Shown here piece by piece: positions 1 through 64,000 of a stretch of 64,000 nucleotides of DNA. Numbering within the stretch: the first letter of the stretch is position 1; every line of letters starts with the position of its first letter. The DNA lies in contig NZ_CP078145.1 of the NCBI RefSeq assembly GCF_019222765.1, forward strand, positions 4,898,001 to 4,962,000. The letters run 5' to 3'. The translations under genes and the position numbers were made by a program. This stretch comes from Nocardia iowensis (GTDB lineage Bacteria; Actinomycetota; Actinomycetes; Mycobacteriales; Mycobacteriaceae). The notes under the pieces are model-generated. The model was not told the origin of the DNA. It did no database searches and saw nothing but the letters and a program-made list of their open reading frames with translations.

Positions 1-2
1 AC

Positions 3-500
3 CCGGCCGCACAGCAACTGCTGCTGGATCGCCAGGTGCCCGCGTCCCTGTTCCTGCTGCCGGGCGCCTATTCCTACGACGCGGGCTACTACCGCACTCT
101 GCTCGACCACGGGCCGTCCCGCATCGAGAATCACACCGTCGACCATCCGGACCTGACGACGATGGACGCGGACGGGCAGCGAGCCCAACTGTGCGCGGCG
201 CGCGATAAGACGCTGGCGCAGTTCGGTCAGGAGCCGCGCCTGGCCCGGCCGCCGTACGGCGCGTACAACGACACCACCCGGGCTGTTGCCGGGGCGTGCG
301 GCGCGAAAGCACTGGTGACCTGGACCCACGACTTCTCCACCTGGGCCGGTGCGACACCACCGACCCCGACCCTCGAAGCAGGCGACATCGTCTTGCTGCA
401 TTTCAACGACACCGTGACCGCCGACTTGGGCCGGGCGCTCGCCGCCGCCGACGCGGCCGGTCTGCGGCCCGCGCCACTGCGGGACTACCTCCCGGATTGA
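3..500 (+). CDS. Polysaccharide deacetylase (NodB-like), 5' end outside window
   Basis: Carbohydrate esterase family 4 type deacetylase, the kind that removes N-acetyl groups from cell-wall or chitin-like glycans. The reading frame is open from the window edge, so the N-terminus (including the first metal-binding Asp motif and any signal peptide) is missing. Seen in the 165 residues present: the NHTVDH motif, whose two His residues normally bind the metal, then RPPYGAYN (family motif 3), a tryptophan-containing WTHDFSTW segment and VLLHFND near the end, matching the family's last motif. Substrate cannot be told from this part. The gene ends 99 bp before the TetR gene and appears unrelated to it. 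Confidence 0.85.
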   Translation, partial: PAAQQLLLDRQVPASLFLLPGAYSYDAGYYRTLLDHGPSRIENHTVDHPDLTTMDADGQRAQLCAARDKTLAQFGQEPRLARPPYGAYNDTTRAVAGACGAKALVTWTHDFSTWAGATPPTPTLEAGDIVLLHFNDTVTADLGRALAAADAAGLRPAPLRDYLPD

Positions 501-574
501 CCCCGGACGTGGGCAAAGGTTTCCGCGAAAGCCGCAGCGATCGCTGCCCCTGAAATATGGGTATCTCCCGAGTG

Positions 575-610
575 TGAACATCGATGTACAGTTCTGAACA
601 TGGATGTTCA
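575..610. promoter_or_regulatory. Two tandem palindromic operators over a TetR gene start
   Basis: Two 16-bp inverted repeats lie 20 bp apart: TGAACATCGATGTACA (575-590) and TGAACATGGATGTTCA (595-610). The second is a perfect palindrome and contains the ATG of the TetR gene (600-602). This layout, two related palindromes two helical turns apart, is typical of TetR autoregulation. That the downstream TetR protein binds here is inference. Confidence 0.7.
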
Positions 611-1169
611 CCACGGAGGTAAGCGGTCGACATTAGCGGTGGCCGCGGACGTACTCGCCCTGGACCCGACGGCATCGCTGGCCGTGATCGCGGAAGCGGC
701 GGGCATCGGGCGCACCACGCTGCACAAGCGCTTCCCGAAGCGGCAGGACATGCTGCTCGCGGTGGCCTACGACTCGATCGAGTTGATGGAGCAGGCACTG
801 ATCGACGCCGGGATGACCGATGAACAGACGGACGCCGCCGAGGCCCTGGGGCGTTTCATCGAGGCCTGCGTGGCCCTCGGCTCCCGGATCGCGTTCCTGT
901 TCCGGCAGCCTTCGCTGGATCCGGTGAAGGACATCCAACTCGCCAGCGACCGCATCGACGCGACTACCAACGCGTTCATCGTCCGCGCGCAGCGAGAGGG
1001 GCTGCTGCGCGCGGACCAACCCGCGTGGTGGATCAACTCCACGCTCTACGCCATCTGCTACGGAGCGTGGGAGAACGTCGCCCTCGGCAGGCTCGCCCCG
1101 CTCGACGCCCCGAAACTCGCGCTCGAGACGGCGCTGACCGGTCTCGGGCGAACGGACCGCGCGCAGTGA
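600..1169 (+). CDS. TetR-family transcriptional regulator
   Basis: One-domain DNA-binding repressor with a ligand-binding C-terminal half. The helix-turn-helix is at about residues 26-46 (AVIAEAAGIGRTTLHKRF), as in TetR proteins, and total length (189 aa) is normal. No Shine-Dalgarno sequence precedes the ATG at 600, which itself lies inside an operator; the mRNA may be leaderless. An in-frame GTG at 639 follows a GGAGG, but the 19-nt spacing is too long and that start would cut into the DNA-binding domain. It sits 63 bp upstream of a P450/monooxygenase/SDR/hydrolase operon on the same strand and is the obvious candidate to control it. Ligand unknown. Confidence 0.85.
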   Translation: MDVHHGGKRSTLAVAADVLALDPTASLAVIAEAAGIGRTTLHKRFPKRQDMLLAVAYDSIELMEQALIDAGMTDEQTDAAEALGRFIEACVALGSRIAFLFRQPSLDPVKDIQLASDRIDATTNAFIVRAQREGLLRADQPAWWINSTLYAICYGAWENVALGRLAPLDAPKLALETALTGLGRTDRAQ

Positions 1170-1232
1170 CCCGGTCACCGCGATTCAGCTTGCGCGGCAA
1201 CAAGAAAACAGAATTGATAGCGAGGTTTTCGC

Positions 1233-2504
1233 ATGACAATGCTGGCAGATGCCCGCCTCTTCACCCGGCTGGCCGCCGCCCGTGTCGGTAACTGGTTACT
1301 CAGCGCCCGCGGTGACGAACTGGCCCGGATGGAAAGTTCACGCAATCGACTAGATCCGTATCCGCACTACGCACGGCTGCGGTCGCAGGGCGGGCTGTAT
1401 CGCAGCAGCATCGGTATCTGGGTGGCGACCAGTTACCAGCATTGCCATGATGTGTTGCGGGACCGCCGATTCGGTGTCCAGGCCGCCGCGGGTCCGACGC
1501 CACGCGCGTTCGAACGCTTCATGCGGGAACGGGAAACCGGGGACGTGCCATCGTTTCTGGAGCTCGACCCGCCCGAGCACACCCGGCTGCGCAAGCTGGC
1601 CCGACCGGCCTTCGGGCCGGCCAAGATCAAGGGCTACCGCGCGCTTGTCGAGAAGGCGACGATGGACCTGCTCGATCGCGCGCAGGCCAAGGGCCGGTTC
1701 GACCTGATCAGTGACTTCGCCGGACCGCTGCCGATTCGGGTGATCAGCGACCTGCTCGGCATCCCGGATGCGAACACCACCCGCTTTCTGCACATCGGCC
1801 AGATCGTGGGACAGTCGCTCGACGGCGTCCGCTCGGTCCGCCAGTTCCATGCGCTGCGCGCCGCGGAGACCGAGCTGGACCAGATGTTCCGGAAGCTGGT
1901 GGAGCACAAGCGGATCGAGCCGGGTGACGACGTGATCACCCACCTCACCCATGCCTGCGACAACGGCGAGATGACCATCGAGGAACTGCTGGCCACGTGC
2001 GGGCTGCTGCTCATCGCCGGTTTCGAAACCACGGTGAACCTGATCGGCAACGGAACGCTTGCGCTGCTGGACAATCCGGCGCAGTGGGCGGCGTTGAAGG
2101 AGAATCCTGATCTCGCCGTCGGAGCCGCCGAGGAAACCCTGCGTTACGACCCGCCCGTGCAGGCCACGGTGCGGGTAGCCCATCAGGATCTCGACTTCGC
2201 CGGCAAACCCGTCGGCCGCAACGAGCCGGTGCTCGTCGTGCTCGGTTCGGCGGGACGCGACCCGCAAGCCTTCGACAACCCGGATGTCTTCGATATCACA
2301 CGCATCCACGAACGCGACCACCTGGCCTTCTCCGGCGGCATCCACTTCTGCCTCGGCGCACCACTGGCTCGATTGGAGGGCGAGGTCGCCTTGCGGGCCC
2401 TCGCGGAACGACTCCCCCACTTGGCGTCGGCCGCCCCACCGGAACGCAGGGCGAGCGGCATTCGCGGACTGACGCGGTTCCCGGTGACCACCGGAAGAAA
2501 GTGA
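1233..2504 (+). CDS. Cytochrome P450
   Basis: Soluble bacterial class I P450, 423 aa, needing separate ferredoxin and reductase. Seen: I-helix oxygen-activation motif AGFETT, K-helix EETLRYDPP (ExxR), and the haem loop FSGGIHFCLG with the axial Cys at about residue 373. First gene of a four-gene operon: six bases separate it from the flavin monooxygenase that follows, then an SDR and an alpha/beta hydrolase. P450 hydroxylation, SDR oxidation, Baeyer-Villiger oxygen insertion and ester hydrolysis together make a sensible degradative sequence for a cyclic or terpenoid-like ketone. Substrate is not readable from sequence. The N-terminal 40 residues before the conserved DPYPHYARLR are longer than in many P450s. 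Confidence 0.93.
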   Translation: MTMLADARLFTRLAAARVGNWLLSARGDELARMESSRNRLDPYPHYARLRSQGGLYRSSIGIWVATSYQHCHDVLRDRRFGVQAAAGPTPRAFERFMRERETGDVPSFLELDPPEHTRLRKLARPAFGPAKIKGYRALVEKATMDLLDRAQAKGRFDLISDFAGPLPIRVISDLLGIPDANTTRFLHIGQIVGQSLDGVRSVRQFHALRAAETELDQMFRKLVEHKRIEPGDDVITHLTHACDNGEMTIEELLATCGLLLIAGFETTVNLIGNGTLALLDNPAQWAALKENPDLAVGAAEETLRYDPPVQATVRVAHQDLDFAGKPVGRNEPVLVVLGSAGRDPQAFDNPDVFDITRIHERDHLAFSGGIHFCLGAPLARLEGEVALRALAERLPHLASAAPPERRASGIRGLTRFPVTTGRK

Positions 2505-2510
2505 GCGACC

Positions 2511-4007
2511 ATGGAAACGAAGACGAACATTCCTGAGCACGTCGACATCCTCATTGTCGGCGCGGGCGTTTCGGGCATCGGCCTGGCCTACCACTTCCAG
2601 GACAAGTTGCCCGGCAAGCGGTACCTCATCCTGGAGGGTCGGGAGAAGATCGGCGGCACCTGGGACCTGTTCCGCTATCCCGGTATTCGCTCGGATTCCG
2701 ATCTGCAGACTTTCGGATATTCCTTCAAGCCGTGGATCGGCGAGAAGTCGATCGCCGACGGTCCGGCGATTCTCGAATACATCACTGAGACCGCGCGCGA
2801 GCACGGCATCGACCACCATATCCGCTTCGGGCACCAGGTCCGCACGGCACAGTGGTCGAGCGCGGACCAGCGCTGGACGGTGACGGCCGAATACCGAGGG
2901 CAGCCGGTGACATTCACCGCTGACTGGCTGCTTTCCGCCGCCGGGTATTACGACTACGACCAGGGCTACCTGCCGAAATTCGATGGCGTCGAAAGGTTTA
3001 CCGGCACGATCATCCATCCACAGCACTGGCCTGAGGATTTCGATCACGCGGGCAAGCGGATCGTCGTCATCGGCAGCGGCGCGACGGCGGTGACTCTCGT
3101 ACCCTCGCTGGCCGAGCGGGCCGCGCACGTGACGATGGTGCAGCGGACGCCGACCTACATCATGTCCGCGCCCGCGGTCGATCCGCTGACCAGGTTGCTG
3201 CGCCGCGTGCTCGGCCGCACGGCGACCGCGCGCATCGTGCGTCAGGTGAATATCCGCAGGGATTCGTGGCTGTTCGGCGTGATCCGATTCTTTCCGGATC
3301 GGACGAAGGAATGGATTCGCAAGTCGAACGCCAGGCAGTTACCGCCGGGCTTCGACGTGGACAAGCACTTCACCCCGCCGTACCAGCCGTGGGATCAGCG
3401 GATGTGCTTGGCACCGGACGGCGACTTCTTCACCGCGATCCGCGAGGGGAAGGCGTCGGTGGTCACCGACCACATCACGACCTTCACCGAAAACGGCCTG
3501 CTGCTGCAATCCGGTGCGGAACTCGCGGCGGACGTCATCGTCACGGCCACCGGGCTACAGGTGGTGTCGTTCGGCAAGATTCGGCTCACGGTCGACGGGA
3601 AGCCCGTTGTGCCGGCCGAAACCTTCACCTACAAGGCGATGATGCTGACCGATGTCCCGAATTTCAGTTACGTCTTCGGATATCCGCATCTCTCCTGGAC
3701 GCTGATGGTGGAGCTGATCGGCGGCCAGCTGACTCGTCTCATCGAGTTCATGGACGCGCGCGGCTATGGACTCTGCGTCCCGAGACCGCCGGTGCGTGGC
3801 ACCAAAGAGCGTTCGGTGGCCGACGACTTCTCGCCCGGCTATGTCAAACGGGCCGTCCAGGAATTCCCTCGCCAAGCCGCCGGGAAGCCTTTCGAACTCG
3901 ACATGGACTATCTGCTGGATCGCAAGTACTTGCTCGAAGGCCCGGTCGGGGATCGGATGCGTTTCGAACCGAAACTTCCGGCCCAGCAGTCCGCTCAACG
4001 CGCTTGA
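2511..4007 (+). CDS. Flavin-containing (Baeyer-Villiger type) monooxygenase, EthA-like
   Basis: FAD- and NADPH-dependent oxygenase of the EthA/MymA group (498 aa; EthA is 489). Seen: N-terminal FAD fold with IVGAGVSGIG, the GGTWDLFRYPGIRSDSD segment strongly reminiscent of Mycobacterium EthA, the Baeyer-Villiger fingerprint-like FTGTIIHPQHWPE, and the NADPH-binding VVIGSGATAV. Members turn ketones into esters or oxidise sulfur in thioamides. Operon position, between P450 and SDR/hydrolase genes, resembles the mycobacterial mymA locus, which also pairs such an enzyme with an SDR and a lipase-like hydrolase; here a P450 leads instead. Physiological substrate unknown. Confidence 0.92.
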   Translation: METKTNIPEHVDILIVGAGVSGIGLAYHFQDKLPGKRYLILEGREKIGGTWDLFRYPGIRSDSDLQTFGYSFKPWIGEKSIADGPAILEYITETAREHGIDHHIRFGHQVRTAQWSSADQRWTVTAEYRGQPVTFTADWLLSAAGYYDYDQGYLPKFDGVERFTGTIIHPQHWPEDFDHAGKRIVVIGSGATAVTLVPSLAERAAHVTMVQRTPTYIMSAPAVDPLTRLLRRVLGRTATARIVRQVNIRRDSWLFGVIRFFPDRTKEWIRKSNARQLPPGFDVDKHFTPPYQPWDQRMCLAPDGDFFTAIREGKASVVTDHITTFTENGLLLQSGAELAADVIVTATGLQVVSFGKIRLTVDGKPVVPAETFTYKAMMLTDVPNFSYVFGYPHLSWTLMVELIGGQLTRLIEFMDARGYGLCVPRPPVRGTKERSVADDFSPGYVKRAVQEFPRQAAGKPFELDMDYLLDRKYLLEGPVGDRMRFEPKLPAQQSAQRA

Positions 4008-4039
4008 CCCCCAAGCACATTCACCGGAACGAGGAACAG

Positions 4040-4909
4040 ATGAAGATCTATGAGGGCAAGGTCGCCGTGGTCACCGGGGCCGGGTCCGGCATCGGCCGAG
4101 CGCTGGCCGCCGAGCTGGCCGGGCGTGGCGTCTCGCTCGCACTGTCCGACATCGACACCGCCGGGCTGGCCGACACCGCGACCCGGTGCGAAAGGATCGG
4201 CGCGCCGGTCCAGCAATACCGCCTGGATGTCGCCGATCGCGACGCGGTCTATCGGCATGCCGACGAGGTCCGGGAGGATTTCGGTGGGGTCGATCTAGTC
4301 ATCAACAATGCCGGTGTGGCCCTCGGCGCCGAGGTGGCGGAGATGTCGTGGGCGGATTTCGAATGGCTGATGAACATCGACTTCTGGGGTGTCGTCCACG
4401 GCACCAAGGCGTTTCTGCCGGATCTGATCGCCTCGGGTGACGGGCATATCGCCAACCTCTCGTCGGTCTTCGGGTTTGTCGGCGTGCCTACCCAGAGTGC
4501 TTACTGCGCAGCGAAGTTCGCGGTCCGCGGCTTCACCGAGTCACTACGCCAAGAGATGCGCATCGCCGGGCATCCGGTCGGGGTGACCTCGGTGCACCCG
4601 GGTGGGATCAAGACGAATATCGCGGTGAATGCCCGAGGGAACGACGGTCTCGATCTCGAGCAGGTGCGGACGAGTTTCGAGAAGAGCGCGTGGACCGATG
4701 CCGAATCGGCGGCGAAAACCATTCTGAAGGGCGTCGAGAAGAACAAGCCGAGGGTGCTCATCGGCGCGGATGCTCGCCTGTTCGACGTGGTGGCGCGGGT
4801 GGTGGGGCCGCGGTATCAGGACATCGGGGCGGCGCTGGCCCGCCGTAGCGGCACGGTCGATGAGCGGCACGCCGGAGCTGCGGGAAATGCGTCGAAAGGG
4901 TTGGTATGA
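4040..4909 (+). CDS. Short-chain dehydrogenase/reductase
   Basis: Classical SDR of 289 aa. Seen: NAD(P)-binding TGAGSGIG near the N-terminus, NNAG after the fourth strand, and the catalytic set with SSVFGFVG followed by YCAAK (Tyr/Lys). The Asp in LSDID after the second strand favours NAD(H) or a mixed preference, by family rule. The start at 4040 is preceded by GAGGAACAG; the frame is open far upstream but that stretch overlaps the monooxygenase gene and carries no SDR sequence. It probably interconverts an alcohol and ketone in the pathway with the flavin monooxygenase. The gene stops inside the next gene's start (ATGA overlap). Confidence 0.9.
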   Translation: MKIYEGKVAVVTGAGSGIGRALAAELAGRGVSLALSDIDTAGLADTATRCERIGAPVQQYRLDVADRDAVYRHADEVREDFGGVDLVINNAGVALGAEVAEMSWADFEWLMNIDFWGVVHGTKAFLPDLIASGDGHIANLSSVFGFVGVPTQSAYCAAKFAVRGFTESLRQEMRIAGHPVGVTSVHPGGIKTNIAVNARGNDGLDLEQVRTSFEKSAWTDAESAAKTILKGVEKNKPRVLIGADARLFDVVARVVGPRYQDIGAALARRSGTVDERHAGAAGNASKGLV

Positions 4910-5808
4910 CCGAGCTATCGGCCGCCTTCGACAGACCACACGCAGCGACCGAAACACGATTCGTGACCAGCGACGGCGTTTCACTGGCGGTGTTCGAGCA
5001 AGACCCGGCCGACGCCGTGACCACCGTGATCTTGCTGCACGGCTGGACGCTGGACCATCGGACCTGGGACGACGTCACCCCGCTGCTCGCGGCGCGCCAC
5101 CGCGACTTGCGCGTACTGAGTTACGACCACCGCGGACACGGGCGATCGGACCCGGCCCCGGTCGGGACAACCACCCTCGAGCGACTGGCCGACGATCTCG
5201 CCGAGTTGATCGAAGATCGCGTGCCTACGGGACGGATTGTGCTGGTAGGGCATTCGCTGGGCGGCATGACGCTGATGGCGCTTGCCGAACGGCACCCAGC
5301 GGTGGTGGCCGATCGGGTCGGCGGGGCCGCCTTTGTCGCGACCAGTGCGGGGCATCGACGGCCCGATGGCGTTCAGACGTCCTGGCTCGAGGAACGGTTC
5401 AGCCAGCTCATGGCGCTGCTGGAACGTCCATTGCGGAAACCGTGGTTGCGGTGGGCGGCGCGGTGCAACACCCGGTGGTCATTGTTCGGCCGGGACGCTC
5501 GGCTGCGCGACGTCGACCGCATGATCGAGCAATCCTCCCTGGCCGCGCCCGGTGCGGTGACCGGATTCCAGGCGGCGCTAGCGCGGCATTCCCGGCACGC
5601 CGCCCTGCGGCACTATCGCGATATCCCGACGATCGTCTTCGGTGGTGGGCGCGACCGCCTGTGCCCGGTGCGAGACTCGCGCGCTATCGCGGCAGAGCTG
5701 AGCGGGGATCTGGTGCTCTATCCCCGAGCGGGACACATCCTTCCGTACGAACGGGCACGAGATGTGGCTCGCCGATTGAACGAACTGATCATCAGCGCCG
5801 GTCGGTGA
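4906..5808 (+). CDS. Alpha/beta hydrolase
   Basis: Hydrolase of 300 aa, probably an esterase or lactonase. Seen: oxyanion-hole LLHGWTLD, nucleophile elbow GHSLGG, acid residue in GGGRDRLCP and catalytic His in RAGHILPYE, so the triad looks complete. Translationally coupled to the SDR by ATGA. In an operon with a Baeyer-Villiger-type enzyme, hydrolysis of the ester or lactone product is the likely job (inference). The 3' end overlaps the convergent MerR gene by 17 bp. Confidence 0.88.
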   Translation: MTELSAAFDRPHAATETRFVTSDGVSLAVFEQDPADAVTTVILLHGWTLDHRTWDDVTPLLAARHRDLRVLSYDHRGHGRSDPAPVGTTTLERLADDLAELIEDRVPTGRIVLVGHSLGGMTLMALAERHPAVVADRVGGAAFVATSAGHRRPDGVQTSWLEERFSQLMALLERPLRKPWLRWAARCNTRWSLFGRDARLRDVDRMIEQSSLAAPGAVTGFQAALARHSRHAALRHYRDIPTIVFGGGRDRLCPVRDSRAIAAELSGDLVLYPRAGHILPYERARDVARRLNELIISAGR

Positions 5809-6514
5809 GCGCGACCACGGTGTCGAGGGCCGCGGCGGCGGTGAGGAGTGCGCGGGAGCAGGCCGTGAGGCTGGCGTCTCTGGCGGCCAGGGCGGAGCGG
5901 ATGTCTTCGGATCGGTGGGGGCGGTTCAGTTCTGGGATCAAGGCGCGTAGGTGCGGGATGCGGTATCCGGCGGCGCGTAGTTGGTGGACGACGCGGGCGT
6001 CACGAACCTGGTTCGGGGTGTAGCGGCGGGCTCCCTGTGGACCGGTGCGATCCGGGGTGATCAGGCCTTCGGCCTCCCAGTGCCGCAGGGTCGAGGGGCG
6101 GATGCCGAGTGCGGTGGCGAGTTCGGCGACGGTCATCGAGTCGGAGGTGTGCACGTCGGTGATCGGTTCGGTGGAGATTGATTCGGCGGCCCTGGTGGCG
6201 TGCGCTAGATCGATGCGTTCGCTGTGCAGGCGGGCGTGGGCCGCGTCGAGCAGAGCGAGGGCTTCGGCGAGCGGACGGGTGTGCATCGCCTGGAGGATCT
6301 TCTTCGCTTCGGTAGGGCCGATGCCCGCGGCGAGGGCCCGGTAGGCGAGTGCCGAGTGCAGGTGGATCTCGGCGTAGGCGCGGTAGCCGGTGGTTGAGCG
6401 GGTGGCAGGCGGGAGTACACCGGCACGTTCGAGGTTGCGTATTTGCTGGACCGAGTAACCGGTATCGCGCGCGATGTCGACCGTGCGCTTGAACTGAGAT
6501 TTGAGGGTTGGCAA
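5792..6514 (-). CDS. MerR-family regulator with two MerR-type HTH domains
   Basis: 240-aa regulator with two MerR-like winged helix regions: residues 11-65 (ARDTGYSVQQIRNLERAGV) and 127-185 (ELATALGIRPSTLRHWEAEG), joined by a helical stretch. Usual MerR proteins have one such domain plus an effector region, so one chain here could span both half-sites, or one copy could sense. Start is TTG at 6514; AGGAG lies six bases upstream and no ATG start is well placed. It is divergent from the DUF6194-like gene at 6576 with 61 bp between; control of that gene or of itself is plausible. No cysteine cluster for metal sensing is visible. Confidence 0.82.
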   Translation of the reverse strand: MPTLKSQFKRTVDIARDTGYSVQQIRNLERAGVLPPATRSTTGYRAYAEIHLHSALAYRALAAGIGPTEAKKILQAMHTRPLAEALALLDAAHARLHSERIDLAHATRAAESISTEPITDVHTSDSMTVAELATALGIRPSTLRHWEAEGLITPDRTGPQGARRYTPNQVRDARVVHQLRAAGYRIPHLRALIPELNRPHRSEDIRSALAARDASLTACSRALLTAAAALDTVVALTDRR

Positions 6515-6575
6515 CCAAAACTCCTAGTCGATCCGTCCTAAGTCCACATAGGCACATGAATGAGACGCTGGAACC

Positions 6576-7055
6576 ATGACGATAGAGGAGATCATCGACT
6601 TCGTGGGAAGCCTCGACGGCGTTCTGACCATCAGCCCGGTACCGGGCGACAGTTGGCCCGAGATCGCCTGGGGTGACTCGTTTTTCTACTACTCCCCGGA
6701 CGGCGTCGTTCCGGCCAGGACCCAGCCCTTCGCGACGATCGTGACAAAGGACTACGACGCGGATCGGAGCTCCCGGTTGGATCGTCCGGATACCTTCCGG
6801 GTCAATATCAATGCCGGGAAAGAGGCGTTCATCCGCTGGATCGGGCGAACTCCGCGGGAGGCGGCCGCCGAGGATGTGGATTACAGCGTTATCGACACCG
6901 TCATCCCGCACCCCGACTATGGCACCGCGGGGTGGCTCGCCGTGGTGAATCCGGGAGTCCGGACCGGTGAGCCGACACGGGAGCTGCTGAAAATGGCCTA
7001 CGACCGCGCGCGGTCCCGGTTTGAGCGGCGTACCGGGTCGGAGTCGAGTCTGTAG
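6576..7055 (+). CDS. Conserved hypothetical protein, DUF6194-like
   Basis: 159-aa soluble protein with no signal peptide or membrane segment. The opening MTIEEIIDFVGSLDGV and the internal WGDSFFYYSPDG are typical of a small actinobacterial family annotated DUF6194 (recalled, not searched). Conserved-looking features are a WIGRTP segment and an HPDYGTAGWLAVVNPG segment near the C-terminus. Biochemical role unknown. Divergent from the MerR-type regulator, so co-regulation is possible. Confidence 0.7.
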   Translation: MTIEEIIDFVGSLDGVLTISPVPGDSWPEIAWGDSFFYYSPDGVVPARTQPFATIVTKDYDADRSSRLDRPDTFRVNINAGKEAFIRWIGRTPREAAAEDVDYSVIDTVIPHPDYGTAGWLAVVNPGVRTGEPTRELLKMAYDRARSRFERRTGSESSL

Positions 7056-7313
7056 CGAGTCCGGGCCAGCCGACTGCGGATTCGTGCGTTGCGTGTCGGA
7101 ATCTGCTGTGTCGCAGGGTGTTCGACTTGTCACCAGCCGACTGCCGAAAGTCCCTGCGCCGGATGAACTGTGGACTACCTGCGCACAGCCCACGGCGGGC
7201 CGCGGTGAGGTAGGTGATCATCTCGGCCATTCAGCAGGACTGGCGGTCACGGATACCCGACAATGGGGAACGCCGGCGTTTCGTTGCCGGTCAGTGGCCG
7301 ATAGGAGAGCCCG

Positions 7314-8297
7314 ATGACACAGCTCGAATCCCCTTCCACCGCACCCGATTCCCCCACACCCGAGCATTCCGCAGCAACCAGCGTGTTCGTCAATGGATAT
7401 ATTCCCCGTCGGCGCGGGCTGGTCCTGCTGCTCGGTGTGCTCGCCGGGTTCCTGCTGACCGTGGTGTGGTCGGCGCCGTTCGTGGACACCACGATCGGTG
7501 GCACGGTGGCCGACGGGCTGCTCGGCCACGATGCCAAGGAAACCGCGATCACCGGCATCGGCGCGGGCATCGTGTTCGCGTTCGTCTCCGGCCTGGCAGG
7601 CACGTTCACCGCGTGCAATATCGCCGTGTTCGGCGCGGTGGCGCCGCTGGCGGGCAGCGCGGGCGGCTGGTGGAGCCGAGTGCAGGCGGTGCTGCGGCCG
7701 CTGCTGTGGATGGCGGTCGGGATGGTCGTCGTGTCGGCCGCCTACGGTGTGGTGGTCGGCATCTTCGGGACCGACATGCCGCAGTTCGACACCGCGCCGA
7801 GCCGACCCGGCCAGCTGTCGCCGCGGCTGATCCAGTCCATGGTGGTGTTCGGCGTGATCGGGGTGATCATGACCTACCTCGGACTCGCCGTCCTCGGTCT
7901 GGTGCGCGACCCGTTCGCCCGCATCGCCGCCCGCTTCCCGAACGCCCCGTTGGTCGTCTTCGGCGGCCTGATCGGCGCCTTCCTCATCGGACGCCCGTTC
8001 CCGTTGTTCCGCAAGCTATTTCGCGACGCCGCCGAAGAGGGCAACATCCTCTACGCCGCCAGTGCCTTCGTCCTTCAGTCCATCGGCAACATCATCATCC
8101 TCGCCGTCCTACTGATCCTGACCGTCCTCGTCGGTGGGCGCCTGCAACGCTGGTTCCAAGCCGACCCACGTCGCGTCAGCATCCTCAGCGCCACCGCCCT
8201 ACTCACCGTCGGCGTCTTCACCTTCCTCTACTGGGACGTGCGCCTACTCGCCATGCGCGACATCATCCCGTGGTATCCGGTGGCGCCCTGGGTGTAG
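7314..8297 (+). CDS. Polytopic membrane protein of unknown function
   Basis: 327-aa integral membrane protein with six or seven hydrophobic segments, the first at about residues 36-55 (LVLLLGVLAGFLLTVVW). A central segment, SGLAGTFTACNIAVFGAVAP, has a Cys in a membrane helix and a small-residue pattern seen in CcdA/TauE-like transporters, but this is weak. The start at 7314 has AGGAGAG a few bases upstream. No partner gene is close; the next is a small membrane protein. No function assigned. Confidence 0.75.
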   Translation: MTQLESPSTAPDSPTPEHSAATSVFVNGYIPRRRGLVLLLGVLAGFLLTVVWSAPFVDTTIGGTVADGLLGHDAKETAITGIGAGIVFAFVSGLAGTFTACNIAVFGAVAPLAGSAGGWWSRVQAVLRPLLWMAVGMVVVSAAYGVVVGIFGTDMPQFDTAPSRPGQLSPRLIQSMVVFGVIGVIMTYLGLAVLGLVRDPFARIAARFPNAPLVVFGGLIGAFLIGRPFPLFRKLFRDAAEEGNILYAASAFVLQSIGNIIILAVLLILTVLVGGRLQRWFQADPRRVSILSATALLTVGVFTFLYWDVRLLAMRDIIPWYPVAPWV

Positions 8298-8386
8298 TTC
8301 TCCTTCGTGCCGGTGGACCCTGCACGCCGTGCTGAACGAGGCCCGGCGTGCTGGGTCGACGGGCGCAGGCTGGGTATTCGCTGGGC

Positions 8387-8734
8387 ATGGCACACTTCAG
8401 GCGTTGGGGAGCTGTTTATCTACTGCTCGTGCTGTTCGCCGGATCGTGGGTCGCGCAGTTCTTCACCCAGCTCGTCGAATACCGCAATACCCAGCACGAG
8501 CACGGACAGCCGTTCCAGTGGTCCGGCTACTGGCCGGACTTTCTGGCCAGCACCTTCGAGAACTGGCAGAGCGAATGGCTGCAGCTCGTCTTCCAGGCCC
8601 TTCTGTTGCTGGGCGCCAAGCACTGGATCTTCCGGGTAGACGCGGAAAACGCCGAACGTATCGAGTCCAAAATCGACGACCTGCGCGCCTACCTGATACC
8701 GCCGGACCAGCAAACCCCAGTCCCCCACGATTGA
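8387..8734 (+). CDS. Small membrane protein, DUF6766-like
   Basis: 115-aa protein with an N-terminal transmembrane helix (YLLLVLFAGSWVAQFF), a conserved EYRNTQHEHGQPFQW stretch, then a second hydrophobic segment (LQLVFQALLLLGAKHW) and a charged tail. The pattern matches a widespread small family annotated DUF6766 (from memory). I chose the ATG at 8387 because the family-like sequence begins there; an upstream in-frame GTG/CTG extension adds a non-conserved 13 residues. Function unknown. Confidence 0.72.
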   Translation: MAHFRRWGAVYLLLVLFAGSWVAQFFTQLVEYRNTQHEHGQPFQWSGYWPDFLASTFENWQSEWLQLVFQALLLLGAKHWIFRVDAENAERIESKIDDLRAYLIPPDQQTPVPHD

Positions 8735-8931
8735 GCTCCCCCGGCGGGACACCAAAACTGATACTGGGCCAGCCTAGGGCCAGATCACTGGCAGTTTCTG
8801 CAATTTCGCAGAGGGTGCGTGCGGATTTCCCTATTGTCTGCGCACATGTGGGCACCAATACTGGCCAACCGAGCCTGTGTGCGGTGCGTCACATGCGGAT
8901 GGGCAGCGTTGGGAAGTAGAGGAACAACTGG

Positions 8932-10368
8932 ATGACGTCCACGATTGAAGAAGCCAGCTCGGAGAAGGGGCTCGCGCGGGTTGCGCAGTTGCTCGCCAGG
9001 TGGACGGAGAAGTGGTTCCCGGATGCCTATGTGGTCGCGCTTGCCGGGGTGTTCTTGGTGGCGGTCGCCGCGCTGGCCAACGGCTCGTCGCCGAAAGCGG
9101 TCGTCAATGCGTTCGGTGATGGCTTCTGGGATCTGACCGCCTTCACGCTGCAGATGGCGATGGTGGTGCTCAGCGGGTACGTCGTCGCCACGTCCCCGCC
9201 GATCGCGCGGCTGATCGACCGGCTGGCCACCGTGCCGCAAACCGCTGCTGGCGCAGTGAGTTTCGTCGCGTTCCTGTCCTGCTCGATATCGCTGCTGAAC
9301 TGGGGACTCAGCTTGGTTTTCGGCGGTCTGCTTGCCCGTGCGATCGCCCGTCGCACCGATCTACGGGTGGACTATCGCGCGCTCGGCGCGGCGGCGTTCA
9401 TGGGCTTGGGTGCCGTGTGGGCGCTGGGCATATCCTCCTCGGCGGCGCAGCTACAGGCCACCGCCACCTCCCTGCCGCCGGCCCTGCTGAAGATCACCGG
9501 TGTCCTCGACTTCGGACGCACCATCTTCACCTGGCAATCCATGCTCACCTGCGCCATCATCCTGGCGCTGACCGTGGTGATCGCGCACTTCTCGGCACCG
9601 AAGGGCGCGGCCATCAAAACGGCTCAGGAACTAGAGGTCGATCTGGACGACCAGCCCGCGGAAGTGGCGCCGCGCTCGCGACCCGGGGAATGGCTCGAGT
9701 ACAGCCCCATCCTGCCCGCTTTGGCGGGCCTGATGACGGTCGGCTGGTTGATCTCCCAACTCTTCAGCAAGCCGATCCTCACCGTTGTCAGCAGCCTCAA
9801 CGGCTACTTGCTGATCTTCCTCATGCTCGGCTTGGTCCTGCACGGGACGCCGCGCAAGTTCTTGCAAGCCGTCTCCCTCGCCGTACCCGCCACGGCCGGG
9901 ATTCTGGTGCAATTTCCCCTATACGCCGCTATGGCCGCGATCCTTACCAAAGCGAAGGGCAGGGGCGGCGTCACGGTCTCCGAGCACCTCGCCGAGTTCT
10001 TCACGAGCATCGGCGGCGGCGGGAGCTTCGCCATCGTCATCGCCATCTACACGGTGGTGCTGGGCCTTTTCGTCCCGTCCGGCGGCGGAAAGTGGCTGGT
10101 GGAAGCCCCTTACGTGATGCAGTCAGCGACCGACGTCCAGATGAACCTGGGCTGGACGGTCCAGATCTACAACGTCGCCGAGGCGCTGCCGAACCTCATC
10201 AATCCGTTCTTCATGCTGCCCCTGCTGGCAGTACTCAAACTGCGGGCGCGCGACCTCGTCGGTTTCACGTTCTTGCAGTTCATCTTCCACCTGCCGGTGG
10301 TATTGCTGCTGGTGTGGTTGCTCGGCATGACGTTCGACTACGTCCCGCCGATCTTGCCCAGCCAGTGA
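8932..10368 (+). CDS. Short-chain fatty acid transporter, AtoE family
   Basis: 478-aa polytopic carrier with about ten or more transmembrane helices. The N-terminal helix with RWTEKWFPDAYVVAL, the SCSISLLNWGLSLVFGG segment and the C-terminal FVPSGGGKW motif are hallmarks of the AtoE (TIGR00366) family, which imports acetoacetate and other short-chain acids. A hydrophilic loop rich in Asp/Glu (about residues 235-260) splits the two halves, as usual. AGAGGAA precedes the ATG. It stands alone: no ato CoA-transferase genes are adjacent, so its substrate here is not shown by context. Confidence 0.88.
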   Translation: MTSTIEEASSEKGLARVAQLLARWTEKWFPDAYVVALAGVFLVAVAALANGSSPKAVVNAFGDGFWDLTAFTLQMAMVVLSGYVVATSPPIARLIDRLATVPQTAAGAVSFVAFLSCSISLLNWGLSLVFGGLLARAIARRTDLRVDYRALGAAAFMGLGAVWALGISSSAAQLQATATSLPPALLKITGVLDFGRTIFTWQSMLTCAIILALTVVIAHFSAPKGAAIKTAQELEVDLDDQPAEVAPRSRPGEWLEYSPILPALAGLMTVGWLISQLFSKPILTVVSSLNGYLLIFLMLGLVLHGTPRKFLQAVSLAVPATAGILVQFPLYAAMAAILTKAKGRGGVTVSEHLAEFFTSIGGGGSFAIVIAIYTVVLGLFVPSGGGKWLVEAPYVMQSATDVQMNLGWTVQIYNVAEALPNLINPFFMLPLLAVLKLRARDLVGFTFLQFIFHLPVVLLLVWLLGMTFDYVPPILPSQ

Positions 10369-10370
10369 CC

Positions 10371-10616
10371 TCAGCCAGCTGCTCGGCGGAACAAACGCCG
10401 GACGCGTCCACGGATACCGGAGCGGGCCTGCGGTACCGGGGCAGCGGTTTCGGCGACCGCCTCGGCCGCCGTCGCCTGGGCGAATCGCACGTGCAGCTGC
10501 TCGCGCACCTGGTCCGGCGTGTAGGCGCGGCGACGGCGCTCCGCGCGCACGACCACCACCCCGGTGGCAACCACACCGGCCGCACCCGCCAATCCCACTG
10601 CCTTCCACCACCTCAT
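10371..10616 (-). CDS. Small single-pass membrane protein
   Basis: 81-aa protein: an N-terminal hydrophobic helix (VGLAGAAGVVATGVVVV), then the basic RAERRRRAYTPDQVREQL segment, an Ala-rich linker and a very basic tail (RGRVRRLFRRAAG). The ATG at 10616 is 18 bp from the divergent gene at 10635. The layout fits small actinobacterial membrane-anchored proteins of unknown role. Its stop lies 2 bp from the end of the AtoE-like gene on the other strand. Confidence 0.65.
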   Translation of the reverse strand: MRWWKAVGLAGAAGVVATGVVVVRAERRRRAYTPDQVREQLHVRFAQATAAEAVAETAAPVPQARSGIRGRVRRLFRRAAG

Positions 10617-10634
10617 ACCGCATAGGCTACGGCC

Positions 10635-11291
10635 ATGACGGGTACGGGCATCAGTCTGGACCGAGCACTCGAGCTCACCAGAACCGGCGACATCTGGCTG
10701 TTCCGTGGCCATTCGGCGGCCGACCGGGCAATCCGGATGACGACGAACAGTCCGGTGAACCATGTCGGCATGTCCGTGGTGCTCGACGATCTGCCCGCGC
10801 TGATCTGGCATGCGGAACTCGGCCGATCACTGCCCGACATGTGGTCGGGTGCCGCGCACCGCGGCGTCCAGTTGCACAATCTGCGCGATGCCGTGCTGGT
10901 GTGGGCCCACCGCTACGGTCAGCAGGCCTGGTTGCGCCAATTGAATCGGCCGGCCACCCGCGAGATGGAGGACAGCCTGCTGCGCACCATCGCCCGGCTC
11001 GACGGAACTCCGTTCCCTTCCACGGCCGGTCTCGCCGGACGTTGGCTACGCGGCCGGGCGCGTCTCCCGCGCCGCAAGCCGCGCAAGGCGGCCGCGCGAG
11101 AGTTGGAGAACGCGTATTGCGCGGAAATCGTAGCCACGACATACCAGGCGATGGGACTGTTGCCGCAGAACCGTAGCCCCAATTGGTATGACCCGGGCCG
11201 ATTCTGGAGCGGAGACGGACTGCGGCTGTCCGGCGGCTACGAACTGGGTGGCGAGATAGCGGTCCAGACGCCAGGGCCGGGACAACCTTAG
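10635..11291 (+). CDS. Permuted papain-like (NlpC/P60-related, YiiX-type) protein
   Basis: 218 aa. The order of catalytic elements is the permuted one: GDIWLFRG and VNHVGMSVVL (His) come first and AYCAEIVATTYQAMGLL (Cys) comes late, as in YiiX/LRAT-type hydrolases. These act as peptidases, amidases or acyltransferases, often on lipids or cell wall. No signal peptide is visible, so a cytoplasmic or lipid-facing role is more likely than an exported one. Substrate unknown. It is divergent from the small membrane protein and convergent with the membrane protein at 11288, overlapping its end by 4 bp. Confidence 0.75.
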   Translation: MTGTGISLDRALELTRTGDIWLFRGHSAADRAIRMTTNSPVNHVGMSVVLDDLPALIWHAELGRSLPDMWSGAAHRGVQLHNLRDAVLVWAHRYGQQAWLRQLNRPATREMEDSLLRTIARLDGTPFPSTAGLAGRWLRGRARLPRRKPRKAAARELENAYCAEIVATTYQAMGLLPQNRSPNWYDPGRFWSGDGLRLSGGYELGGEIAVQTPGPGQP

Positions 11292-11836
11292 TCTTCGGGT
11301 TCCGGGTCGGGCCGGGTCCAGCCGAGGACCATGGCCGGCGTGCAGCCGCCGACGAGCAACATCACCAATGCCATCAATCCGCCTGCGTAGGCCATACTTT
11401 CGTTGGTGCCCTCGGTGATCACCGCACCGACGATCAGGTAGGCGATCGGGATCATCATCAGATTTTGGGTGACCGTCAGGCCGATGGAGCGTGCGCTGTC
11501 GCGTTGTGCGAGCTCGAATTCGTCCAGGACGGCGCCCGGTGCGTCGCCGCGGCGCCCGGAGACGATCTGCAACATGATCCACAGCGGGAAGAACACGACG
11601 CTGGCGGGCAACCACAACAACGGAGCCCACTGCACCCCGAACGCGCACAACACACTGACGGCGAGCATGAACGCGAAGGTCAGCGCCAACCCGACGACCA
11701 GCATTCGGCGCCGACTCCTGGTTCGCCAGCCGGGCAACGACTTCGACCAGGTGCGCTCGTGCTTGGCGAAGCGCTGGGCGCGGTAGTCCTGGTAGCGCTC
11801 GATCGGATTTCGCCGCGAATGGGCAATGGAGTTCAT
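11288..11836 (-). CDS. Four-helix membrane protein coupled to an XRE regulator
   Basis: 182-aa integral membrane protein with hydrophobic stretches at about residues 45-85 and 125-170 (two pairs). The N-terminus is basic (YRAQRFAKHERTWSK). The ATG at 11836 has AGAAGG six bases upstream, better than the upstream TTG at 11857. It follows the XRE gene by 17 bp in the same direction, a common actinobacterial pair in which a small Cro/C1-type regulator precedes a membrane protein of unknown role. No catalytic motif seen. Confidence 0.72.
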   Translation of the reverse strand: MNSIAHSRRNPIERYQDYRAQRFAKHERTWSKSLPGWRTRSRRRMLVVGLALTFAFMLAVSVLCAFGVQWAPLLWLPASVVFFPLWIMLQIVSGRRGDAPGAVLDEFELAQRDSARSIGLTVTQNLMMIPIAYLIVGAVITEGTNESMAYAGGLMALVMLLVGGCTPAMVLGWTRPDPEPED

Positions 11837-11853
11837 CGGAACCTTCTTTCGGA

Positions 11854-12120
11854 TCAAGTGGTGCGCCCGTAGAGCTCGGTGGACAGCGGCGCGAACTGCG
11901 TGCGAGAGAACACCGCCTCCACCGGCAACCCGAAGACGTCGCAGATGCGCATCGCCAGGTCGAGGCTCGGGTAGTGGTCACCGCGCTCGAGCGCTCCGAC
12001 GGTCTGCGGATTGACCTCGATACGCGCGGCCAGCTCAGCCCGGCTCATCCGCCGCTCGGCCCGAAGCACGCCGATACGGTTGTAGATCGGTAGGCTTTCA
12101 CCCCTCTTCACCGGACTCAT
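11854..12120 (-). CDS. XRE-family (Cro/C1) small regulator
   Basis: 88 aa. Helix-turn-helix at about residues 13-65: RAERRMSRAELAARIEVNPQTV with the recognition helix and then ALERGDHYPSLDLAMRICDVFGLPVEAVF, the standard ending of small XRE proteins. The ATG at 12120 is used because sequence before it lacks any regulator-like features. A 15-bp inverted repeat abuts the start codon, so autoregulation is likely. Partner is the downstream membrane protein. Confidence 0.83.
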   Translation of the reverse strand: MSPVKRGESLPIYNRIGVLRAERRMSRAELAARIEVNPQTVGALERGDHYPSLDLAMRICDVFGLPVEAVFSRTQFAPLSTELYGRTT

Positions 12121-12156
12121 ACAACTAAGTGTTGTAAAAACCCAACAGAATGTCAA
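12121..12156 (-). promoter_or_regulatory. Inverted repeat and -35-like box upstream of XRE gene
   Basis: ACAAC-N5-GTTGT (12121-12135) touches the start codon of the XRE gene. A TTGACA sequence on the minus strand lies at 12156-12151. A matching -10 box at standard spacing is not clear. The repeat is a likely operator (inference). Confidence 0.45.
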
Positions 12157-12169
12157 ATGGGTACACCGC

Positions 12170-13636
12170 TCACTTCCGCAGACCACCATGCTCGTAGCAG
12201 GCCGGATCGAAGGTCCGGGTGGCGGCGGCATAGGCGACGTGCGAACCGGGCCATACCGCGAAGACCTTGCCTTCCTCGGTGTGATACCAGCCGGGGCAGC
12301 CGCTGGTGAAGACCGTATTGCGCAGTCGCCGTTGCAGTTTGGCGTTGAAACGGTCCTGCACGTCTGGCCGGACATCGAGCCAGCCGCCCGTCCGCGCCAA
12401 GTGCTGCAAGGCCAGCCGGGTGTACCGAGCCTGCTTTTCCAACAGGAAGGTGATGGTGTTGGTCAGCGAACCGGTGTTCGGGCCGTACATCATGAACAGA
12501 TTCGGGTACCCGGACGCGCTGATGCCCAGGTACGCCTGCGGGCCGCGCTTCCATTCGGTGTGCAGTTTCCGGCCGTCGCGTCCGGTGATGTCGATCGGCG
12601 CCAGGTACTCGTTCGGCGTGAAGCCGGTGCACCACACGATCACGTCGACGTCGATTGCGGTGCCGTCGGCGAGCACCAGACCTGTCGGCGTCACCCGCCG
12701 CACGCCCTCGGTGTGCACGCGCACATGCGGACGATCCAGCGCCGGGTACCAGTCGGTGGACAGGAGCACGCGATTGCAGCCGATCTTGTAGTCCGGCGTC
12801 ACCGCCGCACGCAGTGCCGGATCCTTGATCTCCCGGCGAATCTTCGCGCGCAGCAGTGCGTGATAGAGCGCGCGCAGCGGGTCCGCGGCATTGAAGATCA
12901 TCGGTACCCGCATTTCGTACCAGAGCCATTCGACGTTGTGTTCCAGCCGGGCCATACCGGGCAGCCGATGCGCCAGTCGATGGGCGAGACCGGTGCCGCG
13001 GTGGTTGTACTTGTTGGCGACCCAGTTCGGGGAGCGCTGGACGACGTGCATCAACGCGACCCGGTCCACGATGGCGGGCACCAGTTGGATGGCGCTCGCG
13101 CCGCTGCCGACCACCGCGACGCGTTTGCCCGCCAGCTCGACGGAGTGATCCCACTCGGCCGAATGGAACTGCGCGCCAGCGAAATCCGCGAGCCCGTCCA
13201 GGTTCGGAATCCTCGGCCGGGACAACTGTCCGGTGGCGCAGATCAGTGCGTCGAACTCCTTGGTCCGGCCGTCGGCGAACTCGACGACCCAGCGTCCCTC
13301 GTCACGGAAGGTCGCCGCGACCACTTCGGTGCCGAACCTGATCTTGGGTGTGATGCCGAACCGGTCGGCGCAGCGGCGCAGATACGCGTGGATTTCCGGC
13401 TGTGACCCGTAACGCGCCGACCACTCCGGTTCCAGCGCGTAGGAGAAGCAGTAGGTCGGCGACGGCACGTCACACGCGGCGCCGGGATAGCTGTTCGCCC
13501 GCCACACTCCGCCGACGGAATCACCTCGCTCGAACACCTCGTAGGTGTGAATCCCATTGCGGTCCAGCTCGATAGCGGCGGCCAAGCCGCCGAACCCAGC
13601 GCCGATGACGGCCACCGATGGCATTGATCCGGTCAT
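12170..13636 (-). CDS. Baeyer-Villiger type flavin monooxygenase
   Basis: 488-aa FAD/NADPH enzyme of the group that oxidises ketones to esters. Seen: VAVIGAGFGGLAAAIEL at the N-terminus, the SYPGAACDVPS substrate-side segment typical of Baeyer-Villiger enzymes, the fingerprint-like FAGAQFHSAEWDHS, and the second Rossmann motif VAVVGSGASAIQLVP. Differs from the EthA-like enzyme at 2511, being of the cyclohexanone/phenylacetone side. ATG at 13636; a second Met four residues in is also possible. A 19-bp tandem-repeat array lies between it and the upstream AraC gene. Its last residues (FDPACYEHGGLRK) have a close copy in the fragment at 17200. Confidence 0.9.
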   Translation of the reverse strand: MTGSMPSVAVIGAGFGGLAAAIELDRNGIHTYEVFERGDSVGGVWRANSYPGAACDVPSPTYCFSYALEPEWSARYGSQPEIHAYLRRCADRFGITPKIRFGTEVVAATFRDEGRWVVEFADGRTKEFDALICATGQLSRPRIPNLDGLADFAGAQFHSAEWDHSVELAGKRVAVVGSGASAIQLVPAIVDRVALMHVVQRSPNWVANKYNHRGTGLAHRLAHRLPGMARLEHNVEWLWYEMRVPMIFNAADPLRALYHALLRAKIRREIKDPALRAAVTPDYKIGCNRVLLSTDWYPALDRPHVRVHTEGVRRVTPTGLVLADGTAIDVDVIVWCTGFTPNEYLAPIDITGRDGRKLHTEWKRGPQAYLGISASGYPNLFMMYGPNTGSLTNTITFLLEKQARYTRLALQHLARTGGWLDVRPDVQDRFNAKLQRRLRNTVFTSGCPGWYHTEEGKVFAVWPGSHVAYAAATRTFDPACYEHGGLRK

Positions 13637-13701
13637 GCGGCAACGGTAGGAACCGAGCGGCCCGGCAAGCCATGCCCGGCGCGGGCGGTCTTTTGTCTTT
13701 T

Positions 13702-13773
13702 GCGGACAGCTCAGCGCCTTCCGGACAGCTCAGCGCCTTCCGGACAGCTCAGCGCCTTGCGGACAGCTCAGCG
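13702..13773. repeat. 19-bp tandem repeat array, 3.8 copies
   Basis: The unit GCGGACAGCTCAGCGCCTT occurs at 13702-13720, 13721-13739 and 13740-13758 (first base g or c) with a partial fourth at 13759-13773. Copies are nearly identical. The last copy contains the stop codon of the AraC gene, and the array ends about 65 bp before the Baeyer-Villiger gene start. AraC proteins bind direct repeats of near this size, so the array may be the activator site for the monooxygenase (inference). Confidence 0.85.
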
Positions 13774-14790
13774 ACGGGACCGGCCGGGCGCCGTGCCCGT
13801 CCATCGCCGGTAGGCACGGGAGAATCCCGCCGCGTCGTGGTAGCCGAGGCGGCGGGCGACGTCGGCGAGGGTGAGGCCGGCGGCGAGCAGTTCGTCCGCG
13901 ATCGCCGCGCGCACCTCGTCGACCAGCTCGCGGTAGGTGGTGCCCTCAGCCCGCAGCCTGCGGCGCAGGGTGCGGGCGTCGATGTGCAGGTAGTCGGCGA
14001 TCCGTGCCATCGTCGGTCCGGTGTCGAGCTCGGCGAGCACCAGCGACCGCACGTGCGCCGCGACACCGCGGCGGGCGCGCCGAGCCTCGAGGGTGCGCAG
14101 GCATTGCGCCTCGAGTTCGCGGACGGCGATCGGATCGGCATGCGGCAGGGAGGCGTCGAGCGCGGTGCGCTGCACGACGATTCGGTGCCGCGGAGCTCCC
14201 GAGCGCAGCGAGACGTCACCGAGCACGGCAGCCAATGCCGCCGCGCGCGGGCCCGTGAAGCGGGTCTCGATGCGCACCCGGTGCCGCGGGTCGACCGCCA
14301 CCGGCAGCAGGTGCGCGATCTTGGCCAATTCGCGCTCGACGAAGAAATCGCGCACGTCCGCCGGGATCTGCTCGTCATCGAACACCACCGCCACCTCGGC
14401 GCCGGACTCCTCGAGCACCGGCTGGATGAACGCGAAGGACAGTTCGGCGTATCGCACGCCGAGGCGCAGCACCTCGCGCAACGTCGGGCTGGACAGGATC
14501 GCGTAGCCCCAGATCCCCAGGCTGGCAATGGTATACCTGCGACCAGCCTCGGTGCCGAGCCCAGGACTGTCCCCGAGAGCTCTGATCAGGTTGCGGGCCA
14601 CGGTCAATTCCTGCCCCGCCTCCAGCTGAAAGCCCGGCGCGACCAGATCTTCGGCGCGCAGGCCGCTACCGGCCAGGCAGGCTCCGACGGTCATTCCGCG
14701 CTCGGTGCCCACCTCGACCAGAATCCGAGCCGCTGCCGCCGCACGCGGATGATCCCAGCCCGGCGCCACCGATACCGCCGCCACCATCAT
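13768..14790 (-). CDS. AraC-family regulator, VirS-like
   Basis: 340 aa with an N-terminal AraC-arabinose-binding-like region (about 20-205) and a C-terminal HTH_18 double helix-turn-helix (about 240-335): ARIADYLHIDARTLRRRLRA then LADVARRLGYHDAAGFSRAY. Size and layout match the VirS/OruR type, which activates mymA-like monooxygenase genes in mycobacteria; here a monooxygenase gene lies directly downstream. The start has two adjacent Met codons at 14790 and 14787. It follows the MpaB-like oxygenase by 35 bp, so it may be partly read from that promoter. Confidence 0.85.
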   Translation of the reverse strand: MMVAAVSVAPGWDHPRAAAAARILVEVGTERGMTVGACLAGSGLRAEDLVAPGFQLEAGQELTVARNLIRALGDSPGLGTEAGRRYTIASLGIWGYAILSSPTLREVLRLGVRYAELSFAFIQPVLEESGAEVAVVFDDEQIPADVRDFFVERELAKIAHLLPVAVDPRHRVRIETRFTGPRAAALAAVLGDVSLRSGAPRHRIVVQRTALDASLPHADPIAVRELEAQCLRTLEARRARRGVAAHVRSLVLAELDTGPTMARIADYLHIDARTLRRRLRAEGTTYRELVDEVRAAIADELLAAGLTLADVARRLGYHDAAGFSRAYRRWTGTAPGRSRR

Positions 14791-14825
14791 CGGAACGGTA
14801 CTCCATCGAAGATGGCTGATTACCG

Positions 14826-16094
14826 CTACCTTCGGAATTCTTCGACCGGCCGGAATTCGGCGGCCCGATCGCCGACCTCATTGCGGTACCAGGTTTCGCG
14901 GCGTCGGCGCTGCACCCGGTCGGCGAGATCGTCGACACCGGGAACGGTGCGGCGCAGGGTCTCCAGGCTGAAGATCACCGGTGCTTGCAGGATGGGATGC
15001 AGCACCCACGGGAAGCGGCGGGGCATGGCGTGACGGGCGTAGGTCGCCGGTGGTAGCCAAACGGCGGTGTAGCCGATCTGCATCCGGTAGTTGAGTTCGT
15101 CGCGAATTCGCTTGGGCCACGGCGTTCCCGGCTTCGGCTCGAAGGCGGGCAGGTAGGACTCCACCAGCTCCGCGCCGTCGGTGCCCGCGGTGTGTGCGCG
15201 TTTGACGAACGCGGCGAACATCAATCGCACGCCGTCTCGAAAGTTCAAGGGGTACCAGTCCGGCTGGACACCGAGCAAGTGGCCCACGTAGCGCCAAAAG
15301 TGCATCGTCGCTTCGATTTCGCGGATCGTGGTCTGATACCCGATGCTCCACAGCGCAAGGCCGGGCACCACACTGCCCGCCATCAGCGTGAGGGTCGCAT
15401 CGCCCACGCTGATCGGCACACCCCAGGCGGCGCGGTCCCATTCTGGCCGCTGAATCAATTTGCGGCGCAAGAAGACATGCATGATGCGCACCCGCATGGC
15501 GGTCTGCCGCCCGCGCCCTCGCTGCGCCAGTCCCCCTGGCTCGGAGACGTCGATCCAGAACCGCACCGTCTCCAGCTGCCGCTTGTGCGCGCGTTCGCCC
15601 GCGTAGCCGCCGGTGTACGAAAGCGGCTTGGTGATCGAGCTTTCCGAATACATCTCCAGCGTGCTGGTGGTGGCGAAGCTGAATACCGAAGTGCCCCAGC
15701 GGCGGAACACCCGAGCACCCTGTTCGACCAGCGCCGGATCCAGCCATTCGGGTGCTTTTTCGAATTCGGCGAACAACCGGACCAGCGACGGCGGAGAGTC
15801 CGGCACGGACTCGACGCCGTGCGCCAGTGCCTGATCGAGCATCGCTCGGCCCGCCTTCGGGCCGAGCTCACCGAGATAGACCTCGTCCACGAAAGCCTCG
15901 GCGACCGGGTCGGCTTGGTAGTAGGCCGCGGCGAAGTTCCTGACCATGGTTTCGTCGGGCTGCGGGTCGAAGCCGACGGCGCGGCGCATGATTCGGCGTG
16001 CCCGCTGGACTCGCGGATCGGTAATCCTTGTCCAGTATCGGAATTCGGACGGTATGGCGTCCGCCGCTGCGCTGTTCGAGGTGTCGGTGACCAT
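14826..16094 (-). CDS. MpaB-like oxygenase (DUF2236 family)
   Basis: 422-aa protein of the oxygenase MpaB / latex-clearing-related DUF2236 family, thought to be haem- or metal-dependent oxygenases. Family-like features seen: an N-terminal helical region with FDPQPDETMVRNFAAAYYQAD, the central AEFEKAPEWLDP, and the FWRYVGHLLGVQPDW segment, usual in this family. ATG at 16094 is chosen because the 10 residues from the upstream Met overlap the operator and look non-coding. Divergent from a TetR gene with a shared palindrome between them, so TetR control is likely. Substrate unknown. Confidence 0.8.
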   Translation of the reverse strand: MVTDTSNSAAADAIPSEFRYWTRITDPRVQRARRIMRRAVGFDPQPDETMVRNFAAAYYQADPVAEAFVDEVYLGELGPKAGRAMLDQALAHGVESVPDSPPSLVRLFAEFEKAPEWLDPALVEQGARVFRRWGTSVFSFATTSTLEMYSESSITKPLSYTGGYAGERAHKRQLETVRFWIDVSEPGGLAQRGRGRQTAMRVRIMHVFLRRKLIQRPEWDRAAWGVPISVGDATLTLMAGSVVPGLALWSIGYQTTIREIEATMHFWRYVGHLLGVQPDWYPLNFRDGVRLMFAAFVKRAHTAGTDGAELVESYLPAFEPKPGTPWPKRIRDELNYRMQIGYTAVWLPPATYARHAMPRRFPWVLHPILQAPVIFSLETLRRTVPGVDDLADRVQRRRRETWYRNEVGDRAAEFRPVEEFRR

Positions 16095-16108
16095 GAACGA
16101 ACTGTAAA

Positions 16109-16124
16109 GTGAGCGAATGCTCAC
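16109..16124. promoter_or_regulatory. Perfect palindrome between MpaB-like and TetR genes
   Basis: GTGAGCGAATGCTCAC has 6-bp perfect arms around GAAT. It lies 15 bp from the oxygenase start (minus strand) and 39 bp from the TetR start (plus strand), where it could repress both genes. Binding by the adjacent TetR protein is inference. Confidence 0.7.
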
Positions 16125-16162
16125 CTTCTACTCTCTTTTGGTTCAACGCAGGGGCGGTTCCG

Positions 16163-16825
16163 ATGTCCGGCGCTGACCGGCGGCGACGCCCCCAGCAGGT
16201 GCGGGCTCGGGAATCCCGGGAACGCATTCTGACCGCTGCCGCTCAGCTTTTCGCCGAACGCGGTATCGCCGACACCTCGACGAACCGCATCGCGGCGCAA
16301 GCCGGGATGAGCATCGGGTCGCTGTACCGGTACTTCGCCGACAAGGACAACATCGTCGAAGAGCTGCGTGAGCGGGTGCTGAGCGAGCTGGAGGAGCGGT
16401 TCGCCGCGACCGTGCTGACCGGCCTCACGGTGTCACCGCGCGAAGCGGTAGCCGCCAGCCTGCGCGCGATCGTCGAGGTGGTGGCACAGCGGGAGGGGCT
16501 GGTCCGCGCACTCGCTGCGGAGGCAACCGTACAGGGTGTCGGTCTACCCGACCTGGAGCGCAGACTGCTGGTGCTCACCAGGGCCTACCTGCTGCACCAG
16601 CTCGGCCCGGGCCCGCAGGAAGAACTCGAAGTCCGCGCCTTCGTCATGGCGAACGCTGGCCTCGCGGCAAGCCTGCGCTTCGCCCTCGGCCCGACACCCG
16701 CCGTCGATCGCGACCGCCTGATCACCGAGACCGCCGACATGATCGGCGACTGGCTCGACGCCGTCGCCCACCGCCGCGAAGACGGCGGGCGGCTACCCCG
16801 ACAAGATCGATCGACCATTCGCTAG
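16163..16825 (+). CDS. TetR-family transcriptional regulator
   Basis: 220-aa repressor. The HTH lies at about residues 33-52 (IAAQAGMSIGSLYRYFADKD), preceded by RILTAAAQLFAERG, all standard for TetR. I use the ATG at 16163, with AGGGGCGG upstream, and not the earlier GTG at 16109, which lies inside the palindrome. Divergent from the MpaB-like oxygenase, its likely target. It may also control the small membrane ORF at 16907, in front of which further inverted repeats lie. Confidence 0.87.
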   Translation: MSGADRRRRPQQVRARESRERILTAAAQLFAERGIADTSTNRIAAQAGMSIGSLYRYFADKDNIVEELRERVLSELEERFAATVLTGLTVSPREAVAASLRAIVEVVAQREGLVRALAAEATVQGVGLPDLERRLLVLTRAYLLHQLGPGPQEELEVRAFVMANAGLAASLRFALGPTPAVDRDRLITETADMIGDWLDAVAHRREDGGRLPRQDRSTIR

Positions 16826-16837
16826 ATCCAGGAATTA

Positions 16838-16876
16838 GCTAACATTTAGCAATACATATCTGATAAGGTAAATGTT
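16838..16876. promoter_or_regulatory. Nested inverted repeats in AT-rich gap before small ORF
   Basis: GCTAA-CAT-TTAGC (16838-16850) is a short palindrome. AACATTTA (16841-16848) is also matched by TAAATGTT (16869-16876), 20 bp away. The region is unusually AT-rich for this window and directly precedes an ORF with a strong ribosome site, so it probably holds promoter and operator elements. No clear U-run follows, so a terminator is less likely. Confidence 0.5.
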
Positions 16877-16906
16877 CAGATCAAACGATCAGCTAGGAGG
16901 CTTTCC

Positions 16907-17026
16907 ATGGACGTCAACAATCTCGAGGGTGCACTCATGTGGCTCGCGATCCTCACCCCGCTGGCAATCATCGGTGGCGCATATCAGCTCATCACCGGGA
17001 TAGGTCACTTGCTCGGCATCGGCTGA
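16907..17026 (+). CDS. Small membrane protein, 39 aa
   Basis: Short ORF with a perfect AGGAGG (16895-16900) six bases before ATG. It encodes MDVNNLEGAL followed by a hydrophobic helix (WLAILTPLAIIGGAY) and a glycine-rich end (GIGHLLGIG). One predicted transmembrane span with a short acidic N-terminus. Coding is supported by the ribosome site and the AT-rich, palindrome-containing promoter region; function unknown. Could be a membrane peptide regulator or a toxin-like peptide, but nothing proves either. Confidence 0.6.
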   Translation: MDVNNLEGALMWLAILTPLAIIGGAYQLITGIGHLLGIG

Positions 17027-17199
17027 GGGCCGCACGGGACAACACTGCGCCAGCCCAGCGACAAAGGCGTCGCGCAAATTCAGCATTCCGAACGCCGATT
17101 GCCGAGCACTACCGGCCGAAACCACAGGCTACTACGTAGCAATCGACGTATTCCTAGGCGATCAGCGCCACGGACCCGGTCCCGACCGCCACGTCCTGC

Positions 17200-17289
17200 T
17201 CACTTCGACACACCGCCGTGCTCGTAGCGGGCCGGGTCGAAGGAGATCCCCCGGTCCGCGCCTGACACCCGCACGAAGACGGCGGCCGG
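17200..17289 (-). pseudogene. C-terminal remnant of a Baeyer-Villiger monooxygenase
   Basis: Minus-strand reading, in the same frame as and just after the stop of the alpha/beta hydrolase gene, gives FVRVSGADRGISFDP then ARYEHGGVSK and a stop. This matches the C-terminus of the monooxygenase at 12170 (FDPACYEHGGLRK), also at DNA level. No start or upstream enzyme sequence remains. It appears to be the tail of a deleted gene, with the hydrolase gene now joined in front of it. Confidence 0.7.
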
Positions 17290-18000
17290 TTACGCCGACA
17301 GCGTCGAAGTCACCCAGGACATGGCGCGCGAGATAGCCGTGCGGGAGGCGTCGGTGTCATCGATCGTGTCGAAGGCGTGGTGGGCGTCCGGCACGTCGAT
17401 CACCTCGAGTTCGGCTCGATGCCGGGTGGCCGCCGCGCTGAACGCGGCTACGGTGGCGGCGATCTCGGGGCGCTCGCGCCCCACCCGGGTCAACAGAATG
17501 GGCAGTCCAGTCGCCGACGCGAGCGCAGCCACCGGGTCGAACCGCGCATCGACCCGCCAGCCCGGCAACGGCGCGAGAACGGGATAGCTTGCCGCGACAC
17601 AACGTAACCACGATGGCGGCATGCGCAGCCAGTCGGCACTGAGCAGTCCGCCGCCGGAAAAGAACCACAACGCCACCCGATCGGGGCCTACGCCGGGCAG
17701 ATTTCGGGCCGTATCGACAGCCGCGGCCACCTCGTCCGCTGCGGCCGCGTAGTCGTCCAGCGAATACAGGTGGTGCTCCACGGTGATTCCGACAGCGCCA
17801 TGAGCTGCCGCCAACGATCCGTAGCCGACGAACACCGGCCAGTCGCGCGGCATCGCTTGCAGGTCCGGCGGCAGTGGCCCGCCAGGTACGAAGACAATGA
17901 TCGGCTCCGGCTCGCCGTTGATTTCCTGCGGACGGTAGATGTCGATGGCACCCGCACGTTCGCGGCGGACTTCGGCCACAGGCAGTACGAACGGACGCAT
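17290..18000 (-). CDS. Alpha/beta hydrolase, acetyl-esterase/dienelactone-hydrolase-like
   Basis: 236 aa from the Met at 18000 (254 aa if translation starts at 18054; no clear ribosome site decides). Seen: FVPGGPLPPD near the oxyanion loop, ALWFFSGGGLLS as the nucleophile elbow (Ser), and VPDAHHAFDT holding the probable catalytic His. The acid residue is not obvious. It is last in a minus-strand series SGNH hydrolase, MFS exporter, glycosyltransferase, and its stop is followed in frame by a monooxygenase remnant. Role unknown. Confidence 0.72.
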   Translation of the reverse strand: MRPFVLPVAEVRRERAGAIDIYRPQEINGEPEPIIVFVPGGPLPPDLQAMPRDWPVFVGYGSLAAAHGAVGITVEHHLYSLDDYAAAADEVAAAVDTARNLPGVGPDRVALWFFSGGGLLSADWLRMPPSWLRCVAASYPVLAPLPGWRVDARFDPVAALASATGLPILLTRVGRERPEIAATVAAFSAAATRHRAELEVIDVPDAHHAFDTIDDTDASRTAISRAMSWVTSTLSA

Positions 18001-18098
18001 ATACGGCGGAACCGGCACCACCCGATTAGACCTGACAACCTGAAGGCACCACAACCGATGTCCGGCGACAACGCTGGTTGTCCGAATTCACTTGGACT

Positions 18099-19352
18099 TC
18101 AGGGGATCTCGTCGACTGTGTCGAGCAAGGTTTCGAGGATGGTGAGGGCTTGTCCGGCACCGTCTTCAACGGCGATCCGATCGGCCAGCTGCCGGGCATT
18201 GTCCTGTAGTGAGGGGTCGGTCACAGCGGTGTGAATCGCTGAAACGAGCCGATCGGTGGTCAGTTTGCGGTGGGGAATGGTCGCGACGCTGACGCCGAGT
18301 TCGGTGAGGCGTCGTGCCCAGAAAGGTTGGTCCCCCATGGCGGGCACCGCGATTGCGGGCACACCGGCGCGCAGTCCCGCGGCGGTCGTCCCGGCCCCAC
18401 AGTGGTGGACAACCGCGGCCATTCGCGGGAAAAGCCAGTCGTGCGGCACCTCGCCGATCGTCGATATACCCTCATCGACCGCCTCGAGACCTGCCCAACC
18501 GGCCTGAATGACGCCGCGCACGCCGGCCGCACGCAAGGCGCGGCGCACGATATCGGACAGCCGCGCGGCCTGTCGCTCGGTGTTGACCAGGCTGCCGAAA
18601 CCGACGAACACCGGAGCCGGTCCAGCGTCGAGGAACGCGACCAATTCTGCCGGTGGCCGCCACGCCTTCGGGCGGGCAGGCCACCAGTAGCCGACCACCT
18701 CGAGATTCGGCCGCCAATCGACCGGTCGCGGCACCACCGTGGTCGAATACCCGTGCAGTACCGGCCATTCGGCCTCAGTTCGACGGCGCCGCAATGCTCG
18801 GGTCGACATCTTGGGCAACCCCAGTTGTCGCCGGAACTCACCGACGACACCGGAGTAGAGGCGATCGACAACCCATGCGCCCGCCCCGGCGGCCAGCCGG
18901 TTGCCACCAGCACCGGCCGACCAGGCGCCCAGGACCGCGGGTGGGTACTCGGCAGTGGCCGATAATGGCTGCAATCGCACACCAACCGACGGAATGCCTT
19001 TCGCCTCGGCGAGCGGATGTCCGGCCAACTCGGCCAGCGGTGACAGCAGCAGAGCGTCGGCAGGCTCATCGCGCAGAGCCGCCAGCACTCCTTCGCCGGT
19101 CGCGCGGACGCCGCTGGGCGCCCAGAAGGCCGCGAGCGCCCGAAGGGGATTCACATCCGAGAGGTCCGCGTCGATGCCGAGATCGGCATCGAGTTGTCGA
19201 AATTCCAGCCCGCAGCCGCTGACCAGGTCCGCGAACAGCGCGGGCGCGGCCACCACGACCTGATGCCCTGCCTGTTGTAAACGAACACCGATCCCCGTCA
19301 GTGGCGCGATATCTCCGCGACTACCGATACCGACGATCACGACTTTGCGCAA
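18099..19352 (-). CDS. GT1-family glycosyltransferase (macrolide-type/UGT-like)
   Basis: 417 aa, GT-B fold. N-terminal VGIGSRGDIAPLTGIGVRL matches the acceptor-side domain of GT28/GT1 enzymes such as sterol and antibiotic glycosyltransferases; the C-terminal donor site is HHCGAGTTAAGLRAGVP then GDQPFWARRL. Such enzymes glycosylate small hydrophobic aglycones with NDP-sugars, in making antibiotics or in self-protection. No sugar biosynthesis genes lie in the window, so a common UDP-sugar is the likely donor (inference). Downstream of the MFS exporter by 55 bp in the same direction. Confidence 0.88.
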   Translation of the reverse strand: MRKVVIVGIGSRGDIAPLTGIGVRLQQAGHQVVVAAPALFADLVSGCGLEFRQLDADLGIDADLSDVNPLRALAAFWAPSGVRATGEGVLAALRDEPADALLLSPLAELAGHPLAEAKGIPSVGVRLQPLSATAEYPPAVLGAWSAGAGGNRLAAGAGAWVVDRLYSGVVGEFRRQLGLPKMSTRALRRRRTEAEWPVLHGYSTTVVPRPVDWRPNLEVVGYWWPARPKAWRPPAELVAFLDAGPAPVFVGFGSLVNTERQAARLSDIVRRALRAAGVRGVIQAGWAGLEAVDEGISTIGEVPHDWLFPRMAAVVHHCGAGTTAAGLRAGVPAIAVPAMGDQPFWARRLTELGVSVATIPHRKLTTDRLVSAIHTAVTDPSLQDNARQLADRIAVEDGAGQALTILETLLDTVDEIP

Positions 19353-19407
19353 AACTCCCCCTTGTTTCCCGCTCGGGCGTGCGCGCCAGCCGCCGCGGCG
19401 GTCGGGC

Positions 19408-20943
19408 TCAGGCCGGTTTGGGTTCCTCGGCGTCGACTTCGGGGCCGGCCACGAAGTCTCGCTGCCTGATCAGCACGGCGGTCAGTACTGCCACGATGAT
19501 TGCGATACCGGCACCGACGGCCAGGATTTCGTCGAGCGCAGTCGAATAGCCTTGCGCGGCAGTCTGTGCCGCGAGGCCACGCTGTTGTTCGGGGAGCGAC
19601 TGGAGTGCCGTGCCCGCTTGTCCTTTGCTGGCCGCCATGGCGAACCGGTCGGCGTGCTCGGCCAGCGGCCCCTCGGACAGGGACGAACGCACGCTGTCCT
19701 GTATCCGTGCGGCGAGCAGACTGCCGAGCGCAGCGACGCCGATCGCGATCCCGACCTGGCGCGAGGTCGAATTGATTCCCGAGGCCATCCCCGCACGTTC
19801 CGGGGCGACCACCCCGACCGCGACGGCCGCCAACGGGACGTTGAGCAATCCCGCGCCCGCGCCCGCGGCGACGAACCCCGGCAGGAAATGCGTCCAGCTT
19901 CCGGCCGGGTCGCTGCCGCGCATCAGCCACAGCCCCACGGCGACCAGGACGAAACCGCCCGCGATGAGCAGGCCGGAGGGCACCATATTGCTGAGCCAAC
20001 CCGCCAGCCCCGCCGTCAAGAAGATCACCACGGTCATCGGGAGGAACCACAGCCCGACCTCGAACGCCGAATACTGCATGGCGCCTTGCAGGTAGATGGC
20101 GATAAAGGTGAACAGCGAGAACAGCGAGGCCGAAATGCCCCAGGCGGCGAGCAGCCCGCCGTTGAAGCTGGGCACCCGGAACAGGCTCAGATCGAACATC
20201 GGTGTCGCGGAACGACTCTCGATGACGAAGAACGCGACGAGCAGCACCGCGGCACCGATCAACGAGCCGAGGACGACAACCGATCCCCAGCCGTCGGGAT
20301 GGCTGCGAATCAGGCCGAAGACCAGCAGGGCCAGCGCCGCACTGAAGGTGATCGCGCCCGGCACGTCGACGCGGCGCTGTGCCGGGTCACGCGACTCGGT
20401 CATCCCGAAGACCGTGATCAGCAGGGCCGCGATGCCTACCGGCAGGTTGACCAGGAAGATCCAGCGCCAGGACAGTCCGCTGGTCAGGGCGCCGCCGAGC
20501 ACCGGCCCGATGGCCAGCGCGACGCCGGTGATCCCGCCGAACGCGCCGAACGCGATACCCCGCTCCTTCGGCGGGAATGCCGCGGCGAGCAGCGCCAGCG
20601 ACGTCGCGAACATGATCGCGCCGCCGACCCCCTGCAACGCACGGGACAGCGACAGCATCAGGACACCGTTCGCGAGGCCGCACAGCAGCGACGCGAGGGT
20701 GAAGATCACCAGACCGTAGGCGAAGACGATCCGACGGCCGACGAGATCGGCAACGGTCCCACCGGTCAGCAGGAAGGCCGCCAGGGTGAGGACGTAGGCG
20801 TCGATCACCCACTGCAGGTCGGTCAGCGTCGCGGTGAAGTGGGTTTGGATGTCCGGTAGCGCCACGTTCACGATCGTCACGTCGAGCAAGATCATGAATA
20901 CGCCGACACAAACACCGATCAGCGTCCACCATTTCGACTGCAT
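19408..20943 (-). CDS. MFS drug exporter, DHA2 (14-helix) type
   Basis: 511-aa inner-membrane drug:H+ antiporter. Seen: motif D1-like LDVTIVNVALPDIQ in helix 1, WVIDAYVLTLAAFLLTGG, the A-motif region ADLVGRRIVFAYG and motif C-type AIGPVLGGAL. Length and two extra central helices place it in the EmrB/QacA group. It lies between an SGNH hydrolase and a glycosyltransferase gene on the same strand, next to the biosynthetic region, and is the only drug-type exporter seen in this window. Export of the cluster product is a reasonable inference. Confidence 0.92.
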   Translation of the reverse strand: MQSKWWTLIGVCVGVFMILLDVTIVNVALPDIQTHFTATLTDLQWVIDAYVLTLAAFLLTGGTVADLVGRRIVFAYGLVIFTLASLLCGLANGVLMLSLSRALQGVGGAIMFATSLALLAAAFPPKERGIAFGAFGGITGVALAIGPVLGGALTSGLSWRWIFLVNLPVGIAALLITVFGMTESRDPAQRRVDVPGAITFSAALALLVFGLIRSHPDGWGSVVVLGSLIGAAVLLVAFFVIESRSATPMFDLSLFRVPSFNGGLLAAWGISASLFSLFTFIAIYLQGAMQYSAFEVGLWFLPMTVVIFLTAGLAGWLSNMVPSGLLIAGGFVLVAVGLWLMRGSDPAGSWTHFLPGFVAAGAGAGLLNVPLAAVAVGVVAPERAGMASGINSTSRQVGIAIGVAALGSLLAARIQDSVRSSLSEGPLAEHADRFAMAASKGQAGTALQSLPEQQRGLAAQTAAQGYSTALDEILAVGAGIAIIVAVLTAVLIRQRDFVAGPEVDAEEPKPA

Positions 20944-21012
20944 CTTGCGTTCCCCTCGAAGAAGGTCCTGGATGCGCGCACGCTCAGAATAGTCCCGCCC
21001 GGTAGGCAGCCG

Positions 21013-21684
21013 CTATCGTTGCGCGGAGAGCGCCTTGATCATTTCCGCGGCCAATACCGCGTGTCCGGCCATCGAGAAGTGCATCCGGTCCGCGCTCAAC
21101 AGATTCGACCGCAGCCGGGCCGGGTGCTCCGAGACGTCGACCAGAATCGCGTCGTAGCAGGCGGCGACGTCGTCGGTGAGATCGATCAGCGCCTGCAATC
21201 GTGCACGCAGTGCAGGTCTGCGCGGCCTGATCTTGACGTCGACGAACGTGAACATCGTTATGCGAGCGCCGATCTCACCTATCGCCGTGCAGATCGTGTC
21301 GAGGTTGGCGCGGATGGCCCGCACATCCGGCTCCGGCTGCAACAGGTCGTTGGCCCCGCAGTTGACGTGGACGAGGTCCGGTTCGAACCGCAGCACCGGA
21401 TCCAGTTGCGTGGCAACGACTTCACCAGTCACCGCGCCGAGCCTGCCGGTGTTCAGATAGGCGAGGTCGGGCTGCACCCGACGCAATGCCGCGGCCACGC
21501 GATCCGCCCACGGGATGGTCCGATAGCCGGGGCTCGGATCCCCGGTGCCCGCGGCGACACTGTCCCCCAGCACCGCGTATCTGCGCCACGGCGCGCCCGC
21601 GAGTAGTTCGTCGGACGCGCGGTCGTCGAGACAGTACGGATCGGTGTCCTCGGTCAGGATCGGTTGCGCCAACGGATCGGACAT
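21013..21684 (-). CDS. SGNH/GDSL-family hydrolase
   Basis: 223 aa. Block I Ser in VLGDSVAAGTGD, block II/III Gly and Asn in NTGRLGA and NCGANDLL, and the final Asp/His in DRMHFSMAGH are all present. These enzymes cleave esters or acyl groups. Start ATG at 21684 has GAGGAGCG upstream; an open frame continues further but without similarity. No signal peptide, so intracellular. First of the minus-strand set with the MFS exporter; divergent from the aminotransferase at 21873. Confidence 0.85.
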   Translation of the reverse strand: MSDPLAQPILTEDTDPYCLDDRASDELLAGAPWRRYAVLGDSVAAGTGDPSPGYRTIPWADRVAAALRRVQPDLAYLNTGRLGAVTGEVVATQLDPVLRFEPDLVHVNCGANDLLQPEPDVRAIRANLDTICTAIGEIGARITMFTFVDVKIRPRRPALRARLQALIDLTDDVAACYDAILVDVSEHPARLRSNLLSADRMHFSMAGHAVLAAEMIKALSAQR

Positions 21685-21733
21685 ACTCGCTCCTCGCGAT
21701 TCGTCGCGCCATCGTATCCGGCCCGCCACCGCA

Positions 21734-21800
21734 CCGAGAAGCTCTCGGCCACTACCCGTTCCACCCGACCGGACGAGAACTGCCGCGAACCCGTCGCGGC
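21734..21800. promoter_or_regulatory. Two inverted repeats in divergent promoter region
   Basis: Between the SGNH hydrolase and aminotransferase starts: CCGAGA-AGC-TCTCGG (21734-21748) and GCCGCGA-ACCCG-TCGCGGC (21782-21800). Both have perfect arms. GC-rich DNA gives chance palindromes, so this is weak support for operators. Confidence 0.35.
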
Positions 21801-21872
21801 ACCGCGCCGCGGTCTTAGCATCGGTGACGTGGCAGCTGACCTCCGCAAACCGCCGCCGGAGCCGGTGCGGCG

Positions 21873-23126
21873 ATGACCCGGCAGACGACTCGACCGGCAG
21901 CACCGGCCGCCGATGTACTCGATGGTCACGGCAGGCTCTTGAGCAAGGCGATGGCGCGCATGCTCGGCTCGATCGGCGCCCCGGTCGAGCAGTCGAGCAG
22001 CGGTTGTCATGTCGTCGACCAGGCGGGCGTCGAATACCTGTCGTGCGGTGGCTACGGAGTGTTCTTGCTCGGTCACTGCCACCCGCGAGTGGTCGACGCG
22101 GTGGTCGGGCAGGTGCGTACCCGGCCGCTCGGTTCCCGCCTGCTGGTGGACCCGGACATCGTGCGGGCCGCCGAGGCGCTGATCGGTATCGCGCCGCCGG
22201 GGCTGGCGCACGTGACGTTCACGAACTCCGGTGCCGAAGCCGTCGAGATCGGCCTCAAACTGGCCAGGGCGACGGGACGTCATCGAATCATCGCCATGGA
22301 AAACGGGTTTCACGGCAAGACCATGGGTGCGCTGTCGGTCACCGGAAATGAGCGCTACCGCAAGCCCTTCGGTGCGTTGCTGCCCGGCGTCGAGCACGTC
22401 CGGTTCGACGATATCGCGGCCCTCGACAGCGCATTGGCGACCGGCGGGCCCGCCACGGTCATCGTCGAGCCGGTCCAAGCCGAAGGCGGCGTCCGGATCC
22501 CGCGGGCCGGGTATCTAGCCGCAGTGCGGGAGCGTTGCGACGCGCACGGCGCCCTGCTCATCGTGGACGAGATCCAGACCGGACTCGGCAGGCTCGGCCG
22601 CGAATGGGGCTGCTCGTTCGAGGACGTGGCGCCGGATATCCTGTTGTCCGGCAAGATTCTCGGCGGCGGCGTCTACCCCGTCGGCGCTGCGCTGGCGACG
22701 TCGCGGGTGCATCGGCCGTTCGACCGGGTCCCGTTCCTGCACACGTCCACCTTCGGTGGCAATCCGGCCGCCGCCGCGGCTATCCGCGCCGCGTTGGCGG
22801 TGATCGCGGACGAACATCTGGTCACCCGCAGCGCTGAACTCGGGGCGCTGCTGCTGCCGCAGGTCCGCGAGCTCGTCTTCGCGGGCTGCCCGCAGTTGGT
22901 CCGCGAGGTGCGCGGGCGCGGACTGCTGATCGGCATCGAATTCGTCGGCGCGGGCGCGGCGCTGAACATGATGCGGGAAATGTTGCGCCGCAGGGTGATC
23001 ACCTCCTACTCCCTGAACGCCGACCAGGTGCTGCGACTGACGCCGCCCGCGTTGTTGAGCGCGTCCGACGTGGATTGGCTGCTGTCGGCCTTACAGGCGG
23101 CCGCCCTGGAAATCGGTAGAGCGTAA
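21873..23126 (+). CDS. Class III PLP aminotransferase
   Basis: 417 aa, related to acetylornithine, putrescine and lysine 6-aminotransferases. Seen: FTNSGAEAVEIGLKLAR, the IVDEIQTGLGRLG block with Asp for the PLP ring nitrogen, and SGKILGGGVYPVGA with the Schiff-base Lys. The amino donor cannot be told. It shares one base with the acyl-CoA dehydrogenase-like gene after it (TAATG), so the two are translated together. In a natural-product setting such a pair can make an amino- or cyclic-amine starter unit; this is inference. Divergent from the SGNH/exporter operon. Confidence 0.88.
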   Translation: MTRQTTRPAAPAADVLDGHGRLLSKAMARMLGSIGAPVEQSSSGCHVVDQAGVEYLSCGGYGVFLLGHCHPRVVDAVVGQVRTRPLGSRLLVDPDIVRAAEALIGIAPPGLAHVTFTNSGAEAVEIGLKLARATGRHRIIAMENGFHGKTMGALSVTGNERYRKPFGALLPGVEHVRFDDIAALDSALATGGPATVIVEPVQAEGGVRIPRAGYLAAVRERCDAHGALLIVDEIQTGLGRLGREWGCSFEDVAPDILLSGKILGGGVYPVGAALATSRVHRPFDRVPFLHTSTFGGNPAAAAAIRAALAVIADEHLVTRSAELGALLLPQVRELVFAGCPQLVREVRGRGLLIGIEFVGAGAALNMMREMLRRRVITSYSLNADQVLRLTPPALLSASDVDWLLSALQAAALEIGRA

Positions 23127-24253
23127 TGGAATTCCTGCGAGTCGAGCGCGCGTGCCTGGCCGCCTTCCTACCCGAGCTGGCCGACGGCCTCGACGCGATG
23201 CTCCTCGCCGAATGCGAGCGAGCACGCGGCCCCGCGATCGAGCTGTTCCGCAGCAGCGGCGGCCCGGGGCTGCTGGTCCCGAAGCGGTATCACGGGCGCG
23301 GCGCGAGCGCCGTCGACGCCGTCCGCATCCAGCGCGCGGTGGCGGCGCGTGCCCCGTCGCTGGCGATCGCCAGCACCATGCACCATTTCTCGGTCGCCAC
23401 CGTGACCGCCCTTGCCGAGAGCAACCAGGGCGCCGAATGGCTGCTGCTGCGCTCGATCGCCGACAAATCGATGCTGGTGGCGTCCGGCTTCGCCGAAGGC
23501 CGACCCGGCCAGCACATCCTGAAGCCCGCGCTGCATGCGCGGCGCGTACCAGGTGGCTTCCTGGTGACGGGATCGAAGAAGCCGTGCAGCCTCACCTGGT
23601 CGATGGATGTGCTGACGGCGAGCGCCCAGATACCGGCAGACCTCGGTACCTCTGGCGAACCGGCATTGGTCGTTTTGCAGATTTCCGCCGACAGTCCGGG
23701 GATCACCCGAAAACCGTTCTGGGCCAACCCCGTACTCGCCGGGGCGGAAAGCGACGAAATAGTCCTCACCGACGTGTTCGTGCCCGAGCAGTTGGCGGTG
23801 GTCGCCGAACAGGCAGGCGACCGAATGGATCCGGTGCACACCCGTGGGTTCGTCTGGTTCGAGCTGCTGATCTGCGCGTCCTACCTTGGTATAGCCAGTG
23901 GCTTGGCCGAACGGGTGATCCGCGAGCAGCGCGGCACCGCGAGCGAACGATGCCAGGTCGCGGCACCATTGGAGACCGCGATGGCCGCACTCGAAGGCGT
24001 CGCGGGCGAGGTCGATGGTGGCAGCGCCGATCTCGGCAAAGTGCTGCTGATCCGCTACGGGGTGCAGCGGGCGATCGAGGGCGCGAGCATGCACGCCGCC
24101 GCTCTGGCGGGCGGGCTGAGCTTCATCACCGGTGCCGACGTGGGGTACCTGCTGGCCGCTTCGCGGGCGCTGGCCTATCATCCGCCCTCGTTCGGGTCGG
24201 CGGCCGAGGCGCTGGACGGCTATCTGCGCGGTGAGTCGATCACGCTGGCCTGA
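23126..24253 (+). CDS. Acyl-CoA dehydrogenase-like protein
   Basis: 375-aa protein with the three-part acyl-CoA dehydrogenase fold: an N-terminal helical part up to about residue 110 (with LLVPKRYHGRGASAVD), the beta domain with GGFLVTGSKKPCSLTWSMD, and the C-terminal helices (LGKVLLIRYGVQRAIEG). The usual catalytic Glu cannot be placed with certainty. Family members desaturate acyl-CoA or acyl-carrier protein substrates with FAD, and variants act as hydroxylases. It overlaps the aminotransferase at its start and the convergent AMP ligase by 34 bp at its end. A substrate on the carrier protein at 29029 is a possibility, not shown. Confidence 0.83.
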   Translation: MEFLRVERACLAAFLPELADGLDAMLLAECERARGPAIELFRSSGGPGLLVPKRYHGRGASAVDAVRIQRAVAARAPSLAIASTMHHFSVATVTALAESNQGAEWLLLRSIADKSMLVASGFAEGRPGQHILKPALHARRVPGGFLVTGSKKPCSLTWSMDVLTASAQIPADLGTSGEPALVVLQISADSPGITRKPFWANPVLAGAESDEIVLTDVFVPEQLAVVAEQAGDRMDPVHTRGFVWFELLICASYLGIASGLAERVIREQRGTASERCQVAAPLETAMAALEGVAGEVDGGSADLGKVLLIRYGVQRAIEGASMHAAALAGGLSFITGADVGYLLAASRALAYHPPSFGSAAEALDGYLRGESITLA

Positions 24254-25863
24254 CGCGAATCCGCTTTACCGGCAAGGTCGCGGCGAAGTGCGACCTTGTC
24301 CACCTTGCCGAGGTGGGTGAGCGGCAATTCCGCTACCGTCGCCAGCTGATCCGGCCACTTGTACTCCGCGACGCCGCGCCCGTCCAGGAAGTCCCTTAGC
24401 TCACCGAGGGTGAGTGCCGCGCCAGAAACGACTACAGCGCAGGTCTTCTCACCCATCAGCCGGTCCGGCACCGCGACGACGGACACCCGGCGTACCGCGG
24501 GATGAGCCAGGATGTGGGCTTCGACCTCCTCGGCGGATACCTTCTCGCCCCCGCGATTGACAATGTCCTTGACCCGGCCCTCCACCACCAGGCAGCCGTC
24601 GGCGGTGCGCCGCGCGAGGTCACCGGTGCGCAGGAATCCGTCCGCGGTGAAGGCGCTCGCATTGGCGGCCTCGGCCCGGTAGTAGCCACGAATCGTGGTG
24701 GGCCCCCGGAACAACAGGTGGCCAACGGTTTCCGGCCGCACCTCGTGGTCAGCGTCGTCGACGATTCGCCACTCGTCGGCCTCGGACAGCGGCCTGCCCT
24801 GGGTGGTGTACCGGCGCTCCGGATCGTCGCCGGGCCGGGTGAAAACCAGTGGCCCCTCCCCCATCCCGAACCATTGGGTCAGCGTGCAGCCGAGCTCCGG
24901 CTCGACCCGTCTGGCGATCTGTTCCGGCAGCCGTGCCCCGCCGACTTCGAGCACGAGCCCGGACAGATCCGCGTCGAATTCCATTGCCAGATCGAGCCAC
25001 AACGTCACGAAGGAGGGCATCAGGGTGGTGAGCGTCGGATGTTCGGCGGCAATCAACGGGAACGCCTCGTCCGGGCTCGGGGTCGCGGCCAGCACCGCCG
25101 TGGCGCCGGCGCGCAGCGCGCCGAGGACGCCGGGACAGCCGAGTCCGGCGTTGTGCGCCACCGGAACTACCGCGAGATACACGCCCGCCGCGTCGAATCC
25201 CATCTGCTCGGCGGTCGCGCGCAGCTGAAACGCGTAGTCATCGTGGGTTCGCGGGATCAGTTTCGCGGTTCCGGTGGTGCCGCCGGAGAGCAGTAGCAGC
25301 GCCACCGACGACGGGTCCGGCGCGGGCAGCGCCCGTGCTGAGGTCGACTCGAGGTCGGTCAACGCGACGAATTCGTCCGGCTCTCCGACCACGATCACCC
25401 TACGCACGGTGGGTGCCGCCGCAACGACATCGCGCGCCAGCGCGCGATAGTCCATGCCTCGATATCGGTCGGCGACAACGTAACCCGTCGCGTCGGTGTG
25501 CAGGCACAGCTGAGTGATCTCGGTCTGGCGATGCGCGGGCAAGGCCAGCACGGGGATGACGCCGACGCGGAACAGCGCGACGCAGACCACCACGAACTCG
25601 ACGATGTTCGGCAGTTGGACGACCACCCGGTCACCCGGCTGAAAACCGCGTTCGAGCAGCCCCCAGGCAATGCGGTCCGCCCAGTGATCGAGCTCGGCGT
25701 AGCTCCATCGGCGTCGTCCGGCGACGACCGCGATCTTGCCTGCCTGCCGGTCGTCGGCGGTCCGGAGCAGGTCGCCGAGCCGCTCGCCACGCCAGTAGCC
25801 GTCGCGTCGGTATCGCGCCGCATCGGCCGGTGGCGTGCCGGGAAAGTCGCCGCGGCCGTTCAT
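24220..25863 (-). CDS. Salicylate-type aryl-AMP ligase (EntE/YbtE-like)
   Basis: 547-aa stand-alone adenylation enzyme that should activate an aryl acid and load it on the ArCP of NRPS 1. N-terminal YRRDGYWRGERLGDLL is typical of DHB/salicylate-AMP ligases; LLSGGTTGTAKLIPRTH is the P-loop; GRVKDIVNRGGEKVSAEE is motif A8; the Lys of HLGKVDK ends it. By eye alignment to DhbE, HNAGLGCPG gives Asn235 and Cys240 and FGMGEGPLVF gives Leu337; Cys240 and Leu337 are the salicylate signature, while Ala at 236 (usually Tyr/Phe) is odd and could widen the pocket. Overlaps the FMN-oxygenase gene before it by ATGA. Confidence 0.88.
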   Translation of the reverse strand: MNGRGDFPGTPPADAARYRRDGYWRGERLGDLLRTADDRQAGKIAVVAGRRRWSYAELDHWADRIAWGLLERGFQPGDRVVVQLPNIVEFVVVCVALFRVGVIPVLALPAHRQTEITQLCLHTDATGYVVADRYRGMDYRALARDVVAAAPTVRRVIVVGEPDEFVALTDLESTSARALPAPDPSSVALLLLSGGTTGTAKLIPRTHDDYAFQLRATAEQMGFDAAGVYLAVVPVAHNAGLGCPGVLGALRAGATAVLAATPSPDEAFPLIAAEHPTLTTLMPSFVTLWLDLAMEFDADLSGLVLEVGGARLPEQIARRVEPELGCTLTQWFGMGEGPLVFTRPGDDPERRYTTQGRPLSEADEWRIVDDADHEVRPETVGHLLFRGPTTIRGYYRAEAANASAFTADGFLRTGDLARRTADGCLVVEGRVKDIVNRGGEKVSAEEVEAHILAHPAVRRVSVVAVPDRLMGEKTCAVVVSGAALTLGELRDFLDGRGVAEYKWPDQLATVAELPLTHLGKVDKVALRRDLAGKADSRQASVIDSPRR

Positions 25864-27011
25864 CGTGCCGAAATAGTCAGCGGGACAGCGGCATCGGCCC
25901 GGTCCGGCGGGTCGAGCAGGCCCGCGCGCCGGAGCAACGGCAGCACACCCTCACCGAACGTGTACGCCTCCTCCAGATGTGGCTGGCCGGACAGGATCAG
26001 ATGATCGGCGCCGAGTGCGTGTAATTCGGTAATGCGGTCGGCGACCTCCTCGTGGCTGCCGACCAGCGCGACACCGGCACCCGGCCGGACCAGACTGTAG
26101 CCTGCCCACATGTTCGGGTAGATCTCCAGCGAAGCGGCCGATTGGCCAGATGCGCCGTTGTGCAGCAACGCCATTCGGCGCTGCCCCTCGGATTGTGAGC
26201 GTTCGAAGCGGCGCTGCGCCTCGCGCACCCGGACCGGATCCATGCCGCGCAGGATGCGATCGGCCTCCGCCCACGCCAGTTCGGCGGTGTCCCGGCTGAT
26301 CACATGGAAGCGGGTGCCGAGCTGGATGGATCTGCCTTCCCGCGCGGCACATTCGCGTGCCTGATCGAACATTCGCGATATCTGCGGCGGCGTCTCACCC
26401 CAGGCGAGGTAAACGTCGGCATGTCGCGCCGCGGTCGTCCGCGCCGCGTCGGAGGAACCGCCCAAGAACACCGGCGGCGCGCTGGGCCAGGGACGGGTCA
26501 GCGTTGCCGCGGCAACGCGGTAGTGCTTCCCCTCGAAATGGAACGGGGGATGTTCGCGCGCGCCGCGCATGACGGTGAGGAATTCGCCTGCCCGCTCGTA
26601 GCGTTCGTCGTGACCGAGCCAATCGCCGTACCGGTGCTGCTCGTCTTCGTCGCCGCCCATCACCACATTGAGCAGCAGGCGCCCACCCGACAACCGCTGA
26701 CAGGTGGTGGCCATCTGCGCGGCCGTCAGCGGCGACAGCAGGCCGGGCCGGAAGGCGACCATGAACTGGAGCCGGGTCGTCTGCCCGCTCAGCGCCGCGG
26801 CGACCAGCCACGGGTCTTCGCAGAACAGCCCGGACGGCACCAGCGCTCCGGTGAAGCCGAGCCGGTCGGCGGCCATGGCGACCTGGGCGAGATAGTCGAT
26901 GTCCGGCTCGCGGCGGACGTCGGCGGCGGTCGTGGTTCCACCACCGGCCGGGCGCGCGATATTGCGGCCGTCGCCGTGCGAGGGAATGAACCAGTGGAGT
27001 CGCAGCGTCAT
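25860..27011 (-). CDS. LLM-class (SsuD-like) FMN-dependent monooxygenase
   Basis: 383-aa TIM-barrel flavin oxygenase using reduced FMN from a partner reductase. Starts LRLHWFIPSHGDGR, typical of the alkanesulfonate monooxygenase SsuD branch; also seen are RLSGGRLLLNVVMGGDE and PPVFLGGSSDAARTTAARHADVYLAWGE (in parts), and a C-terminal phosphate-binding area VALVGSHEEVADRI. ATG at 27011 is favoured by GGGAG upstream. Coupled by ATGA to the salicylate-type ligase. Within a natural-product locus such enzymes do oxidations or ring changes; in sulfur metabolism they release sulfite from sulfonates. The adjacent ligase favours the former, but a link to cysteine sulfur supply is possible. Confidence 0.85.
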   Translation of the reverse strand: MTLRLHWFIPSHGDGRNIARPAGGGTTTAADVRREPDIDYLAQVAMAADRLGFTGALVPSGLFCEDPWLVAAALSGQTTRLQFMVAFRPGLLSPLTAAQMATTCQRLSGGRLLLNVVMGGDEDEQHRYGDWLGHDERYERAGEFLTVMRGAREHPPFHFEGKHYRVAAATLTRPWPSAPPVFLGGSSDAARTTAARHADVYLAWGETPPQISRMFDQARECAAREGRSIQLGTRFHVISRDTAELAWAEADRILRGMDPVRVREAQRRFERSQSEGQRRMALLHNGASGQSAASLEIYPNMWAGYSLVRPGAGVALVGSHEEVADRITELHALGADHLILSGQPHLEEAYTFGEGVLPLLRRAGLLDPPDRADAAVPLTISAR

Positions 27012-27316
27012 TATTTCTCCCATATCGAGACGCCGGTCGGGCTCTTCCGCGGGAATCGCGTCTCGCCGGCGGGACACGCGGCCGGGCGGCCGGCGGGCTC
27101 GGCGCGATGAGATGAATTGCACGCTAGTCCGCAGGTGTCCCGGTGTCATCGACGTGCACCGCGATCGGGGCAGCGAAACATACGGCCTGCGAATCGAATC
27201 GGACGGCGGTGTCGCCCGACGATGGCGCGCATACAATTCAGGGCATCATCGTTCGGACGGGGCCGGGGCCCGGACGTTCTCCAGTCTTTCGATCAAGGCG
27301 ATTATTCGCGCAGGCG
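27012..27316. other. Divergent promoter region, no gene seen
   Basis: About 305 bp between the FMN oxygenase (minus) and the acyl-AMP ligase (plus). A TACAAT at 27232-27237 reads as a -10 box for the ligase; no good -35 box is placed before it. The ligase frame is open through part of this stretch, but the translated sequence shows no family similarity. Confidence 0.5.
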
Positions 27317-29032
27317 GTGGAATTGTTGGCAGCAGCTCGATCGGTACTCGACTGGCTCGAAAACCCGGCCGAAGACAACGGGATCCGGTTTTCCGGTCCG
27401 GACGGCACCTGGGATTTCTGGAGTTATTCGCGCCTTGCCGCGCTGACTCGACAATTCGCGGCCGGGCTGACCCAGCGCGGCATCGGTAACGGCCAGCGGG
27501 TCACCCTTATTCAGAGTTCCGGCCCGCATTTCGTCGCCTCGTTCTTCGGTGCGATGCTGGCGGGGGCCGTGCCGTCACCGGCGGCGCCGCCGCTGGTCTT
27601 CGGCGATATCGCCGCCTACGCCGACCATGTCAACGGCCTCGTACACACGGCGCGTTCGGCTCTCGTGGTGGCCGATGCCCAACTGGTCGACACCATCCGA
27701 GAAATCCTGGCCGATGCGGCCGCCGCGCCACCGGTCGCCGATTTCGGCGACGTGCCCGCGACCGAACCAGCCGACCGGACCGGCCGAACGTCAGCGCGCG
27801 ATTTGGCGCTGCTCCAATTCACCTCCGGCTCCACCGGACGTTCTCGCGGTGTCGAGGTGTCGCACGGGGCGCTGGCGAGCAATGTCGCCGCGATCCATCG
27901 GTGGCTGCGCTGGACACCGGCCGATGCCACGGCATCGTGGCTGCCCGTCCATCACGACATGGGCCTGATCGGGTGCCTGGTCGCGCCGGTGGTCATGGGC
28001 GGCGATCTGTGGTTGCTCGCACCCGGTGACTTTCTCCGCGAGCCAGCGCGATATCTGCGATGCTTCGGCGAGTTCGGCGCACGGCTGACCGCGATGCCGA
28101 ATTTCGGACTCGAATACGTGACCCGCCGGGTATCCCCGGATGCCTTGACGGACTGCGACTTCACGGCTTGGCGGGCCGTCATCATCGGCGCCGAGCACAT
28201 CGATCCGGATTCGTTGCGGCGATTCCACGCGGCGCTGGCTCCGTTCGGGCTCTCCCGCCAGGCGCTATTGCCCGCGTACGGGCTCGCGGAATCGACGCTG
28301 GCCGTCACCGGAGTACCGCTGGACGAAGACTGGACCTGCGCCATAGTCGATCCCGATGCGCTCGCGGTCGGATCCCCACTGCGTCAGGTGCCGGACGGGC
28401 AGCCGATAGTCGGATGCGGCCGACCACTCGCGGGACTGACCGTCAGCATCGTCGACAGTGATCGGGCAGAACTCTCGAACGGACCAGCCGAATTACCCGA
28501 AGGCACCGTCGGCGAGATCGTGGTGCGCGGGTCCTCGGTCGCCGACGGCTACGCCGACAGTCGTGACACCAGGACGACCACCCTCAGCGCTGGCGAGTTG
28601 CGTTCCGGCGACGCCGGTTTCGTCCTCGACGGGCAGCTGTTCGTGCTCGGCAGGCTCGGCGACAGCATCAAGATCCGGGGCACCACGGTCTTCGCCGAAG
28701 ATCTGGAGGCCGCGATGGCGGGCCTGGGCCTGCGCGCACACCGGTGCGCGGTGTTGCTGGGTATGCATCGGCAGCAGCCCACCGTCGTCGCGATGCTCGA
28801 ACAGGAATTGAGCGAATCCGCGATCGACACTCTGGTCGCGTTGCTGCGGCGGCGCACCGAGACCGCCAGGATCGTGCTCGTCACCGCCGCGCGCGGCGCC
28901 ATCGCGCGGACATCGAGCGGCAAAGTGCGCCGCCGTCAGTTGTGGAACGCGTTCGTCACCGGGCAGCTGCCGGGGACCGTGCTGTACGACACCCAGGAAC
29001 CGAAGCTGGCTACAGGAGGCCGACGCTCGTGA
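27317..29032 (+). CDS. Fatty acyl-AMP ligase (FAAL-like)
   Basis: About 571 aa from the GTG at 27317 (start uncertain; TTG codons at 27323/27326 or an earlier GTG are alternatives). FAAL proteins adenylate fatty acids and hand them to a carrier protein, not to CoA. Seen: LLQFTSGSTGRSRGVE (P-loop), WLPVHHDMGLIGCL (typical of FAALs, with HHDMGLIG), LPAYGLAESTL, and the C-terminal GRLGDSIKIRGTTVFAEDLE and SSGKVRRRQLW. The next gene, overlapping by GTGA, is a carrier protein, which supports direct loading. Chain length unknown. Confidence 0.87.
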   Translation: MELLAAARSVLDWLENPAEDNGIRFSGPDGTWDFWSYSRLAALTRQFAAGLTQRGIGNGQRVTLIQSSGPHFVASFFGAMLAGAVPSPAAPPLVFGDIAAYADHVNGLVHTARSALVVADAQLVDTIREILADAAAAPPVADFGDVPATEPADRTGRTSARDLALLQFTSGSTGRSRGVEVSHGALASNVAAIHRWLRWTPADATASWLPVHHDMGLIGCLVAPVVMGGDLWLLAPGDFLREPARYLRCFGEFGARLTAMPNFGLEYVTRRVSPDALTDCDFTAWRAVIIGAEHIDPDSLRRFHAALAPFGLSRQALLPAYGLAESTLAVTGVPLDEDWTCAIVDPDALAVGSPLRQVPDGQPIVGCGRPLAGLTVSIVDSDRAELSNGPAELPEGTVGEIVVRGSSVADGYADSRDTRTTTLSAGELRSGDAGFVLDGQLFVLGRLGDSIKIRGTTVFAEDLEAAMAGLGLRAHRCAVLLGMHRQQPTVVAMLEQELSESAIDTLVALLRRRTETARIVLVTAARGAIARTSSGKVRRRQLWNAFVTGQLPGTVLYDTQEPKLATGGRRS

Positions 29033-29349
29033 ACGACTCACTGCCCGAAGACAACGGACGCATGCGTTCAGAGGACGAGATCCGCTCGCTCATCAGGATT
29101 CTCATCCTCGAACTGGCGCCCGCACCCGACCGTGCCGACGCGAACGGCGACGCCCGCCTGGTCGACGACCTGGCATTCCATTCGCTGGCGCTGATCGAGA
29201 TGGCCTTCACCCTCGAGGACGAGTTCGATCTGGAACCGATCGACGAGGCGAGGGCTCGCCAGATCGCGACGATGCGCGATGTCGGGGACTACGTGGTCGC
29301 CGAACTGGCACAGCGCGGCGACCTGGCCGATGCGACGCAGGTCGGCTGA
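29029..29349 (+). CDS. Acyl carrier protein
   Basis: 106 aa. Phosphopantetheine site is the Ser in LVDDLAFHSLALIEMAF (usual D-S-L replaced by H-S-L), followed by EDEFDLEPIDE, the acidic helix II-III of carrier proteins. GTG start; AGGAGG (29014-29019) is nine bases upstream, and the first four bases overlap the ligase end. The likely acyl donor is the FAAL before it; likely acceptors are the free condensation domain gene that follows on the other strand or a tailoring dehydrogenase. Confidence 0.87.
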   Translation: MNDSLPEDNGRMRSEDEIRSLIRILILELAPAPDRADANGDARLVDDLAFHSLALIEMAFTLEDEFDLEPIDEARARQIATMRDVGDYVVAELAQRGDLADATQVG

Positions 29350-29448
29350 GCGGACGCGACTCGGCCGAACGAACATAACTCGGCCGAACGCAGCTGGGCT
29401 GAACGAACGCAGCTGGCTGTGCGGAAGCCCGTCAGCCGCGGACGCCGG
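29350..29448. repeat. Short direct repeats between convergent genes
   Basis: CTCGGCCGAACG occurs twice, at about 29361 and 29379, and GCTGAACGAACGCAGCTGG partly repeats CGAACGCAGCTGG. The 99-bp gap lies between the carrier protein and condensation-domain stops. No terminator hairpin with a T-run is seen. Confidence 0.55.
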
Positions 29449-30723
29449 TCAACCGAGTGAACGGATGCGACGTCCCGGTGCCGCGGCAACCGCGGCGGCG
29501 ATCTCTGCATAGTCCGCGAGCATCGCGTCGGCGGTGCCCGGATCGAGTCGTTGCTCGGTGAAGAACACCCGGACCGCCGTGTCATGAGCGGACGGCATCA
29601 CCGCGAATTCCAGGTCGAAGCGGCTGAGCACATCGGGAACCAGCGCCTCGATGGCGATGTCACCCGCGGTGATCGTCCGCTCGATCGGGGCGGCCGCGGC
29701 CTGGAAGACGACGCTGTCCACCGGCGTCCCCGCCCCGCTGGCCTTGGTGCGGAGCAGATGGTAGGGCATGCCCTGGTGGGTGAACGCGCCGACGACCGCC
29801 TCGTGCGCACGGCCTACGAGTTCGGTGAACGTGTCGTCCGGCGCGCAAAAGCTACGCAGCACAAGCAGGTTCGTGAGCTGGCCGACGGTACGTTGCGTCT
29901 CACGCCGGGAACGGTTGGCGAACAAGGAAGCAACCGACAGGTCGGTTTGTCCACTGAGGCGGTGCAGCAGGACGTAGAAGCAGGCGAGCAGCACCGCGAA
30001 CACCGTGGTGTGGCAGTCCCGCGCCAACTGCGCGAGCTGTTGGGACACCGGCTGACCGAGCGTGCGACTGCGGCTCGTCCGCTTTCCGGTCACGCCCGCC
30101 TCGAGCGGCTTCAGCGGCAGCTCGAGTGTCTGCAACCCGGCGAGGCGAGCCTCCCAGTATTCGCGGTGGCGGCGGCCTTGCGGACCGGCCAGGTAGCGCC
30201 GTTCTGCCGCGGCGAAGTCCGCGAACTGCCAGTCGACGGGCTCGGGATCGCGGCCGTCGAGTAGGGCGGCGAAGTCCTCCAAAAGGATTGTGCTGGACCA
30301 CAGATCGCACAACATATTGTGCACATTGAGGCAGAGAATCGCTTCCCGGTCGCCCAATTTCCACAACACCGCGCGCAGCGGGCGCACGGTCGCGTCGATC
30401 GGCGTGCGCAGTTCCCGGTATACCTCCTGGAAAGCGACCGAGGCGGCATCGGACCGCCCGGAAAGATCAACGACATTCGCCCGCACCGGAATCGGCTCCC
30501 CGATGGCCTGGGTCAATTCCCGGCCCTTACCGGTGAATGTGGTCCGCAGCGCTTCGTGCCGTTCGACAAGGGCCGACAATGCGGAATCCACGACAGCCGA
30601 GTCGACTGCACCGCGCAGGCGGCACAGGGTCGGACAGTTGAGCGCGCCGTGCCGATCCCGATATCGCTCCAGGAACCACAGCAGCCGCTGTCCGGTCGAT
30701 GCGGGTTCTTCGCGAATGGTCAT
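29449..30723 (-). CDS. Free-standing NRPS condensation-like domain, altered active site
   Basis: 424 aa, about one condensation (C) domain with no other domain. Family features: RHEALRTTF, the catalytic segment, then YWEARLAGLQTLELP and TVGQLTNLLVLR, HQGMPYHLL. In place of the HHxxxDG motif it has HNMLCDL at residues 135-141: the second His, the presumed base, is Asn136 (codon 30316-30318) and Gly is Leu, while Asp140 remains. It may be inactive as a condenser, may use another mechanism, or may recruit a P450 as the X domains of glycopeptide NRPS do (a P450 gene is divergent). All three are inference. Confidence 0.87.
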   Translation of the reverse strand: MTIREEPASTGQRLLWFLERYRDRHGALNCPTLCRLRGAVDSAVVDSALSALVERHEALRTTFTGKGRELTQAIGEPIPVRANVVDLSGRSDAASVAFQEVYRELRTPIDATVRPLRAVLWKLGDREAILCLNVHNMLCDLWSSTILLEDFAALLDGRDPEPVDWQFADFAAAERRYLAGPQGRRHREYWEARLAGLQTLELPLKPLEAGVTGKRTSRSRTLGQPVSQQLAQLARDCHTTVFAVLLACFYVLLHRLSGQTDLSVASLFANRSRRETQRTVGQLTNLLVLRSFCAPDDTFTELVGRAHEAVVGAFTHQGMPYHLLRTKASGAGTPVDSVVFQAAAAPIERTITAGDIAIEALVPDVLSRFDLEFAVMPSAHDTAVRVFFTEQRLDPGTADAMLADYAEIAAAVAAAPGRRIRSLG

Positions 30724-30814
30724 CGAAACCCCTTTGATGACACGAGGAAAACAGCAATTGCCGCTGCGGTCGACAATATTGCTTTACGAACAACAGCGCA
30801 CCGATACTGACCAG

Positions 30815-32038
30815 GTGGACGTCGACAAATCCGGCTTGCCGCCCCGGATAGAGGCGCACACCCTGACGATGCTGAATGACCCGTATCCGAAGTACGCGGA
30901 ACTGCGGCAGGCCGGGGCGTTGTGCCGGGGCGGGCCCGCGCAGTGGCTGGTCACCAGATACGTGGATGTGGCCGCGCTGCTGTCGGATCCGCGGCTGGCC
31001 CACCAATTTCCGGAGGCGTATCACCGGTTTTCGGCCGGGGACACCCCGATTCGATCGTTCTTCCAGCGCATCATCCTCGGCCGGGACCGGCCGGATCACA
31101 CGCACCTGCGCCGACTGATGGGGCAGGCGATCAGTCCTGGTCTGGTCCGGCGATTGCACGCGGACATCACCACGCTGGTCGACGACCTGCTGCTCAACGC
31201 TCAGGCCAAGGGCACTCTGGATCTGGTCGCGGACATCGCTTTTCCGCTTCCGGTCATGGTGGTCTGCCGACTACTCGGCATCTCCGCCGACGACCAGGAC
31301 GAGGTCCGGCCGCATGCGATCGACCTCGGTAAGGCATTCGCCGCGGTGGTCCCCGAGCAGGAGCGTCTCGCGGGCGGCCGTGCGGTCACCTGGTTGCGGG
31401 CCTACATCGACGAACTACTGGCGCAACGCCGTCGCAGGCCCGGCGACGATCTGCTCTCCCGCATGCTCACCGCCGAAGACGACGGACGCCGCCTCACCCA
31501 CGAAGACATCGTCGACAACGCCGTCTTCCTCTTCTTCGCCGGCTTCGAAACCACCACCAGCCTCATCGCCACCGGCTCCGCCGCACTCCTCCAACACCCC
31601 GACCAACTCGCACTACTCCGCCGACAACCCACCCACATACCCCACGCCATCGAAGAATTCCTCCGCTACGACGCACCGGTTCAGGTGACCGCTCGGCTCA
31701 CCAAACAACCCATCGCGATCGCAGGCCGGACGATCAAACCGGGGCGGGTCGTGGTGTTGTCGATCGGTTCGGCCAACCACGACGAACGGCAGTTTCACAA
31801 TCCAGAGCAGCTGGACGTCACCCGTGACCCCAACCCGCACTTGTCCTTCGGCGGCGGCATCCACTACTGCCTCGGCGCCAGCCTCGCCCGGATCGAGGCC
31901 ACGGTCCTGTTCACCGGGCTCATCGAACGATTCCCCACGATCGAACCCGCGGGCGCGCCCGTTCGCCAACTCGGTGCGAGTTTCCGATCGTTCGCCCGGC
32001 TGCCGGTCTACCTATCCGATCGTGCCGCGACGTCCTGA
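30815..32038 (+). CDS. Cytochrome P450 (cluster P450-1)
   Basis: About 407 aa from GTG at 30815; an upstream ATG at 30737 is also in frame, but 30815 gives an N-terminus like its paralogs. Seen: I-helix FFAGFETTTS, ExxR EEFLRYDAP, haem loop FGGGIHYCLG with Cys352. N-terminal ALCRGGPAQWLVTRY is shared by the P450s at 43063 and 45450, so these three form one subgroup. The stretch 31445-31678 is identical in DNA to the P450 at 43063. Divergent from the condensation-like gene. It ends three bases from the convergent class D monooxygenase. Substrate may be carrier-bound; not shown. Confidence 0.92.
   Translation: MDVDKSGLPPRIEAHTLTMLNDPYPKYAELRQAGALCRGGPAQWLVTRYVDVAALLSDPRLAHQFPEAYHRFSAGDTPIRSFFQRIILGRDRPDHTHLRRLMGQAISPGLVRRLHADITTLVDDLLLNAQAKGTLDLVADIAFPLPVMVVCRLLGISADDQDEVRPHAIDLGKAFAAVVPEQERLAGGRAVTWLRAYIDELLAQRRRRPGDDLLSRMLTAEDDGRRLTHEDIVDNAVFLFFAGFETTTSLIATGSAALLQHPDQLALLRRQPTHIPHAIEEFLRYDAPVQVTARLTKQPIAIAGRTIKPGRVVVLSIGSANHDERQFHNPEQLDVTRDPNPHLSFGGGIHYCLGASLARIEATVLFTGLIERFPTIEPAGAPVRQLGASFRSFARLPVYLSDRAATS
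31445..31678 (+). repeat. 234-bp block identical to P450 at 43702-43935
   Basis: No mismatch was found by reading both copies. It codes for the I-helix-to-K-helix part of P450-1. Its codons are almost all C-ending (ctc, acc, gcc, ccc), unlike the GCG/CTG-rich parts around it. Flanks diverge at once on both sides. Confidence 0.9.
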
Positions 32039-32041
32039 CTC

Positions 32042-33184
32042 TCAGCGCCACACCGCATCGCCTTCCAGCCCGGCCAGCCCCGCACCGAGGGTGCGGAAGA
32101 ACTCACGCCCGGTCACCGCATGCTGGGTCACGCTGTGGATGTCCCGAAACCGCCTCTGCACCGGTGAACTGTCGAAAACCGAAGAGCCACCGGCGAGTTC
32201 GTAGGCGGTGTCGACCACGCTCGCCGCCAGCCGGGTCACCGTCGCACCGGTCGCCCGCAAGGTGAGCCGGTCGACCGGTTCGGGGCTCGGCTCGACCGCG
32301 ACTCGCGCCTGGTCGGCCAGTAAAGCCTGTGCCGCAACGAGTTTCATCTGCGCTTCCCCGAGCCGGTCCTGGAACACCGGTGACTGTGCCAGTCCCTGCG
32401 CGCTGAACGCGGGTCGTTTCACCGCGGCCAGCTCGCAGATTTCGGCCAGCGCACCCGCCGCGATACCCACCGCGACCGCACCGATGACGAAGCCGAGCTG
32501 GTCGTTGATGACGAGCCCGTCCTGGCGGCGCACCCCCGCCTCGCCGAGGACCGTGCAACTGTACGACGCCGGACATTGTGTCGCGGCGGCCCGGACGTCG
32601 TGGCTGCCGGTGCCACGCAAGCCCAAGGACTGCCATGTGTCGATCACCTTGGCCGCGGCAGTCGGCACCACCATCATGCGCATCACCGGACGTTGCGCGG
32701 TATCCAATAGCGGCTTGCCGTCTTCGAAGACGACGCAGTGCAGGTAGAACCACTCGGCGTAGCGGCACCCGCTGACGAACGGCCACCGTCCGGTCACCCG
32801 CCAGCCGTCGGCCACCTCGACCGCGGCACCCTTCGGGGCGAGCGCTCCCGCGCCGATGACATCCGGTCCGGCAGCGTAGATCTCGTCGAATGACGCGTCC
32901 GGCAGCAGGCCGAAGATCAGCGGCGCCGAACTCAGCACGGCGACCAGCCACCCGGCAGCGCCGTCCGCCCGCGCGACCCGCTCGATGACACGCAGTGCGT
33001 CCGGCAGGCCGATATCGGCTCCGCCGTGCGAGCGTGGCACGAGCATCCGGAAGCACCCGGCGGCGGTCAGCTCGGCGAACAGATCGTCCGGAAGTTGGCG
33101 CGCGCGTTCGGCTTCGCCCGCACGCTTGGCGATATGCGGCAGCACGCTGTCGAGGTTCTCCAGAATCCGGGCTGATGATTCCAT
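32042..33184 (-). CDS. Class D flavin monooxygenase, acyl-CoA-dehydrogenase fold (HsaA/DszC-like)
   Basis: 380 aa. Resembles two-component flavin hydroxylases: N-terminal LPDDLFAELTAAGCFRMLVPRSHGG region, then GWRVTGRWPFVSGCRYAEW, and WQSLGLRGTGSHDV, the GTGSHDV segment being typical of this class. C-terminal GGSSVFDSSPVQRRFRDIHS is also usual, with the residue set used by FMN/FAD reductase-fed enzymes. The ATG at 33184 has AGGAG. It is last in the minus-strand operon after the two NRPS genes and thiazolinyl imide reductase, so it likely hydroxylates or desaturates the aryl or thiazoline product (inference). Its reductase partner is not in the window. Confidence 0.84.
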   Translation of the reverse strand: MESSARILENLDSVLPHIAKRAGEAERARQLPDDLFAELTAAGCFRMLVPRSHGGADIGLPDALRVIERVARADGAAGWLVAVLSSAPLIFGLLPDASFDEIYAAGPDVIGAGALAPKGAAVEVADGWRVTGRWPFVSGCRYAEWFYLHCVVFEDGKPLLDTAQRPVMRMMVVPTAAAKVIDTWQSLGLRGTGSHDVRAAATQCPASYSCTVLGEAGVRRQDGLVINDQLGFVIGAVAVGIAAGALAEICELAAVKRPAFSAQGLAQSPVFQDRLGEAQMKLVAAQALLADQARVAVEPSPEPVDRLTLRATGATVTRLAASVVDTAYELAGGSSVFDSSPVQRRFRDIHSVTQHAVTGREFFRTLGAGLAGLEGDAVWR

Positions 33185-33242
33185 CACTGCTCCTGTCGGG
33201 TCGCGCACCGAAAACCGGGCGCCCGGCGGCGGGCCCTTGGTG

Positions 33243-34370
33243 TCATCGCAGCGCCTCCGCCGGGTCGCTGTGCTGGGCGGCGTCGGCGATGTCCCGCAGG
33301 TCGTCGGCGGACAACCGGTGCACCGGGCCGAACCGCACCGGCGCGGGCGGGCCGAGCCGAGCCGCGACGTCCTGCCAGATCCGGCACAGGGCAAGGTGAT
33401 ATTGCCCCTCCCGCAACAGATCCGAACCGGCGGCCGCGCTGATCCAGGCGTGCGCCATGGCGCGCCCAGCGGCCGCGGGCCAGACCTTGCCGTACAGAGC
33501 GCGATAGTCGACCGGTTCCGGGGCGACCATGATCGTCGGGGTCGGCTGGTCAACCTCGGACGCATCGAACGCGCCGTGCCGAGGGAACCAGGGGCGCGGG
33601 CTCCACATCGTGGGGCCGTCCGTGCTCAGCATCGTCAGGTTTCCGCCCTCGGTGCCGAGGCAGATGCGGTGCAGCAGGTGCGCGTGCCGGTCGGGATCGC
33701 CCGCGTCCAGCTCGTTGTGCACCCGCAGCGTCACCGGGACCCCGGCCAGCACGCCGTGCAAACTGCGAAAGGGGGCGCCGGCCGGGGCCTCGGGAACCGG
33801 TGCCGGGTCGGCGAATTCGCACGGTCGTACGCCGCCGACCATCCGGGCGAGAATGTCGAGCAGGGCATAGGCCACTTGAAAGCCGCATGCCGCGTCGAGG
33901 TACACCGGCCGCTGGCGGCGCAGCAGGGCTCGGGTCATAGCGATGGTGGCGCGCACGACCGGCAGCTGCGGGTAGAAGGTGGTGAGCTGGTAGCCGACAC
34001 CATTGCGGCGGGCGGTGCGCAGGCACTCGGCCAACTCGTCGTGATGTACCGGATGTTCTTGCAGCACAGGGATACCGCGAGCCATCAGTTCGAGGGCGAG
34101 CGTGGTTCCTGGCCCGCCGAGCAGTCCGGAGCGGATCACCACGCACGCCATATCGATGCTTGCCGGTAGCTCGTCGACCGTCTTGAACAGGGGAACGCCG
34201 AACTCGCTTGCGCAGTCGAGTGATTCCGGACTGCCGCGCGCGAGGATGCCTGCCAGCTGCAAGGGAAAGCCCGGCTGCCGAAACGCTTCCAGGTAGGTTC
34301 GACCGAAACCGGTGCCGCACACCAGTGTCCGGGGCGCACCGCCGGTCGCGCCCGCCGGAACGGCGGTCAC
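33243..34370 (-). CDS. Thiazolinyl imide reductase (PchG/Irp3-like)
   Basis: 375-aa NADPH-dependent reductase that turns a carrier-bound thiazoline into a thiazolidine, as in pyochelin and yersiniabactin synthesis. Seen: LVCGTGFGRTYLEAF (Rossmann start peculiar to this family), LQLAGILARGSPES, LQEHPVHHDELAE, and the later HLLHRICLGTEGGNL segment. Overlaps the end of NRPS 2 by ATGA, which ties it to that assembly line. It predicts that one of the two cysteine-derived rings is reduced. This gene is the most specific marker that the NRPS pair is pyochelin-like. Confidence 0.92.
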   Translation of the reverse strand: MTAVPAGATGGAPRTLVCGTGFGRTYLEAFRQPGFPLQLAGILARGSPESLDCASEFGVPLFKTVDELPASIDMACVVIRSGLLGGPGTTLALELMARGIPVLQEHPVHHDELAECLRTARRNGVGYQLTTFYPQLPVVRATIAMTRALLRRQRPVYLDAACGFQVAYALLDILARMVGGVRPCEFADPAPVPEAPAGAPFRSLHGVLAGVPVTLRVHNELDAGDPDRHAHLLHRICLGTEGGNLTMLSTDGPTMWSPRPWFPRHGAFDASEVDQPTPTIMVAPEPVDYRALYGKVWPAAAGRAMAHAWISAAAGSDLLREGQYHLALCRIWQDVAARLGPPAPVRFGPVHRLSADDLRDIADAAQHSDPAEALR

Positions 34371-37300
34371 GACGGTGCGGCTTCCACGATGTGCAGCTCA
34401 CCGAGGCAGCGGCCGGTCCAGTAGGCGATGGTGTCCGACCACGCCAGGTCGGACTCGCCGTCGCGCACCAGCATGAGATCGCCCGCGTATACACGGGCTT
34501 CGAATCCGTCGAGTGCGTCGGCGGCGGGCCCGGCGACAAAGGCGTCGGGATGGCTCATTCCGATCGCGGTGACGCTGTTCACCCGCGCGCCTGCCTCGGC
34601 GAGGGCGCAGGCGGTCTCGACGGCGAGCAGGCCGCCGAAACCTAGTCCTACGAGCTGGAATTGGTCGATGCCGCGGTCCAGCAGCGTGGCCGCGCACTCG
34701 TCGGCGAGCGGAGTCACCCGCCCGGCGTCCGGGCCGCAGACGGCCGCGAACACCGCACCGGCTCGGTAGCCGTCGGGCAGCTGTCCGGTGTCGTCGGCGA
34801 ACAGGACGGTCGCTGATTCGCTGTCGGGCGGGCCTAGGATCTGCCGCAATTCCAGGCGTGGCCCGGTGGGCCCCGTATCGACCGTGTCGAGCGCCGCGAT
34901 CTCGGCGGCCATGCCCGCGACCGTTTGCGCGGTCAAGATCATTCGCAGCAGGTCGTCGAAAAGGATCGGCTCGGCGGCGGGCACGGTCTCCCCCACCAGC
35001 CGGGCGAGCCGAGCGGCGACGAGCGAATCGCCGCCGAGTTCGAAGAAGTTCTGGTTGCGTCCGACGGTGTCGCGGCGCAACGCCTGCGCCCATCGGCTCG
35101 CCAGCTGTGTTTCCAACTCGGACCCGCGTTCCTCGTCGAGGGCGGCGGACCGGTCGGTTGTCCGGTGCGGCAGCCACGATTCGAGCGTTCGCTGATCGAC
35201 CTTGCCGTTCCCGGTCAGCGGCAGCGCATCGATCACCTGTAGTTCGGACGGCACCATGTGGTCGGGCAGGCGCTGTCGCAGATAATCGGTGAGTTCACCG
35301 GTGTCGATCCGCGCGCGGTCCGGTTTGGCCTGTGCGGCGAATACCGCGATGCCGAGTCCGGCGACCGCCGCGTCGGACTCCGGCAGCTGCCGCACATTCC
35401 GGAAACCCGCTCGGCCGAGGGCCCGTTGCCACTGCTCCGTACCGAGAAAGACCTCGTCCCGGCCACCGCGCTCGTCGACGATGTCGTCGGCGTGCCCGAG
35501 TAACAGTTCGAGGGAGATCATCACGTGCGGGTGATCGCGCGTCATCTCGGACAACAGCAGCCAGCCCCCGGGGGCGAGCAGTTCGCCGAGGCGGCGCAGC
35601 ACGCCGTCGATGTCCCTGGTCGCGTGCAGCACATCGGCCGCGACGATCACGTCGACGGTATTGGGCGCGAAACCCTGTGGGCGATAATCCTGTTCGAGGT
35701 CGAACACGGCCATCCGCAACCACGGTGCGGCACCGAGCCGTTGCCGCGCGTCGCCGAGGAAGAACGTCGACAGATCGGTGAACAGGTAGTCGATGTCGCG
35801 GTCGGCGGCCGTCTCGATCCGCCCGCGCGCGGAGCCGCCACCGCCGCCGCCCACCTCGAGCACCCGCAACCGGCGACCGGACGGCCAGGCCGCGATGAGG
35901 TGCCGCAGCGCGGCATCCACTCGCGCGGTCGCGCCCCTGCTGCCTGCCGAACACGAGTAGACGGCCTCGGCCACGTCGGAACGTCCCTGTGGAAACAACA
36001 GACCGAGCGGGTCTTGCGCGCCGGTGAGCAGGTCGGGCAGCTTGTCGGCGGACGCACGGACGTAGCGGGTCAGCTCCGCTTCGCCGAATCGATAGGCCAT
36101 GCGGGCGATTCGATCCCACCGCGGTTCGTCCTCGGGCGGAGCTGCGGACACGTACTCGCCGTTTTCCACGCGCAGTCGACCGGACCGGACGAGCGTCCGC
36201 AGCCAGCGCCGAACCAGCCTGGCATGTTCGGGCCGCACGGCGGCGGTGATCTGCTCGGCCCGGTGCCGGTCGGTGATCGAATCGAAGAACCCCAGAGTGC
36301 GCAGCGTCGACCACATCACCGCGATTGCCTTCGCGGTGAGTGCCGAGTAGTACTCCGCGTACTCGGCCGGATCAGTGTCCGCGCTGGGCGTTTCGGCCGC
36401 GGCAGGCAGACCCGCCGAACCCGCCGTCTCAACCGCACCGGGCAGCGTTGCCGCCGTGACGAATGCGGCGAGCCGCCGATCCTGCCGGTCGCCGCCGGCT
36501 ACCAGTGCGGCACCGGACACCGCTGGATGGGTGGCCAGGCAATATTCGATCTCGGCCAGTTCGATCCGGTGGCCGCGGACCTTCACCTGCCGATCCTCCC
36601 GGCCGAGGAACTCGATGACGCCGTCGTCGCGGAAGCGCCCGAGATCACCGGTGCGGTAGTGCCGTACGCCGGTCTCGGGATCCTCGATGAACCTTTCGGC
36701 GGTGCGCCGCGGGTCGCCGAGATAGCCGAGGGCGACGCCCGCACCACCGATGTACAGCTCGCCGGTCGTCCAGTCGGGACATGATTGCCCGAAATCGTCT
36801 AGGACGTCCACGGTTTGGTTCGTCAGCGGCGTTCCGTACGGGATGCTGCGCCACGACTTCGACCCGTCCTCGATCGGGAAGCAGATCGACCACACCGCGG
36901 CTTCGGTCGCACCGCCGAGACTCACGATGGACAGGCCCGGTAGCCGGGTGCGGAGGCGATCGGGCAGTTCGACGGGAATCCAATCACCGGAGAGCAAGGC
37001 AAGACGCAGCGCGGACAGATCGCACTCGACGCCGGAATCCAGGTAGTAGTCCAGCATCTGCAACTGCGCGGGCACCGAATTCCAGACCGTGACTCCGCAT
37101 TCGGCGATCAGCTCGGCCCAATGCGCCGGATCGCTGCGGCGCTCCGGCGCGGGCAGCACGAGGGTGCCGCCGACCGCGAGGGTGCCGAAGATGTCGTACA
37201 CGGACAGATCGAAACCCAGCTGAGCCAGCCCGAGCACCCGATCAGCGGCGGTGACCTGGAACCGCCGGTTGATGTCGTCAAGGGTGTTGACGGCGGCCCG

Positions 37301-39352
37301 GTGACTGATCATCACGCCCTTGGGGCGTCCGGTGGAACCGGAGGTGTAGATGACATAGGCGAGGTCTCCGGGATCGCGGCGGTGCCGTTCGGCGCGCGGC
37401 TGTTCGAGCGGCACGGGTGCCGTCGTGTCGACGACGAGCCAGGTCGTGCCGTCCGACTCGTCGGGCTCGATCCAGGGTTGGGTAAGTACCTGCCGCACAC
37501 CGGCATCGGCGAGGATGTCCCGGCGCCGCATCGGCGGCTGGCTGGTGTCCACCGGCAGGTACGCACCGCCCGCCAGCAGGATGCCGAGCACGGCGACGAC
37601 CTGCGCCGCACCCTTGTCCATCACCACGGCCGCGAGCTCACCGGGATCGAAACCATTGTCCTGCAGTGCATTCGCTACTGCAGCCGCGCGATCGCACAAC
37701 TGCCTGTAGGTCAGTGTCTGCCGCGTATCGACGACTGCGACGCCATCCGGTGTCCGCGCCGCCTGAGCGAACACACCCTCGTGCAGCAGCGCGCCGGACA
37801 GTGGGGCCGACGGCCGAACGGCGGCCCGGCAGCGCTGTTGTGCGGCGGGCAGCGGGATCGGGTGGTGCTGACGCCAGATGTCCGGTCCGGTAGACATCCG
37901 GCGCAGCAGCGCCGCGAAGGCATCGAACATGTCGTCGACCACGTCGTCGCGCAGCACACCCTCGCGGATGTCCCAGTTGATCGCGACACCGTCGCGGCGC
38001 GGCAGCACCTGACAGTCGATCCAGACCTGCGGGGTCTGGGTGATGCCGTAGCCGAATTCGCCGACTCCCGCGGTGTCGGCGTCCGCGCCGAGGCCGAGGG
38101 CACTCGTGAAAACCACTGGGAAAAGGACGGATTCGCCGTGCGCGCGGCGAGCCAGCTCTCTGGTCACGTCCAAGCCGGTGAATCGCCGATGGTCCATATC
38201 CGACCACAGCTGGGCCTGCGCCGCCGCCACCCGCCCGGCGAGACTGCTGCCCTCCGGTGGCGCGATCGCCAGCAGGTTCGTCGAGGTGAAGTCACCGACG
38301 AGGGCACCGACCTGCGGGTGCAGGGGATAGCGGTTGAGCATGGTCACCGTCAGCGTGAACGACCGATGTCGGCTCCATCGGCCGATGGTTTCGGCATACG
38401 CGCCGAGTAGCGCACCCGAATCCGTGACGGCCGACTCGGCAGCGTACGCGCGCAAGGCCGTCCATTCGGCGGCGCTCAAAGCCGTTGACCTGCGCCGGAA
38501 TCGAGGCGACAGGCCAGGCGCGGCTGGGTCGCTCATCGCCAGCTCGGGCGCGGGCGGCAGGGTGTCGATCCGGCTGAGCCAGTAGGCGCGGTCGCGTTGA
38601 TACTCGATCGTGTGCTGCTTGTCCGCTGTGGCCAGGACATAGTCCCGGAACGTGATGTCGAGGGCGGGCAGGGTGGTTTCCGGATCGGTGTACAGCAGGT
38701 GCAATTCGGCAAGCAGGCGTTGGGTACTGGCGAAGTCGGCGATCAACAGGTCGATAGAGAAGTGCAGGATGCTGGTCTCCTCGGCCAGGGTCACCCGCAA
38801 CTCGAACAACGGCCAGACGCCAGGGTCGTGCATCTGATGGCTCATCTCGGCCCTGGCCGCCGCGACGGCCACGGCAGCGCCGTCGACGGTGCCGCGCACG
38901 TCCACGACCCGGATCCGGTAGTCGGGCACGCTCGGTAGCACCCGCTGCGAACCGTCGGCGTCGATGACCGCACGCAGCATGTCGTGGCGTCGAACGAGGT
39001 GTTGCCACGCGCGTTGCAAACGATCGAAATCCAAGTGTGGGAACGGGATTTCGCCGTAACCGTGGCAGGCAACACCACCGTAGTCGAACAGCGTGTAGCG
39101 GCCGAGGAGGTAGGCCGACTGGACGTCGGTCAGGGGGAACGGTAGGTGCCGCGCGTCGGGATCGGGCACCAGGGCCAGTTCGGGCCCGTCGCGCAATTGC
39201 GCGATGACCGCTGCCCGGCACTCCCGCAGCCGATCGCGCCGATCGGTGGTCATCGCGCCCTTCGGCGCGCGGAAACGCAGTGCCCCCGATTCCTCCCACA
39301 GGGTGATGCCCGCCGCCTCGAATTCGACGATGAGCTCCGCGACCGTCGTCAT
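34367..39352 (-). CDS. NRPS 2: TubC docking-Cy-A(MT)-T-TE-like
   Basis: 1661 aa. Residues 1-57 look like a TubC docking domain (EFEAAGITLWEESG). The heterocyclization domain spans about 70-500 with DLLIADFAS (201-209, DxxxxDxxS). The A domain (about 525-960, P-loop YTSGSTGRPKG at 669) gives the code DLYNLSLVWK, one change from cysteine. An inserted methyltransferase-like domain (about 1000-1340, VLEVGGGGGGSARG) splits A8 from A10, as in PchE/PchF. Carrier Ser is about 1443. The TE-like end (1505-1661) has GLGFG at 1569-1573, Gly1571 replacing the nucleophile Ser, and stops before the usual catalytic His. Overlaps NRPS 1 by ATGA. Confidence 0.92.
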   Translation of the reverse strand: MTTVAELIVEFEAAGITLWEESGALRFRAPKGAMTTDRRDRLRECRAAVIAQLRDGPELALVPDPDARHLPFPLTDVQSAYLLGRYTLFDYGGVACHGYGEIPFPHLDFDRLQRAWQHLVRRHDMLRAVIDADGSQRVLPSVPDYRIRVVDVRGTVDGAAVAVAAARAEMSHQMHDPGVWPLFELRVTLAEETSILHFSIDLLIADFASTQRLLAELHLLYTDPETTLPALDITFRDYVLATADKQHTIEYQRDRAYWLSRIDTLPPAPELAMSDPAAPGLSPRFRRRSTALSAAEWTALRAYAAESAVTDSGALLGAYAETIGRWSRHRSFTLTVTMLNRYPLHPQVGALVGDFTSTNLLAIAPPEGSSLAGRVAAAQAQLWSDMDHRRFTGLDVTRELARRAHGESVLFPVVFTSALGLGADADTAGVGEFGYGITQTPQVWIDCQVLPRRDGVAINWDIREGVLRDDVVDDMFDAFAALLRRMSTGPDIWRQHHPIPLPAAQQRCRAAVRPSAPLSGALLHEGVFAQAARTPDGVAVVDTRQTLTYRQLCDRAAAVANALQDNGFDPGELAAVVMDKGAAQVVAVLGILLAGGAYLPVDTSQPPMRRRDILADAGVRQVLTQPWIEPDESDGTTWLVVDTTAPVPLEQPRAERHRRDPGDLAYVIYTSGSTGRPKGVMISHRAAVNTLDDINRRFQVTAADRVLGLAQLGFDLSVYDIFGTLAVGGTLVLPAPERRSDPAHWAELIAECGVTVWNSVPAQLQMLDYYLDSGVECDLSALRLALLSGDWIPVELPDRLRTRLPGLSIVSLGGATEAAVWSICFPIEDGSKSWRSIPYGTPLTNQTVDVLDDFGQSCPDWTTGELYIGGAGVALGYLGDPRRTAERFIEDPETGVRHYRTGDLGRFRDDGVIEFLGREDRQVKVRGHRIELAEIEYCLATHPAVSGAALVAGGDRQDRRLAAFVTAATLPGAVETAGSAGLPAAAETPSADTDPAEYAEYYSALTAKAIAVMWSTLRTLGFFDSITDRHRAEQITAAVRPEHARLVRRWLRTLVRSGRLRVENGEYVSAAPPEDEPRWDRIARMAYRFGEAELTRYVRASADKLPDLLTGAQDPLGLLFPQGRSDVAEAVYSCSAGSRGATARVDAALRHLIAAWPSGRRLRVLEVGGGGGGSARGRIETAADRDIDYLFTDLSTFFLGDARQRLGAAPWLRMAVFDLEQDYRPQGFAPNTVDVIVAADVLHATRDIDGVLRRLGELLAPGGWLLLSEMTRDHPHVMISLELLLGHADDIVDERGGRDEVFLGTEQWQRALGRAGFRNVRQLPESDAAVAGLGIAVFAAQAKPDRARIDTGELTDYLRQRLPDHMVPSELQVIDALPLTGNGKVDQRTLESWLPHRTTDRSAALDEERGSELETQLASRWAQALRRDTVGRNQNFFELGGDSLVAARLARLVGETVPAAEPILFDDLLRMILTAQTVAGMAAEIAALDTVDTGPTGPRLELRQILGPPDSESATVLFADDTGQLPDGYRAGAVFAAVCGPDAGRVTPLADECAATLLDRGIDQFQLVGLGFGGLLAVETACALAEAGARVNSVTAIGMSHPDAFVAGPAADALDGFEARVYAGDLMLVRDGESDLAWSDTIAYWTGRCLGELHIVEAAPS

Positions 39353-42300
39353 ACGGTCCCCTCCTCGAATGCCGTCGTCCGCCCGGCCAGCTCGGCATCG
39401 ATGATTGCCGCCTGCTCACCAACGGTGTTGGCGCTATACAGCTTTCGCAACGTCATGGCCACCCCGAAATGCCGGTTCAGTGCCTCGACGAGGCGGGTGG
39501 CGGTCAGGCTGTCGCCGCCAGCGACGAAGAAACTGATCCCGCGATCGGGCAGTGCGCTCGACAGCACCCGCGCCCATATCTCGCAGATCGTCTGCTCGGT
39601 AGGTGTCACCGGTGCGGTGGTCGGCGGCGGCAATTCGATCTCGTCGCGCTCGTGCCCGGCGGCGATCGCCGCACGGTCGATCTTTCCGTTGCCGCTGACC
39701 GGCAGCCGGTCCACGACGACGATCCGGTCCGGCAGCATGGCGCTCGGCAGGCGATCGACCATGTTCGATCGAACCCGGGCTGGATCGAGTTCGGGATCAG
39801 CGGACGTCACCGTCGCGACAAGCCGCCGATGCGGTGACCCGACGACCGAAACGACGGCGCGGGTGATCTGATCGTCGGCCTCCAGCGCGGCTTCGATTTC
39901 GCCGATCTCGATGCGGTGACCGCGGATCTTGATCTGCTGGTCCCGGCGACCGAGGAAGACGAGGGTGCCGTCGGGTAGGTAGTGGCCGATGTCGCCGGTG
40001 CGGTACCAGCGCTCGCCGTGGTGGGTGACAAAGGAATGCGCGGTCAGGTCGGGGGCGTTGCGGTATCCGCGCGCGACTCCTGTTCCGCCGATCCACAATT
40101 CGCCGGGGACCCAGTCCGGGCGATCCCGGCCTCGCTCGTCCACCACCCGGTACTGCTGATTGCGCAGCGGGAAGCCGTATGGAATGGACTTCCACTCCGG
40201 CGCCACCGTGCCGACCTCGAAACTGTTGGACCAGATCGCTGCCTCGGTGGCCCCGCCGAGCGCCACGAACCGGCAGTGCGGCACCTGCGCGGCCAACCGG
40301 CCGGGCAGGTCCAGGCCCACCCAATCGCCGGAAACCAGTGCCAGCCGCAAACTCTCGCCCAACGGTAGCCGATCGCCGACGACCAGCAGCATGTCGAGCA
40401 AGGCCGGTACCGAATTCCAGACCGTGACGCGGTGTCGCCGGACCAGCTCAGCCAGCACCGCCGCGTCGCGACGGTCCTGTTCATCGATGAGGACCAGCGC
40501 CGCACCGGCCGAGAGCGCACCGAAGATGTCGTAGACGGACAGGTCGAAGTCGAGCGCCGACACGGCGAGCATGCGGTCGTCCGCACCGATGCCGTACCGG
40601 GAGTTGATGTCGTCGACCGTGTTCGCCGCCGCCAGGTGGGATACCTCAACACCCTTCGGTTCGCCGGTGGAACCGGAGGTGTAGATCACGTATGCGGGTG
40701 CCGCCTGCGAGGTCCGCGCAGGCTCATCGATCGGCGGCCAACTGGCGGCATCCCCGATGTCGAGGGTCTGCGCGGGAGCCGCCCAGGTCGGCCCCGCCGC
40801 GTCCACCAGCACCCACCGCGCCTGCGCACCGGCACGGATTCGCTCGCGGCGCGCTACGGGTTGATCTATCCCAACCGGGACAAAGACCCCGCCTGCGGCA
40901 AGCACCCCGAGCACAGCGGCGATCTGGCCCGGTCCCCGCGCCACGTTGACGATGACGGGTTCCCCGGTCGCGAGCCCCTTGCCCCGCAGCATCGCGGCAA
41001 TGCCGCGCGCCAGGTGCGCGAGTTCGCCGTAGGACGTGACCGACTCGCCGAACCAGAGGGCGGGCCGCTGCGGCGACTCGGCCGCCCGCTCGAAGAATCG
41101 TTCGTGCAGTAGCCAGGCCGGGGATGGTCCCTCGGTCGCGTTCACCCGAGCCCGCACTTCGGCCTGCGCGCCGGGCAGCAGTTCGGGGATGAGCCGATCC
41201 CAGTCCACGTCCTGCTGCCCCAACCAGCGCAGCAGGCGCAGATAGGCGGCGAACATCTCGTCGACTACGCCCGGCTGGAACAGTTCCTCGACCACGTCCC
41301 AGTTGATCAACAGGCCACCGTCGTGTTCGGTCACCTGCTGGTCCAGCCAGACCTGCGGCGTTTGGGACGAGGTCCACACCGGCTGTCCGAAACAGGACCG
41401 CACGTTCCTGCCATACAGCTCACCCATGCCGACGGCGCTGGTGAACACCACGGGCGCAATCGATGCCGTGCCAGGACGCTCACGCATGATGTCGCGCACG
41501 ACATCGAGTCCGGTGTAGGCGGTGTTCGCCAGATCGGCGTGCAACTGACGCTGCAACCCGGCGGCGTGCTCGGCGAAGGTGTGCGGCACGGCGCAATCGA
41601 CTTGCAGCAGCACAATATTGGTGAAATCGCCGACGACCCGCCCGATGTCGGGATGCACCGGCTCACGGTCGAACACCGGCAGGTTCAACAGAAAGCGGGA
41701 TTCCTCGCTCCACATCGCGATGACCTCCGCGAACGCGGTGGCCAGCACGACCGGCAGCGTCAGCCCCGCGGCCTTGGCCCGTTTCGCGAGCACGTCCTTC
41801 TCGGTGGCGTTCAACCAATGGTGGCTGCGCCCGGATGTGCCCCGGCTCAACCGCTCCGGATCGACGGCAAGGGGCAGCCGAGGCGGACCGGGCAGCTGCG
41901 CGATTCGCTGCTGCCAGTAGGCCTGCGCGCGGCTGCGCTCGGCAGCACGCCGGTCACCGAGTTCGGCCAGATACTGCGCGAAGCCGTATTCCACCGGCGG
42001 CAACGATGCCGCCGGGTCTCGGTAGAGCGTCGCGAGTTCGTCGAGGATGACCTGAAAACTCGTGGCATCCGCGATGAGCATGTCGATGTTCAGGTGCAGC
42101 CGCGTCCGGCCGTCCGGCAGCAATGACAACCGGACGTCGAACACCTCGCCCCGTGCGTTGTCCATCCGCAGGCTCGCGAGCCGGGCACGCAGCACGGCGA
42201 GTTCGTGATCGACTGCCGCGCAATTTAACTCACGCAGGTCGTGCACGATGACGCCGGGCCACGGGCTGTCCGGCAGCACCCGTTGCCGCCCGTCGTCCAG

Positions 42301-42789
42301 GAACACCGCACGCAACATCGGGTGCCTATGCACCAGCAGCCGCATCGCCTGTTCGAGCCGGTCCGCTACGACGCCGTGGCCGTCGAGCTCGGCGTAGTAG
42401 TGGGCGTTGACATCACCGAGCGCCGACCCGCCCGCGCTGCCGATCCAGTACGCCTGCTGCATCGGCGCGAGATCGAACGGCTCGGTGTCGCGGACCGGCG
42501 TCGAGGTGGATGGTGTTCCGTTGGTATGGGATTCGCGCACCAACTGCCACCAAGCGGCGACGGTCGGCGTCTCGATCAGCTCGGCGAAGGTGACCTCGAC
42601 GCCGTGCGTACGCAACGCACTGGCGACATGCATCAATCGGAGCGAATCGATACCGAGGGCGATGAGATCGGCACTGTCGGAGTAGGCAGCGGGTAGTTGC
42701 GCGGCCGAGTCGTCTTCTCGCAACTGCCGCGCCACGATCCGACGCACCGTTTCGATCGTGACAGTTCCGGTTTGGCTACGCTCACTCAC
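39349..42789 (-). CDS. NRPS 1: ArCP-Cy-A-T (cysteine module)
   Basis: 1146 aa, like PchE without the epimerase insert. Aryl carrier domain at about 1-85 with Ser49 (ALGIDSLRLM), followed by PTVAAWWQLV as in EntB/PchE ArCPs. Heterocyclization domain about 105-540 with DMLIADATS (236-244). A domain about 560-1040 with P-loop YTSGSTGEPKG; code by eye DLYNLSLIWK, the cysteine code. Carrier domain at the end with Ser about 1094 (AGGDSLTAT). It should condense salicylate with Cys and cyclise it to a 2-hydroxyphenyl-thiazoline. GTG start at 42789. A 24-bp palindrome is 19 bp upstream. First gene of the operon NRPS 1, NRPS 2, reductase, monooxygenase. Confidence 0.93.
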   Translation of the reverse strand: MSERSQTGTVTIETVRRIVARQLREDDSAAQLPAAYSDSADLIALGIDSLRLMHVASALRTHGVEVTFAELIETPTVAAWWQLVRESHTNGTPSTSTPVRDTEPFDLAPMQQAYWIGSAGGSALGDVNAHYYAELDGHGVVADRLEQAMRLLVHRHPMLRAVFLDDGRQRVLPDSPWPGVIVHDLRELNCAAVDHELAVLRARLASLRMDNARGEVFDVRLSLLPDGRTRLHLNIDMLIADATSFQVILDELATLYRDPAASLPPVEYGFAQYLAELGDRRAAERSRAQAYWQQRIAQLPGPPRLPLAVDPERLSRGTSGRSHHWLNATEKDVLAKRAKAAGLTLPVVLATAFAEVIAMWSEESRFLLNLPVFDREPVHPDIGRVVGDFTNIVLLQVDCAVPHTFAEHAAGLQRQLHADLANTAYTGLDVVRDIMRERPGTASIAPVVFTSAVGMGELYGRNVRSCFGQPVWTSSQTPQVWLDQQVTEHDGGLLINWDVVEELFQPGVVDEMFAAYLRLLRWLGQQDVDWDRLIPELLPGAQAEVRARVNATEGPSPAWLLHERFFERAAESPQRPALWFGESVTSYGELAHLARGIAAMLRGKGLATGEPVIVNVARGPGQIAAVLGVLAAGGVFVPVGIDQPVARRERIRAGAQARWVLVDAAGPTWAAPAQTLDIGDAASWPPIDEPARTSQAAPAYVIYTSGSTGEPKGVEVSHLAAANTVDDINSRYGIGADDRMLAVSALDFDLSVYDIFGALSAGAALVLIDEQDRRDAAVLAELVRRHRVTVWNSVPALLDMLLVVGDRLPLGESLRLALVSGDWVGLDLPGRLAAQVPHCRFVALGGATEAAIWSNSFEVGTVAPEWKSIPYGFPLRNQQYRVVDERGRDRPDWVPGELWIGGTGVARGYRNAPDLTAHSFVTHHGERWYRTGDIGHYLPDGTLVFLGRRDQQIKIRGHRIEIGEIEAALEADDQITRAVVSVVGSPHRRLVATVTSADPELDPARVRSNMVDRLPSAMLPDRIVVVDRLPVSGNGKIDRAAIAAGHERDEIELPPPTTAPVTPTEQTICEIWARVLSSALPDRGISFFVAGGDSLTATRLVEALNRHFGVAMTLRKLYSANTVGEQAAIIDAELAGRTTAFEEGTV

Positions 42790-42807
42790 GACACAATCTC
42801 AATTCAC

Positions 42808-42831
42808 GTCGTTTCCCGAAACGGAAACGAC
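42808..42831. promoter_or_regulatory. 24-bp inverted repeat upstream of NRPS 1
   Basis: GTCGTTTCC-N6-GGAAACGAC, perfect 9-bp arms. The centre itself contains GTTTC-CC-GAAAC. It lies 19 bp before the NRPS 1 start, where a repressor or activator could act. It does not resemble an IdeR iron box. The protein that binds it is unknown. Confidence 0.65.
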
Positions 42832-42971
42832 CAACGGGGTTTGACATAGGCGATTTCGAACACCGAAGCCTCCCCCGACAGGACGCCTGCGCCGAGACAC
42901 ACAGCCCTATTCAACCCGTCGCAGCGAATATGAGATGCCGCCCGCGAATAGTGCGTTCGACGATTTCCGCC

Positions 42972-43029
42972 GTCCCGCTGGCGGGACAGGTCAACGCGCC
43001 ACGCCAACCGTCCGGCCGAATATCGGCCG
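42972..43029. promoter_or_regulatory. Two more inverted repeats upstream of P450-2
   Basis: GTCCCGC-TG-GCGGGAC (42972-42987) and CGGCCGA-ATA-TCGGCCG (43013-43029), both with perfect 7-bp arms. The second ends 34 bp before the P450 start at 43063. Together with the 24-bp repeat they fill the 273-bp divergent region between the NRPS and tailoring operons. Confidence 0.5.
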
Positions 43030-43062
43030 CGCTCTTGCGAGGTTTCTGTCCGCGCGTCGACA

Positions 43063-44283
43063 GTGATCGGCATGCGAGAGGTTCGGTCCGAACTGGCCCC
43101 ACGTTTCGACACGTCGAGTCCGGCGCTGCGGGAGAATCCGTACCCGGCTTATGCCAGGTTTCGCGCGGCCGGACCATTGTGCCGTGGCGGGCCCGCGCAG
43201 TGGGTGGTCACGCGGTATGCCGATGTCGCGAATCTGCTCAAGGATCACCGGCTCGGCAGCCAGTTCCCGGAGGAATACCACCGGTTCTCCCTCGGCGACG
43301 GCCCGGCGACAGAATTCCTGCGGCGGGTCATCCTGCATCGGGATCGGCCCGACCACACCGTGTTACGCCGTTTGACGGGCAGCGCCTTCGGGCCCGGACT
43401 GGTGCGCACCATGCACGAGTGGATCGAGCGACTGGTCGACGACCTGCTCGCGGACGCCCGCGAGCGCGCCGAGATCGACGCGGTGACCGATCTCGGCTAT
43501 CTGCTTCCGGTCCTGGTCATCTGCGAACTGCTCGGTATCCCGGCTGACGACCGCGACGCTATTCGACCGCGGGCGTTCGATCTCGGCAAGGCATTCTCGA
43601 CCAGCGTCGGCGCGGCCGACCGGGCGGCGGCCGATGACGCCGTGGTCTGGCTGCGCGATTACCTGGACAACCTGCTGGCGCAGCGGCGTCGCAGTCCCGG
43701 TGACGATCTGCTCTCCCGCATGCTCACCGCCGAAGACGACGGACGCCGCCTCACCCACGAAGACATCGTCGACAACGCCGTCTTCCTCTTCTTCGCCGGC
43801 TTCGAAACCACCACCAGCCTCATCGCCACCGGCTCCGCCGCACTCCTCCAACACCCCGACCAACTCGCACTACTCCGCCGACAACCCACCCACATACCCC
43901 ACGCCATCGAAGAATTCCTCCGCTACGACGCACCGATTCAGAGCCGGTTGCGACTAGTGCTCGAGCCGTTACGAATCGCGGACCGGACCCTCCGGCCAGG
44001 GCGCGTGGTCCTGCTGTCGATCGGCTCGGCCAACCACGACGAACGCCAATTCAGCGACCCCGAGCGCCTCGACGTCACCCGAAATCCGAACCCGCACTTG
44101 TCCTTCGGTGGCGGCATCCACTACTGCCTCGGCGCCACCCTCGCCCGCATCGAAGCCACCGTCCTGTTCACCGAACTCATCCAACGATTCCCCACCATCG
44201 AGCCGGCAGGCCCCGCGGTCCGCCAACTCGACGGCGCCTTCCGCACCTACAGCGCGGTGCCGATGCGGCTGTTACCACGTTGA
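43063..44283 (+). CDS. Cytochrome P450 (cluster P450-2)
   Basis: 406 aa from GTG at 43063, or an ATG three codons in. Seen: FFAGFETTTS, EEFLRYDAP, FGGGIHYCLG with Cys355. Close paralog of the P450 at 30815 through their whole length, with a 234-bp identical block in the I-helix/K-helix region and near-identical haem-loop part, but only moderate identity in the N-terminal half that shapes the substrate pocket. It leads the plus-strand tailoring operon. The two enzymes probably oxidise related but different positions (inference). Confidence 0.92.
   Translation: MIGMREVRSELAPRFDTSSPALRENPYPAYARFRAAGPLCRGGPAQWVVTRYADVANLLKDHRLGSQFPEEYHRFSLGDGPATEFLRRVILHRDRPDHTVLRRLTGSAFGPGLVRTMHEWIERLVDDLLADARERAEIDAVTDLGYLLPVLVICELLGIPADDRDAIRPRAFDLGKAFSTSVGAADRAAADDAVVWLRDYLDNLLAQRRRSPGDDLLSRMLTAEDDGRRLTHEDIVDNAVFLFFAGFETTTSLIATGSAALLQHPDQLALLRRQPTHIPHAIEEFLRYDAPIQSRLRLVLEPLRIADRTLRPGRVVLLSIGSANHDERQFSDPERLDVTRNPNPHLSFGGGIHYCLGATLARIEATVLFTELIQRFPTIEPAGPAVRQLDGAFRTYSAVPMRLLPR
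43702..43935 (+). repeat. 234-bp block identical to P450 at 31445-31678
   Basis: Second copy of the block, reading in the same direction within P450-2. See the copy in P450-1 for sequence features; a gene-conversion tract is the simplest explanation. Confidence 0.9.
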
Positions 44284-44421
44284 CCCGCGACGCATCCGGG
44301 TTGAGCAATTTCGGTGCTCGGTGGTGCCGCGCCCGGTGGCATGTGCCCTAATCGGAGGTGCTCCGAGAGGCCGTGCCGGGCAACGGTCCTCGACCACGAG
44401 ATCGTGCGAGGTGTGCTGGCA

Positions 44422-45453
44422 GTGCCGGATACAACTACCACCAAGGCCAGGAACAGCAGGGCCGCAATGCCCATCGCGACGCTGGCGGCGACCGCGGACT
44501 ACGCGTTCGCCTTCGCGGTGCGCGCGGCGGCCAGGCTCGGGGTGGCCGATCACCTTGCCGATGGTCAACGGCACGTCACCGAACTCGCCGAAGCCGTTGG
44601 TGTGCAACCTGATCCGCTGTACCGGCTACTGCGCGCGCTGGCCGTGAAGGGTATTTTCGCCGAACCGCGGCCTCGGATCTTCGAGCTGACGCCGTCGGCG
44701 CAGTTGCTGCGCACCGAGCATCCGTTCTCGCTGCGGGACGTGTATTCCGGCGCCGGTGCCGACGTGCGCGCTTGGGGGGCATTCGATTACAGCCTGCGCA
44801 CCGGCGCCGCCGCGTTCGAACGGGTGCACGGCTGCGATCTCGCGACCTATCGCAGCCGGAACCCGATCGAGGACGCGGAGCTGGACCGGGCTCAGCACGC
44901 GGGCACCCGGCTCGATCTGCTCACCTTGATCCGGGGCTATCCGTGGGCCGCGGCGCGCACCGTCGTCGATGTGGGTGGCGGCACCGGTGCGTTGATTTTC
45001 GCGCTGCTGCAACGGTTTTCCGCGATGCGGGGGACGTTGTTCGATCTGCCGCACGTCGTCGCCCAGGCGCGACCGGAGCAGTACGGTGCCGATGTCGCCG
45101 CGCGCTGTGTGCTGGTGGGTGGTGATTTCTTCGACTCGGTGCCCGCCGGAGCCGATCTGTACGTCCTCAAGACCGTTGTCGGCGGATGGGACGACGAGCA
45201 CGTCGTCGCGATCCTGCGTACTGTCCGCGCCGCGATGCGCCAGGACAGCACGCTGCTCGTGCTCGAGCCGATCATGGGTTACGGCGAGGAGTTCACTCTG
45301 GGCAATGTCGTCCACCTGCGCACGCTGCTGCTGTACGGCGGACTGGATCGCACGATGGACGACTACGAACGCCTGCTCGCGAGTGCGCGATTGCGCCCGA
45401 CGCAGGTGATCCCCCGGGTGACCCTGCCGATCGTCGAGGTGGTCGCGCAGTGA
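44422..45453 (+). CDS. SAM methyltransferase, O-MT fold, no catalytic His (MT-1)
   Basis: About 343 aa from GTG at 44422; ATG at 44467 is also possible. Class I methyltransferase of the dimeric plant/antibiotic O-methyltransferase family: winged-helix N-terminal part (VTELAEAVGVQPDPLYRLLRAL), SAM motif VVDVGGGTGALIF, FDLPHVVA. The usual LHDWDDE base motif reads VGGWDDE, so the His is Gly. Enzymes of this fold without the His include hydroxylase/decarboxylase RdmB relatives, so a methyl transfer role is likely but not certain. Overlaps the next P450 gene by GTGA. Confidence 0.83.
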   Translation: MPDTTTTKARNSRAAMPIATLAATADYAFAFAVRAAARLGVADHLADGQRHVTELAEAVGVQPDPLYRLLRALAVKGIFAEPRPRIFELTPSAQLLRTEHPFSLRDVYSGAGADVRAWGAFDYSLRTGAAAFERVHGCDLATYRSRNPIEDAELDRAQHAGTRLDLLTLIRGYPWAAARTVVDVGGGTGALIFALLQRFSAMRGTLFDLPHVVAQARPEQYGADVAARCVLVGGDFFDSVPAGADLYVLKTVVGGWDDEHVVAILRTVRAAMRQDSTLLVLEPIMGYGEEFTLGNVVHLRTLLLYGGLDRTMDDYERLLASARLRPTQVIPRVTLPIVEVVAQ

Positions 45454-46673
45454 CGACCGAGCGAATATTGCCTGCCCGATTCGATCCGTTTCAGCAGACC
45501 GAGCACGACGACCCGGCTCGCCTGTACGCCGAGATGCGCGCCGCGGGCGCCGTCTGCCGTGGCGGACCCGCCCAGTGGTTGATCCCGCGCTACCAGGAAG
45601 TGTCCCGGCTGCTGCGCGACGCCAGGCTCGGCCAGTTCCAGTTCGCGGACGCCTACCGGCTCTTCCCCGCCACCCTGCGCCAGTCCCTCGGCGACGGCCC
45701 GGCGAACAGCTTCACCCAGCGCGTGGTCGCCGGGCTCGATCGGCCCGCGCACGGGCCGGTCCGGCGGTTGCTCGCGGAATCGTTCACCTCCGCGCGGGTG
45801 CAGGCCATGTCCGACCGGATCTCGAGTCGGGCAGGCGAACTCCTCGACGCCGCCGCCGACACCGGTGGCTTCGACGCCGTCGAGGACTTGGCGTTTCCGC
45901 TGCCGCTGACCATCCTCGGCGAACTGCTGGGGATCGCGCCCGACGAGCGGGAGCTGGTCGGGCATCAGGTGCTCGAGCTCGCGAAGATCTTCACCGCCGT
46001 GCTCTCCGACGAGGATCGCGCCAGCGCCGACGCGGCCGTCACCTGGCTGCGGGATTACGTCGAGCAACTGGTCGCCGCCGGTGCCGGGACCGACACCGTG
46101 CTCGACCGCATGGCGCACGCGCAGGCGGCGGGGACGGTCGATCGCGCGCAACTGCTGGACAACGCCATCTTCCTGCTGTTCGCCGGTCTGGAAACCTCCA
46201 TGACGATGATCTCCAGCCTGTGCGCCGGGCTGCCCCGTCACCAGGATCAACTGAACATCTTGCGCGCCGACCCGGCGCTGGTGCCGTCGGCGGTCGAAGA
46301 AGTCCTTCGCTTCGATCCGCCGACCCGGATCACCGGGCGGATCGTGCTGGAACCCGTCCCGGTCGGCGACCGGGTTTTGCGGGCAGGGCGAGTGGTTTTC
46401 CTGCTCATCGCCTCGGCGAATCGCGACGAGCGCCAGTTCCGCGCCCCCGAGACGTTCGACGTCACCCGCCGTCCGAACCCGCATCTGAGCTTCGGTTCCG
46501 GCATGCACTACTGCGTCGGCGCCGGACTCGCCCGCCTCGAAGGCGCCATTGTGCTGCGGCAGCTGCTGGAACGTTTTGCCGTGTTCGAGCCGGACGGTGA
46601 GCCGGTGCTGGCCGGGTCCGCGACTTTGCGGTCCTACCAGCACGTCCCGGTACGCGTGGGAAGGAGCCGGTGA
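45450..46673 (+). CDS. Cytochrome P450 (cluster P450-3)
   Basis: 407 aa, GTG start overlapping the methyltransferase stop (GTGA). Seen: FAGLETSMTM in the I-helix, EEVLRFDPP, FGSGMHYCVG with Cys355. AVCRGGPAQWLIPRY places it with the P450s at 30815 and 43063, but it is more diverged and does not carry the identical block. In the tailoring operon; substrate unknown. Confidence 0.92.
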   Translation: MTTERILPARFDPFQQTEHDDPARLYAEMRAAGAVCRGGPAQWLIPRYQEVSRLLRDARLGQFQFADAYRLFPATLRQSLGDGPANSFTQRVVAGLDRPAHGPVRRLLAESFTSARVQAMSDRISSRAGELLDAAADTGGFDAVEDLAFPLPLTILGELLGIAPDERELVGHQVLELAKIFTAVLSDEDRASADAAVTWLRDYVEQLVAAGAGTDTVLDRMAHAQAAGTVDRAQLLDNAIFLLFAGLETSMTMISSLCAGLPRHQDQLNILRADPALVPSAVEEVLRFDPPTRITGRIVLEPVPVGDRVLRAGRVVFLLIASANRDERQFRAPETFDVTRRPNPHLSFGSGMHYCVGAGLARLEGAIVLRQLLERFAVFEPDGEPVLAGSATLRSYQHVPVRVGRSR

Positions 46674-47683
46674 TGCGACGACCAGCGGTGGACCGGCTCG
46701 ATCTGCGGTCGATCATCGACCTGACCGAATTGGCCGACGACGTAAGCCCTTTCACGCTGCGGGCGCTGTGCACCCTCGGAGTCGCCGACGAACTGGGCAA
46801 CGGTCCTCGATCGGTGGCCGACCTGGCGCGGGCGCTCGACGCGCACGCGCCGTCGCTGTGGCGCGCACTGCGCGCGATGGTGCGCAAGGGCATCTTCGCC
46901 GAACCGGAGCCCGGCCTGTTCGAGCTCACCGCGGCGGGTGAATTCCTGCGCGCCGACCATCCGCTGTCCATGGCGACGGCACTGCGCCTCATCCCGTCGG
47001 AAATCGCGGCATGGACCGCGCTGGCGGACGGAATAACCTCGGGAACAACTCCTTTCGAGCTCGCCAACGGTACCGACTATTGGACCCATTTGGCCGCGAA
47101 TCCGGAGCTGGCCCGATGGTTCCACCGATCCCAACGCGACTCGACGCGACTCGAAGCGCTCGCGGTATTGCGCGCGTTCGACTGGGCGAGCGCGGCCACC
47201 ATCGTCGATGTCGGCGGCGGCGACGGGACCTTCCTCGCCACGCTGCTGAACCGATACCGGGGCTTGCACGGTGTGGTGTTCGACCGTCCCGAGGCCGTCG
47301 CGACCGCGCCCGAGGTGCTCGCCGACGTGCGTGAGCGCTGCCGAGTCGAGGCCGGTAGCTTCTTCACCGCACCGATCCCCGCGGGCGCGGATCTCTATGT
47401 GCTCAAACGCATTCTGTACGGATGGGACGACGCGAGCGCCACCCGAATTCTCGGCGCGATCCGCACCGCGATGCGACCCGACAGTCGGCTGCTGGTGATC
47501 GAACCCATCGCGCTGCCCGGCGACGAGCTCGCACTGCGGATCGACCTGATGATGCTCGTGCTGAGCAGCGGACGGGTGCGCACCGAGCCCGAGCTGGCCG
47601 AGCTGCTACGCGGGGCCGGGCTGGAAAGCAGCCGCGTCATCCCCACCAGGATGTACCCGATCCTGGAGGTCAAGCCGGTCTGA
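46673..47683 (+). CDS. SAM methyltransferase, O-MT fold, no catalytic His (MT-2)
   Basis: 336 aa. ATG at 46673 has AAGGAG six bases upstream; a GTG three bases earlier is less well spaced. Same family as MT-1: SIIDLTELADDVSPFTLRAL, then the SAM loop IVDVGGGDGTFLA and FDRPEAVA. The base motif reads ILYGWDDAS, so the catalytic His is absent here too. Shares one base with the P450 stop. Role is a methyl transfer to N, C or O, or a non-methylating oxidation, not decidable by sequence. Confidence 0.83.
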   Translation: MRRPAVDRLDLRSIIDLTELADDVSPFTLRALCTLGVADELGNGPRSVADLARALDAHAPSLWRALRAMVRKGIFAEPEPGLFELTAAGEFLRADHPLSMATALRLIPSEIAAWTALADGITSGTTPFELANGTDYWTHLAANPELARWFHRSQRDSTRLEALAVLRAFDWASAATIVDVGGGDGTFLATLLNRYRGLHGVVFDRPEAVATAPEVLADVRERCRVEAGSFFTAPIPAGADLYVLKRILYGWDDASATRILGAIRTAMRPDSRLLVIEPIALPGDELALRIDLMMLVLSSGRVRTEPELAELLRGAGLESSRVIPTRMYPILEVKPV

Positions 47684-47690
47684 GACGACA

Positions 47691-48065
47691 ATGGGCGACA
47701 TGGCCGACCGAAACCGTCTGCACGCCCGGCTGCGGGAATTCAGCGCGCAACTCCCCGGTGCGCAGGAAGACTTTCCCTGGGGCCGACCGGCGATGAAGGT
47801 GAACGGGAAAGTCTTCGTCTTTCTCGGACCCACCGACGGCGCCGAACGCGTCATCGGCGTGAAGCTCGACGAATCCAGGGAACAGGCATTGGCCGTCGAC
47901 GGCGCGACGCCGGCCCGGCACAATCTCGGGCCGCACGGCTGGGTCACCATCCCGCTGCACGACGGAATGTCCTACGAGATTTTGACCGACTGGGTCGTCG
48001 AAAGCTACCGCAATATTGCCTCGAAACACCTTGTCCGCGAGCTCGACAAGCGCGCGGGCGGCTGA
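47691..48065 (+). CDS. MmcQ/YjbR-family protein
   Basis: 124-aa small alpha/beta protein of the DNA-binding-like YjbR family. Seen: LPGAQEDFPWGRPAMKVNGK at residues 21-40, KVFVFLG, GVKL, and the C-terminal WVVESYRNIASKHLVREL, the standard family ending. Its job is unknown in general; here it sits in the tailoring operon 7 bp after MT-2 but may not be part of the pathway. Confidence 0.8.
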   Translation: MGDMADRNRLHARLREFSAQLPGAQEDFPWGRPAMKVNGKVFVFLGPTDGAERVIGVKLDESREQALAVDGATPARHNLGPHGWVTIPLHDGMSYEILTDWVVESYRNIASKHLVRELDKRAGG

Positions 48066-48134
48066 AAAACTAATACTCGAGGAATTCTCGATAATTCTTC
48101 ACCACTCCCCAGCAGGAAGTCAGTGGTTGGTGGA

Positions 48135-49847
48135 ATGTACATCCTCGGATTGAATATCAGCCCGCATGATGCCTCGGCCGCGTTGCTGCGCGACGGCGCC
48201 CTGATCTGCCTCATCGAACAGGAACGAATAAGTCGCCGCAAACACGCCGTCTTCGAATCACCGGCCGACGCCGCGCGCGCGTGTCTCGCCGAGGCGGGCA
48301 TCACGCTCGATTCGGTGGACACGATCGCATTCGGCTGGAATATCGCGGACACACCGCTGTCGGGCAGCAGACGATTCACCCCGGATGGCGTGCGGCGGTG
48401 GCTATTTCCCGATCGCAAAGTGACGAGCACCATGCCCGCGCTGGAGTGGGTGCCGCACCACCTCGCCCACGCGGCCAGCTGTTACTACACGTGTGGCGAG
48501 GACGATGTCGCGATTCTGGTGGTCGACGGTGCAGGCGAGACACAGGCCACCACGCTGGCGCACGGATCCCGGGGCAACATCGAGATCCTGCAGGAATGGC
48601 CGATCAGCCAGTCGCTGGGTTTCTACTACGGATTGGCCTCGCAATGGGCCGGGCTGCACCTGCATTTCGGGCCGGGCAAGCTGATGGGCCTGGCCGGATA
48701 CGGCAGACCGCAGGCACCGATCGGACTGGAGCGGCGTCCGGATGGTTACTGGATCACCGCCGCGGATGACTCGGTATCGCATCACGCCACCGGAGCCGAC
48801 CGGTCCAAGGCGATCCGCTTGGAGATCCCCGCGGCCTTCGAACGGTCGGTGACCACCGCCTTCGCCCGGCACTATCCGTTCGTGCCCCGGCATGGCGAAG
48901 ACGCGCTGTCCTACGCCGATTTCGCGGCGACGGTGCAACACGAGTTGGAGGAGGCGGCGTTCGGCCTCGCGCTGCATGCCAGGAAGCGGATCGCGTCCTC
49001 GACGCTGGCGCTGGCCGGCGGCGTGGCGATGAACTGTTCGATGGTCGGCAAGTTGATCCAGAGCCGCATCTACGACCGGATCTACGTCACCCCGGTGGCC
49101 ACCGATGCCGGGGTGTCGCTCGGCGCCGCGCTGGTCGCCGCGGCCAGGCACCGGCCGTTCGCGCCTACCCACATCGACCATCCGTACTGGCAGTCGGCCA
49201 TCACCGCGCGGTCCGCGACGGCGGCGGTGGCACCCACCGGGCTGCATTGCCGGGCACTGCCCGAGCCGGACCTCGCCCGCTGCGCCGCGGCCGCCATCGC
49301 CGACGGCCGGATCGTAATGTGGGCGCGTGGCCGGGCCGAGATCGGCCAGCGCGCGCTCGGGGCGCGCAGTGTGCTCGCCGATCCGCGCGACCGGCGCACC
49401 TGGGAACGCCTCAACACCATCAAGGGCAGGGAGATGTGGCGACCGCTGGCGCCCAGCGTGCTCGCCGAGCACATCCGGGAGATCTTCGAGAGCCCCGTCG
49501 ATGACCCGGCTCGGTTCATGCTGGCGGCGGCGAGTATCCGGCCCGCCATGCGCCGGGTGATTCCCGCGGTGACCCACGTCGACGGTTCGGCAAGGCCGCA
49601 ACTGGTCGACCGGGCGACCAACCCGCTGTATTGGTCGCTGATCGAACACTTCCGGCAGTTGACGGGCATTCCGACGGTCGTCAACACGTCGTTCAATCTC
49701 GCGGTCGAGCCCATCGTGCACACCGCCGAGGACGCCGTCGCCACCTTCGTACAGTCGGGCGCCGACCTCCTTGTCCTCGACAACCTGATGATCGCCAAGA
49801 GCGAGAGCGAGCTCGACACCGTGATCGCCGCAGAGGACGCCCGATGA
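48135..49847 (+). CDS. Carbamoyltransferase, NodU/CmcH/TobZ family
   Basis: About 570 aa from ATG at 48135. These enzymes use carbamoyl phosphate and ATP through a carbamoyl-adenylate and place a carbamoyl group on a hydroxyl of an antibiotic. Seen: GLNISPHDASAALL at the start, ERISRRKH, the metal-site His motif WVPHHLAHAAS, FGPGKLMGLAGYG, LAGGVAMNCSMVGK, and the C-terminal carbamoyl-phosphate part RAEIGQRALGARSVLADPR with MWRPLAPSVL. Both domains look intact. It predicts that the final product bears a carbamate. The next methyltransferase overlaps by ATGA. Confidence 0.93.
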   Translation: MYILGLNISPHDASAALLRDGALICLIEQERISRRKHAVFESPADAARACLAEAGITLDSVDTIAFGWNIADTPLSGSRRFTPDGVRRWLFPDRKVTSTMPALEWVPHHLAHAASCYYTCGEDDVAILVVDGAGETQATTLAHGSRGNIEILQEWPISQSLGFYYGLASQWAGLHLHFGPGKLMGLAGYGRPQAPIGLERRPDGYWITAADDSVSHHATGADRSKAIRLEIPAAFERSVTTAFARHYPFVPRHGEDALSYADFAATVQHELEEAAFGLALHARKRIASSTLALAGGVAMNCSMVGKLIQSRIYDRIYVTPVATDAGVSLGAALVAAARHRPFAPTHIDHPYWQSAITARSATAAVAPTGLHCRALPEPDLARCAAAAIADGRIVMWARGRAEIGQRALGARSVLADPRDRRTWERLNTIKGREMWRPLAPSVLAEHIREIFESPVDDPARFMLAAASIRPAMRRVIPAVTHVDGSARPQLVDRATNPLYWSLIEHFRQLTGIPTVVNTSFNLAVEPIVHTAEDAVATFVQSGADLLVLDNLMIAKSESELDTVIAAEDAR

Positions 49848-50869
49848 CCGAGCCGGTTCGCCCGCGGCGGCGGGGCAATCTCGCGGAGGCAGCGGATCTG
49901 GTGTTCCCGTACGCGGTGCGGGTCGCCGCCACGCTGCGGCTGGCCGACTTCCTGGCCGACGGAGTCTGCGAGCTCACCGACCTGGCCGCCGCTGCGGGGG
50001 CCGAACCCGACGCGCTCGGCAGGCTCATGCGATACCTCACCTGCCGCGGCGTGTTCGCCGAGACCGCACCGGACACCTACCGGCTCACTCCGGCGGCACG
50101 CATGCTGTGCAGCGACAGCACGGGCAACCTGCGCGCGTTGCTGGATCTCGAAGGTCTCGGCGGGCGCTTGGATCGTCCGATGGCGGGTCTGCTGGAGTCC
50201 GTCCGCACCGGTTCGGCGTCGTATCCCGCCATCTTCGGCAAGCCCTTCTGGGACGATCTCGCCGAGCATCCCGAGCTAGGGCAGGCCTTCGACACGATGA
50301 TGGCGGCGCAGGTCGGCGATGTCGCCACCGAAGTCGCACAAGGCTTTTCGTGGTCCGAGGTCGGGCACGTCGTCGATGTCGGCGGCGGCGCTGGCGCATT
50401 GCTGACCGAGCTTTTGCGCACCTATCCCACGCTCACCGGCACACTCGTCGACCTGCCGGGACCCGCGAAGGCGGCGACTCGGGTCTTCGAGGAAGCCGGA
50501 CTGGCCGATCGCTGCACCGTCGTCGAAGGCAGCTTCTTCGCGCCGCTGCCAACGGGCGGCGACGTGTACGTGCTCTCGGTCGTACTGCACGACTGGGACG
50601 ACCGGCAGGCCCGCGCGATCCTGCGTAGTTGCGCGCACGCCGCGGGCGCGGGCGGCACCGTGCTCGTCGTCGAGGGACTCGCGGACGGGGATCTGCCGCC
50701 TGCCGTGTCCACCACACTCGACCTCCGGATGCTGGTCACGATGGGCGGCAAGGAGCGCACGCACGAGCAGATGCGCACGTTGATCGAATCGGCCGGGCTC
50801 ACCGTCGTCGCGGCACGCCGGACAGCGACTCGCACGCTCCTCGAATGCCGGACGCGCGGGCCGCGATAG
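49844..50869 (+). CDS. SAM-dependent O-methyltransferase (MT-3)
   Basis: 341 aa, same fold as MT-1 and MT-2 but with the complete site: VVDVGGGAGALLTELL, VDLPGPAKAA and VLHDWDDRQARAIL, the His being the general base for O-methylation. RRGNLAEAADLVFPYAVRVAATLRLADF starts the dimer region (in parts). Coupled to the carbamoyltransferase by ATGA, so it is most likely a true O-methyltransferase of the pathway. Confidence 0.9.
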   Translation: MTEPVRPRRRGNLAEAADLVFPYAVRVAATLRLADFLADGVCELTDLAAAAGAEPDALGRLMRYLTCRGVFAETAPDTYRLTPAARMLCSDSTGNLRALLDLEGLGGRLDRPMAGLLESVRTGSASYPAIFGKPFWDDLAEHPELGQAFDTMMAAQVGDVATEVAQGFSWSEVGHVVDVGGGAGALLTELLRTYPTLTGTLVDLPGPAKAATRVFEEAGLADRCTVVEGSFFAPLPTGGDVYVLSVVLHDWDDRQARAILRSCAHAAGAGGTVLVVEGLADGDLPPAVSTTLDLRMLVTMGGKERTHEQMRTLIESAGLTVVAARRTATRTLLECRTRGPR

Positions 50870-50953
50870 CGGACCATGGACAGTGAACGTTCAGGTTGGC
50901 CCGGCCTGTGCCGGAGGATGCGGACGCCATACAACGACCTGGGAGATGTGATC

Positions 50954-51355
50954 ATGAGCCAGCAACAATCGAACCCAACGGCACGCATCGTGCCGTTGCT
51001 CGTCTACGACGATCCGGTCGCCATGATCGGGTGGCTGGAGCAAGCCTTCGGCTTCACCGAGCGCCCCGACACCAGAATCGTCAGCGACGGTGATGTACAC
51101 GCGGAACTGGAAGTCGACGGCAGTGGCCTGATCATGCTGGCCGCGCCGTCGGTGCACGGCGTCAGCCCGAAGGTCGGGGTGAGTTCGACGACGATGATCG
51201 ACGTCGACGACGTGGACGCGCACTGCGCGCGGGCAAGGGCGGCCGGCGCGAAGATCATCATCGAGCCCGAGCAGGCCTTCTGGGGAGATCGCCGCTACCA
51301 GGCCGCCGATGTCGAAGGGCACCTGTGGCACTTCCAGCAGCGAAAGCAGGCCTGA
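50954..51355 (+). CDS. VOC-superfamily protein (glyoxalase/bleomycin-resistance fold)
   Basis: 133 aa. Opening IVPLLVYDDPVAMIGWLEQAF is typical of VOC proteins of the PhnB/Glo type; ends with EPEQAFWGDRRYQAADVEGH, the usual metal-side Glu and WGDRR pattern. ATG at 50954 follows GGGAG. VOC proteins may bind drugs (self-protection), isomerise or open rings. It is last in the tailoring operon and ends directly against the P450 stop on the other strand. Role is open; self-protection is a reasonable guess. Confidence 0.82.
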   Translation: MSQQQSNPTARIVPLLVYDDPVAMIGWLEQAFGFTERPDTRIVSDGDVHAELEVDGSGLIMLAAPSVHGVSPKVGVSSTTMIDVDDVDAHCARARAAGAKIIIEPEQAFWGDRRYQAADVEGHLWHFQQRKQA

Positions 51356-52603
51356 CTAGCTAGCGGCGAACCTCGCGGGCAGCGAGGTGATGCCGTTGGT
51401 GAAATTCGACGCGAGCCGGGTCGCCGGGCCGAGCAGCTCGAACCGGTGCAGGTGCGGCCGCAGCTCGTCGAACAGCGTCACCGCCTCCAGCCGGGCGAGA
51501 TGGGCGCCGAGGCAGAAATGCGGGCCGACCCCGAATGCCAAGTGCGGGTTAGGATCTCGCGTCAATCGCAGCCGGTCCGGCGCGTCGAACACGCGCCGGT
51601 CCCGATTGGCCGAGATGTAGTACAGCACCACCTTGTCACCCGCTCGAATCACCTGGCCGCTCAGTGCGGTGTCCTCGGTTGCCGTCCGCCGGAATTGCAT
51701 AATCGGGGTGACCCAGCGCAACAGTTCTTCCACGGCGCGCGCGGTATCGGTGGCTTCGGTCAGCAGTGCGGGGTCTCGCGCCAGCTCGAGCAGTGAACCG
51801 GAGATCAGGTTCCTGGTGGTCTCGTTGCCCGCCACCACGAGCAGCACCCACAGCTGACAGAACTCCACCTCGCGGATCGGCCGCCCGCCGATATCGGCGT
51901 GCACGAGCATGCTGACGATATCGTCGCCCGGATTGCGGCGGCGATCGGCCGCGAGGCGTAGCGCGTAGGCGTACGCCTCCGCGAAGGTGTCCCGGTAGGT
52001 CTGGATGTCGCCGCCGCCGAAAGCGGGATCGTCGAAGCCGACGAGCCGGTTGCTCCAGTCGTACAGCAATCGGCGGTCCGTGGGCGGCATCCCGAGCAGC
52101 TCGGCAAGCACCAGCAGGGGCAATTCGGCGGCCAAGTCGGTGACCGCGTCGAACCGCTCGGCGGCCAGTACCATCGCAACGACGGCATGCGCGTGCCTGG
52201 CGATGTCGGCGTGCAAGTGCCGCACCGCCTTTCGGCTGAAGGCCGAGTTGATCGCCTTGCGCAACGTGACGTGCTGCGGGTCGTCCATGTTCACCAGCAG
52301 CTGCCGGTCGCGCTCGAGATCCGCCCTGGTCCGCGGATCGACCAAAAATGCGCCCTTGGCCGCCGAGGAGAAGACCGCGGGCCGCCGCGACGCCTCGGCG
52401 ACATCGCCGTGGCGGGTGAGGGCCCAGTAGCCACTGCCCTTCCACCGCACGCGCGCACCGCCAACCCCGCCACGGGCCAGCAGCGGCTCCTCGATCCAGG
52501 CGACCGGCTGATGCTCGCGCAGGTGGTCGAAGACCGCGTGCGGTACACCGTCGGCGTAGGTGCGCGGATCGGCGATGGATTCGATCGGCAGGGATTCGAT
52601 CAT
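51356..52603 (-). CDS. Cytochrome P450 (cluster P450-4, CYP125/linalool-hydroxylase-like)
   Basis: 415 aa. Different subgroup from the other three: VVAGNETTRN in the I-helix, EELLRWVTP, and the haem loop FGVGPHFCLGAHLARLE with Cys364, as in CYP124/125-type and linalool 8-monooxygenase enzymes, which hydroxylate terminal or near-terminal carbons of alkyl chains. Such a role on a polyene or acyl chain fits the adjacent type II polyketide genes (inference). Overlaps the AMP ligase upstream by ATGA and ends with TAG right beside the convergent VOC stop. Confidence 0.92.
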   Translation of the reverse strand: MIESLPIESIADPRTYADGVPHAVFDHLREHQPVAWIEEPLLARGGVGGARVRWKGSGYWALTRHGDVAEASRRPAVFSSAAKGAFLVDPRTRADLERDRQLLVNMDDPQHVTLRKAINSAFSRKAVRHLHADIARHAHAVVAMVLAAERFDAVTDLAAELPLLVLAELLGMPPTDRRLLYDWSNRLVGFDDPAFGGGDIQTYRDTFAEAYAYALRLAADRRRNPGDDIVSMLVHADIGGRPIREVEFCQLWVLLVVAGNETTRNLISGSLLELARDPALLTEATDTARAVEELLRWVTPIMQFRRTATEDTALSGQVIRAGDKVVLYYISANRDRRVFDAPDRLRLTRDPNPHLAFGVGPHFCLGAHLARLEAVTLFDELRPHLHRFELLGPATRLASNFTNGITSLPARFAAS

Positions 52604-54177
52604 CGTCGGGCCGCCGTCATCGAAGCGGGGCGGGCGAGCGCCCGTCGTGAGTACTCGTCGCGCAGCGCCGCCTTACGGAGTTTGCCGGAGGGATCCCGTG
52701 GCAGTTTCGGCACGACCGCATAGGCTCTCGGCGTCTTGAAACCGGCCAGCCGTTCCCGGCACACCCGGTCCAACTCCGCGGGCACCGCGTCGGCGGTGAG
52801 TCCGGTGCCGGGCTGCAGTTCCACGACGGCGGCGACTCGCTCGCCGAACTCCTCGTCCGGAATCCCGAAGACCGCGGCATCGCGCACCCCGGGATGGGTC
52901 AGGATCGCCGCTTCGACCTCGGCCGCGTAGATGTTGACGCCACCGGCGATGATGGTGTCCAGGGTGCGGCCGACGATGAAGAGGTAGCCGTCGTCATCGA
53001 GATAGCCGAGGTCACCGTAGGTGGCGGTGTCCGGGGTCAGCTGCGCGGCCAGGGTCTTCTCGGGTGCGTTGTGATAGTGAAACGACTGTCCGGGGGTATG
53101 CACGTACACCTTCCCGACAACCCCGGGGCCGACCGGTTCGCCGTCCGCGTCGACGATCACGAGTTCCGTCGGCGGCAGTGGCTTGCCGACTGTGCCGGGC
53201 CGGGTCAACCACGTGGCGGAGTCCACGAACGTGGCGATGCCGCCTTCGGTGGCGGCGTAGTACTCGCTGAACACCTCGCCCCACCAGTCGATCATGCGCC
53301 ACTTGACATCTGGTGGGCATGGACCGCCGCCGTGCCAGATCCGGGTCAGGCTGGTCCCGCGAAACGCCTCGCGCGTCGCGTCGTCCAGCCGGAGCATGCG
53401 GACGAAATGGGTCGGCACCAGATGAGACAACGTGATGGCCTGCTCGTCGATCAGCCGCAAGGCCTCGGCCGCGTCGAACCGTGGCATGAGCACCAGCGCG
53501 CAGCCGCGCAGCAGCGGGTAGAGCGAGAAGAACGTCTGCGCGGAGTGATACCACGGCCCCGCCACCAGGACCCGACCCTGGTCAGGCAGCCCGAGGCGTT
53601 CGCCGAGCATGGTCAGCAACACCTCGACACGCTCCAGCGGCGCGCCTGCGACGAGCCGGTCGGAGACCACTCCGCGCGGCAGGCCGCTCGTCCCGGAGGT
53701 GTAGAGCAGGACCGCACCCGAGCACTCGTCCTGGATGCCCGCCGCCGCGCCGGTCAGCAACGGTTCGACGGCGATGAAGTCGCCGATCCGCTGGTCACCG
53801 AAGGTCAGGCGGACATCGACACCGCCCGCCTGAGCGGCGCCTGTCGCGGCCGTCTCGGCGAAACGCGGCTCGGTCAGCACACAGCGGCTCCCCGAATCGG
53901 CCACGATGTGTGCGATTTCGTGCGGCGTGAGATGCCAGTTCACCGGGGTGACCGTGAGCCCGGTGTGCAGGCAGGCCAGCAGCGCCTCGAACGTCTCGCG
54001 CCGGTTACCGGTGACGAAGCAGACGTGATCGCCGACCTTCAGCCCGCGCGCCCGCAGCATCGCGGCCCATTGATCGACCCTGTCGTCGAGCTCCGCCCAA
54101 CTGACAGAACCGGATTCGTCGATGATGGCAACGTCCTCGGGACGATCACGGACCATCCGCCGCAACAAAGCACTCAT
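52600..54177 (-). CDS. AMP-dependent acyl-CoA/aryl ligase
   Basis: 525-aa acyl-activating enzyme. Seen: VLLYTSGTSGLPRGV (P-loop), YYAATEGGIATF (A5), GDLGYLDDDGYLFIVGRTLDTIIAGG (in parts: A7/A8) and the C-terminal Lys in DPSGKLRKAAL. The branch looks like medium-chain acyl-CoA synthetases (FadD-type) rather than a salicylate ligase. Start ATG at 54177 is fixed by the ATGA overlap with the nitroreductase. It may load a chain made or used by the polyketide set, in CoA or carrier form. Not a stand-alone NRPS module. Confidence 0.88.
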   Translation of the reverse strand: MSALLRRMVRDRPEDVAIIDESGSVSWAELDDRVDQWAAMLRARGLKVGDHVCFVTGNRRETFEALLACLHTGLTVTPVNWHLTPHEIAHIVADSGSRCVLTEPRFAETAATGAAQAGGVDVRLTFGDQRIGDFIAVEPLLTGAAAGIQDECSGAVLLYTSGTSGLPRGVVSDRLVAGAPLERVEVLLTMLGERLGLPDQGRVLVAGPWYHSAQTFFSLYPLLRGCALVLMPRFDAAEALRLIDEQAITLSHLVPTHFVRMLRLDDATREAFRGTSLTRIWHGGGPCPPDVKWRMIDWWGEVFSEYYAATEGGIATFVDSATWLTRPGTVGKPLPPTELVIVDADGEPVGPGVVGKVYVHTPGQSFHYHNAPEKTLAAQLTPDTATYGDLGYLDDDGYLFIVGRTLDTIIAGGVNIYAAEVEAAILTHPGVRDAAVFGIPDEEFGERVAAVVELQPGTGLTADAVPAELDRVCRERLAGFKTPRAYAVVPKLPRDPSGKLRKAALRDEYSRRALARPASMTAARR

Positions 54178-54902
54178 TGCACATTTCCCCATTCCTGAGC
54201 CCAGCGGTCTCGGTAAGTCATTTCTCGCGCGGGTCGTCGCCGCGACGGCCCGAACGTTTCGGCGGGCCAGCCCATCGGTATGAGCGCCGCGGGTACCACG
54301 CCCGCCGGAATGGCGAGCAGCTCGCACAGGCGCAGGTAGAGCGCTTCGTGCGCGGTCGGTCGCCCGGTCCGGTCCAGCGCGCAGATGGCGTGCGGGGTGG
54401 TCAGCACGGTGCCGAGGCCGACCGACCGCGCCGCCAGTAGCAAGTTCTGCACGGCCGGATAGATCGAGGCGCCGCCGAACAGGTCGACCGGATTGCGCGG
54501 CACCGGAAGAAAACACGGGACCACTACGACGGGCACGTCCTCGAAATGCTCGGCCAGGTACCGCGCCGAAGCGGTGATCCGGCGGGCACTCGCTCGCACG
54601 GACCCGCCGGGCCGCGCGGTATATCCGCTGTTCTCCAGCACCTGCCACGCCTCTCGATACCAGTCGCCGAGTTCGCCGCGCAGTGTCCGATCGCGGACGA
54701 CGATGAAGCGCCATGGTTGCCGGTTGCTGCCCGAGCCCGCGCACACGGCATGGTCCAGCACGAAATCGAGCAGCGTGATCGGCACGTCGTCGCTTCGGAA
54801 GCGGCGCACCGACCGCAGCGTCCGCACGCACTGGCTGACCTGCTCGATACCCGTAGGGTTCAGTGCCTGCGCATCGGGCGCGGGCAGGATCGGTGTGCTC
54901 AT
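54174..54902 (-). CDS. Nitroreductase-family FMN protein
   Basis: 242 aa. FMN-binding RSVRRFRSDDVP with GSGSNRQPWRFIVVRDR, then the IYPAVQNLLLAARSVGLG block typical of the BluB/NfnB-type nitroreductase fold. Enzymes of this fold reduce nitro groups or oxidise rings (for example thiazoline to thiazole as the McbC-type dehydrogenases do). Here the place within a polyketide operon suggests a redox tailoring step. Begins 10 bp after the aldolase gene and overlaps the ligase. Confidence 0.87.
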   Translation of the reverse strand: MSTPILPAPDAQALNPTGIEQVSQCVRTLRSVRRFRSDDVPITLLDFVLDHAVCAGSGSNRQPWRFIVVRDRTLRGELGDWYREAWQVLENSGYTARPGGSVRASARRITASARYLAEHFEDVPVVVVPCFLPVPRNPVDLFGGASIYPAVQNLLLAARSVGLGTVLTTPHAICALDRTGRPTAHEALYLRLCELLAIPAGVVPAALIPMGWPAETFGPSRRRPAREMTYRDRWAQEWGNVQ

Positions 54903-54912
54903 CGCCGTTCCC

Positions 54913-55665
54913 TCACTCCAGCAGGCCCGGTTCCCGGTGCACGATGTCGGCGAACAACGGGCGGAAGTTCAGCCGACCCAACTCGGGGCTGCCGATGGTG
55001 TCGCGGGTGGACCGGGCCGACGACGGATCGATGGGCACCGGGTCACCGGCCGCCTCGGCGAGTAGTTGCACCTGGCACGAGCGGTCCATGGCGATGAACC
55101 ACCAGACCGCCTCGCCCACCGAACCACCGACCGTCAGCAGCCCGTGGTTACGCATGATCAGCGCCTTGCCCGCGCCGAGCGCCGCCGCGATCCGCTTCGC
55201 CTCGTCGAGACCGAGGACGACGCCCTGGTATTCGGCATAAACCGCGTGATCTTCGAAGAAGGCACAGGCGTCCTGGGTGAGCGGATCCAGCAGACGCCCG
55301 AGTGTGGACCAGGCCCGCCCGTGCACCGAGTGGGTATGTGCGACCGCGACGACATCCGGCCTGGCCTCGTGCACCTGGCTGTGAATCGCGAACCCGGCGG
55401 GATTGATTCGTCCGCTCCCCTGCACGACCGTTCCGTCCCGGTCGACCAGGAGCAGATCGGCGACCCGTACCTGTCCGAAGTGCAGCCCGAACGGGTTGAT
55501 CCAGAATCGGTCCGGGAATTCCGGATCGCGAGCGGTGAGATGACCGCCCGCCCCTTCGTCGAAGCCGTACCTGGCGAACAGTCGTAAGCTTGCGGCCAGT
55601 TGGCGCTGCCGGTGGACGCGTTCGGCGGCATTGTCCCGGCCGGACGGGTGTGTCGCGCTCGTCAT
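54913..55665 (-). CDS. Class II aldolase/adducin-family protein
   Basis: 250 aa. Metal site pattern HTHSVHGRAW and MRNHGLLTVGGS, with the Gly-rich DEGAGGHLTARDP near the N-terminus and GRINPAGFAIHSQ, all standard for the class II aldolase/adducin family. Such proteins cleave or form carbon-carbon bonds of sugars or keto acids. A role in a polyketide operon is unusual. ATG at 55665 has AAGGA. It follows the thioredoxin-like gene by 16 bp. Confidence 0.85.
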   Translation of the reverse strand: MTSATHPSGRDNAAERVHRQRQLAASLRLFARYGFDEGAGGHLTARDPEFPDRFWINPFGLHFGQVRVADLLLVDRDGTVVQGSGRINPAGFAIHSQVHEARPDVVAVAHTHSVHGRAWSTLGRLLDPLTQDACAFFEDHAVYAEYQGVVLGLDEAKRIAAALGAGKALIMRNHGLLTVGGSVGEAVWWFIAMDRSCQVQLLAEAAGDPVPIDPSSARSTRDTIGSPELGRLNFRPLFADIVHREPGLLE

Positions 55666-55681
55666 CGAAAGTCCTTCCAGA

Positions 55682-56407
55682 TCAACCGCATCCGCCTGCG
55701 GTGTCGCGGTCGTAGGCGAACGGGACGAGCAGCGTGTCCTGTGTTGGCGGCGAATCAACCTGTCTCGTCGGCGAATCGACCTGCCTAGGCGAATCATCCT
55801 GTGCCGCCAGCAGATCGATGAATGCGTCGACGCGGTCGAGTCCCCAGAGGCGGTGGCGGCCGATCCGGAAGTAGGGGATGCCGAAGATGTCGTCCAGGTA
55901 GGCCTCGACCAGGCAGTCGACGCCCTCTTCCCGGATCTGCGCGTCCTCGGTGGCTCGGGCCAGCACGTCCGGCGGCGCACCCACGGACTCGGCGAGCCCG
56001 CGAATCACCGTGCTGTCACAGATGTTCTCGCCGCGCTCCCACCGGGCGGCCATTACCGCATCGAAGAACTCGGCACCGAGGCCACCGCGCCGCGCTGCCA
56101 GCCACGTCAGGTGCGGCACCTCCCACCACGGGTTCACGTCGATCGGCCACGCCATCGGAATCCCCAGCTGTCGTGTCAGGCGCTTGGTGTCGTGCAGCAG
56201 GTACATATGTTTGGCCTTGCTCATCTGCACGTAATGGAACTCGGCGCCGCGTTCGCGCAGTGCCGCCGACGTGCGTTCGTCCGGATCCCAGTACGGGATG
56301 AACTCGACCGTGCGGTGCAGGTTCGGTATCGCCTGACCGAGCTTGCGCACGGCCAGCCACGTGTAGGGACTGCGGAACGAAAAGAACACCCGCGCACCGC
56401 GTTTCAT
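55682..56407 (-). CDS. DsbA/GST-kappa (HCCA isomerase-like) protein with repeat tail
   Basis: 241-aa thioredoxin-fold protein. Start VFFSFRSPYTWLAVRKL has the SPY/TWLA signature of the 2-hydroxychromene-2-carboxylate isomerase/GST kappa group; no CxxC disulfide motif, so not an oxidoreductase of DsbA kind. Such proteins act on aromatic or glutathione-linked substrates. The last 30 residues carry a repeat, SPRQVD-SPTRQVD-SPPTQD, from degenerate tandem DNA. Overlaps the double-hotdog gene by ATGA. Its part in the pathway is unknown. Confidence 0.82.
   Translation of the reverse strand: MKRGARVFFSFRSPYTWLAVRKLGQAIPNLHRTVEFIPYWDPDERTSAALRERGAEFHYVQMSKAKHMYLLHDTKRLTRQLGIPMAWPIDVNPWWEVPHLTWLAARRGGLGAEFFDAVMAARWERGENICDSTVIRGLAESVGAPPDVLARATEDAQIREEGVDCLVEAYLDDIFGIPYFRIGRHRLWGLDRVDAFIDLLAAQDDSPRQVDSPTRQVDSPPTQDTLLVPFAYDRDTAGGCG
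55749..55805 (-). repeat. Degenerate tandem repeat in the 3' end of the DsbA-like gene
   Basis: GGCGAATC recurs at 55749, 55770 and 55788 in units of 21 and 18 bp (plus-strand reading). It codes for the SPxRQVD repeats and does not break the frame. Confidence 0.75.
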
Positions 56408-57336
56408 CAGCGATCTCCCAGGAGTGCGGCAATCGTCGGCGGATCGAACTCGGCGAGGGTACCCGCGCCAGGACCGTCCACGATCGCGTATCCGTGCAGA
56501 ATGCCTGCCGTCGCGGTGTGCACCATCGTCGCGTCCCGCTCGACGTAGCAATCCATCCGACCCCGATGGCTGATGCCGCGCAGGATCTCTTCGACGGTGA
56601 ATGTGGTGTGCACGGTTTCTTCCATGTGCACGTCGGCGAGCATGTGCACGCGGGCCTTGGAGACGACCGGTATCCAGCCGCGGTCGGCGAGCATGCGGCC
56701 CACCGAGATTCCGCGACTGTCGAGGAACCGGTCGACGACGTCCTCGAGTGCGCGCACGTATCCCGAATGCTGCAACCGATCCGAGTAGTGGCAGTAGAAG
56801 TAGGGGACCCGCCAGGACCACAGGAACCCGGTAGGGCCGATGCCGAGCGCCCGCCGCACCTCGGTGCCGGGCGAAACCACCTGCTGGGCAGCGTATTCCG
56901 GCGGACCGATGCCGCCGACGACGAGCTCGACCAGGTCAGGGGGTGGCGCGAGGACGGCTCGGCCGCGCTCTCGGACCAGGGCGACGGTCACCGTCGCGCG
57001 CGCGACCAGCACGTCCGTTCCACCCCTGGACGCGGTCAGCCGGACCTGGAAGCGGCCGGAGCCGCGCTCGCTGACCTCGGCGGTGACCTGGTCGTCGATG
57101 TCGAGCACCGCGGGCAGCAGCACCGAAGAGTCGACGATCTCCAAGCCGAGTCCGTAGTCGTGGAACAGGGTGCCCGGACCCAGCCCGCTATCGCGAAACC
57201 ATTGCAGCACAGCCTCTTCGACCAAGCACATGAACTGTTTGAAGCCCACCCAGGTCCGGATGTTCGCGCTGTCGTAGCGGGGTCGTACCGTCATCTCGCC
57301 GCGCTGCGCCGCGCGGATGTTCACCGCGTTATTCAC
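56407..57336 (-). CDS. Double-hotdog thioesterase-like protein
   Basis: 309 aa from GTG at 57336 (GGGAGG eight bases before; GTG at 57345 possible). Two hotdog-like halves: about 20-140 and 180-300, the second with FYCHYSDRLQHSGYVRALE and HMEETVHTTFTVEEI as in acyl-ACP thioesterases. Family members hydrolyse acyl thioesters from carriers. In a polyketide operon whose NRPS partner has a dead TE domain, this is the leading candidate for chain release from the ACP (inference). Start lies inside the KS-like gene end. Confidence 0.78.
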   Translation of the reverse strand: MNNAVNIRAAQRGEMTVRPRYDSANIRTWVGFKQFMCLVEEAVLQWFRDSGLGPGTLFHDYGLGLEIVDSSVLLPAVLDIDDQVTAEVSERGSGRFQVRLTASRGGTDVLVARATVTVALVRERGRAVLAPPPDLVELVVGGIGPPEYAAQQVVSPGTEVRRALGIGPTGFLWSWRVPYFYCHYSDRLQHSGYVRALEDVVDRFLDSRGISVGRMLADRGWIPVVSKARVHMLADVHMEETVHTTFTVEEILRGISHRGRMDCYVERDATMVHTATAGILHGYAIVDGPGAGTLAEFDPPTIAALLGDR

Positions 57337-58360
57337 TCGTCGCACCTCCCTGCTCCGTCGGTGTCACTCGCAGCCACTTCCAGCCATCGGCCCGGCTGCC
57401 GCATGCCACGGTGACGGCGTGGTCGTGTTCGAGCACCGATGCGGCCGCCGCCGCTGTGCGCAGCACACCGCACGCACCGAAGGTCGCGTCGAAGTCGTCC
57501 GGTGGTGGTTGCGTGGGTGGCGGTCCTGCGTGCATCGTTCCGATCACCGGCGCAGGCCAGGTGACGCGATCGGCGCGCTCGAGGACCACGCATCCGGCCG
57601 CCGACCGCAGCAGGACCTGGTCCGGTGCGACCGCATGGCGATACAACGCCGCGGCGATCTCGTCATCCGGCTCGGCGCCGACGACGATCACCCGCTCGGC
57701 GCGGCCCGCGTTGATCAGAAACCGACCGGTCGCCACGGCATCGAGACCGGAGGTCGCGCCGGAGCACACCATCACATTCGGCCCGCCGCAGCGAAACCAG
57801 ATCGCCACCGCACTCGCCAGCACATTGCTCGACGCGTTCGGCGCGTCGAGCACGCTGACCCCGCGCAGATCGCCTGCCGCCACGGTGCGCGCGAGACGCG
57901 CCACGGTGGCGACATTGCCGAGGTTCGAGCTGGCCACCACCGCGGTGCGCGGTTGCGGCGGGCCCAGGTTCCGCGACGCTCCGGCAGGGAGACCCAGCGC
58001 CCGATGCACCGCACACAACGCGAGCCGGGTCGCCGGTTCCTTGTGCAACAAGCCTTTTCGGCCCAAGATTTCGTGCACCCGCTCCGGCGGAAGGTCGGAT
58101 TTGTCCTGGTCGCCGGACAACCCGGACGGCAAGTGCAGAGCCCACCCCGTGATAGCGGTATCCGCAAGTCCCCCAGTCTCCTCCGCTGTTCGCTTGCTGC
58201 GCTCGACCGTGCGGACCGTTCGCTCGCCGCGGTCAGCCACACCCGCTGTTCGCTCGCCGGGCCCAGCCATGCCGCCCCTTCGGCCACCGGAATCAGCCAG
58301 GCCGACTCCTCCCTTGCCAGGCTCAGCCATCCCCGCTGTTCGGGCGCCGCGCTCGTTCAT
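57329..58360 (-). CDS. Degenerate ketosynthase-like protein with N-terminal repeats
   Basis: 343 aa. Residues 1-61 are six imperfect 10-residue repeats (of the kind GPGERTAGVA, DRGERTVRTV). The rest resembles the N-terminal half of a ketosynthase: VMVCSGATSGLDAVATG keeps the Cys position, but the HGTGT His motif is absent and the GHT motif is replaced by TFGACG. Matches the KS-like/CLF-type proteins of aryl-polyene loci (PF13723 type), which modulate chain length. ATG at 58360 is supported by GGAGG and by ATGA overlap with the KS gene. Confidence 0.8.
   Translation of the reverse strand: MNERGARTAGMAEPGKGGVGLADSGGRRGGMAGPGERTAGVADRGERTVRTVERSKRTAEETGGLADTAITGWALHLPSGLSGDQDKSDLPPERVHEILGRKGLLHKEPATRLALCAVHRALGLPAGASRNLGPPQPRTAVVASSNLGNVATVARLARTVAAGDLRGVSVLDAPNASSNVLASAVAIWFRCGGPNVMVCSGATSGLDAVATGRFLINAGRAERVIVVGAEPDDEIAAALYRHAVAPDQVLLRSAAGCVVLERADRVTWPAPVIGTMHAGPPPTQPPPDDFDATFGACGVLRTAAAAASVLEHDHAVTVACGSRADGWKWLRVTPTEQGGATSE
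58180..58360 (-). repeat. Six 30-bp degenerate repeats in KS-like gene 5' end
   Basis: A unit of about 30 bp (GTTCGCTCGCC-like core on the plus strand) occurs six times and codes for ten-residue repeats. The frame is kept. Copies differ by several bases each. Confidence 0.7.
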
Positions 58361-59481
58361 GCGACAGCCTCCAGCAACGTGACGGCGTTGACTCCCCCGA
58401 AACCGAACGAGTTCACTTGGGCCGTCCGGACGGACGCCGTAACCGGCCGTCCCGCGACCAGGCGTAGGTGGGCAGCCTCCGGTAGCGCTTGCCGCAGTCC
58501 GACGACGGGTGGCACCATCCCCGCCGCCATGCATCGGATGGCGATCTCGGTACTGAGCAGTGCCGAACCGCCGGAGGTATGCCCTACCGCGCCTTTCAGC
58601 GCGGTCACCAATGGTGTTGCCGCGCCGAACACCTCGGACAATGCGGTGGCTTCGGCGGGATCGTTGAGCGCGGTGCCGGTGCCGTGCGCGACAACGAGAT
58701 CCACGCATGACGGGTCCCGCGCACCCCGCTCGAAAGCTTCCCGCATCGCCCGGCAGATGCCGTCGTGATCCAGCGCGGTCTCGCGGGCCGCGTCGCAGGA
58801 CAACCCGGTGGCCAGCAAGCGAGCCCTGGCCAGCGCGCCGACCAGGCTCTCGCGGACGACCACCAAGACCACCGCGCCCTCGCCGAGCAACACTCCGGTC
58901 CGGTCGGTGTCGAAGGGCCGCACCGCCGTCGTCGGTGTCTCGCTGACCTTGCCGATCATCGCCAGCATCGATGCCGTCATCGAATCGGTGCCGCCGACCA
59001 CCACCGCGTCCGCCTCCCCCGCGTCGAGCAGATCTTGCGCGAGCGCCAGCGCGTATCCGCCCGCGCTGCACGCGTTGGAGATTGTCAGCACGTCCGCAAT
59101 GCCCGGTGCCGCCCGACGCACCACGGTACCGAAATGCAATGCGTCGGCGGCGAACTCGGCGTCCGAGTCCAGCGCCATCCGCTCCACCGCACGCAATTCC
59201 CGCAATCCGGTGGCGATGATCGCCCGCACTCGATGCCGCCGGGGATCGACCGCCGAACGGGCCAAAGCCTCAGCGACACATTCACCGAGCCAGCGACTCG
59301 CCCGGAAGGTCTCTTCCTCGGTTCTGGGCTCGGCATGAAATCCGCACCGCACGTTGACTTTTCCAGAATCTACATACCGTAGCCGTGCGATCCCGCTGCG
59401 GCCGTCGAGCAGCGCCAGGAAGGTCGCGTCACCATCGCCGAAGCAGGTTCGACACGCACTAGCCTCGATGACCACGGACAT
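58357..59481 (-). CDS. Type II ketosynthase, canonical (KS-2)
   Basis: 374 aa. Full active site: NACSAGGYAL with Cys, DLVVAHGTGTALND with His, and GAVGHTSGGSALLS with the second His, plus NSFGFGGVNA at the end. This is a working FabF-type enzyme by sequence. The start ATG at 59481 has AGGGGG seven bases upstream; GTG at 59487 is an alternative. Shorter than FabF (410). Overlaps the CLF-like gene before it by 23 bp. Confidence 0.88.
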   Translation of the reverse strand: MSVVIEASACRTCFGDGDATFLALLDGRSGIARLRYVDSGKVNVRCGFHAEPRTEEETFRASRWLGECVAEALARSAVDPRRHRVRAIIATGLRELRAVERMALDSDAEFAADALHFGTVVRRAAPGIADVLTISNACSAGGYALALAQDLLDAGEADAVVVGGTDSMTASMLAMIGKVSETPTTAVRPFDTDRTGVLLGEGAVVLVVVRESLVGALARARLLATGLSCDAARETALDHDGICRAMREAFERGARDPSCVDLVVAHGTGTALNDPAEATALSEVFGAATPLVTALKGAVGHTSGGSALLSTEIAIRCMAAGMVPPVVGLRQALPEAAHLRLVAGRPVTASVRTAQVNSFGFGGVNAVTLLEAVA

Positions 59482-60523
59482 CCGCACACCCCCTGACCAC
59501 CGCGGCCGCGAGCGCGCCGTCCTCGGACCAGCCGACCATCAGCGCCGCCGCAGCGCCGACCACCAGCGAGGCGGCCAGTTGCACCACACCCGCCGCCGCC
59601 CGGCAGTCGCCGAAAGTGACCTCGAGATCGAGTTGCCGCGCTCTAGGCGCGCGCAGCGCCATGGCCGCGCGGATGTGCGCGGCCATGGGGCCGTCCGTCC
59701 CGGAGATCAGCGAATGCGACAGCGCATCCCACGTCGTCGCGGCTTGGTCCAGCGCCGCATCCGCGCAAGCCAGCACCGCGTCCACGGTGGGGCCGCCGGG
59801 ACTGAATCGGCAGACCACCGGCGACAACTCGGTGTGCACCTGCCGTCCGGTGCGTCGCGCCTCGTCGGCCCGCTCGAGCACGAACACACCGGCCGCCTCA
59901 CCCGGAGTGATACCGATATGCCGACCGGCCCACGCCGAATGCGGCGTGAACTCCTCGACCGCACCGACCAGCAACGCGTCGGCGCGCAGCCGGTCCAGTG
60001 TGTTCTGGGCGTAGCGCAGGACGTTCAGAAATGCCACCGGCCCGCCCGCCAGGGTCGTGTTCACCCCCTTGAGCTGGAAGCGGATCGCCGCTTGCCCGGC
60101 AGCGGTATTCATCACCGTGTTGGGGAACAGCGCGGGATTGACGAGATACGGGCGGGCCTGGATCAAGGTGTCCTTGCTGAAGGTCATCGTCGAGCTGAGA
60201 CTGCCCGCGGTCGTGCCGAAGACCACGCCGACACGGCGGCGGTTCTTGTCATCAACGCGAAGCCCGGAATCTTCCAGCGCCTGCGCGGTCGCGACCAAAG
60301 CCAGTCCGGTGCCACGGTCGTAAAATGTTGTGCCCTTGCGGCCGAGATGGCTTTTGATGTCGAAATCGGTGACGACATGCGCCTGCGCCTCCGGCAGCAC
60401 CTCGTCGTACATGGTGTCGATCGGGTGCCGGGTGCCGCGGCGGCCGTGGAGTGCGTCGGCGAAGACCTGAGGGCCGACGCCTGCCGCGCTCAGAATTCCC
60501 CAGCCCGTCACCCCGGTGGTCAT
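59459..60523 (-). CDS. Chain-length-factor-like ketosynthase without Cys (CLF)
   Basis: 354 aa. Ketosynthase fold, but the active-site region reads NTTLAGGPVAF, Ala in place of Cys; the His motif regions are also altered. Pairing with a preceding canonical KS is how chain-length factors of type II polyketide synthases work. ATG at 60523 after GAGG; overlaps KS-1 by ATGA, supporting a KS-CLF pair. Confidence 0.86.
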   Translation of the reverse strand: MTTGVTGWGILSAAGVGPQVFADALHGRRGTRHPIDTMYDEVLPEAQAHVVTDFDIKSHLGRKGTTFYDRGTGLALVATAQALEDSGLRVDDKNRRRVGVVFGTTAGSLSSTMTFSKDTLIQARPYLVNPALFPNTVMNTAAGQAAIRFQLKGVNTTLAGGPVAFLNVLRYAQNTLDRLRADALLVGAVEEFTPHSAWAGRHIGITPGEAAGVFVLERADEARRTGRQVHTELSPVVCRFSPGGPTVDAVLACADAALDQAATTWDALSHSLISGTDGPMAAHIRAAMALRAPRARQLDLEVTFGDCRAAAGVVQLAASLVVGAAAALMVGWSEDGALAAAVVRGCADVRGHRG

Positions 60524-61737
60524 GCCCGCACCTCGTCCATGGCACCGAAGATGGTGATCGCGTTGTTGCCGCCGAAGGCGAACCCGTTGTTCTGGACCGT
60601 GCGCACGCGCGCGGTCCGCGCAACATTGGCAACCGGGTCCAGCCACGGCATGTCGGGATCCTGGTTGCGCCAATTGACGGTCGGCGGAAGGAACCCGTCG
60701 GCGATGGCCAGCGTCGACGCGATCGCGCCGAACCCACTCGCCGCCCCCATCGTGTGACCGAGCATCGACTTGATGGAGCTCACCGGCGGCGGCCGGTCGC
60801 CGAACACGTCACGGATCGCCCTCGCCTCGACGAGATCGTTGGCCCGCGTACCGGTTCCGTGCGCGCAGATGTAGTCGATGTCGCCTGGTGCGACGCCCGC
60901 ACTGCGGTGCGCCTGCCGGACACACTCGGCGATGTCGTCCTGGTTCGGTGCCACCATATGGTGGGCGTCGCAGTTGAGGCCGTAGCCGAGCATCTCGGCA
61001 TAGATCCGCGCGCCGCGAGCCCGCGCGTGCTCGAATGTCTCCAGCACGAGGGCGGCGCCGCCCTCGCCGGTGAGGATGCCCGAACGGTCCCGATCGAACG
61101 GTGAACAGGCGCGCTCCGCGAGCGCACCCATCCGGTAGAAGCCGGCGTGCGCCCACCGGCACACCGAATCCGCGCCGCCGGCAACCATCACGTCCGCGCT
61201 GCCGGAGCACAGGTGCTCGTAGGCGTACGCCAGCGCGTAATTGCTCGCCGAACACGCGGTCGTGATCGTGATCGACGGTCCGGACGCATCCAGTTCCTCA
61301 CTCACCGCATGTGCGAGGCGTGCGGCGGGCACGAGCTCGACCAGCTTCGGATCCAGTGCCTCGAACCCGCCCGCCACCTGCTGGGCCGTAAGTGCCTCCA
61401 CGACTTGCGATTCCCCGCTCGTCGTGCCCACTACCGCACCGATGCGGTCGCGCGCTACGTCGCCCATGCCCAGCCCGGCATCGTCGACGGCCAAGCGCGC
61501 CGCCGCCGCGGCAAACAGGCTGGTGCGCCCCCAACTCGCCGGGTCGACCCGGCGGACCATGGCCTGTGGCGCGAACCCGTGGACCTCTCCGCCGTGCACG
61601 TAGGGGAAGCCGGTCGAATCGAAGCCGGCGATCTCGGAGGTGCCGATCCGCCCGGCCCGCAATCCTCGGCCGAAGTCGGCGACACCGATGCCGATACTCG
61701 ACACCGGGCCGAGGCCGGTGACGACAACCCGGTCCAC
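60520..61737 (-). CDS. Type II ketosynthase, canonical (KS-1)
   Basis: 405 aa from GTG at 61737. All FabF-type motifs: TTACSASNYALAYAYEH (Cys), YICAHGTGTRAND (His) and SMLGHTMGAASGF (His), with NNGFAFGGNNA near the end. Likely forms a heterodimer with the following CLF-like protein to extend acyl chains on the ACP by decarboxylative condensation with malonyl-ACP. Starts 2 bp after the ACP stop. No malonyl transferase gene is in the operon, so a fatty-acid one is presumably shared. Confidence 0.92.
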   Translation of the reverse strand: MDRVVVTGLGPVSSIGIGVADFGRGLRAGRIGTSEIAGFDSTGFPYVHGGEVHGFAPQAMVRRVDPASWGRTSLFAAAAARLAVDDAGLGMGDVARDRIGAVVGTTSGESQVVEALTAQQVAGGFEALDPKLVELVPAARLAHAVSEELDASGPSITITTACSASNYALAYAYEHLCSGSADVMVAGGADSVCRWAHAGFYRMGALAERACSPFDRDRSGILTGEGGAALVLETFEHARARGARIYAEMLGYGLNCDAHHMVAPNQDDIAECVRQAHRSAGVAPGDIDYICAHGTGTRANDLVEARAIRDVFGDRPPPVSSIKSMLGHTMGAASGFGAIASTLAIADGFLPPTVNWRNQDPDMPWLDPVANVARTARVRTVQNNGFAFGGNNAITIFGAMDEVRA

Positions 61738-61739
61738 TG

Positions 61740-61997
61740 TCAGCCCGCGTCCAGATAACGTTGCACCAGGTCCTCGACCGCCTTCATATTGCGCATTTCC
61801 GGCAATTCGTACTGCGGCACGTCGATGCCGAATCGCTTCTCGATGCGCGCCAGGATCTCGATTGCCCGCAACGAATCCGCGTCGTACTCCGACACGAAAT
61901 CCGCTGTGTCCGATAGCTCTTCGGGTTCGATTTCGAGCACTTCGGCGACGATTTCGCGCAATTGCGCCTTCAGTTCTTTGCTCGGCACCATGGTCAT
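61740..61997 (-). CDS. Acyl carrier protein of the type II polyketide synthase
   Basis: 85 aa. Ser in SEYDADSLRAIEILARIEKRF (D-S-L motif) is the phosphopantetheine site; KELKAQLREIVAEVLEIEPEEL is helix I. Acidic and of normal length. Overlaps the dehydratase gene start region by ATGA and is placed between the dehydratases and KS-1, the normal order in reducing type II loci. It carries the growing chain. Confidence 0.93.
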   Translation of the reverse strand: MTMVPSKELKAQLREIVAEVLEIEPEELSDTADFVSEYDADSLRAIEILARIEKRFGIDVPQYELPEMRNMKAVEDLVQRYLDAG

Positions 61998-62515
61998 TCT
62001 GCCTCTCGCTCCGTGACATTTTCTCGGTTCTTGATATGCGGGCGTACTGCCGACGACGGCCGGACCGTGGCGGCGAAGGTGCCGACCTCGGCCACCAGCC
62101 GGTCCCCTATCGAGGTCGTCCCCGACGCGAACGCGGTGTCACCGATCTGCGCGTCGAGGCAAATTCGATGGCACAGCAGATCGCCCGGGTAGGCGGCGGA
62201 ATGTATTCGGCAATTCCGTGCCGCCCCGAACAACAGCACGCCATCCGCTGCGGACTCGCGCCCCGCTATCCACAGCAGTGCCGCCGCCTGGCCGAACGAC
62301 TCGAGCAGCAGCGATACCGGATATGCCCACGCGTCCGAATCCGCCGTTTCAGCGATGCCCTGATAACACGGCTCGCAGGCGGTCACCGCCTTGATCGCGT
62401 GCACGGATTCGCCGGGCACGAGATCGAGCACCTGATCCAGCAATAGCATCGGATAACGCTGCGGTAGCAAGCGCCGGATCTGTCCGTGGTCGCGCATGAT
62501 CAGTTCCCGTGTCAT
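61994..62515 (-). CDS. Hotdog dehydratase-like subunit lacking the catalytic His (DH-2)
   Basis: 173 aa, FabZ-like: IRRLLPQRYPMLLLDQVLDL aligns with the FabZ start and YPVSLLLESFGQAAALLW holds the Glu position. But the GHFPGxP stretch with the catalytic His is replaced by EPCYQGIAETADSDAW. It likely needs the partner DH-1 and forms a heterodimer, as known for dehydratase pairs of reducing type II polyketide synthases. ATG at 62515 shares one base with DH-1's stop. Confidence 0.83.
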   Translation of the reverse strand: MTRELIMRDHGQIRRLLPQRYPMLLLDQVLDLVPGESVHAIKAVTACEPCYQGIAETADSDAWAYPVSLLLESFGQAAALLWIAGRESAADGVLLFGAARNCRIHSAAYPGDLLCHRICLDAQIGDTAFASGTTSIGDRLVAEVGTFAATVRPSSAVRPHIKNRENVTEREAE

Positions 62516-62973
62516 CAGCTGCCCGCGAATTCCGCGGTGATCGCGGCGATCCGGAGGCCGTCGTCTCGACAACACCGGGACCGGACGACGAAGATGCCGG
62601 GTTCGGCGCTCGCTCGCACGCTGACGTCCAGGTGCATCGTGTCCCCCGGGAAGATCGGCGCCAGGAAGCGCATCGACCGCACCGCCGACAGCCGGACCGA
62701 ACGCCCGGCGAGCACTTGGCGGATCGCCTGGTCGAGGCATTCCAGGATGAAAACCCCTGGTAGCACGGGAAAGCCGGGAAAATGCCCGACAAGATAGGGT
62801 TCGTCGTCCATAACGTGCTTGACCGCGCGAAAGACCAGCTCGTCCCGTCGGCCGTCGGCGACCCACGCATCGAGATCGGGCGGCACCCGCAGCTCATCGA
62901 CCGCGGCGAGCGGGGCGGCCCGCATGCCACGCACGGGCGCCAGCGGACGATAGCGGTCGAGGCTGCCGGTCAC
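62515..62973 (-). CDS. Hotdog 3-hydroxyacyl-ACP dehydratase (DH-1)
   Basis: 152 aa. [19 protein letters not shown] contains the catalytic His and the PGV-Glu pattern of FabA/FabZ enzymes; [17 protein letters not shown] follows as usual. GTG start overlaps the FabG stop (GTGA). It should remove water from 3-hydroxyacyl-ACP to give trans-2-enoyl groups; repeated with no enoyl reductase in the locus, this would build a conjugated polyene (inference). Confidence 0.87.
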
Positions 62974-63710
62974 AATGTCAGGCCTCCGTCGACGGCGAAC
63001 GTCTGGCCGGTGATGTAGGAAGCCGCATCGGAAATGAGGAAAGCCACCAGCGGAGCGACATCACCGGGTTCGCCGAGGCGGCCCAGCGGAATCGAATCGA
63101 GCGCGTCCTTTCGCTTTGCCGCGGGGAGCCCTTTGGTCATGTCCGTCTCGATGAAGCCGGGCGCGACCACATTGACGCGGACACCGTACGGCGCCACCTC
63201 CTTGGCCAGCGATTTACTCATCCCGATGATGCCCGCCTTCGACGCCGAATAGTTGCTTTGCGTCGCGCTTCCGTAGATACCGGCAACCGACGAAATATTG
63301 ACGACAACCCCGCGTCTACGCTTCATGAATCTGTACAGCACCGATCGACAGAAATTCCAGGTGCCGGTGAGATTGGTGTCGATGACGGCATCCCAGTCGT
63401 CCCGGGGCATCAATACGATCGGATTGTCCCGGACGATCCCGGCATTGTTTATCAACGCGCCCACCGGGCCCACCGATCGGTACGCAGCGGTCACAAACCT
63501 GTCGACCGCATCCGAGTCACGGACATCGCATGCCCCGAGATAAAACGGCACACCAATGGCCGCGAGCTCGGCTTTGATCTTCATCGAGTCTTCGCTTTCG
63601 GCCGAATAGCATCCCGCGATCGCGTAATTGCGGGCAGCGAGATGCAGTGCGAGCGTCCGTCCGATTCCCCGGGAAGCGCCGGTGACGAGTGCACAGAAAT
63701 GATCAGCCAA
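62970..63710 (-). CDS. 3-oxoacyl-ACP reductase, FabG-like SDR
   Basis: 246 aa. [15 protein letters not shown] cofactor loop, NNAGIVRDN (typical of FabG), [21 protein letters not shown] with Tyr/Lys catalytic residues, [12 protein letters not shown] and the ending [15 protein letters not shown]. Start TTG at 63710 with GGAGGG six bases upstream; no better start is near. First gene of the polyketide operon that runs on the minus strand to 51356. An attaTCTA-type -10 box (TAGAAT at 63761-63756 on the minus strand) may lie upstream. Confidence 0.9.
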
Positions 63711-63834
63711 GGCACCCTCCGGATTTGCCGATGCTGCTATTTGGAGTCGTAGGCAATTCTACTTCCGAAAGCGAGCAACCAGAACGCATCGCTGCGCGAA
63801 TGCCGAGGCGATTATTGTCCATAGCGAGTACCTG
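63711..63834 (-). promoter_or_regulatory. Probable promoter region of the polyketide operon
   Basis: 124-bp gap, less GC-rich than its surroundings, between a CoA-transferase gene end and the FabG start. TAGAAT on the minus strand at 63761-63756 is a possible -10 box; no good -35 box was found. No inverted repeat seen. Confidence 0.4.
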
Positions 63835-64000
63835 TTAAATCGCACCGGCGCCGCGGAGTGCGGCGATGTCCGACCCGCTCAAACCGATTTCGGCCAGTAC
63901 GGTTTCGGTGGCCGATCCAGGCGCGGGCGCCCCGAAACGAACCCGCGTCGGCGTCCGCGAAAACTTCACCGCCGGTCCGGTGATCGGCGCGGTCGTCCCG
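63835..64000 (-). CDS. CaiB/BaiF family III CoA-transferase, C-terminal part only
   Basis: Only the last 55 residues are in the window; the gene continues beyond its end. The minus-strand frame reads GPAVKFSRTPTRVRFGAPAPG, then ETVLAEIGLSGSDIAALR and AGAI with stop TAA at 63837-63835. This pattern (GxxVKFS...P...G..T..VLAELG.s..eI..LR..G.I) is the standard C-terminus of class III CoA-transferases. It is upstream of the FabG operon on the same strand; whether it belongs to the cluster cannot be told. Confidence 0.75.
   Translation of the reverse strand, partial: GTTAPITGPAVKFSRTPTRVRFGAPAPGSATETVLAEIGLSGSDIAALRGAGAI

What the first reader, a model, noticed from the sequence alone, without database searches (positions are those of the whole stretch)
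21873..63710. Large hybrid locus joining a pyochelin-type NRPS with a reducing type II polyketide set
Seen: ArCP-Cy-A-T and Cy-A(MT)-T-TE-like NRPS genes with a thiazolinyl imide reductase, a FAAL with carrier protein, a free C-like domain, a carbamoyltransferase, several P450s and methyltransferases, and then a complete KS/CLF/ACP/dehydratase/FabG set with two ketosynthase pairs and no enoyl reductase. Known: the first group makes aryl-thiazoline/thiazolidine peptides; the second makes polyenes. Inference: one product carrying both parts, carbamoylated and methylated, or two adjacent clusters. I know no described cluster with this combination.
Basis: partly seen in the sequence, partly recalled or inferred. 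Interest (0 to 1): 0.88.

Follow-up and report, generated by a model that had tools for sequence, protein, structure and literature searches.

The report
Hybrid peptide-polyketide gene cluster
A 43-kb bacterial gene cluster joins two machines known separately, one that makes sulfur-ring peptides like the iron carrier pyochelin and one that makes polyene or benzene-bearing acids; relatives in several actinomycete genera carry both together, and the second machine may make the ring acid from which the first one starts.

Summary
One set (24220-50869) is a PchE/PchF-like NRPS with thiazolinyl imide reductase, FAAL, carrier, free C domain and carbamoyltransferase. The other (51356-63710) is a highly reducing type II PKS of the cinnamoyl/polyene kind. 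Genes at 21873-24253 and the giant NRPS at 72-117 kb are not part of it. Distances of the two blocks agree (r = 0.99).

My best reading: the PKS makes the NRPS line's aryl starter acid. Ten of ten hybrid loci lack a salicylate or isochorismate synthase, against 8 of 16 PKS-less loci that have one. In all ten the aryl-AMP ligase carries Ala where all 16 PKS-less readings have Phe/Tyr. Hybrid operons, unlike four PKS-only loci, add a CoA synthetase, NovR-like protein, CoA-transferase and FadA5-like thiolase. This contrast may be a single evolutionary event; the chemistry is inferred. The window copy is divergent (one module fewer, altered C-domain motif). The product is unknown.

The parts
24220..25863 (-). 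DhbE-like aryl-AMP ligase (would load the aryl starter); Ala at the position of DhbE Tyr236, Cys at 240
   Evidence: orthologue in 9 of 9 relatives
25860..27122 (-). luciferase-like FMN monooxygenase (SsuD-like)
   Evidence: 9 of 9 relatives
27317..29032 (+). fatty-acyl-AMP ligase (FAAL)
   Evidence: 9 of 9 relatives
29029..29349 (+). free acyl carrier protein next to the FAAL
   Evidence: under cut-offs; 9 of 9 relatives
29449..30723 (-). free-standing condensation domain; motif HN..D here, HH..D in 5 of 5 aligned relatives
   Evidence: found in 6 of 9 relatives, the other three contigs end before its expected place
30716..32038 (+). cytochrome P450
   Evidence: a similar P450 in 9 of 9 relatives, 46-60%
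32042..33184 (-). HsaA/HpaB-like flavin hydroxylase (acyl-CoA dehydrogenase fold)
   Evidence: 7 of 9 relatives
33243..34370 (-). thiazolinyl imide reductase
   Evidence: over TIGR01761 cut-off; 9 of 9 relatives
34367..39352 (-). NRPS2: docking-Cy-A(Cys-like, embedded MT)-T-TE-like; TE nucleophile Ser replaced by Gly
   Evidence: 8 of 9 relatives, G155 contig starts after it
39349..42789 (-). NRPS1: ArCP-Cy-A(PchE-like)-T; one module fewer than four relatives checked
   Evidence: 6 of 9 relatives, the other three contigs end before it
43204..44283 (+). cytochrome P450 (start may be upstream)
   Evidence: only a partial match in one relative
44467..45453 (+). O-methyltransferase
   Evidence: similar genes in 8 of 9 relatives
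45450..46673 (+). cytochrome P450
   Evidence: no counterpart assigned in the relatives
46673..47683 (+). O-methyltransferase
   Evidence: similar genes in 9 of 9 relatives
48135..49847 (+). carbamoyltransferase (NodU-type)
   Evidence: 6 of 9 relatives
49844..50869 (+). O-methyltransferase
   Evidence: no full counterpart assigned in the relatives
50918..51355 (+). glyoxalase/bleomycin-resistance-family protein
   Evidence: weak counterparts (31-46%) in 6 of 9 relatives
51356..52603 (-). cytochrome P450 of the PKS operon
   Evidence: 8 of 9 relatives; not in four PKS-only loci
52600..54177 (-). acyl-CoA synthetase (FadD4/PRK12406-like, under cut-offs)
   Evidence: 8 of 9 relatives; only 22-26% AMP-ligase matches in two of four PKS-only loci
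54174..54902 (-). nitroreductase-family protein, only in the window copy
54913..55665 (-). class II aldolase-fold protein, NovR-like (PDB 9ryg, 224 bits)
   Evidence: 8 of 9 relatives (65-71%); not in four PKS-only loci
55682..56407 (-). DsbA-family protein, perhaps the polyene cis-trans isomerase
   Evidence: 8 of 9 relatives and in PKS-only loci
56407..57336 (-). 4HBT hot-dog thioesterase
   Evidence: 8 of 9 relatives and in PKS-only loci
57329..58360 (-). second chain-length-factor-like protein without the KS catalytic motifs
   Evidence: 8 of 9 relatives
58357..59481 (-). second ketosynthase (active-site Cys and HGTGT present)
   Evidence: 8 of 9 relatives at 56-61%
59459..60523 (-). chain length factor
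   Evidence: 9 of 9 relatives
60520..61737 (-). ketosynthase of the highly reducing type II kind (best PDB 6kxd, 390 bits)
   Evidence: 9 of 9 relatives at 67-70%
61740..61997 (-). acyl carrier protein of the PKS
   Evidence: 9 of 9 relatives
61994..62515 (-). FabZ-like dehydratase
   Evidence: under cut-off; 9 of 9 relatives
62515..62973 (-). FabA/FabZ-like dehydratase partner
   Evidence: 9 of 9 relatives
62970..63710 (-). FabG-like ketoreductase
   Evidence: 9 of 9 relatives
63835..64000 (-). 3' end of class III CoA-transferase gene (63835-65055); operon goes on with thiolase 65066-66235 and AurF-like 66232-67242 outside the window
   Evidence: CoA-transferase and thiolase in 9 of 9 relatives, AurF-like in 6 of 9

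Best explanation
One co-inherited cluster, about 24220-67242. The highly reducing type II PKS (KS/CLF pair, second KS/CLF-like pair, ACP, KR, two DH, isomerase, thioesterase) builds a polyunsaturated acid that is isomerised and ring-closed. The operon's acyl-CoA synthetase, P450, NovR-like protein, CoA-transferase and FadA5-like thiolase trim it to a substituted benzoic-type acid. The DhbE-like ligase loads that acid, in place of salicylate, on the ArCP of a pyochelin-type line. The two Cy-A-T modules add two cysteines as rings, the imide reductase makes one a thiazolidine, and the embedded MT methylates it. Tailoring enzymes hydroxylate, O-methylate and carbamoylate. FAAL, its carrier and the free C domain either prime the chain or add a further acyl group. 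Shown: gene content, conservation, co-inheritance, absence of a salicylate or isochorismate synthase in the loci, the pocket change. Inferred: every chemical step.
For: Both blocks lie on one contig in 9 of 9 relatives, and conservation is sharp at 24220 and 67242. Gene order is shuffled between relatives while much of the content is kept. Distance matrices of the two blocks agree (r 0.992, 0 of 9999 permutations; 7 taxa: r 0.979, 2 of 5040). Hybrid copies form one group in both trees (93/89 for the reductase, 99/99 for KS). The ligase residue at DhbE 236 is Ala in 10 of 10 hybrid loci and Phe/Tyr in 16 of 16 readings from 15 PKS-less loci, and Phe in two further ones, L066 and L006. No chorismate-enzyme profile match in 10 of 10 hybrid loci; of 16 PKS-less loci with the ligase, 6 have a salicylate synthase and 2 more an isochorismate synthase-like gene (Fisher p 0.053 for 6, 0.009 for 8). 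NovR-like gene, CoA-transferase, thiolase and P450 51356 are in the hybrid operon but not found in PKS-only loci G268, G483, G029 and G044. The thiolase is over the PRK07850 steroid 3-ketoacyl-CoA thiolase cut-off (594.6 vs 515). NovR is the second-best PDB relative of 54913. The cassette matches the KS/CLF, KR, DH, isomerase sets described for cinnamoyl lipids (PMC9381841, PMC9321520; passages).
Against: The hybrid ligases come from one group of clusters, so Ala236 and the missing synthase may reflect one event and not many; the Fisher values ignore this. Eight of 16 PKS-less loci also lack a salicylate or isochorismate synthase in the stretch read, and the salicylate-synthase contrast alone is only p 0.053. 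The own genome has a salicylate synthase elsewhere (7.77 Mb) that could supply the line, and Streptomyces MspMP-M5 has pieces of one on another contig; G150 and G152 have isochorismate synthases on other contigs. Seven of the 16 PKS-less readings share Cys240, so only position 236 sets the hybrids apart. NovR-like assignment rests on family similarity; a 'fuculose-1-phosphate aldolase' entry scores slightly higher. No ring-closing enzyme was identified. The window copy lacks genes that 8 or 9 of 9 relatives have (type II thioesterase, saccharopine-dehydrogenase-like protein, hydrolase, a methyltransferase), has one NRPS module fewer and an altered C-domain motif, so it may be partly decayed.
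Confidence: 0.47

Rival explanations
1. One cluster and one product, but the PKS acid is a separate acyl group: FAAL loads it on the free carrier and the free C domain joins it to a pyochelin-type core whose aryl acid comes from elsewhere.
For: FAAL and carrier are in 9 of 9 relatives; the free C domain is in 6 of 9 and keeps HH..D in the 5 aligned ones; CCNP clusters use a similar PKS cassette to make an acyl chain on a peptide (PMC9321520, passages); the own genome has a salicylate synthase elsewhere.
Against: Does not explain the Ala236 pocket, the missing synthases in 10 of 10 hybrid loci or the trimming genes found in hybrid operons and not in four PKS-only loci. In the window the C domain has HN.
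Confidence: 0.3
2. One co-inherited cluster that makes two separate products (for instance a thiazoline metallophore and a polyene acid) under common selection.
For: Both halves exist alone elsewhere: PKS cassette in G268, G483, G029, G044, G246, and the reductase (E up to 1e-70) in 15 of 393 other class genomes in which the second KS was not found at the same threshold.
Against: Shuffled gene order; the AurF-like and FMN monooxygenase genes sit in either half depending on the relative; hybrid-specific features in both halves.
Confidence: 0.12
3. Two unrelated clusters that lie side by side by chance.
For: Convergent operons meet at 51355/51356.
Against: Nine relatives keep both blocks together; congruent trees and distances.
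Confidence: 0.02
4. Not exclusive of the others: in this genome the cluster is a decaying copy that no longer gives the family's product.
For: Missing thioesterase II and other core genes, one module fewer, HN motif in the C domain, long branch in the reductase tree.
Against: The listed genes are open frames with one codon usage across the window (model trained on the window itself); the nucleophile-less TE is shared by six relatives; extra genes are present.
Confidence: 0.15

Closest known systems
Pyochelin assembly line (PchD, PchE, PchF, PchG; layout recalled)
   Same: Aryl-AMP ligase, ArCP-Cy-A-T, Cy-A(MT)-T-TE layout, imide reductase; A domain nearest PchE.
   Different: No salicylate synthase in the locus, changed ligase pocket, TE without nucleophile, a whole type II PKS operon and CoA-trimming genes.
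Micacocidin cluster (PKS-derived alkylsalicylate starter)
   Same: A polyketide acid primes a thiazoline/thiazolidine line; a FAAL is involved. PMC12971057 calls the unit 'PKS-derived 5-alkylsalicylate' and PMC11837247 lists a C6:0 FAAL fused to the PKS (passages).
   Different: Micacocidin uses an iterative type I PKS (recalled); here the PKS is a highly reducing type II set with separate further enzymes. No sequence comparison was made.
Highly reducing type II PKS of cinnamoyl lipids and polyenes (youssoufene, globisporamic acid, epoxinnamide, ishigamide)
   Same: Two KS, two CLF-like, ACP, KR, two DH, putative isomerase; KS nearest to 6kxd, which I recall as the ishigamide KS/CLF.
   Different: There the acid is free or an acyl chain on a peptide (passages); here it sits with a short Cy NRPS and added CoA/NovR-like genes.
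Cispentacin KS-CYF set (AmcF-AmcG; PMC10698177, abstract, passages and sections 9 and 10 read)
   Same: 58357 and 57329 give weak matches to the AmcF and AmcG models.
   Different: Both far under the curated cut-offs (163.9 vs 325; 25.9 vs 80); presence of an AmcH-like ligase was not tested.
Transvalencin A / uniformides (Nocardia thiazolidine zinc complexes)
   Same: Several five-membered hetero-rings attached to a benzene ring, from what is probably the same genus (PMC11364655, passages).
   Different: No type II PKS is mentioned in the passages seen; not compared by sequence.
Micromonospora lupini Lupac 08 cluster 6 'NRPS+PKS' (MiLup_43546-43581)
   Same: Almost certainly the same locus as G156: same strain, and its thiazolinyl imide reductase MiLup_43551 falls in the range (PMC4182475, passages).
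   Different: Listed in 2014 without a product in the passages seen.

Membership tests
Pyochelin-type NRPS | Tandem Cy modules with an ArCP start and cysteine-type A domains | tested here: met
   (DxxxxDxxS motifs, PchE-like A domain); specificity judged from similarity and motifs only
Pyochelin-type NRPS | Thiazolinyl imide reductase | tested here: met
   TIGR01761 over cut-off
Pyochelin-type NRPS | Salicylate supply in the locus and salicylate-type ligase pocket | tested here: not met
   no chorismate enzyme in the locus; Ala at 236 in 10 of 10 hybrids, although Cys240 is of salicylate type. 8 of 16 PKS-less loci also lack such a gene in the stretch read, so this feature is not strict
Pyochelin-type NRPS | Active terminal thioesterase | tested here: not met
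   nucleophile Ser replaced by Gly in 7 of 7 aligned copies
Highly reducing type II PKS | KS and CLF pair of the ishigamide/cinnamoyl clade | tested here: met
   KS 390 bits and CLF-like 57329 best to chains of 6kxd; no tree with named HR KSs was built
Highly reducing type II PKS | KR, DH pair, ACP, isomerase in the operon | tested here: met
   the isomerase role of the DsbA-family gene is by analogy to GlaV/YsfG, not by sequence comparison
Highly reducing type II PKS | Polyene or benzene-bearing product | not testable with these tools
   needs product isolation
Cispentacin KS-CYF subfamily | AmcF and AmcG family membership | tested here: not met
   163.9 vs 325 and 25.9 vs 80 bits; AmcG not among hits at 1e-5 for the longer ORF
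NovR/CloR oxidative decarboxylases | Close similarity to NovR | tested here: inconclusive
   224 bits to 9ryg, but 232 bits to 4xxf named fuculose-1-phosphate aldolase
Metallophore cluster | Metal-responsive control or uptake genes | tested here: inconclusive
   no IdeR-box-like site with up to 3 mismatches in the window, but none in L014/L015 either, so no positive control; uptake genes not searched for

The most novel reading that the evidence does not exclude
A new way to start a siderophore-type line: a highly reducing type II PKS, coupled to CoA-dependent side-chain trimming, makes a non-chorismate aryl acid that has replaced salicylate in a pyochelin-type pathway, with a matching change in the ligase pocket, and this pathway has spread as a unit among actinomycetes.
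Probability: 0.4. Interest if true: 0.8.

Novelty: new variant of a known kind. Interest (0 to 1): 0.7.

Why it matters
If right, it links two biosynthetic worlds that are catalogued apart and shows that the aryl cap of thiazoline metallophores can be swapped for a type II polyketide acid. PMC12971057 notes that its chelator-based genome-mining rule could not include PKS-derived chelators (passages), so such clusters would be missed or split in two. Ten members were found here and no product turned up in the ten paper searches; the family makes a clear test possible: what does the Ala236 ligase activate?

Tried and rejected
Giant NRPS next door (72365-117438) as partner of the PKS, as in cinnamoyl peptides: my first idea. 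Rejected, because none of the nine relative loci has it and conservation stops at 67242.

KS-CYF (cispentacin) reading of the second KS pair: dropped as a membership claim, scores far under cut-off.

A second salicylate source in the genomes: PF00425 searched in 7 genomes. In G153, G154 and G156 the typed genes are TrpE, TrpE-like or PabB-like; one 617-637 aa protein per genome matched nothing at 1e-60 and stays untyped. In G150 and G152 one gene of 5 and one of 4 were typed, both isochorismate synthases on other contigs. In G157 a salicylate-synthase piece lies on another contig, and one gene (L256) was not typed.

A first count gave 9 of 16 PKS-less loci with a salicylate synthase. On re-checking three of the nine are not: two are nearest an isochorismate synthase, one nearest TrpE. 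The profile was built from these same hits, so positives are partly by construction.

Iron-box scan: no matches, but none in the second siderophore-like cluster either, so it says nothing.

Class-wide co-occurrence as statistics: 4 KS genomes (54% identity or more) and 16 reductase genomes besides the own one, overlap 1 of 393, hypergeometric 0.15; not significant alone.

Ten paper searches gave no paper that describes this combination, judged from listings and the passages opened.

Rows dropped: the 21 PKS-less loci are 16 loci in the 15 reductase genomes without the PKS, the own second cluster, and 4 of the 30 own-genus reductase genomes. Five of the 21 have no DhbE-like ligase and were left out of the ligase/synthase table; the ligase of G297 is partial and was not read at 236. 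L063 (a 6.5-kb contig) was not searched for the PKS. PKS-only locus G246 (5.7 kb) was left out of the gene-content contrast; the contig of G268 begins 3.4 kb from its cassette.

Full report
What is there. The window is G000:C1:4898001-4962000 of an 8.95-Mb single-contig genome. Its genus is not told; size, G+C and 150 held species fit Nocardia (my inference). The NRPS half is PchE/PchF-like: ArCP-Cy-A-T (39349-42789) and docking-Cy-A(MT)-T-TE-like (34367-39352), with imide reductase over its curated cut-off and an A domain closest to PchE. The PKS half has KS (390 bits to 6kxd), CLF, ACP, two dehydratases, KR, a second KS with its Cys and HGTGT, a second CLF-like protein, a hot-dog thioesterase and a DsbA-family protein.

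One cluster, not two. A scan of named genomes with the reductase gave 20 loci. The eight that also hold a FAAL and O-methyltransferases (47-55% reductase identity) come from Sphaerimonospora, Planotetraspora, five records named Micromonospora and one Streptomyces. Nineteen of the 20 genomes were searched for the second KS. Seven matched at 58-62% on the same contig as the reductase. The contig of an eighth (G151) begins inside the PKS operon but holds CLF, KS, ACP, DHs, KR, CoA-transferase and thiolase. Eleven, none of them among the eight, had no such gene (best 5.7e-29 in G158; nothing at 1e-35 in ten). A sample of 394 class genomes found one more full locus, G262, with reductase and KS 32 kb apart. 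Against these nine relatives the conserved block runs from 24220 to 67242. In the eight, tested for 10-122 kb, the only matches outside it are a 37% MFS hit in G157 and a 36% DUF899 hit in G156. In G262, tested for 19-80 kb, it is a 37% aldehyde-dehydrogenase hit. In 9 of 9 relatives: ligase 24220, FMN monooxygenase, FAAL, carrier, a P450 like 30716, reductase, CLF, KS, ACP, both DHs, KR, CoA-transferase, thiolase. In 8 of 9 (not G151, contig edge): P450 51356, acyl-CoA synthetase, NovR-like gene, isomerase, thioesterase, both genes of the second KS pair. NRPS2 is in 8 of 9. NRPS1, free C and the AurF-like gene are in 6 of 9, the other three contigs ending first. Carbamoyltransferase is in 6 of 9 (absent from G151, G157, G262).

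Co-inheritance. Hybrid copies form one group in the reductase tree (30 rows, 93/89, 92% of bootstrap trees) and in the KS tree (14 rows, 99/99, 98%). In both, G151 pairs with G262 and the four other Micromonospora stand together next to G150 and G152; the places of the window copy and G157 are open in the KS tree. Mean distances of four genes of each block correlate at 0.992 over ten loci (0 of 9999 permutations) and 0.979 over seven (2 of 5040); the FMN monooxygenase was counted with the NRPS block although it lies at the PKS end in several relatives. Shared species history adds to the agreement. In the own genus, 30 of 149 other genomes have a reductase, best 46%, and the best second-KS match in 147 others is 50%, so the cluster probably came into this lineage from another family (inference).

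What the PKS half does. A similar PKS cassette occurs without the NRPS in G268, G483, G029, G044 and, on a short contig, G246. In the four longer loci I found no P450 51356, NovR-like gene, CoA-transferase or thiolase, and only 22-26% AMP-ligase matches in two of them. Published cinnamoyl and polyene systems use two or three KS/CLF pairs, KR, DHs and a cis-trans isomerase, glutathione-dependent in YsfG, that prepares a polyene for ring closure (PMC9381841 and PMC9321520, passages). So the added genes look like a device that turns such an acid into something else: CoA activation, a thiolase of the steroid side-chain type (PRK07850, 594.6 bits against a cut-off of 515) and a NovR-like protein. 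NovR makes a benzoic acid by oxidative decarboxylation (recalled).

Why I think it is the starter. Pyochelin-type lines mostly start from salicylate (recalled). I compared ten hybrid loci (50-116 kb) with 21 loci that have a related NRPS and, except one, a related reductase but no PKS (19-60 kb); 16 of the 21 have a DhbE-like ligase. A chorismate-enzyme profile built from such loci matched 0 of 10 hybrid loci and 9 of the 16. Checked against typed references, 6 of the 9 are salicylate synthases (the own second cluster, the source of the query, among them), 2 are nearest an isochorismate synthase and 1 is nearest TrpE. Fisher p is 0.053 for 6 of 16 and 0.009 for 8 of 16. The ligase position equal to DhbE Tyr236 is Ala in 10 of 10 hybrids and Phe or Tyr in 16 of 16 readings from 15 PKS-less loci, while Cys240 of the hybrids is shared with seven of the 16; L066 and L006, outside the table, also have Phe. 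Position 236 lies in the aryl pocket (recalled from the DhbE structure). The missing synthase, a wider pocket and an extra acid-making operon fit one another. Against this: one ancestral event may explain all three; eight PKS-less loci also lack such a synthase nearby; the own genome has a salicylate synthase in its second Cy-type cluster, and two relatives have isochorismate synthases and one a salicylate-synthase piece elsewhere.

Oddities of the window copy. The TE-like domain has Gly for the catalytic Ser in all seven aligned copies, so release must use something else; nine of nine relatives have a type II thioesterase gene, and none was found from 12 kb left of the window to 80 kb right of it. 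The free C domain reads HN at the motif where five aligned relatives read HH. NRPS1 has one Cy-A-T module where four relatives checked have two; its Cy is nearest the first module's, and its A is nearest the second's in all four by 15-49 bits, as might follow an internal deletion. A saccharopine-dehydrogenase-like gene (9 of 9 relatives), a hydrolase (8 of 9) and a methyltransferase (8 of 9) are missing. The window copy may therefore make a smaller product, or be in decay.

Known or new. PMC12971057 describes a cluster where salicylate supply seems replaced by a naphthoate route and says PKS-derived chelators could not be included in its rule (passages). PMC4182475 lists a Micromonospora lupini 'NRPS+PKS' cluster 43546-43581 with the reductase 43551 (passages), which I take to be G156. 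No product was found in ten searches. I rate it a new variant of a known kind: a pyochelin-type line combined with a cinnamoyl-type PKS, with micacocidin as the nearest logic.

Noticed in passing
G000:C1:7750000-7795000 (L014-L016): A second Cy-type cluster in the same genome: NRPS up to 53% identical to the window's, two DhbE-like ligases with Phe236 and a salicylate synthase over its cut-off.
   Followed up: partly
window 72365-117438 (L010-L012): A separate large NRPS cluster right of the finding (2261, 6975 and 5118 aa); the 2261-aa protein ends in a reductase domain. Not found in the relative loci.
   Followed up: partly
G000:C1:8028182-8066935: An open frame of 14602 codons with many NRPS module matches.
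   Followed up: no
window 34367-39352, C terminus: TE-like domain with Gly for the catalytic Ser, kept in seven aligned copies from several genera: release mechanism unknown.
   Followed up: partly
window 29449-30723: Free C domain with HN instead of HH, while five aligned relatives keep HH.
   Followed up: yes
G029:C6:175347-184146, G044:C17:208215-217094: Same-genus loci with the PKS cassette and no Cy NRPS, beside genes I did not identify: another product family of the cassette.
   Followed up: partly
G154:C19:44594-45918 and 60792-63131 (also G150, G152, G153, G155, G156): Three-subunit molybdenum hydroxylase (xanthine dehydrogenase family) inside six of nine relative clusters; an aldehyde oxidase step would fit an aryl aldehyde intermediate.
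   Followed up: partly
window 69527-71173: Aldehyde dehydrogenase gene divergent from the last P450 beside the cluster; could stand in for the molybdenum enzyme, but it is not conserved with the cluster.
   Followed up: no
G000:C1:5162788-5180976 and 7795485-7797140: Three more NodU-type carbamoyltransferase genes in the genome.
   Followed up: no
window 50918-51355: Glyoxalase/bleomycin-resistance-family gene at the operon end, possibly self-protection.
   Followed up: no
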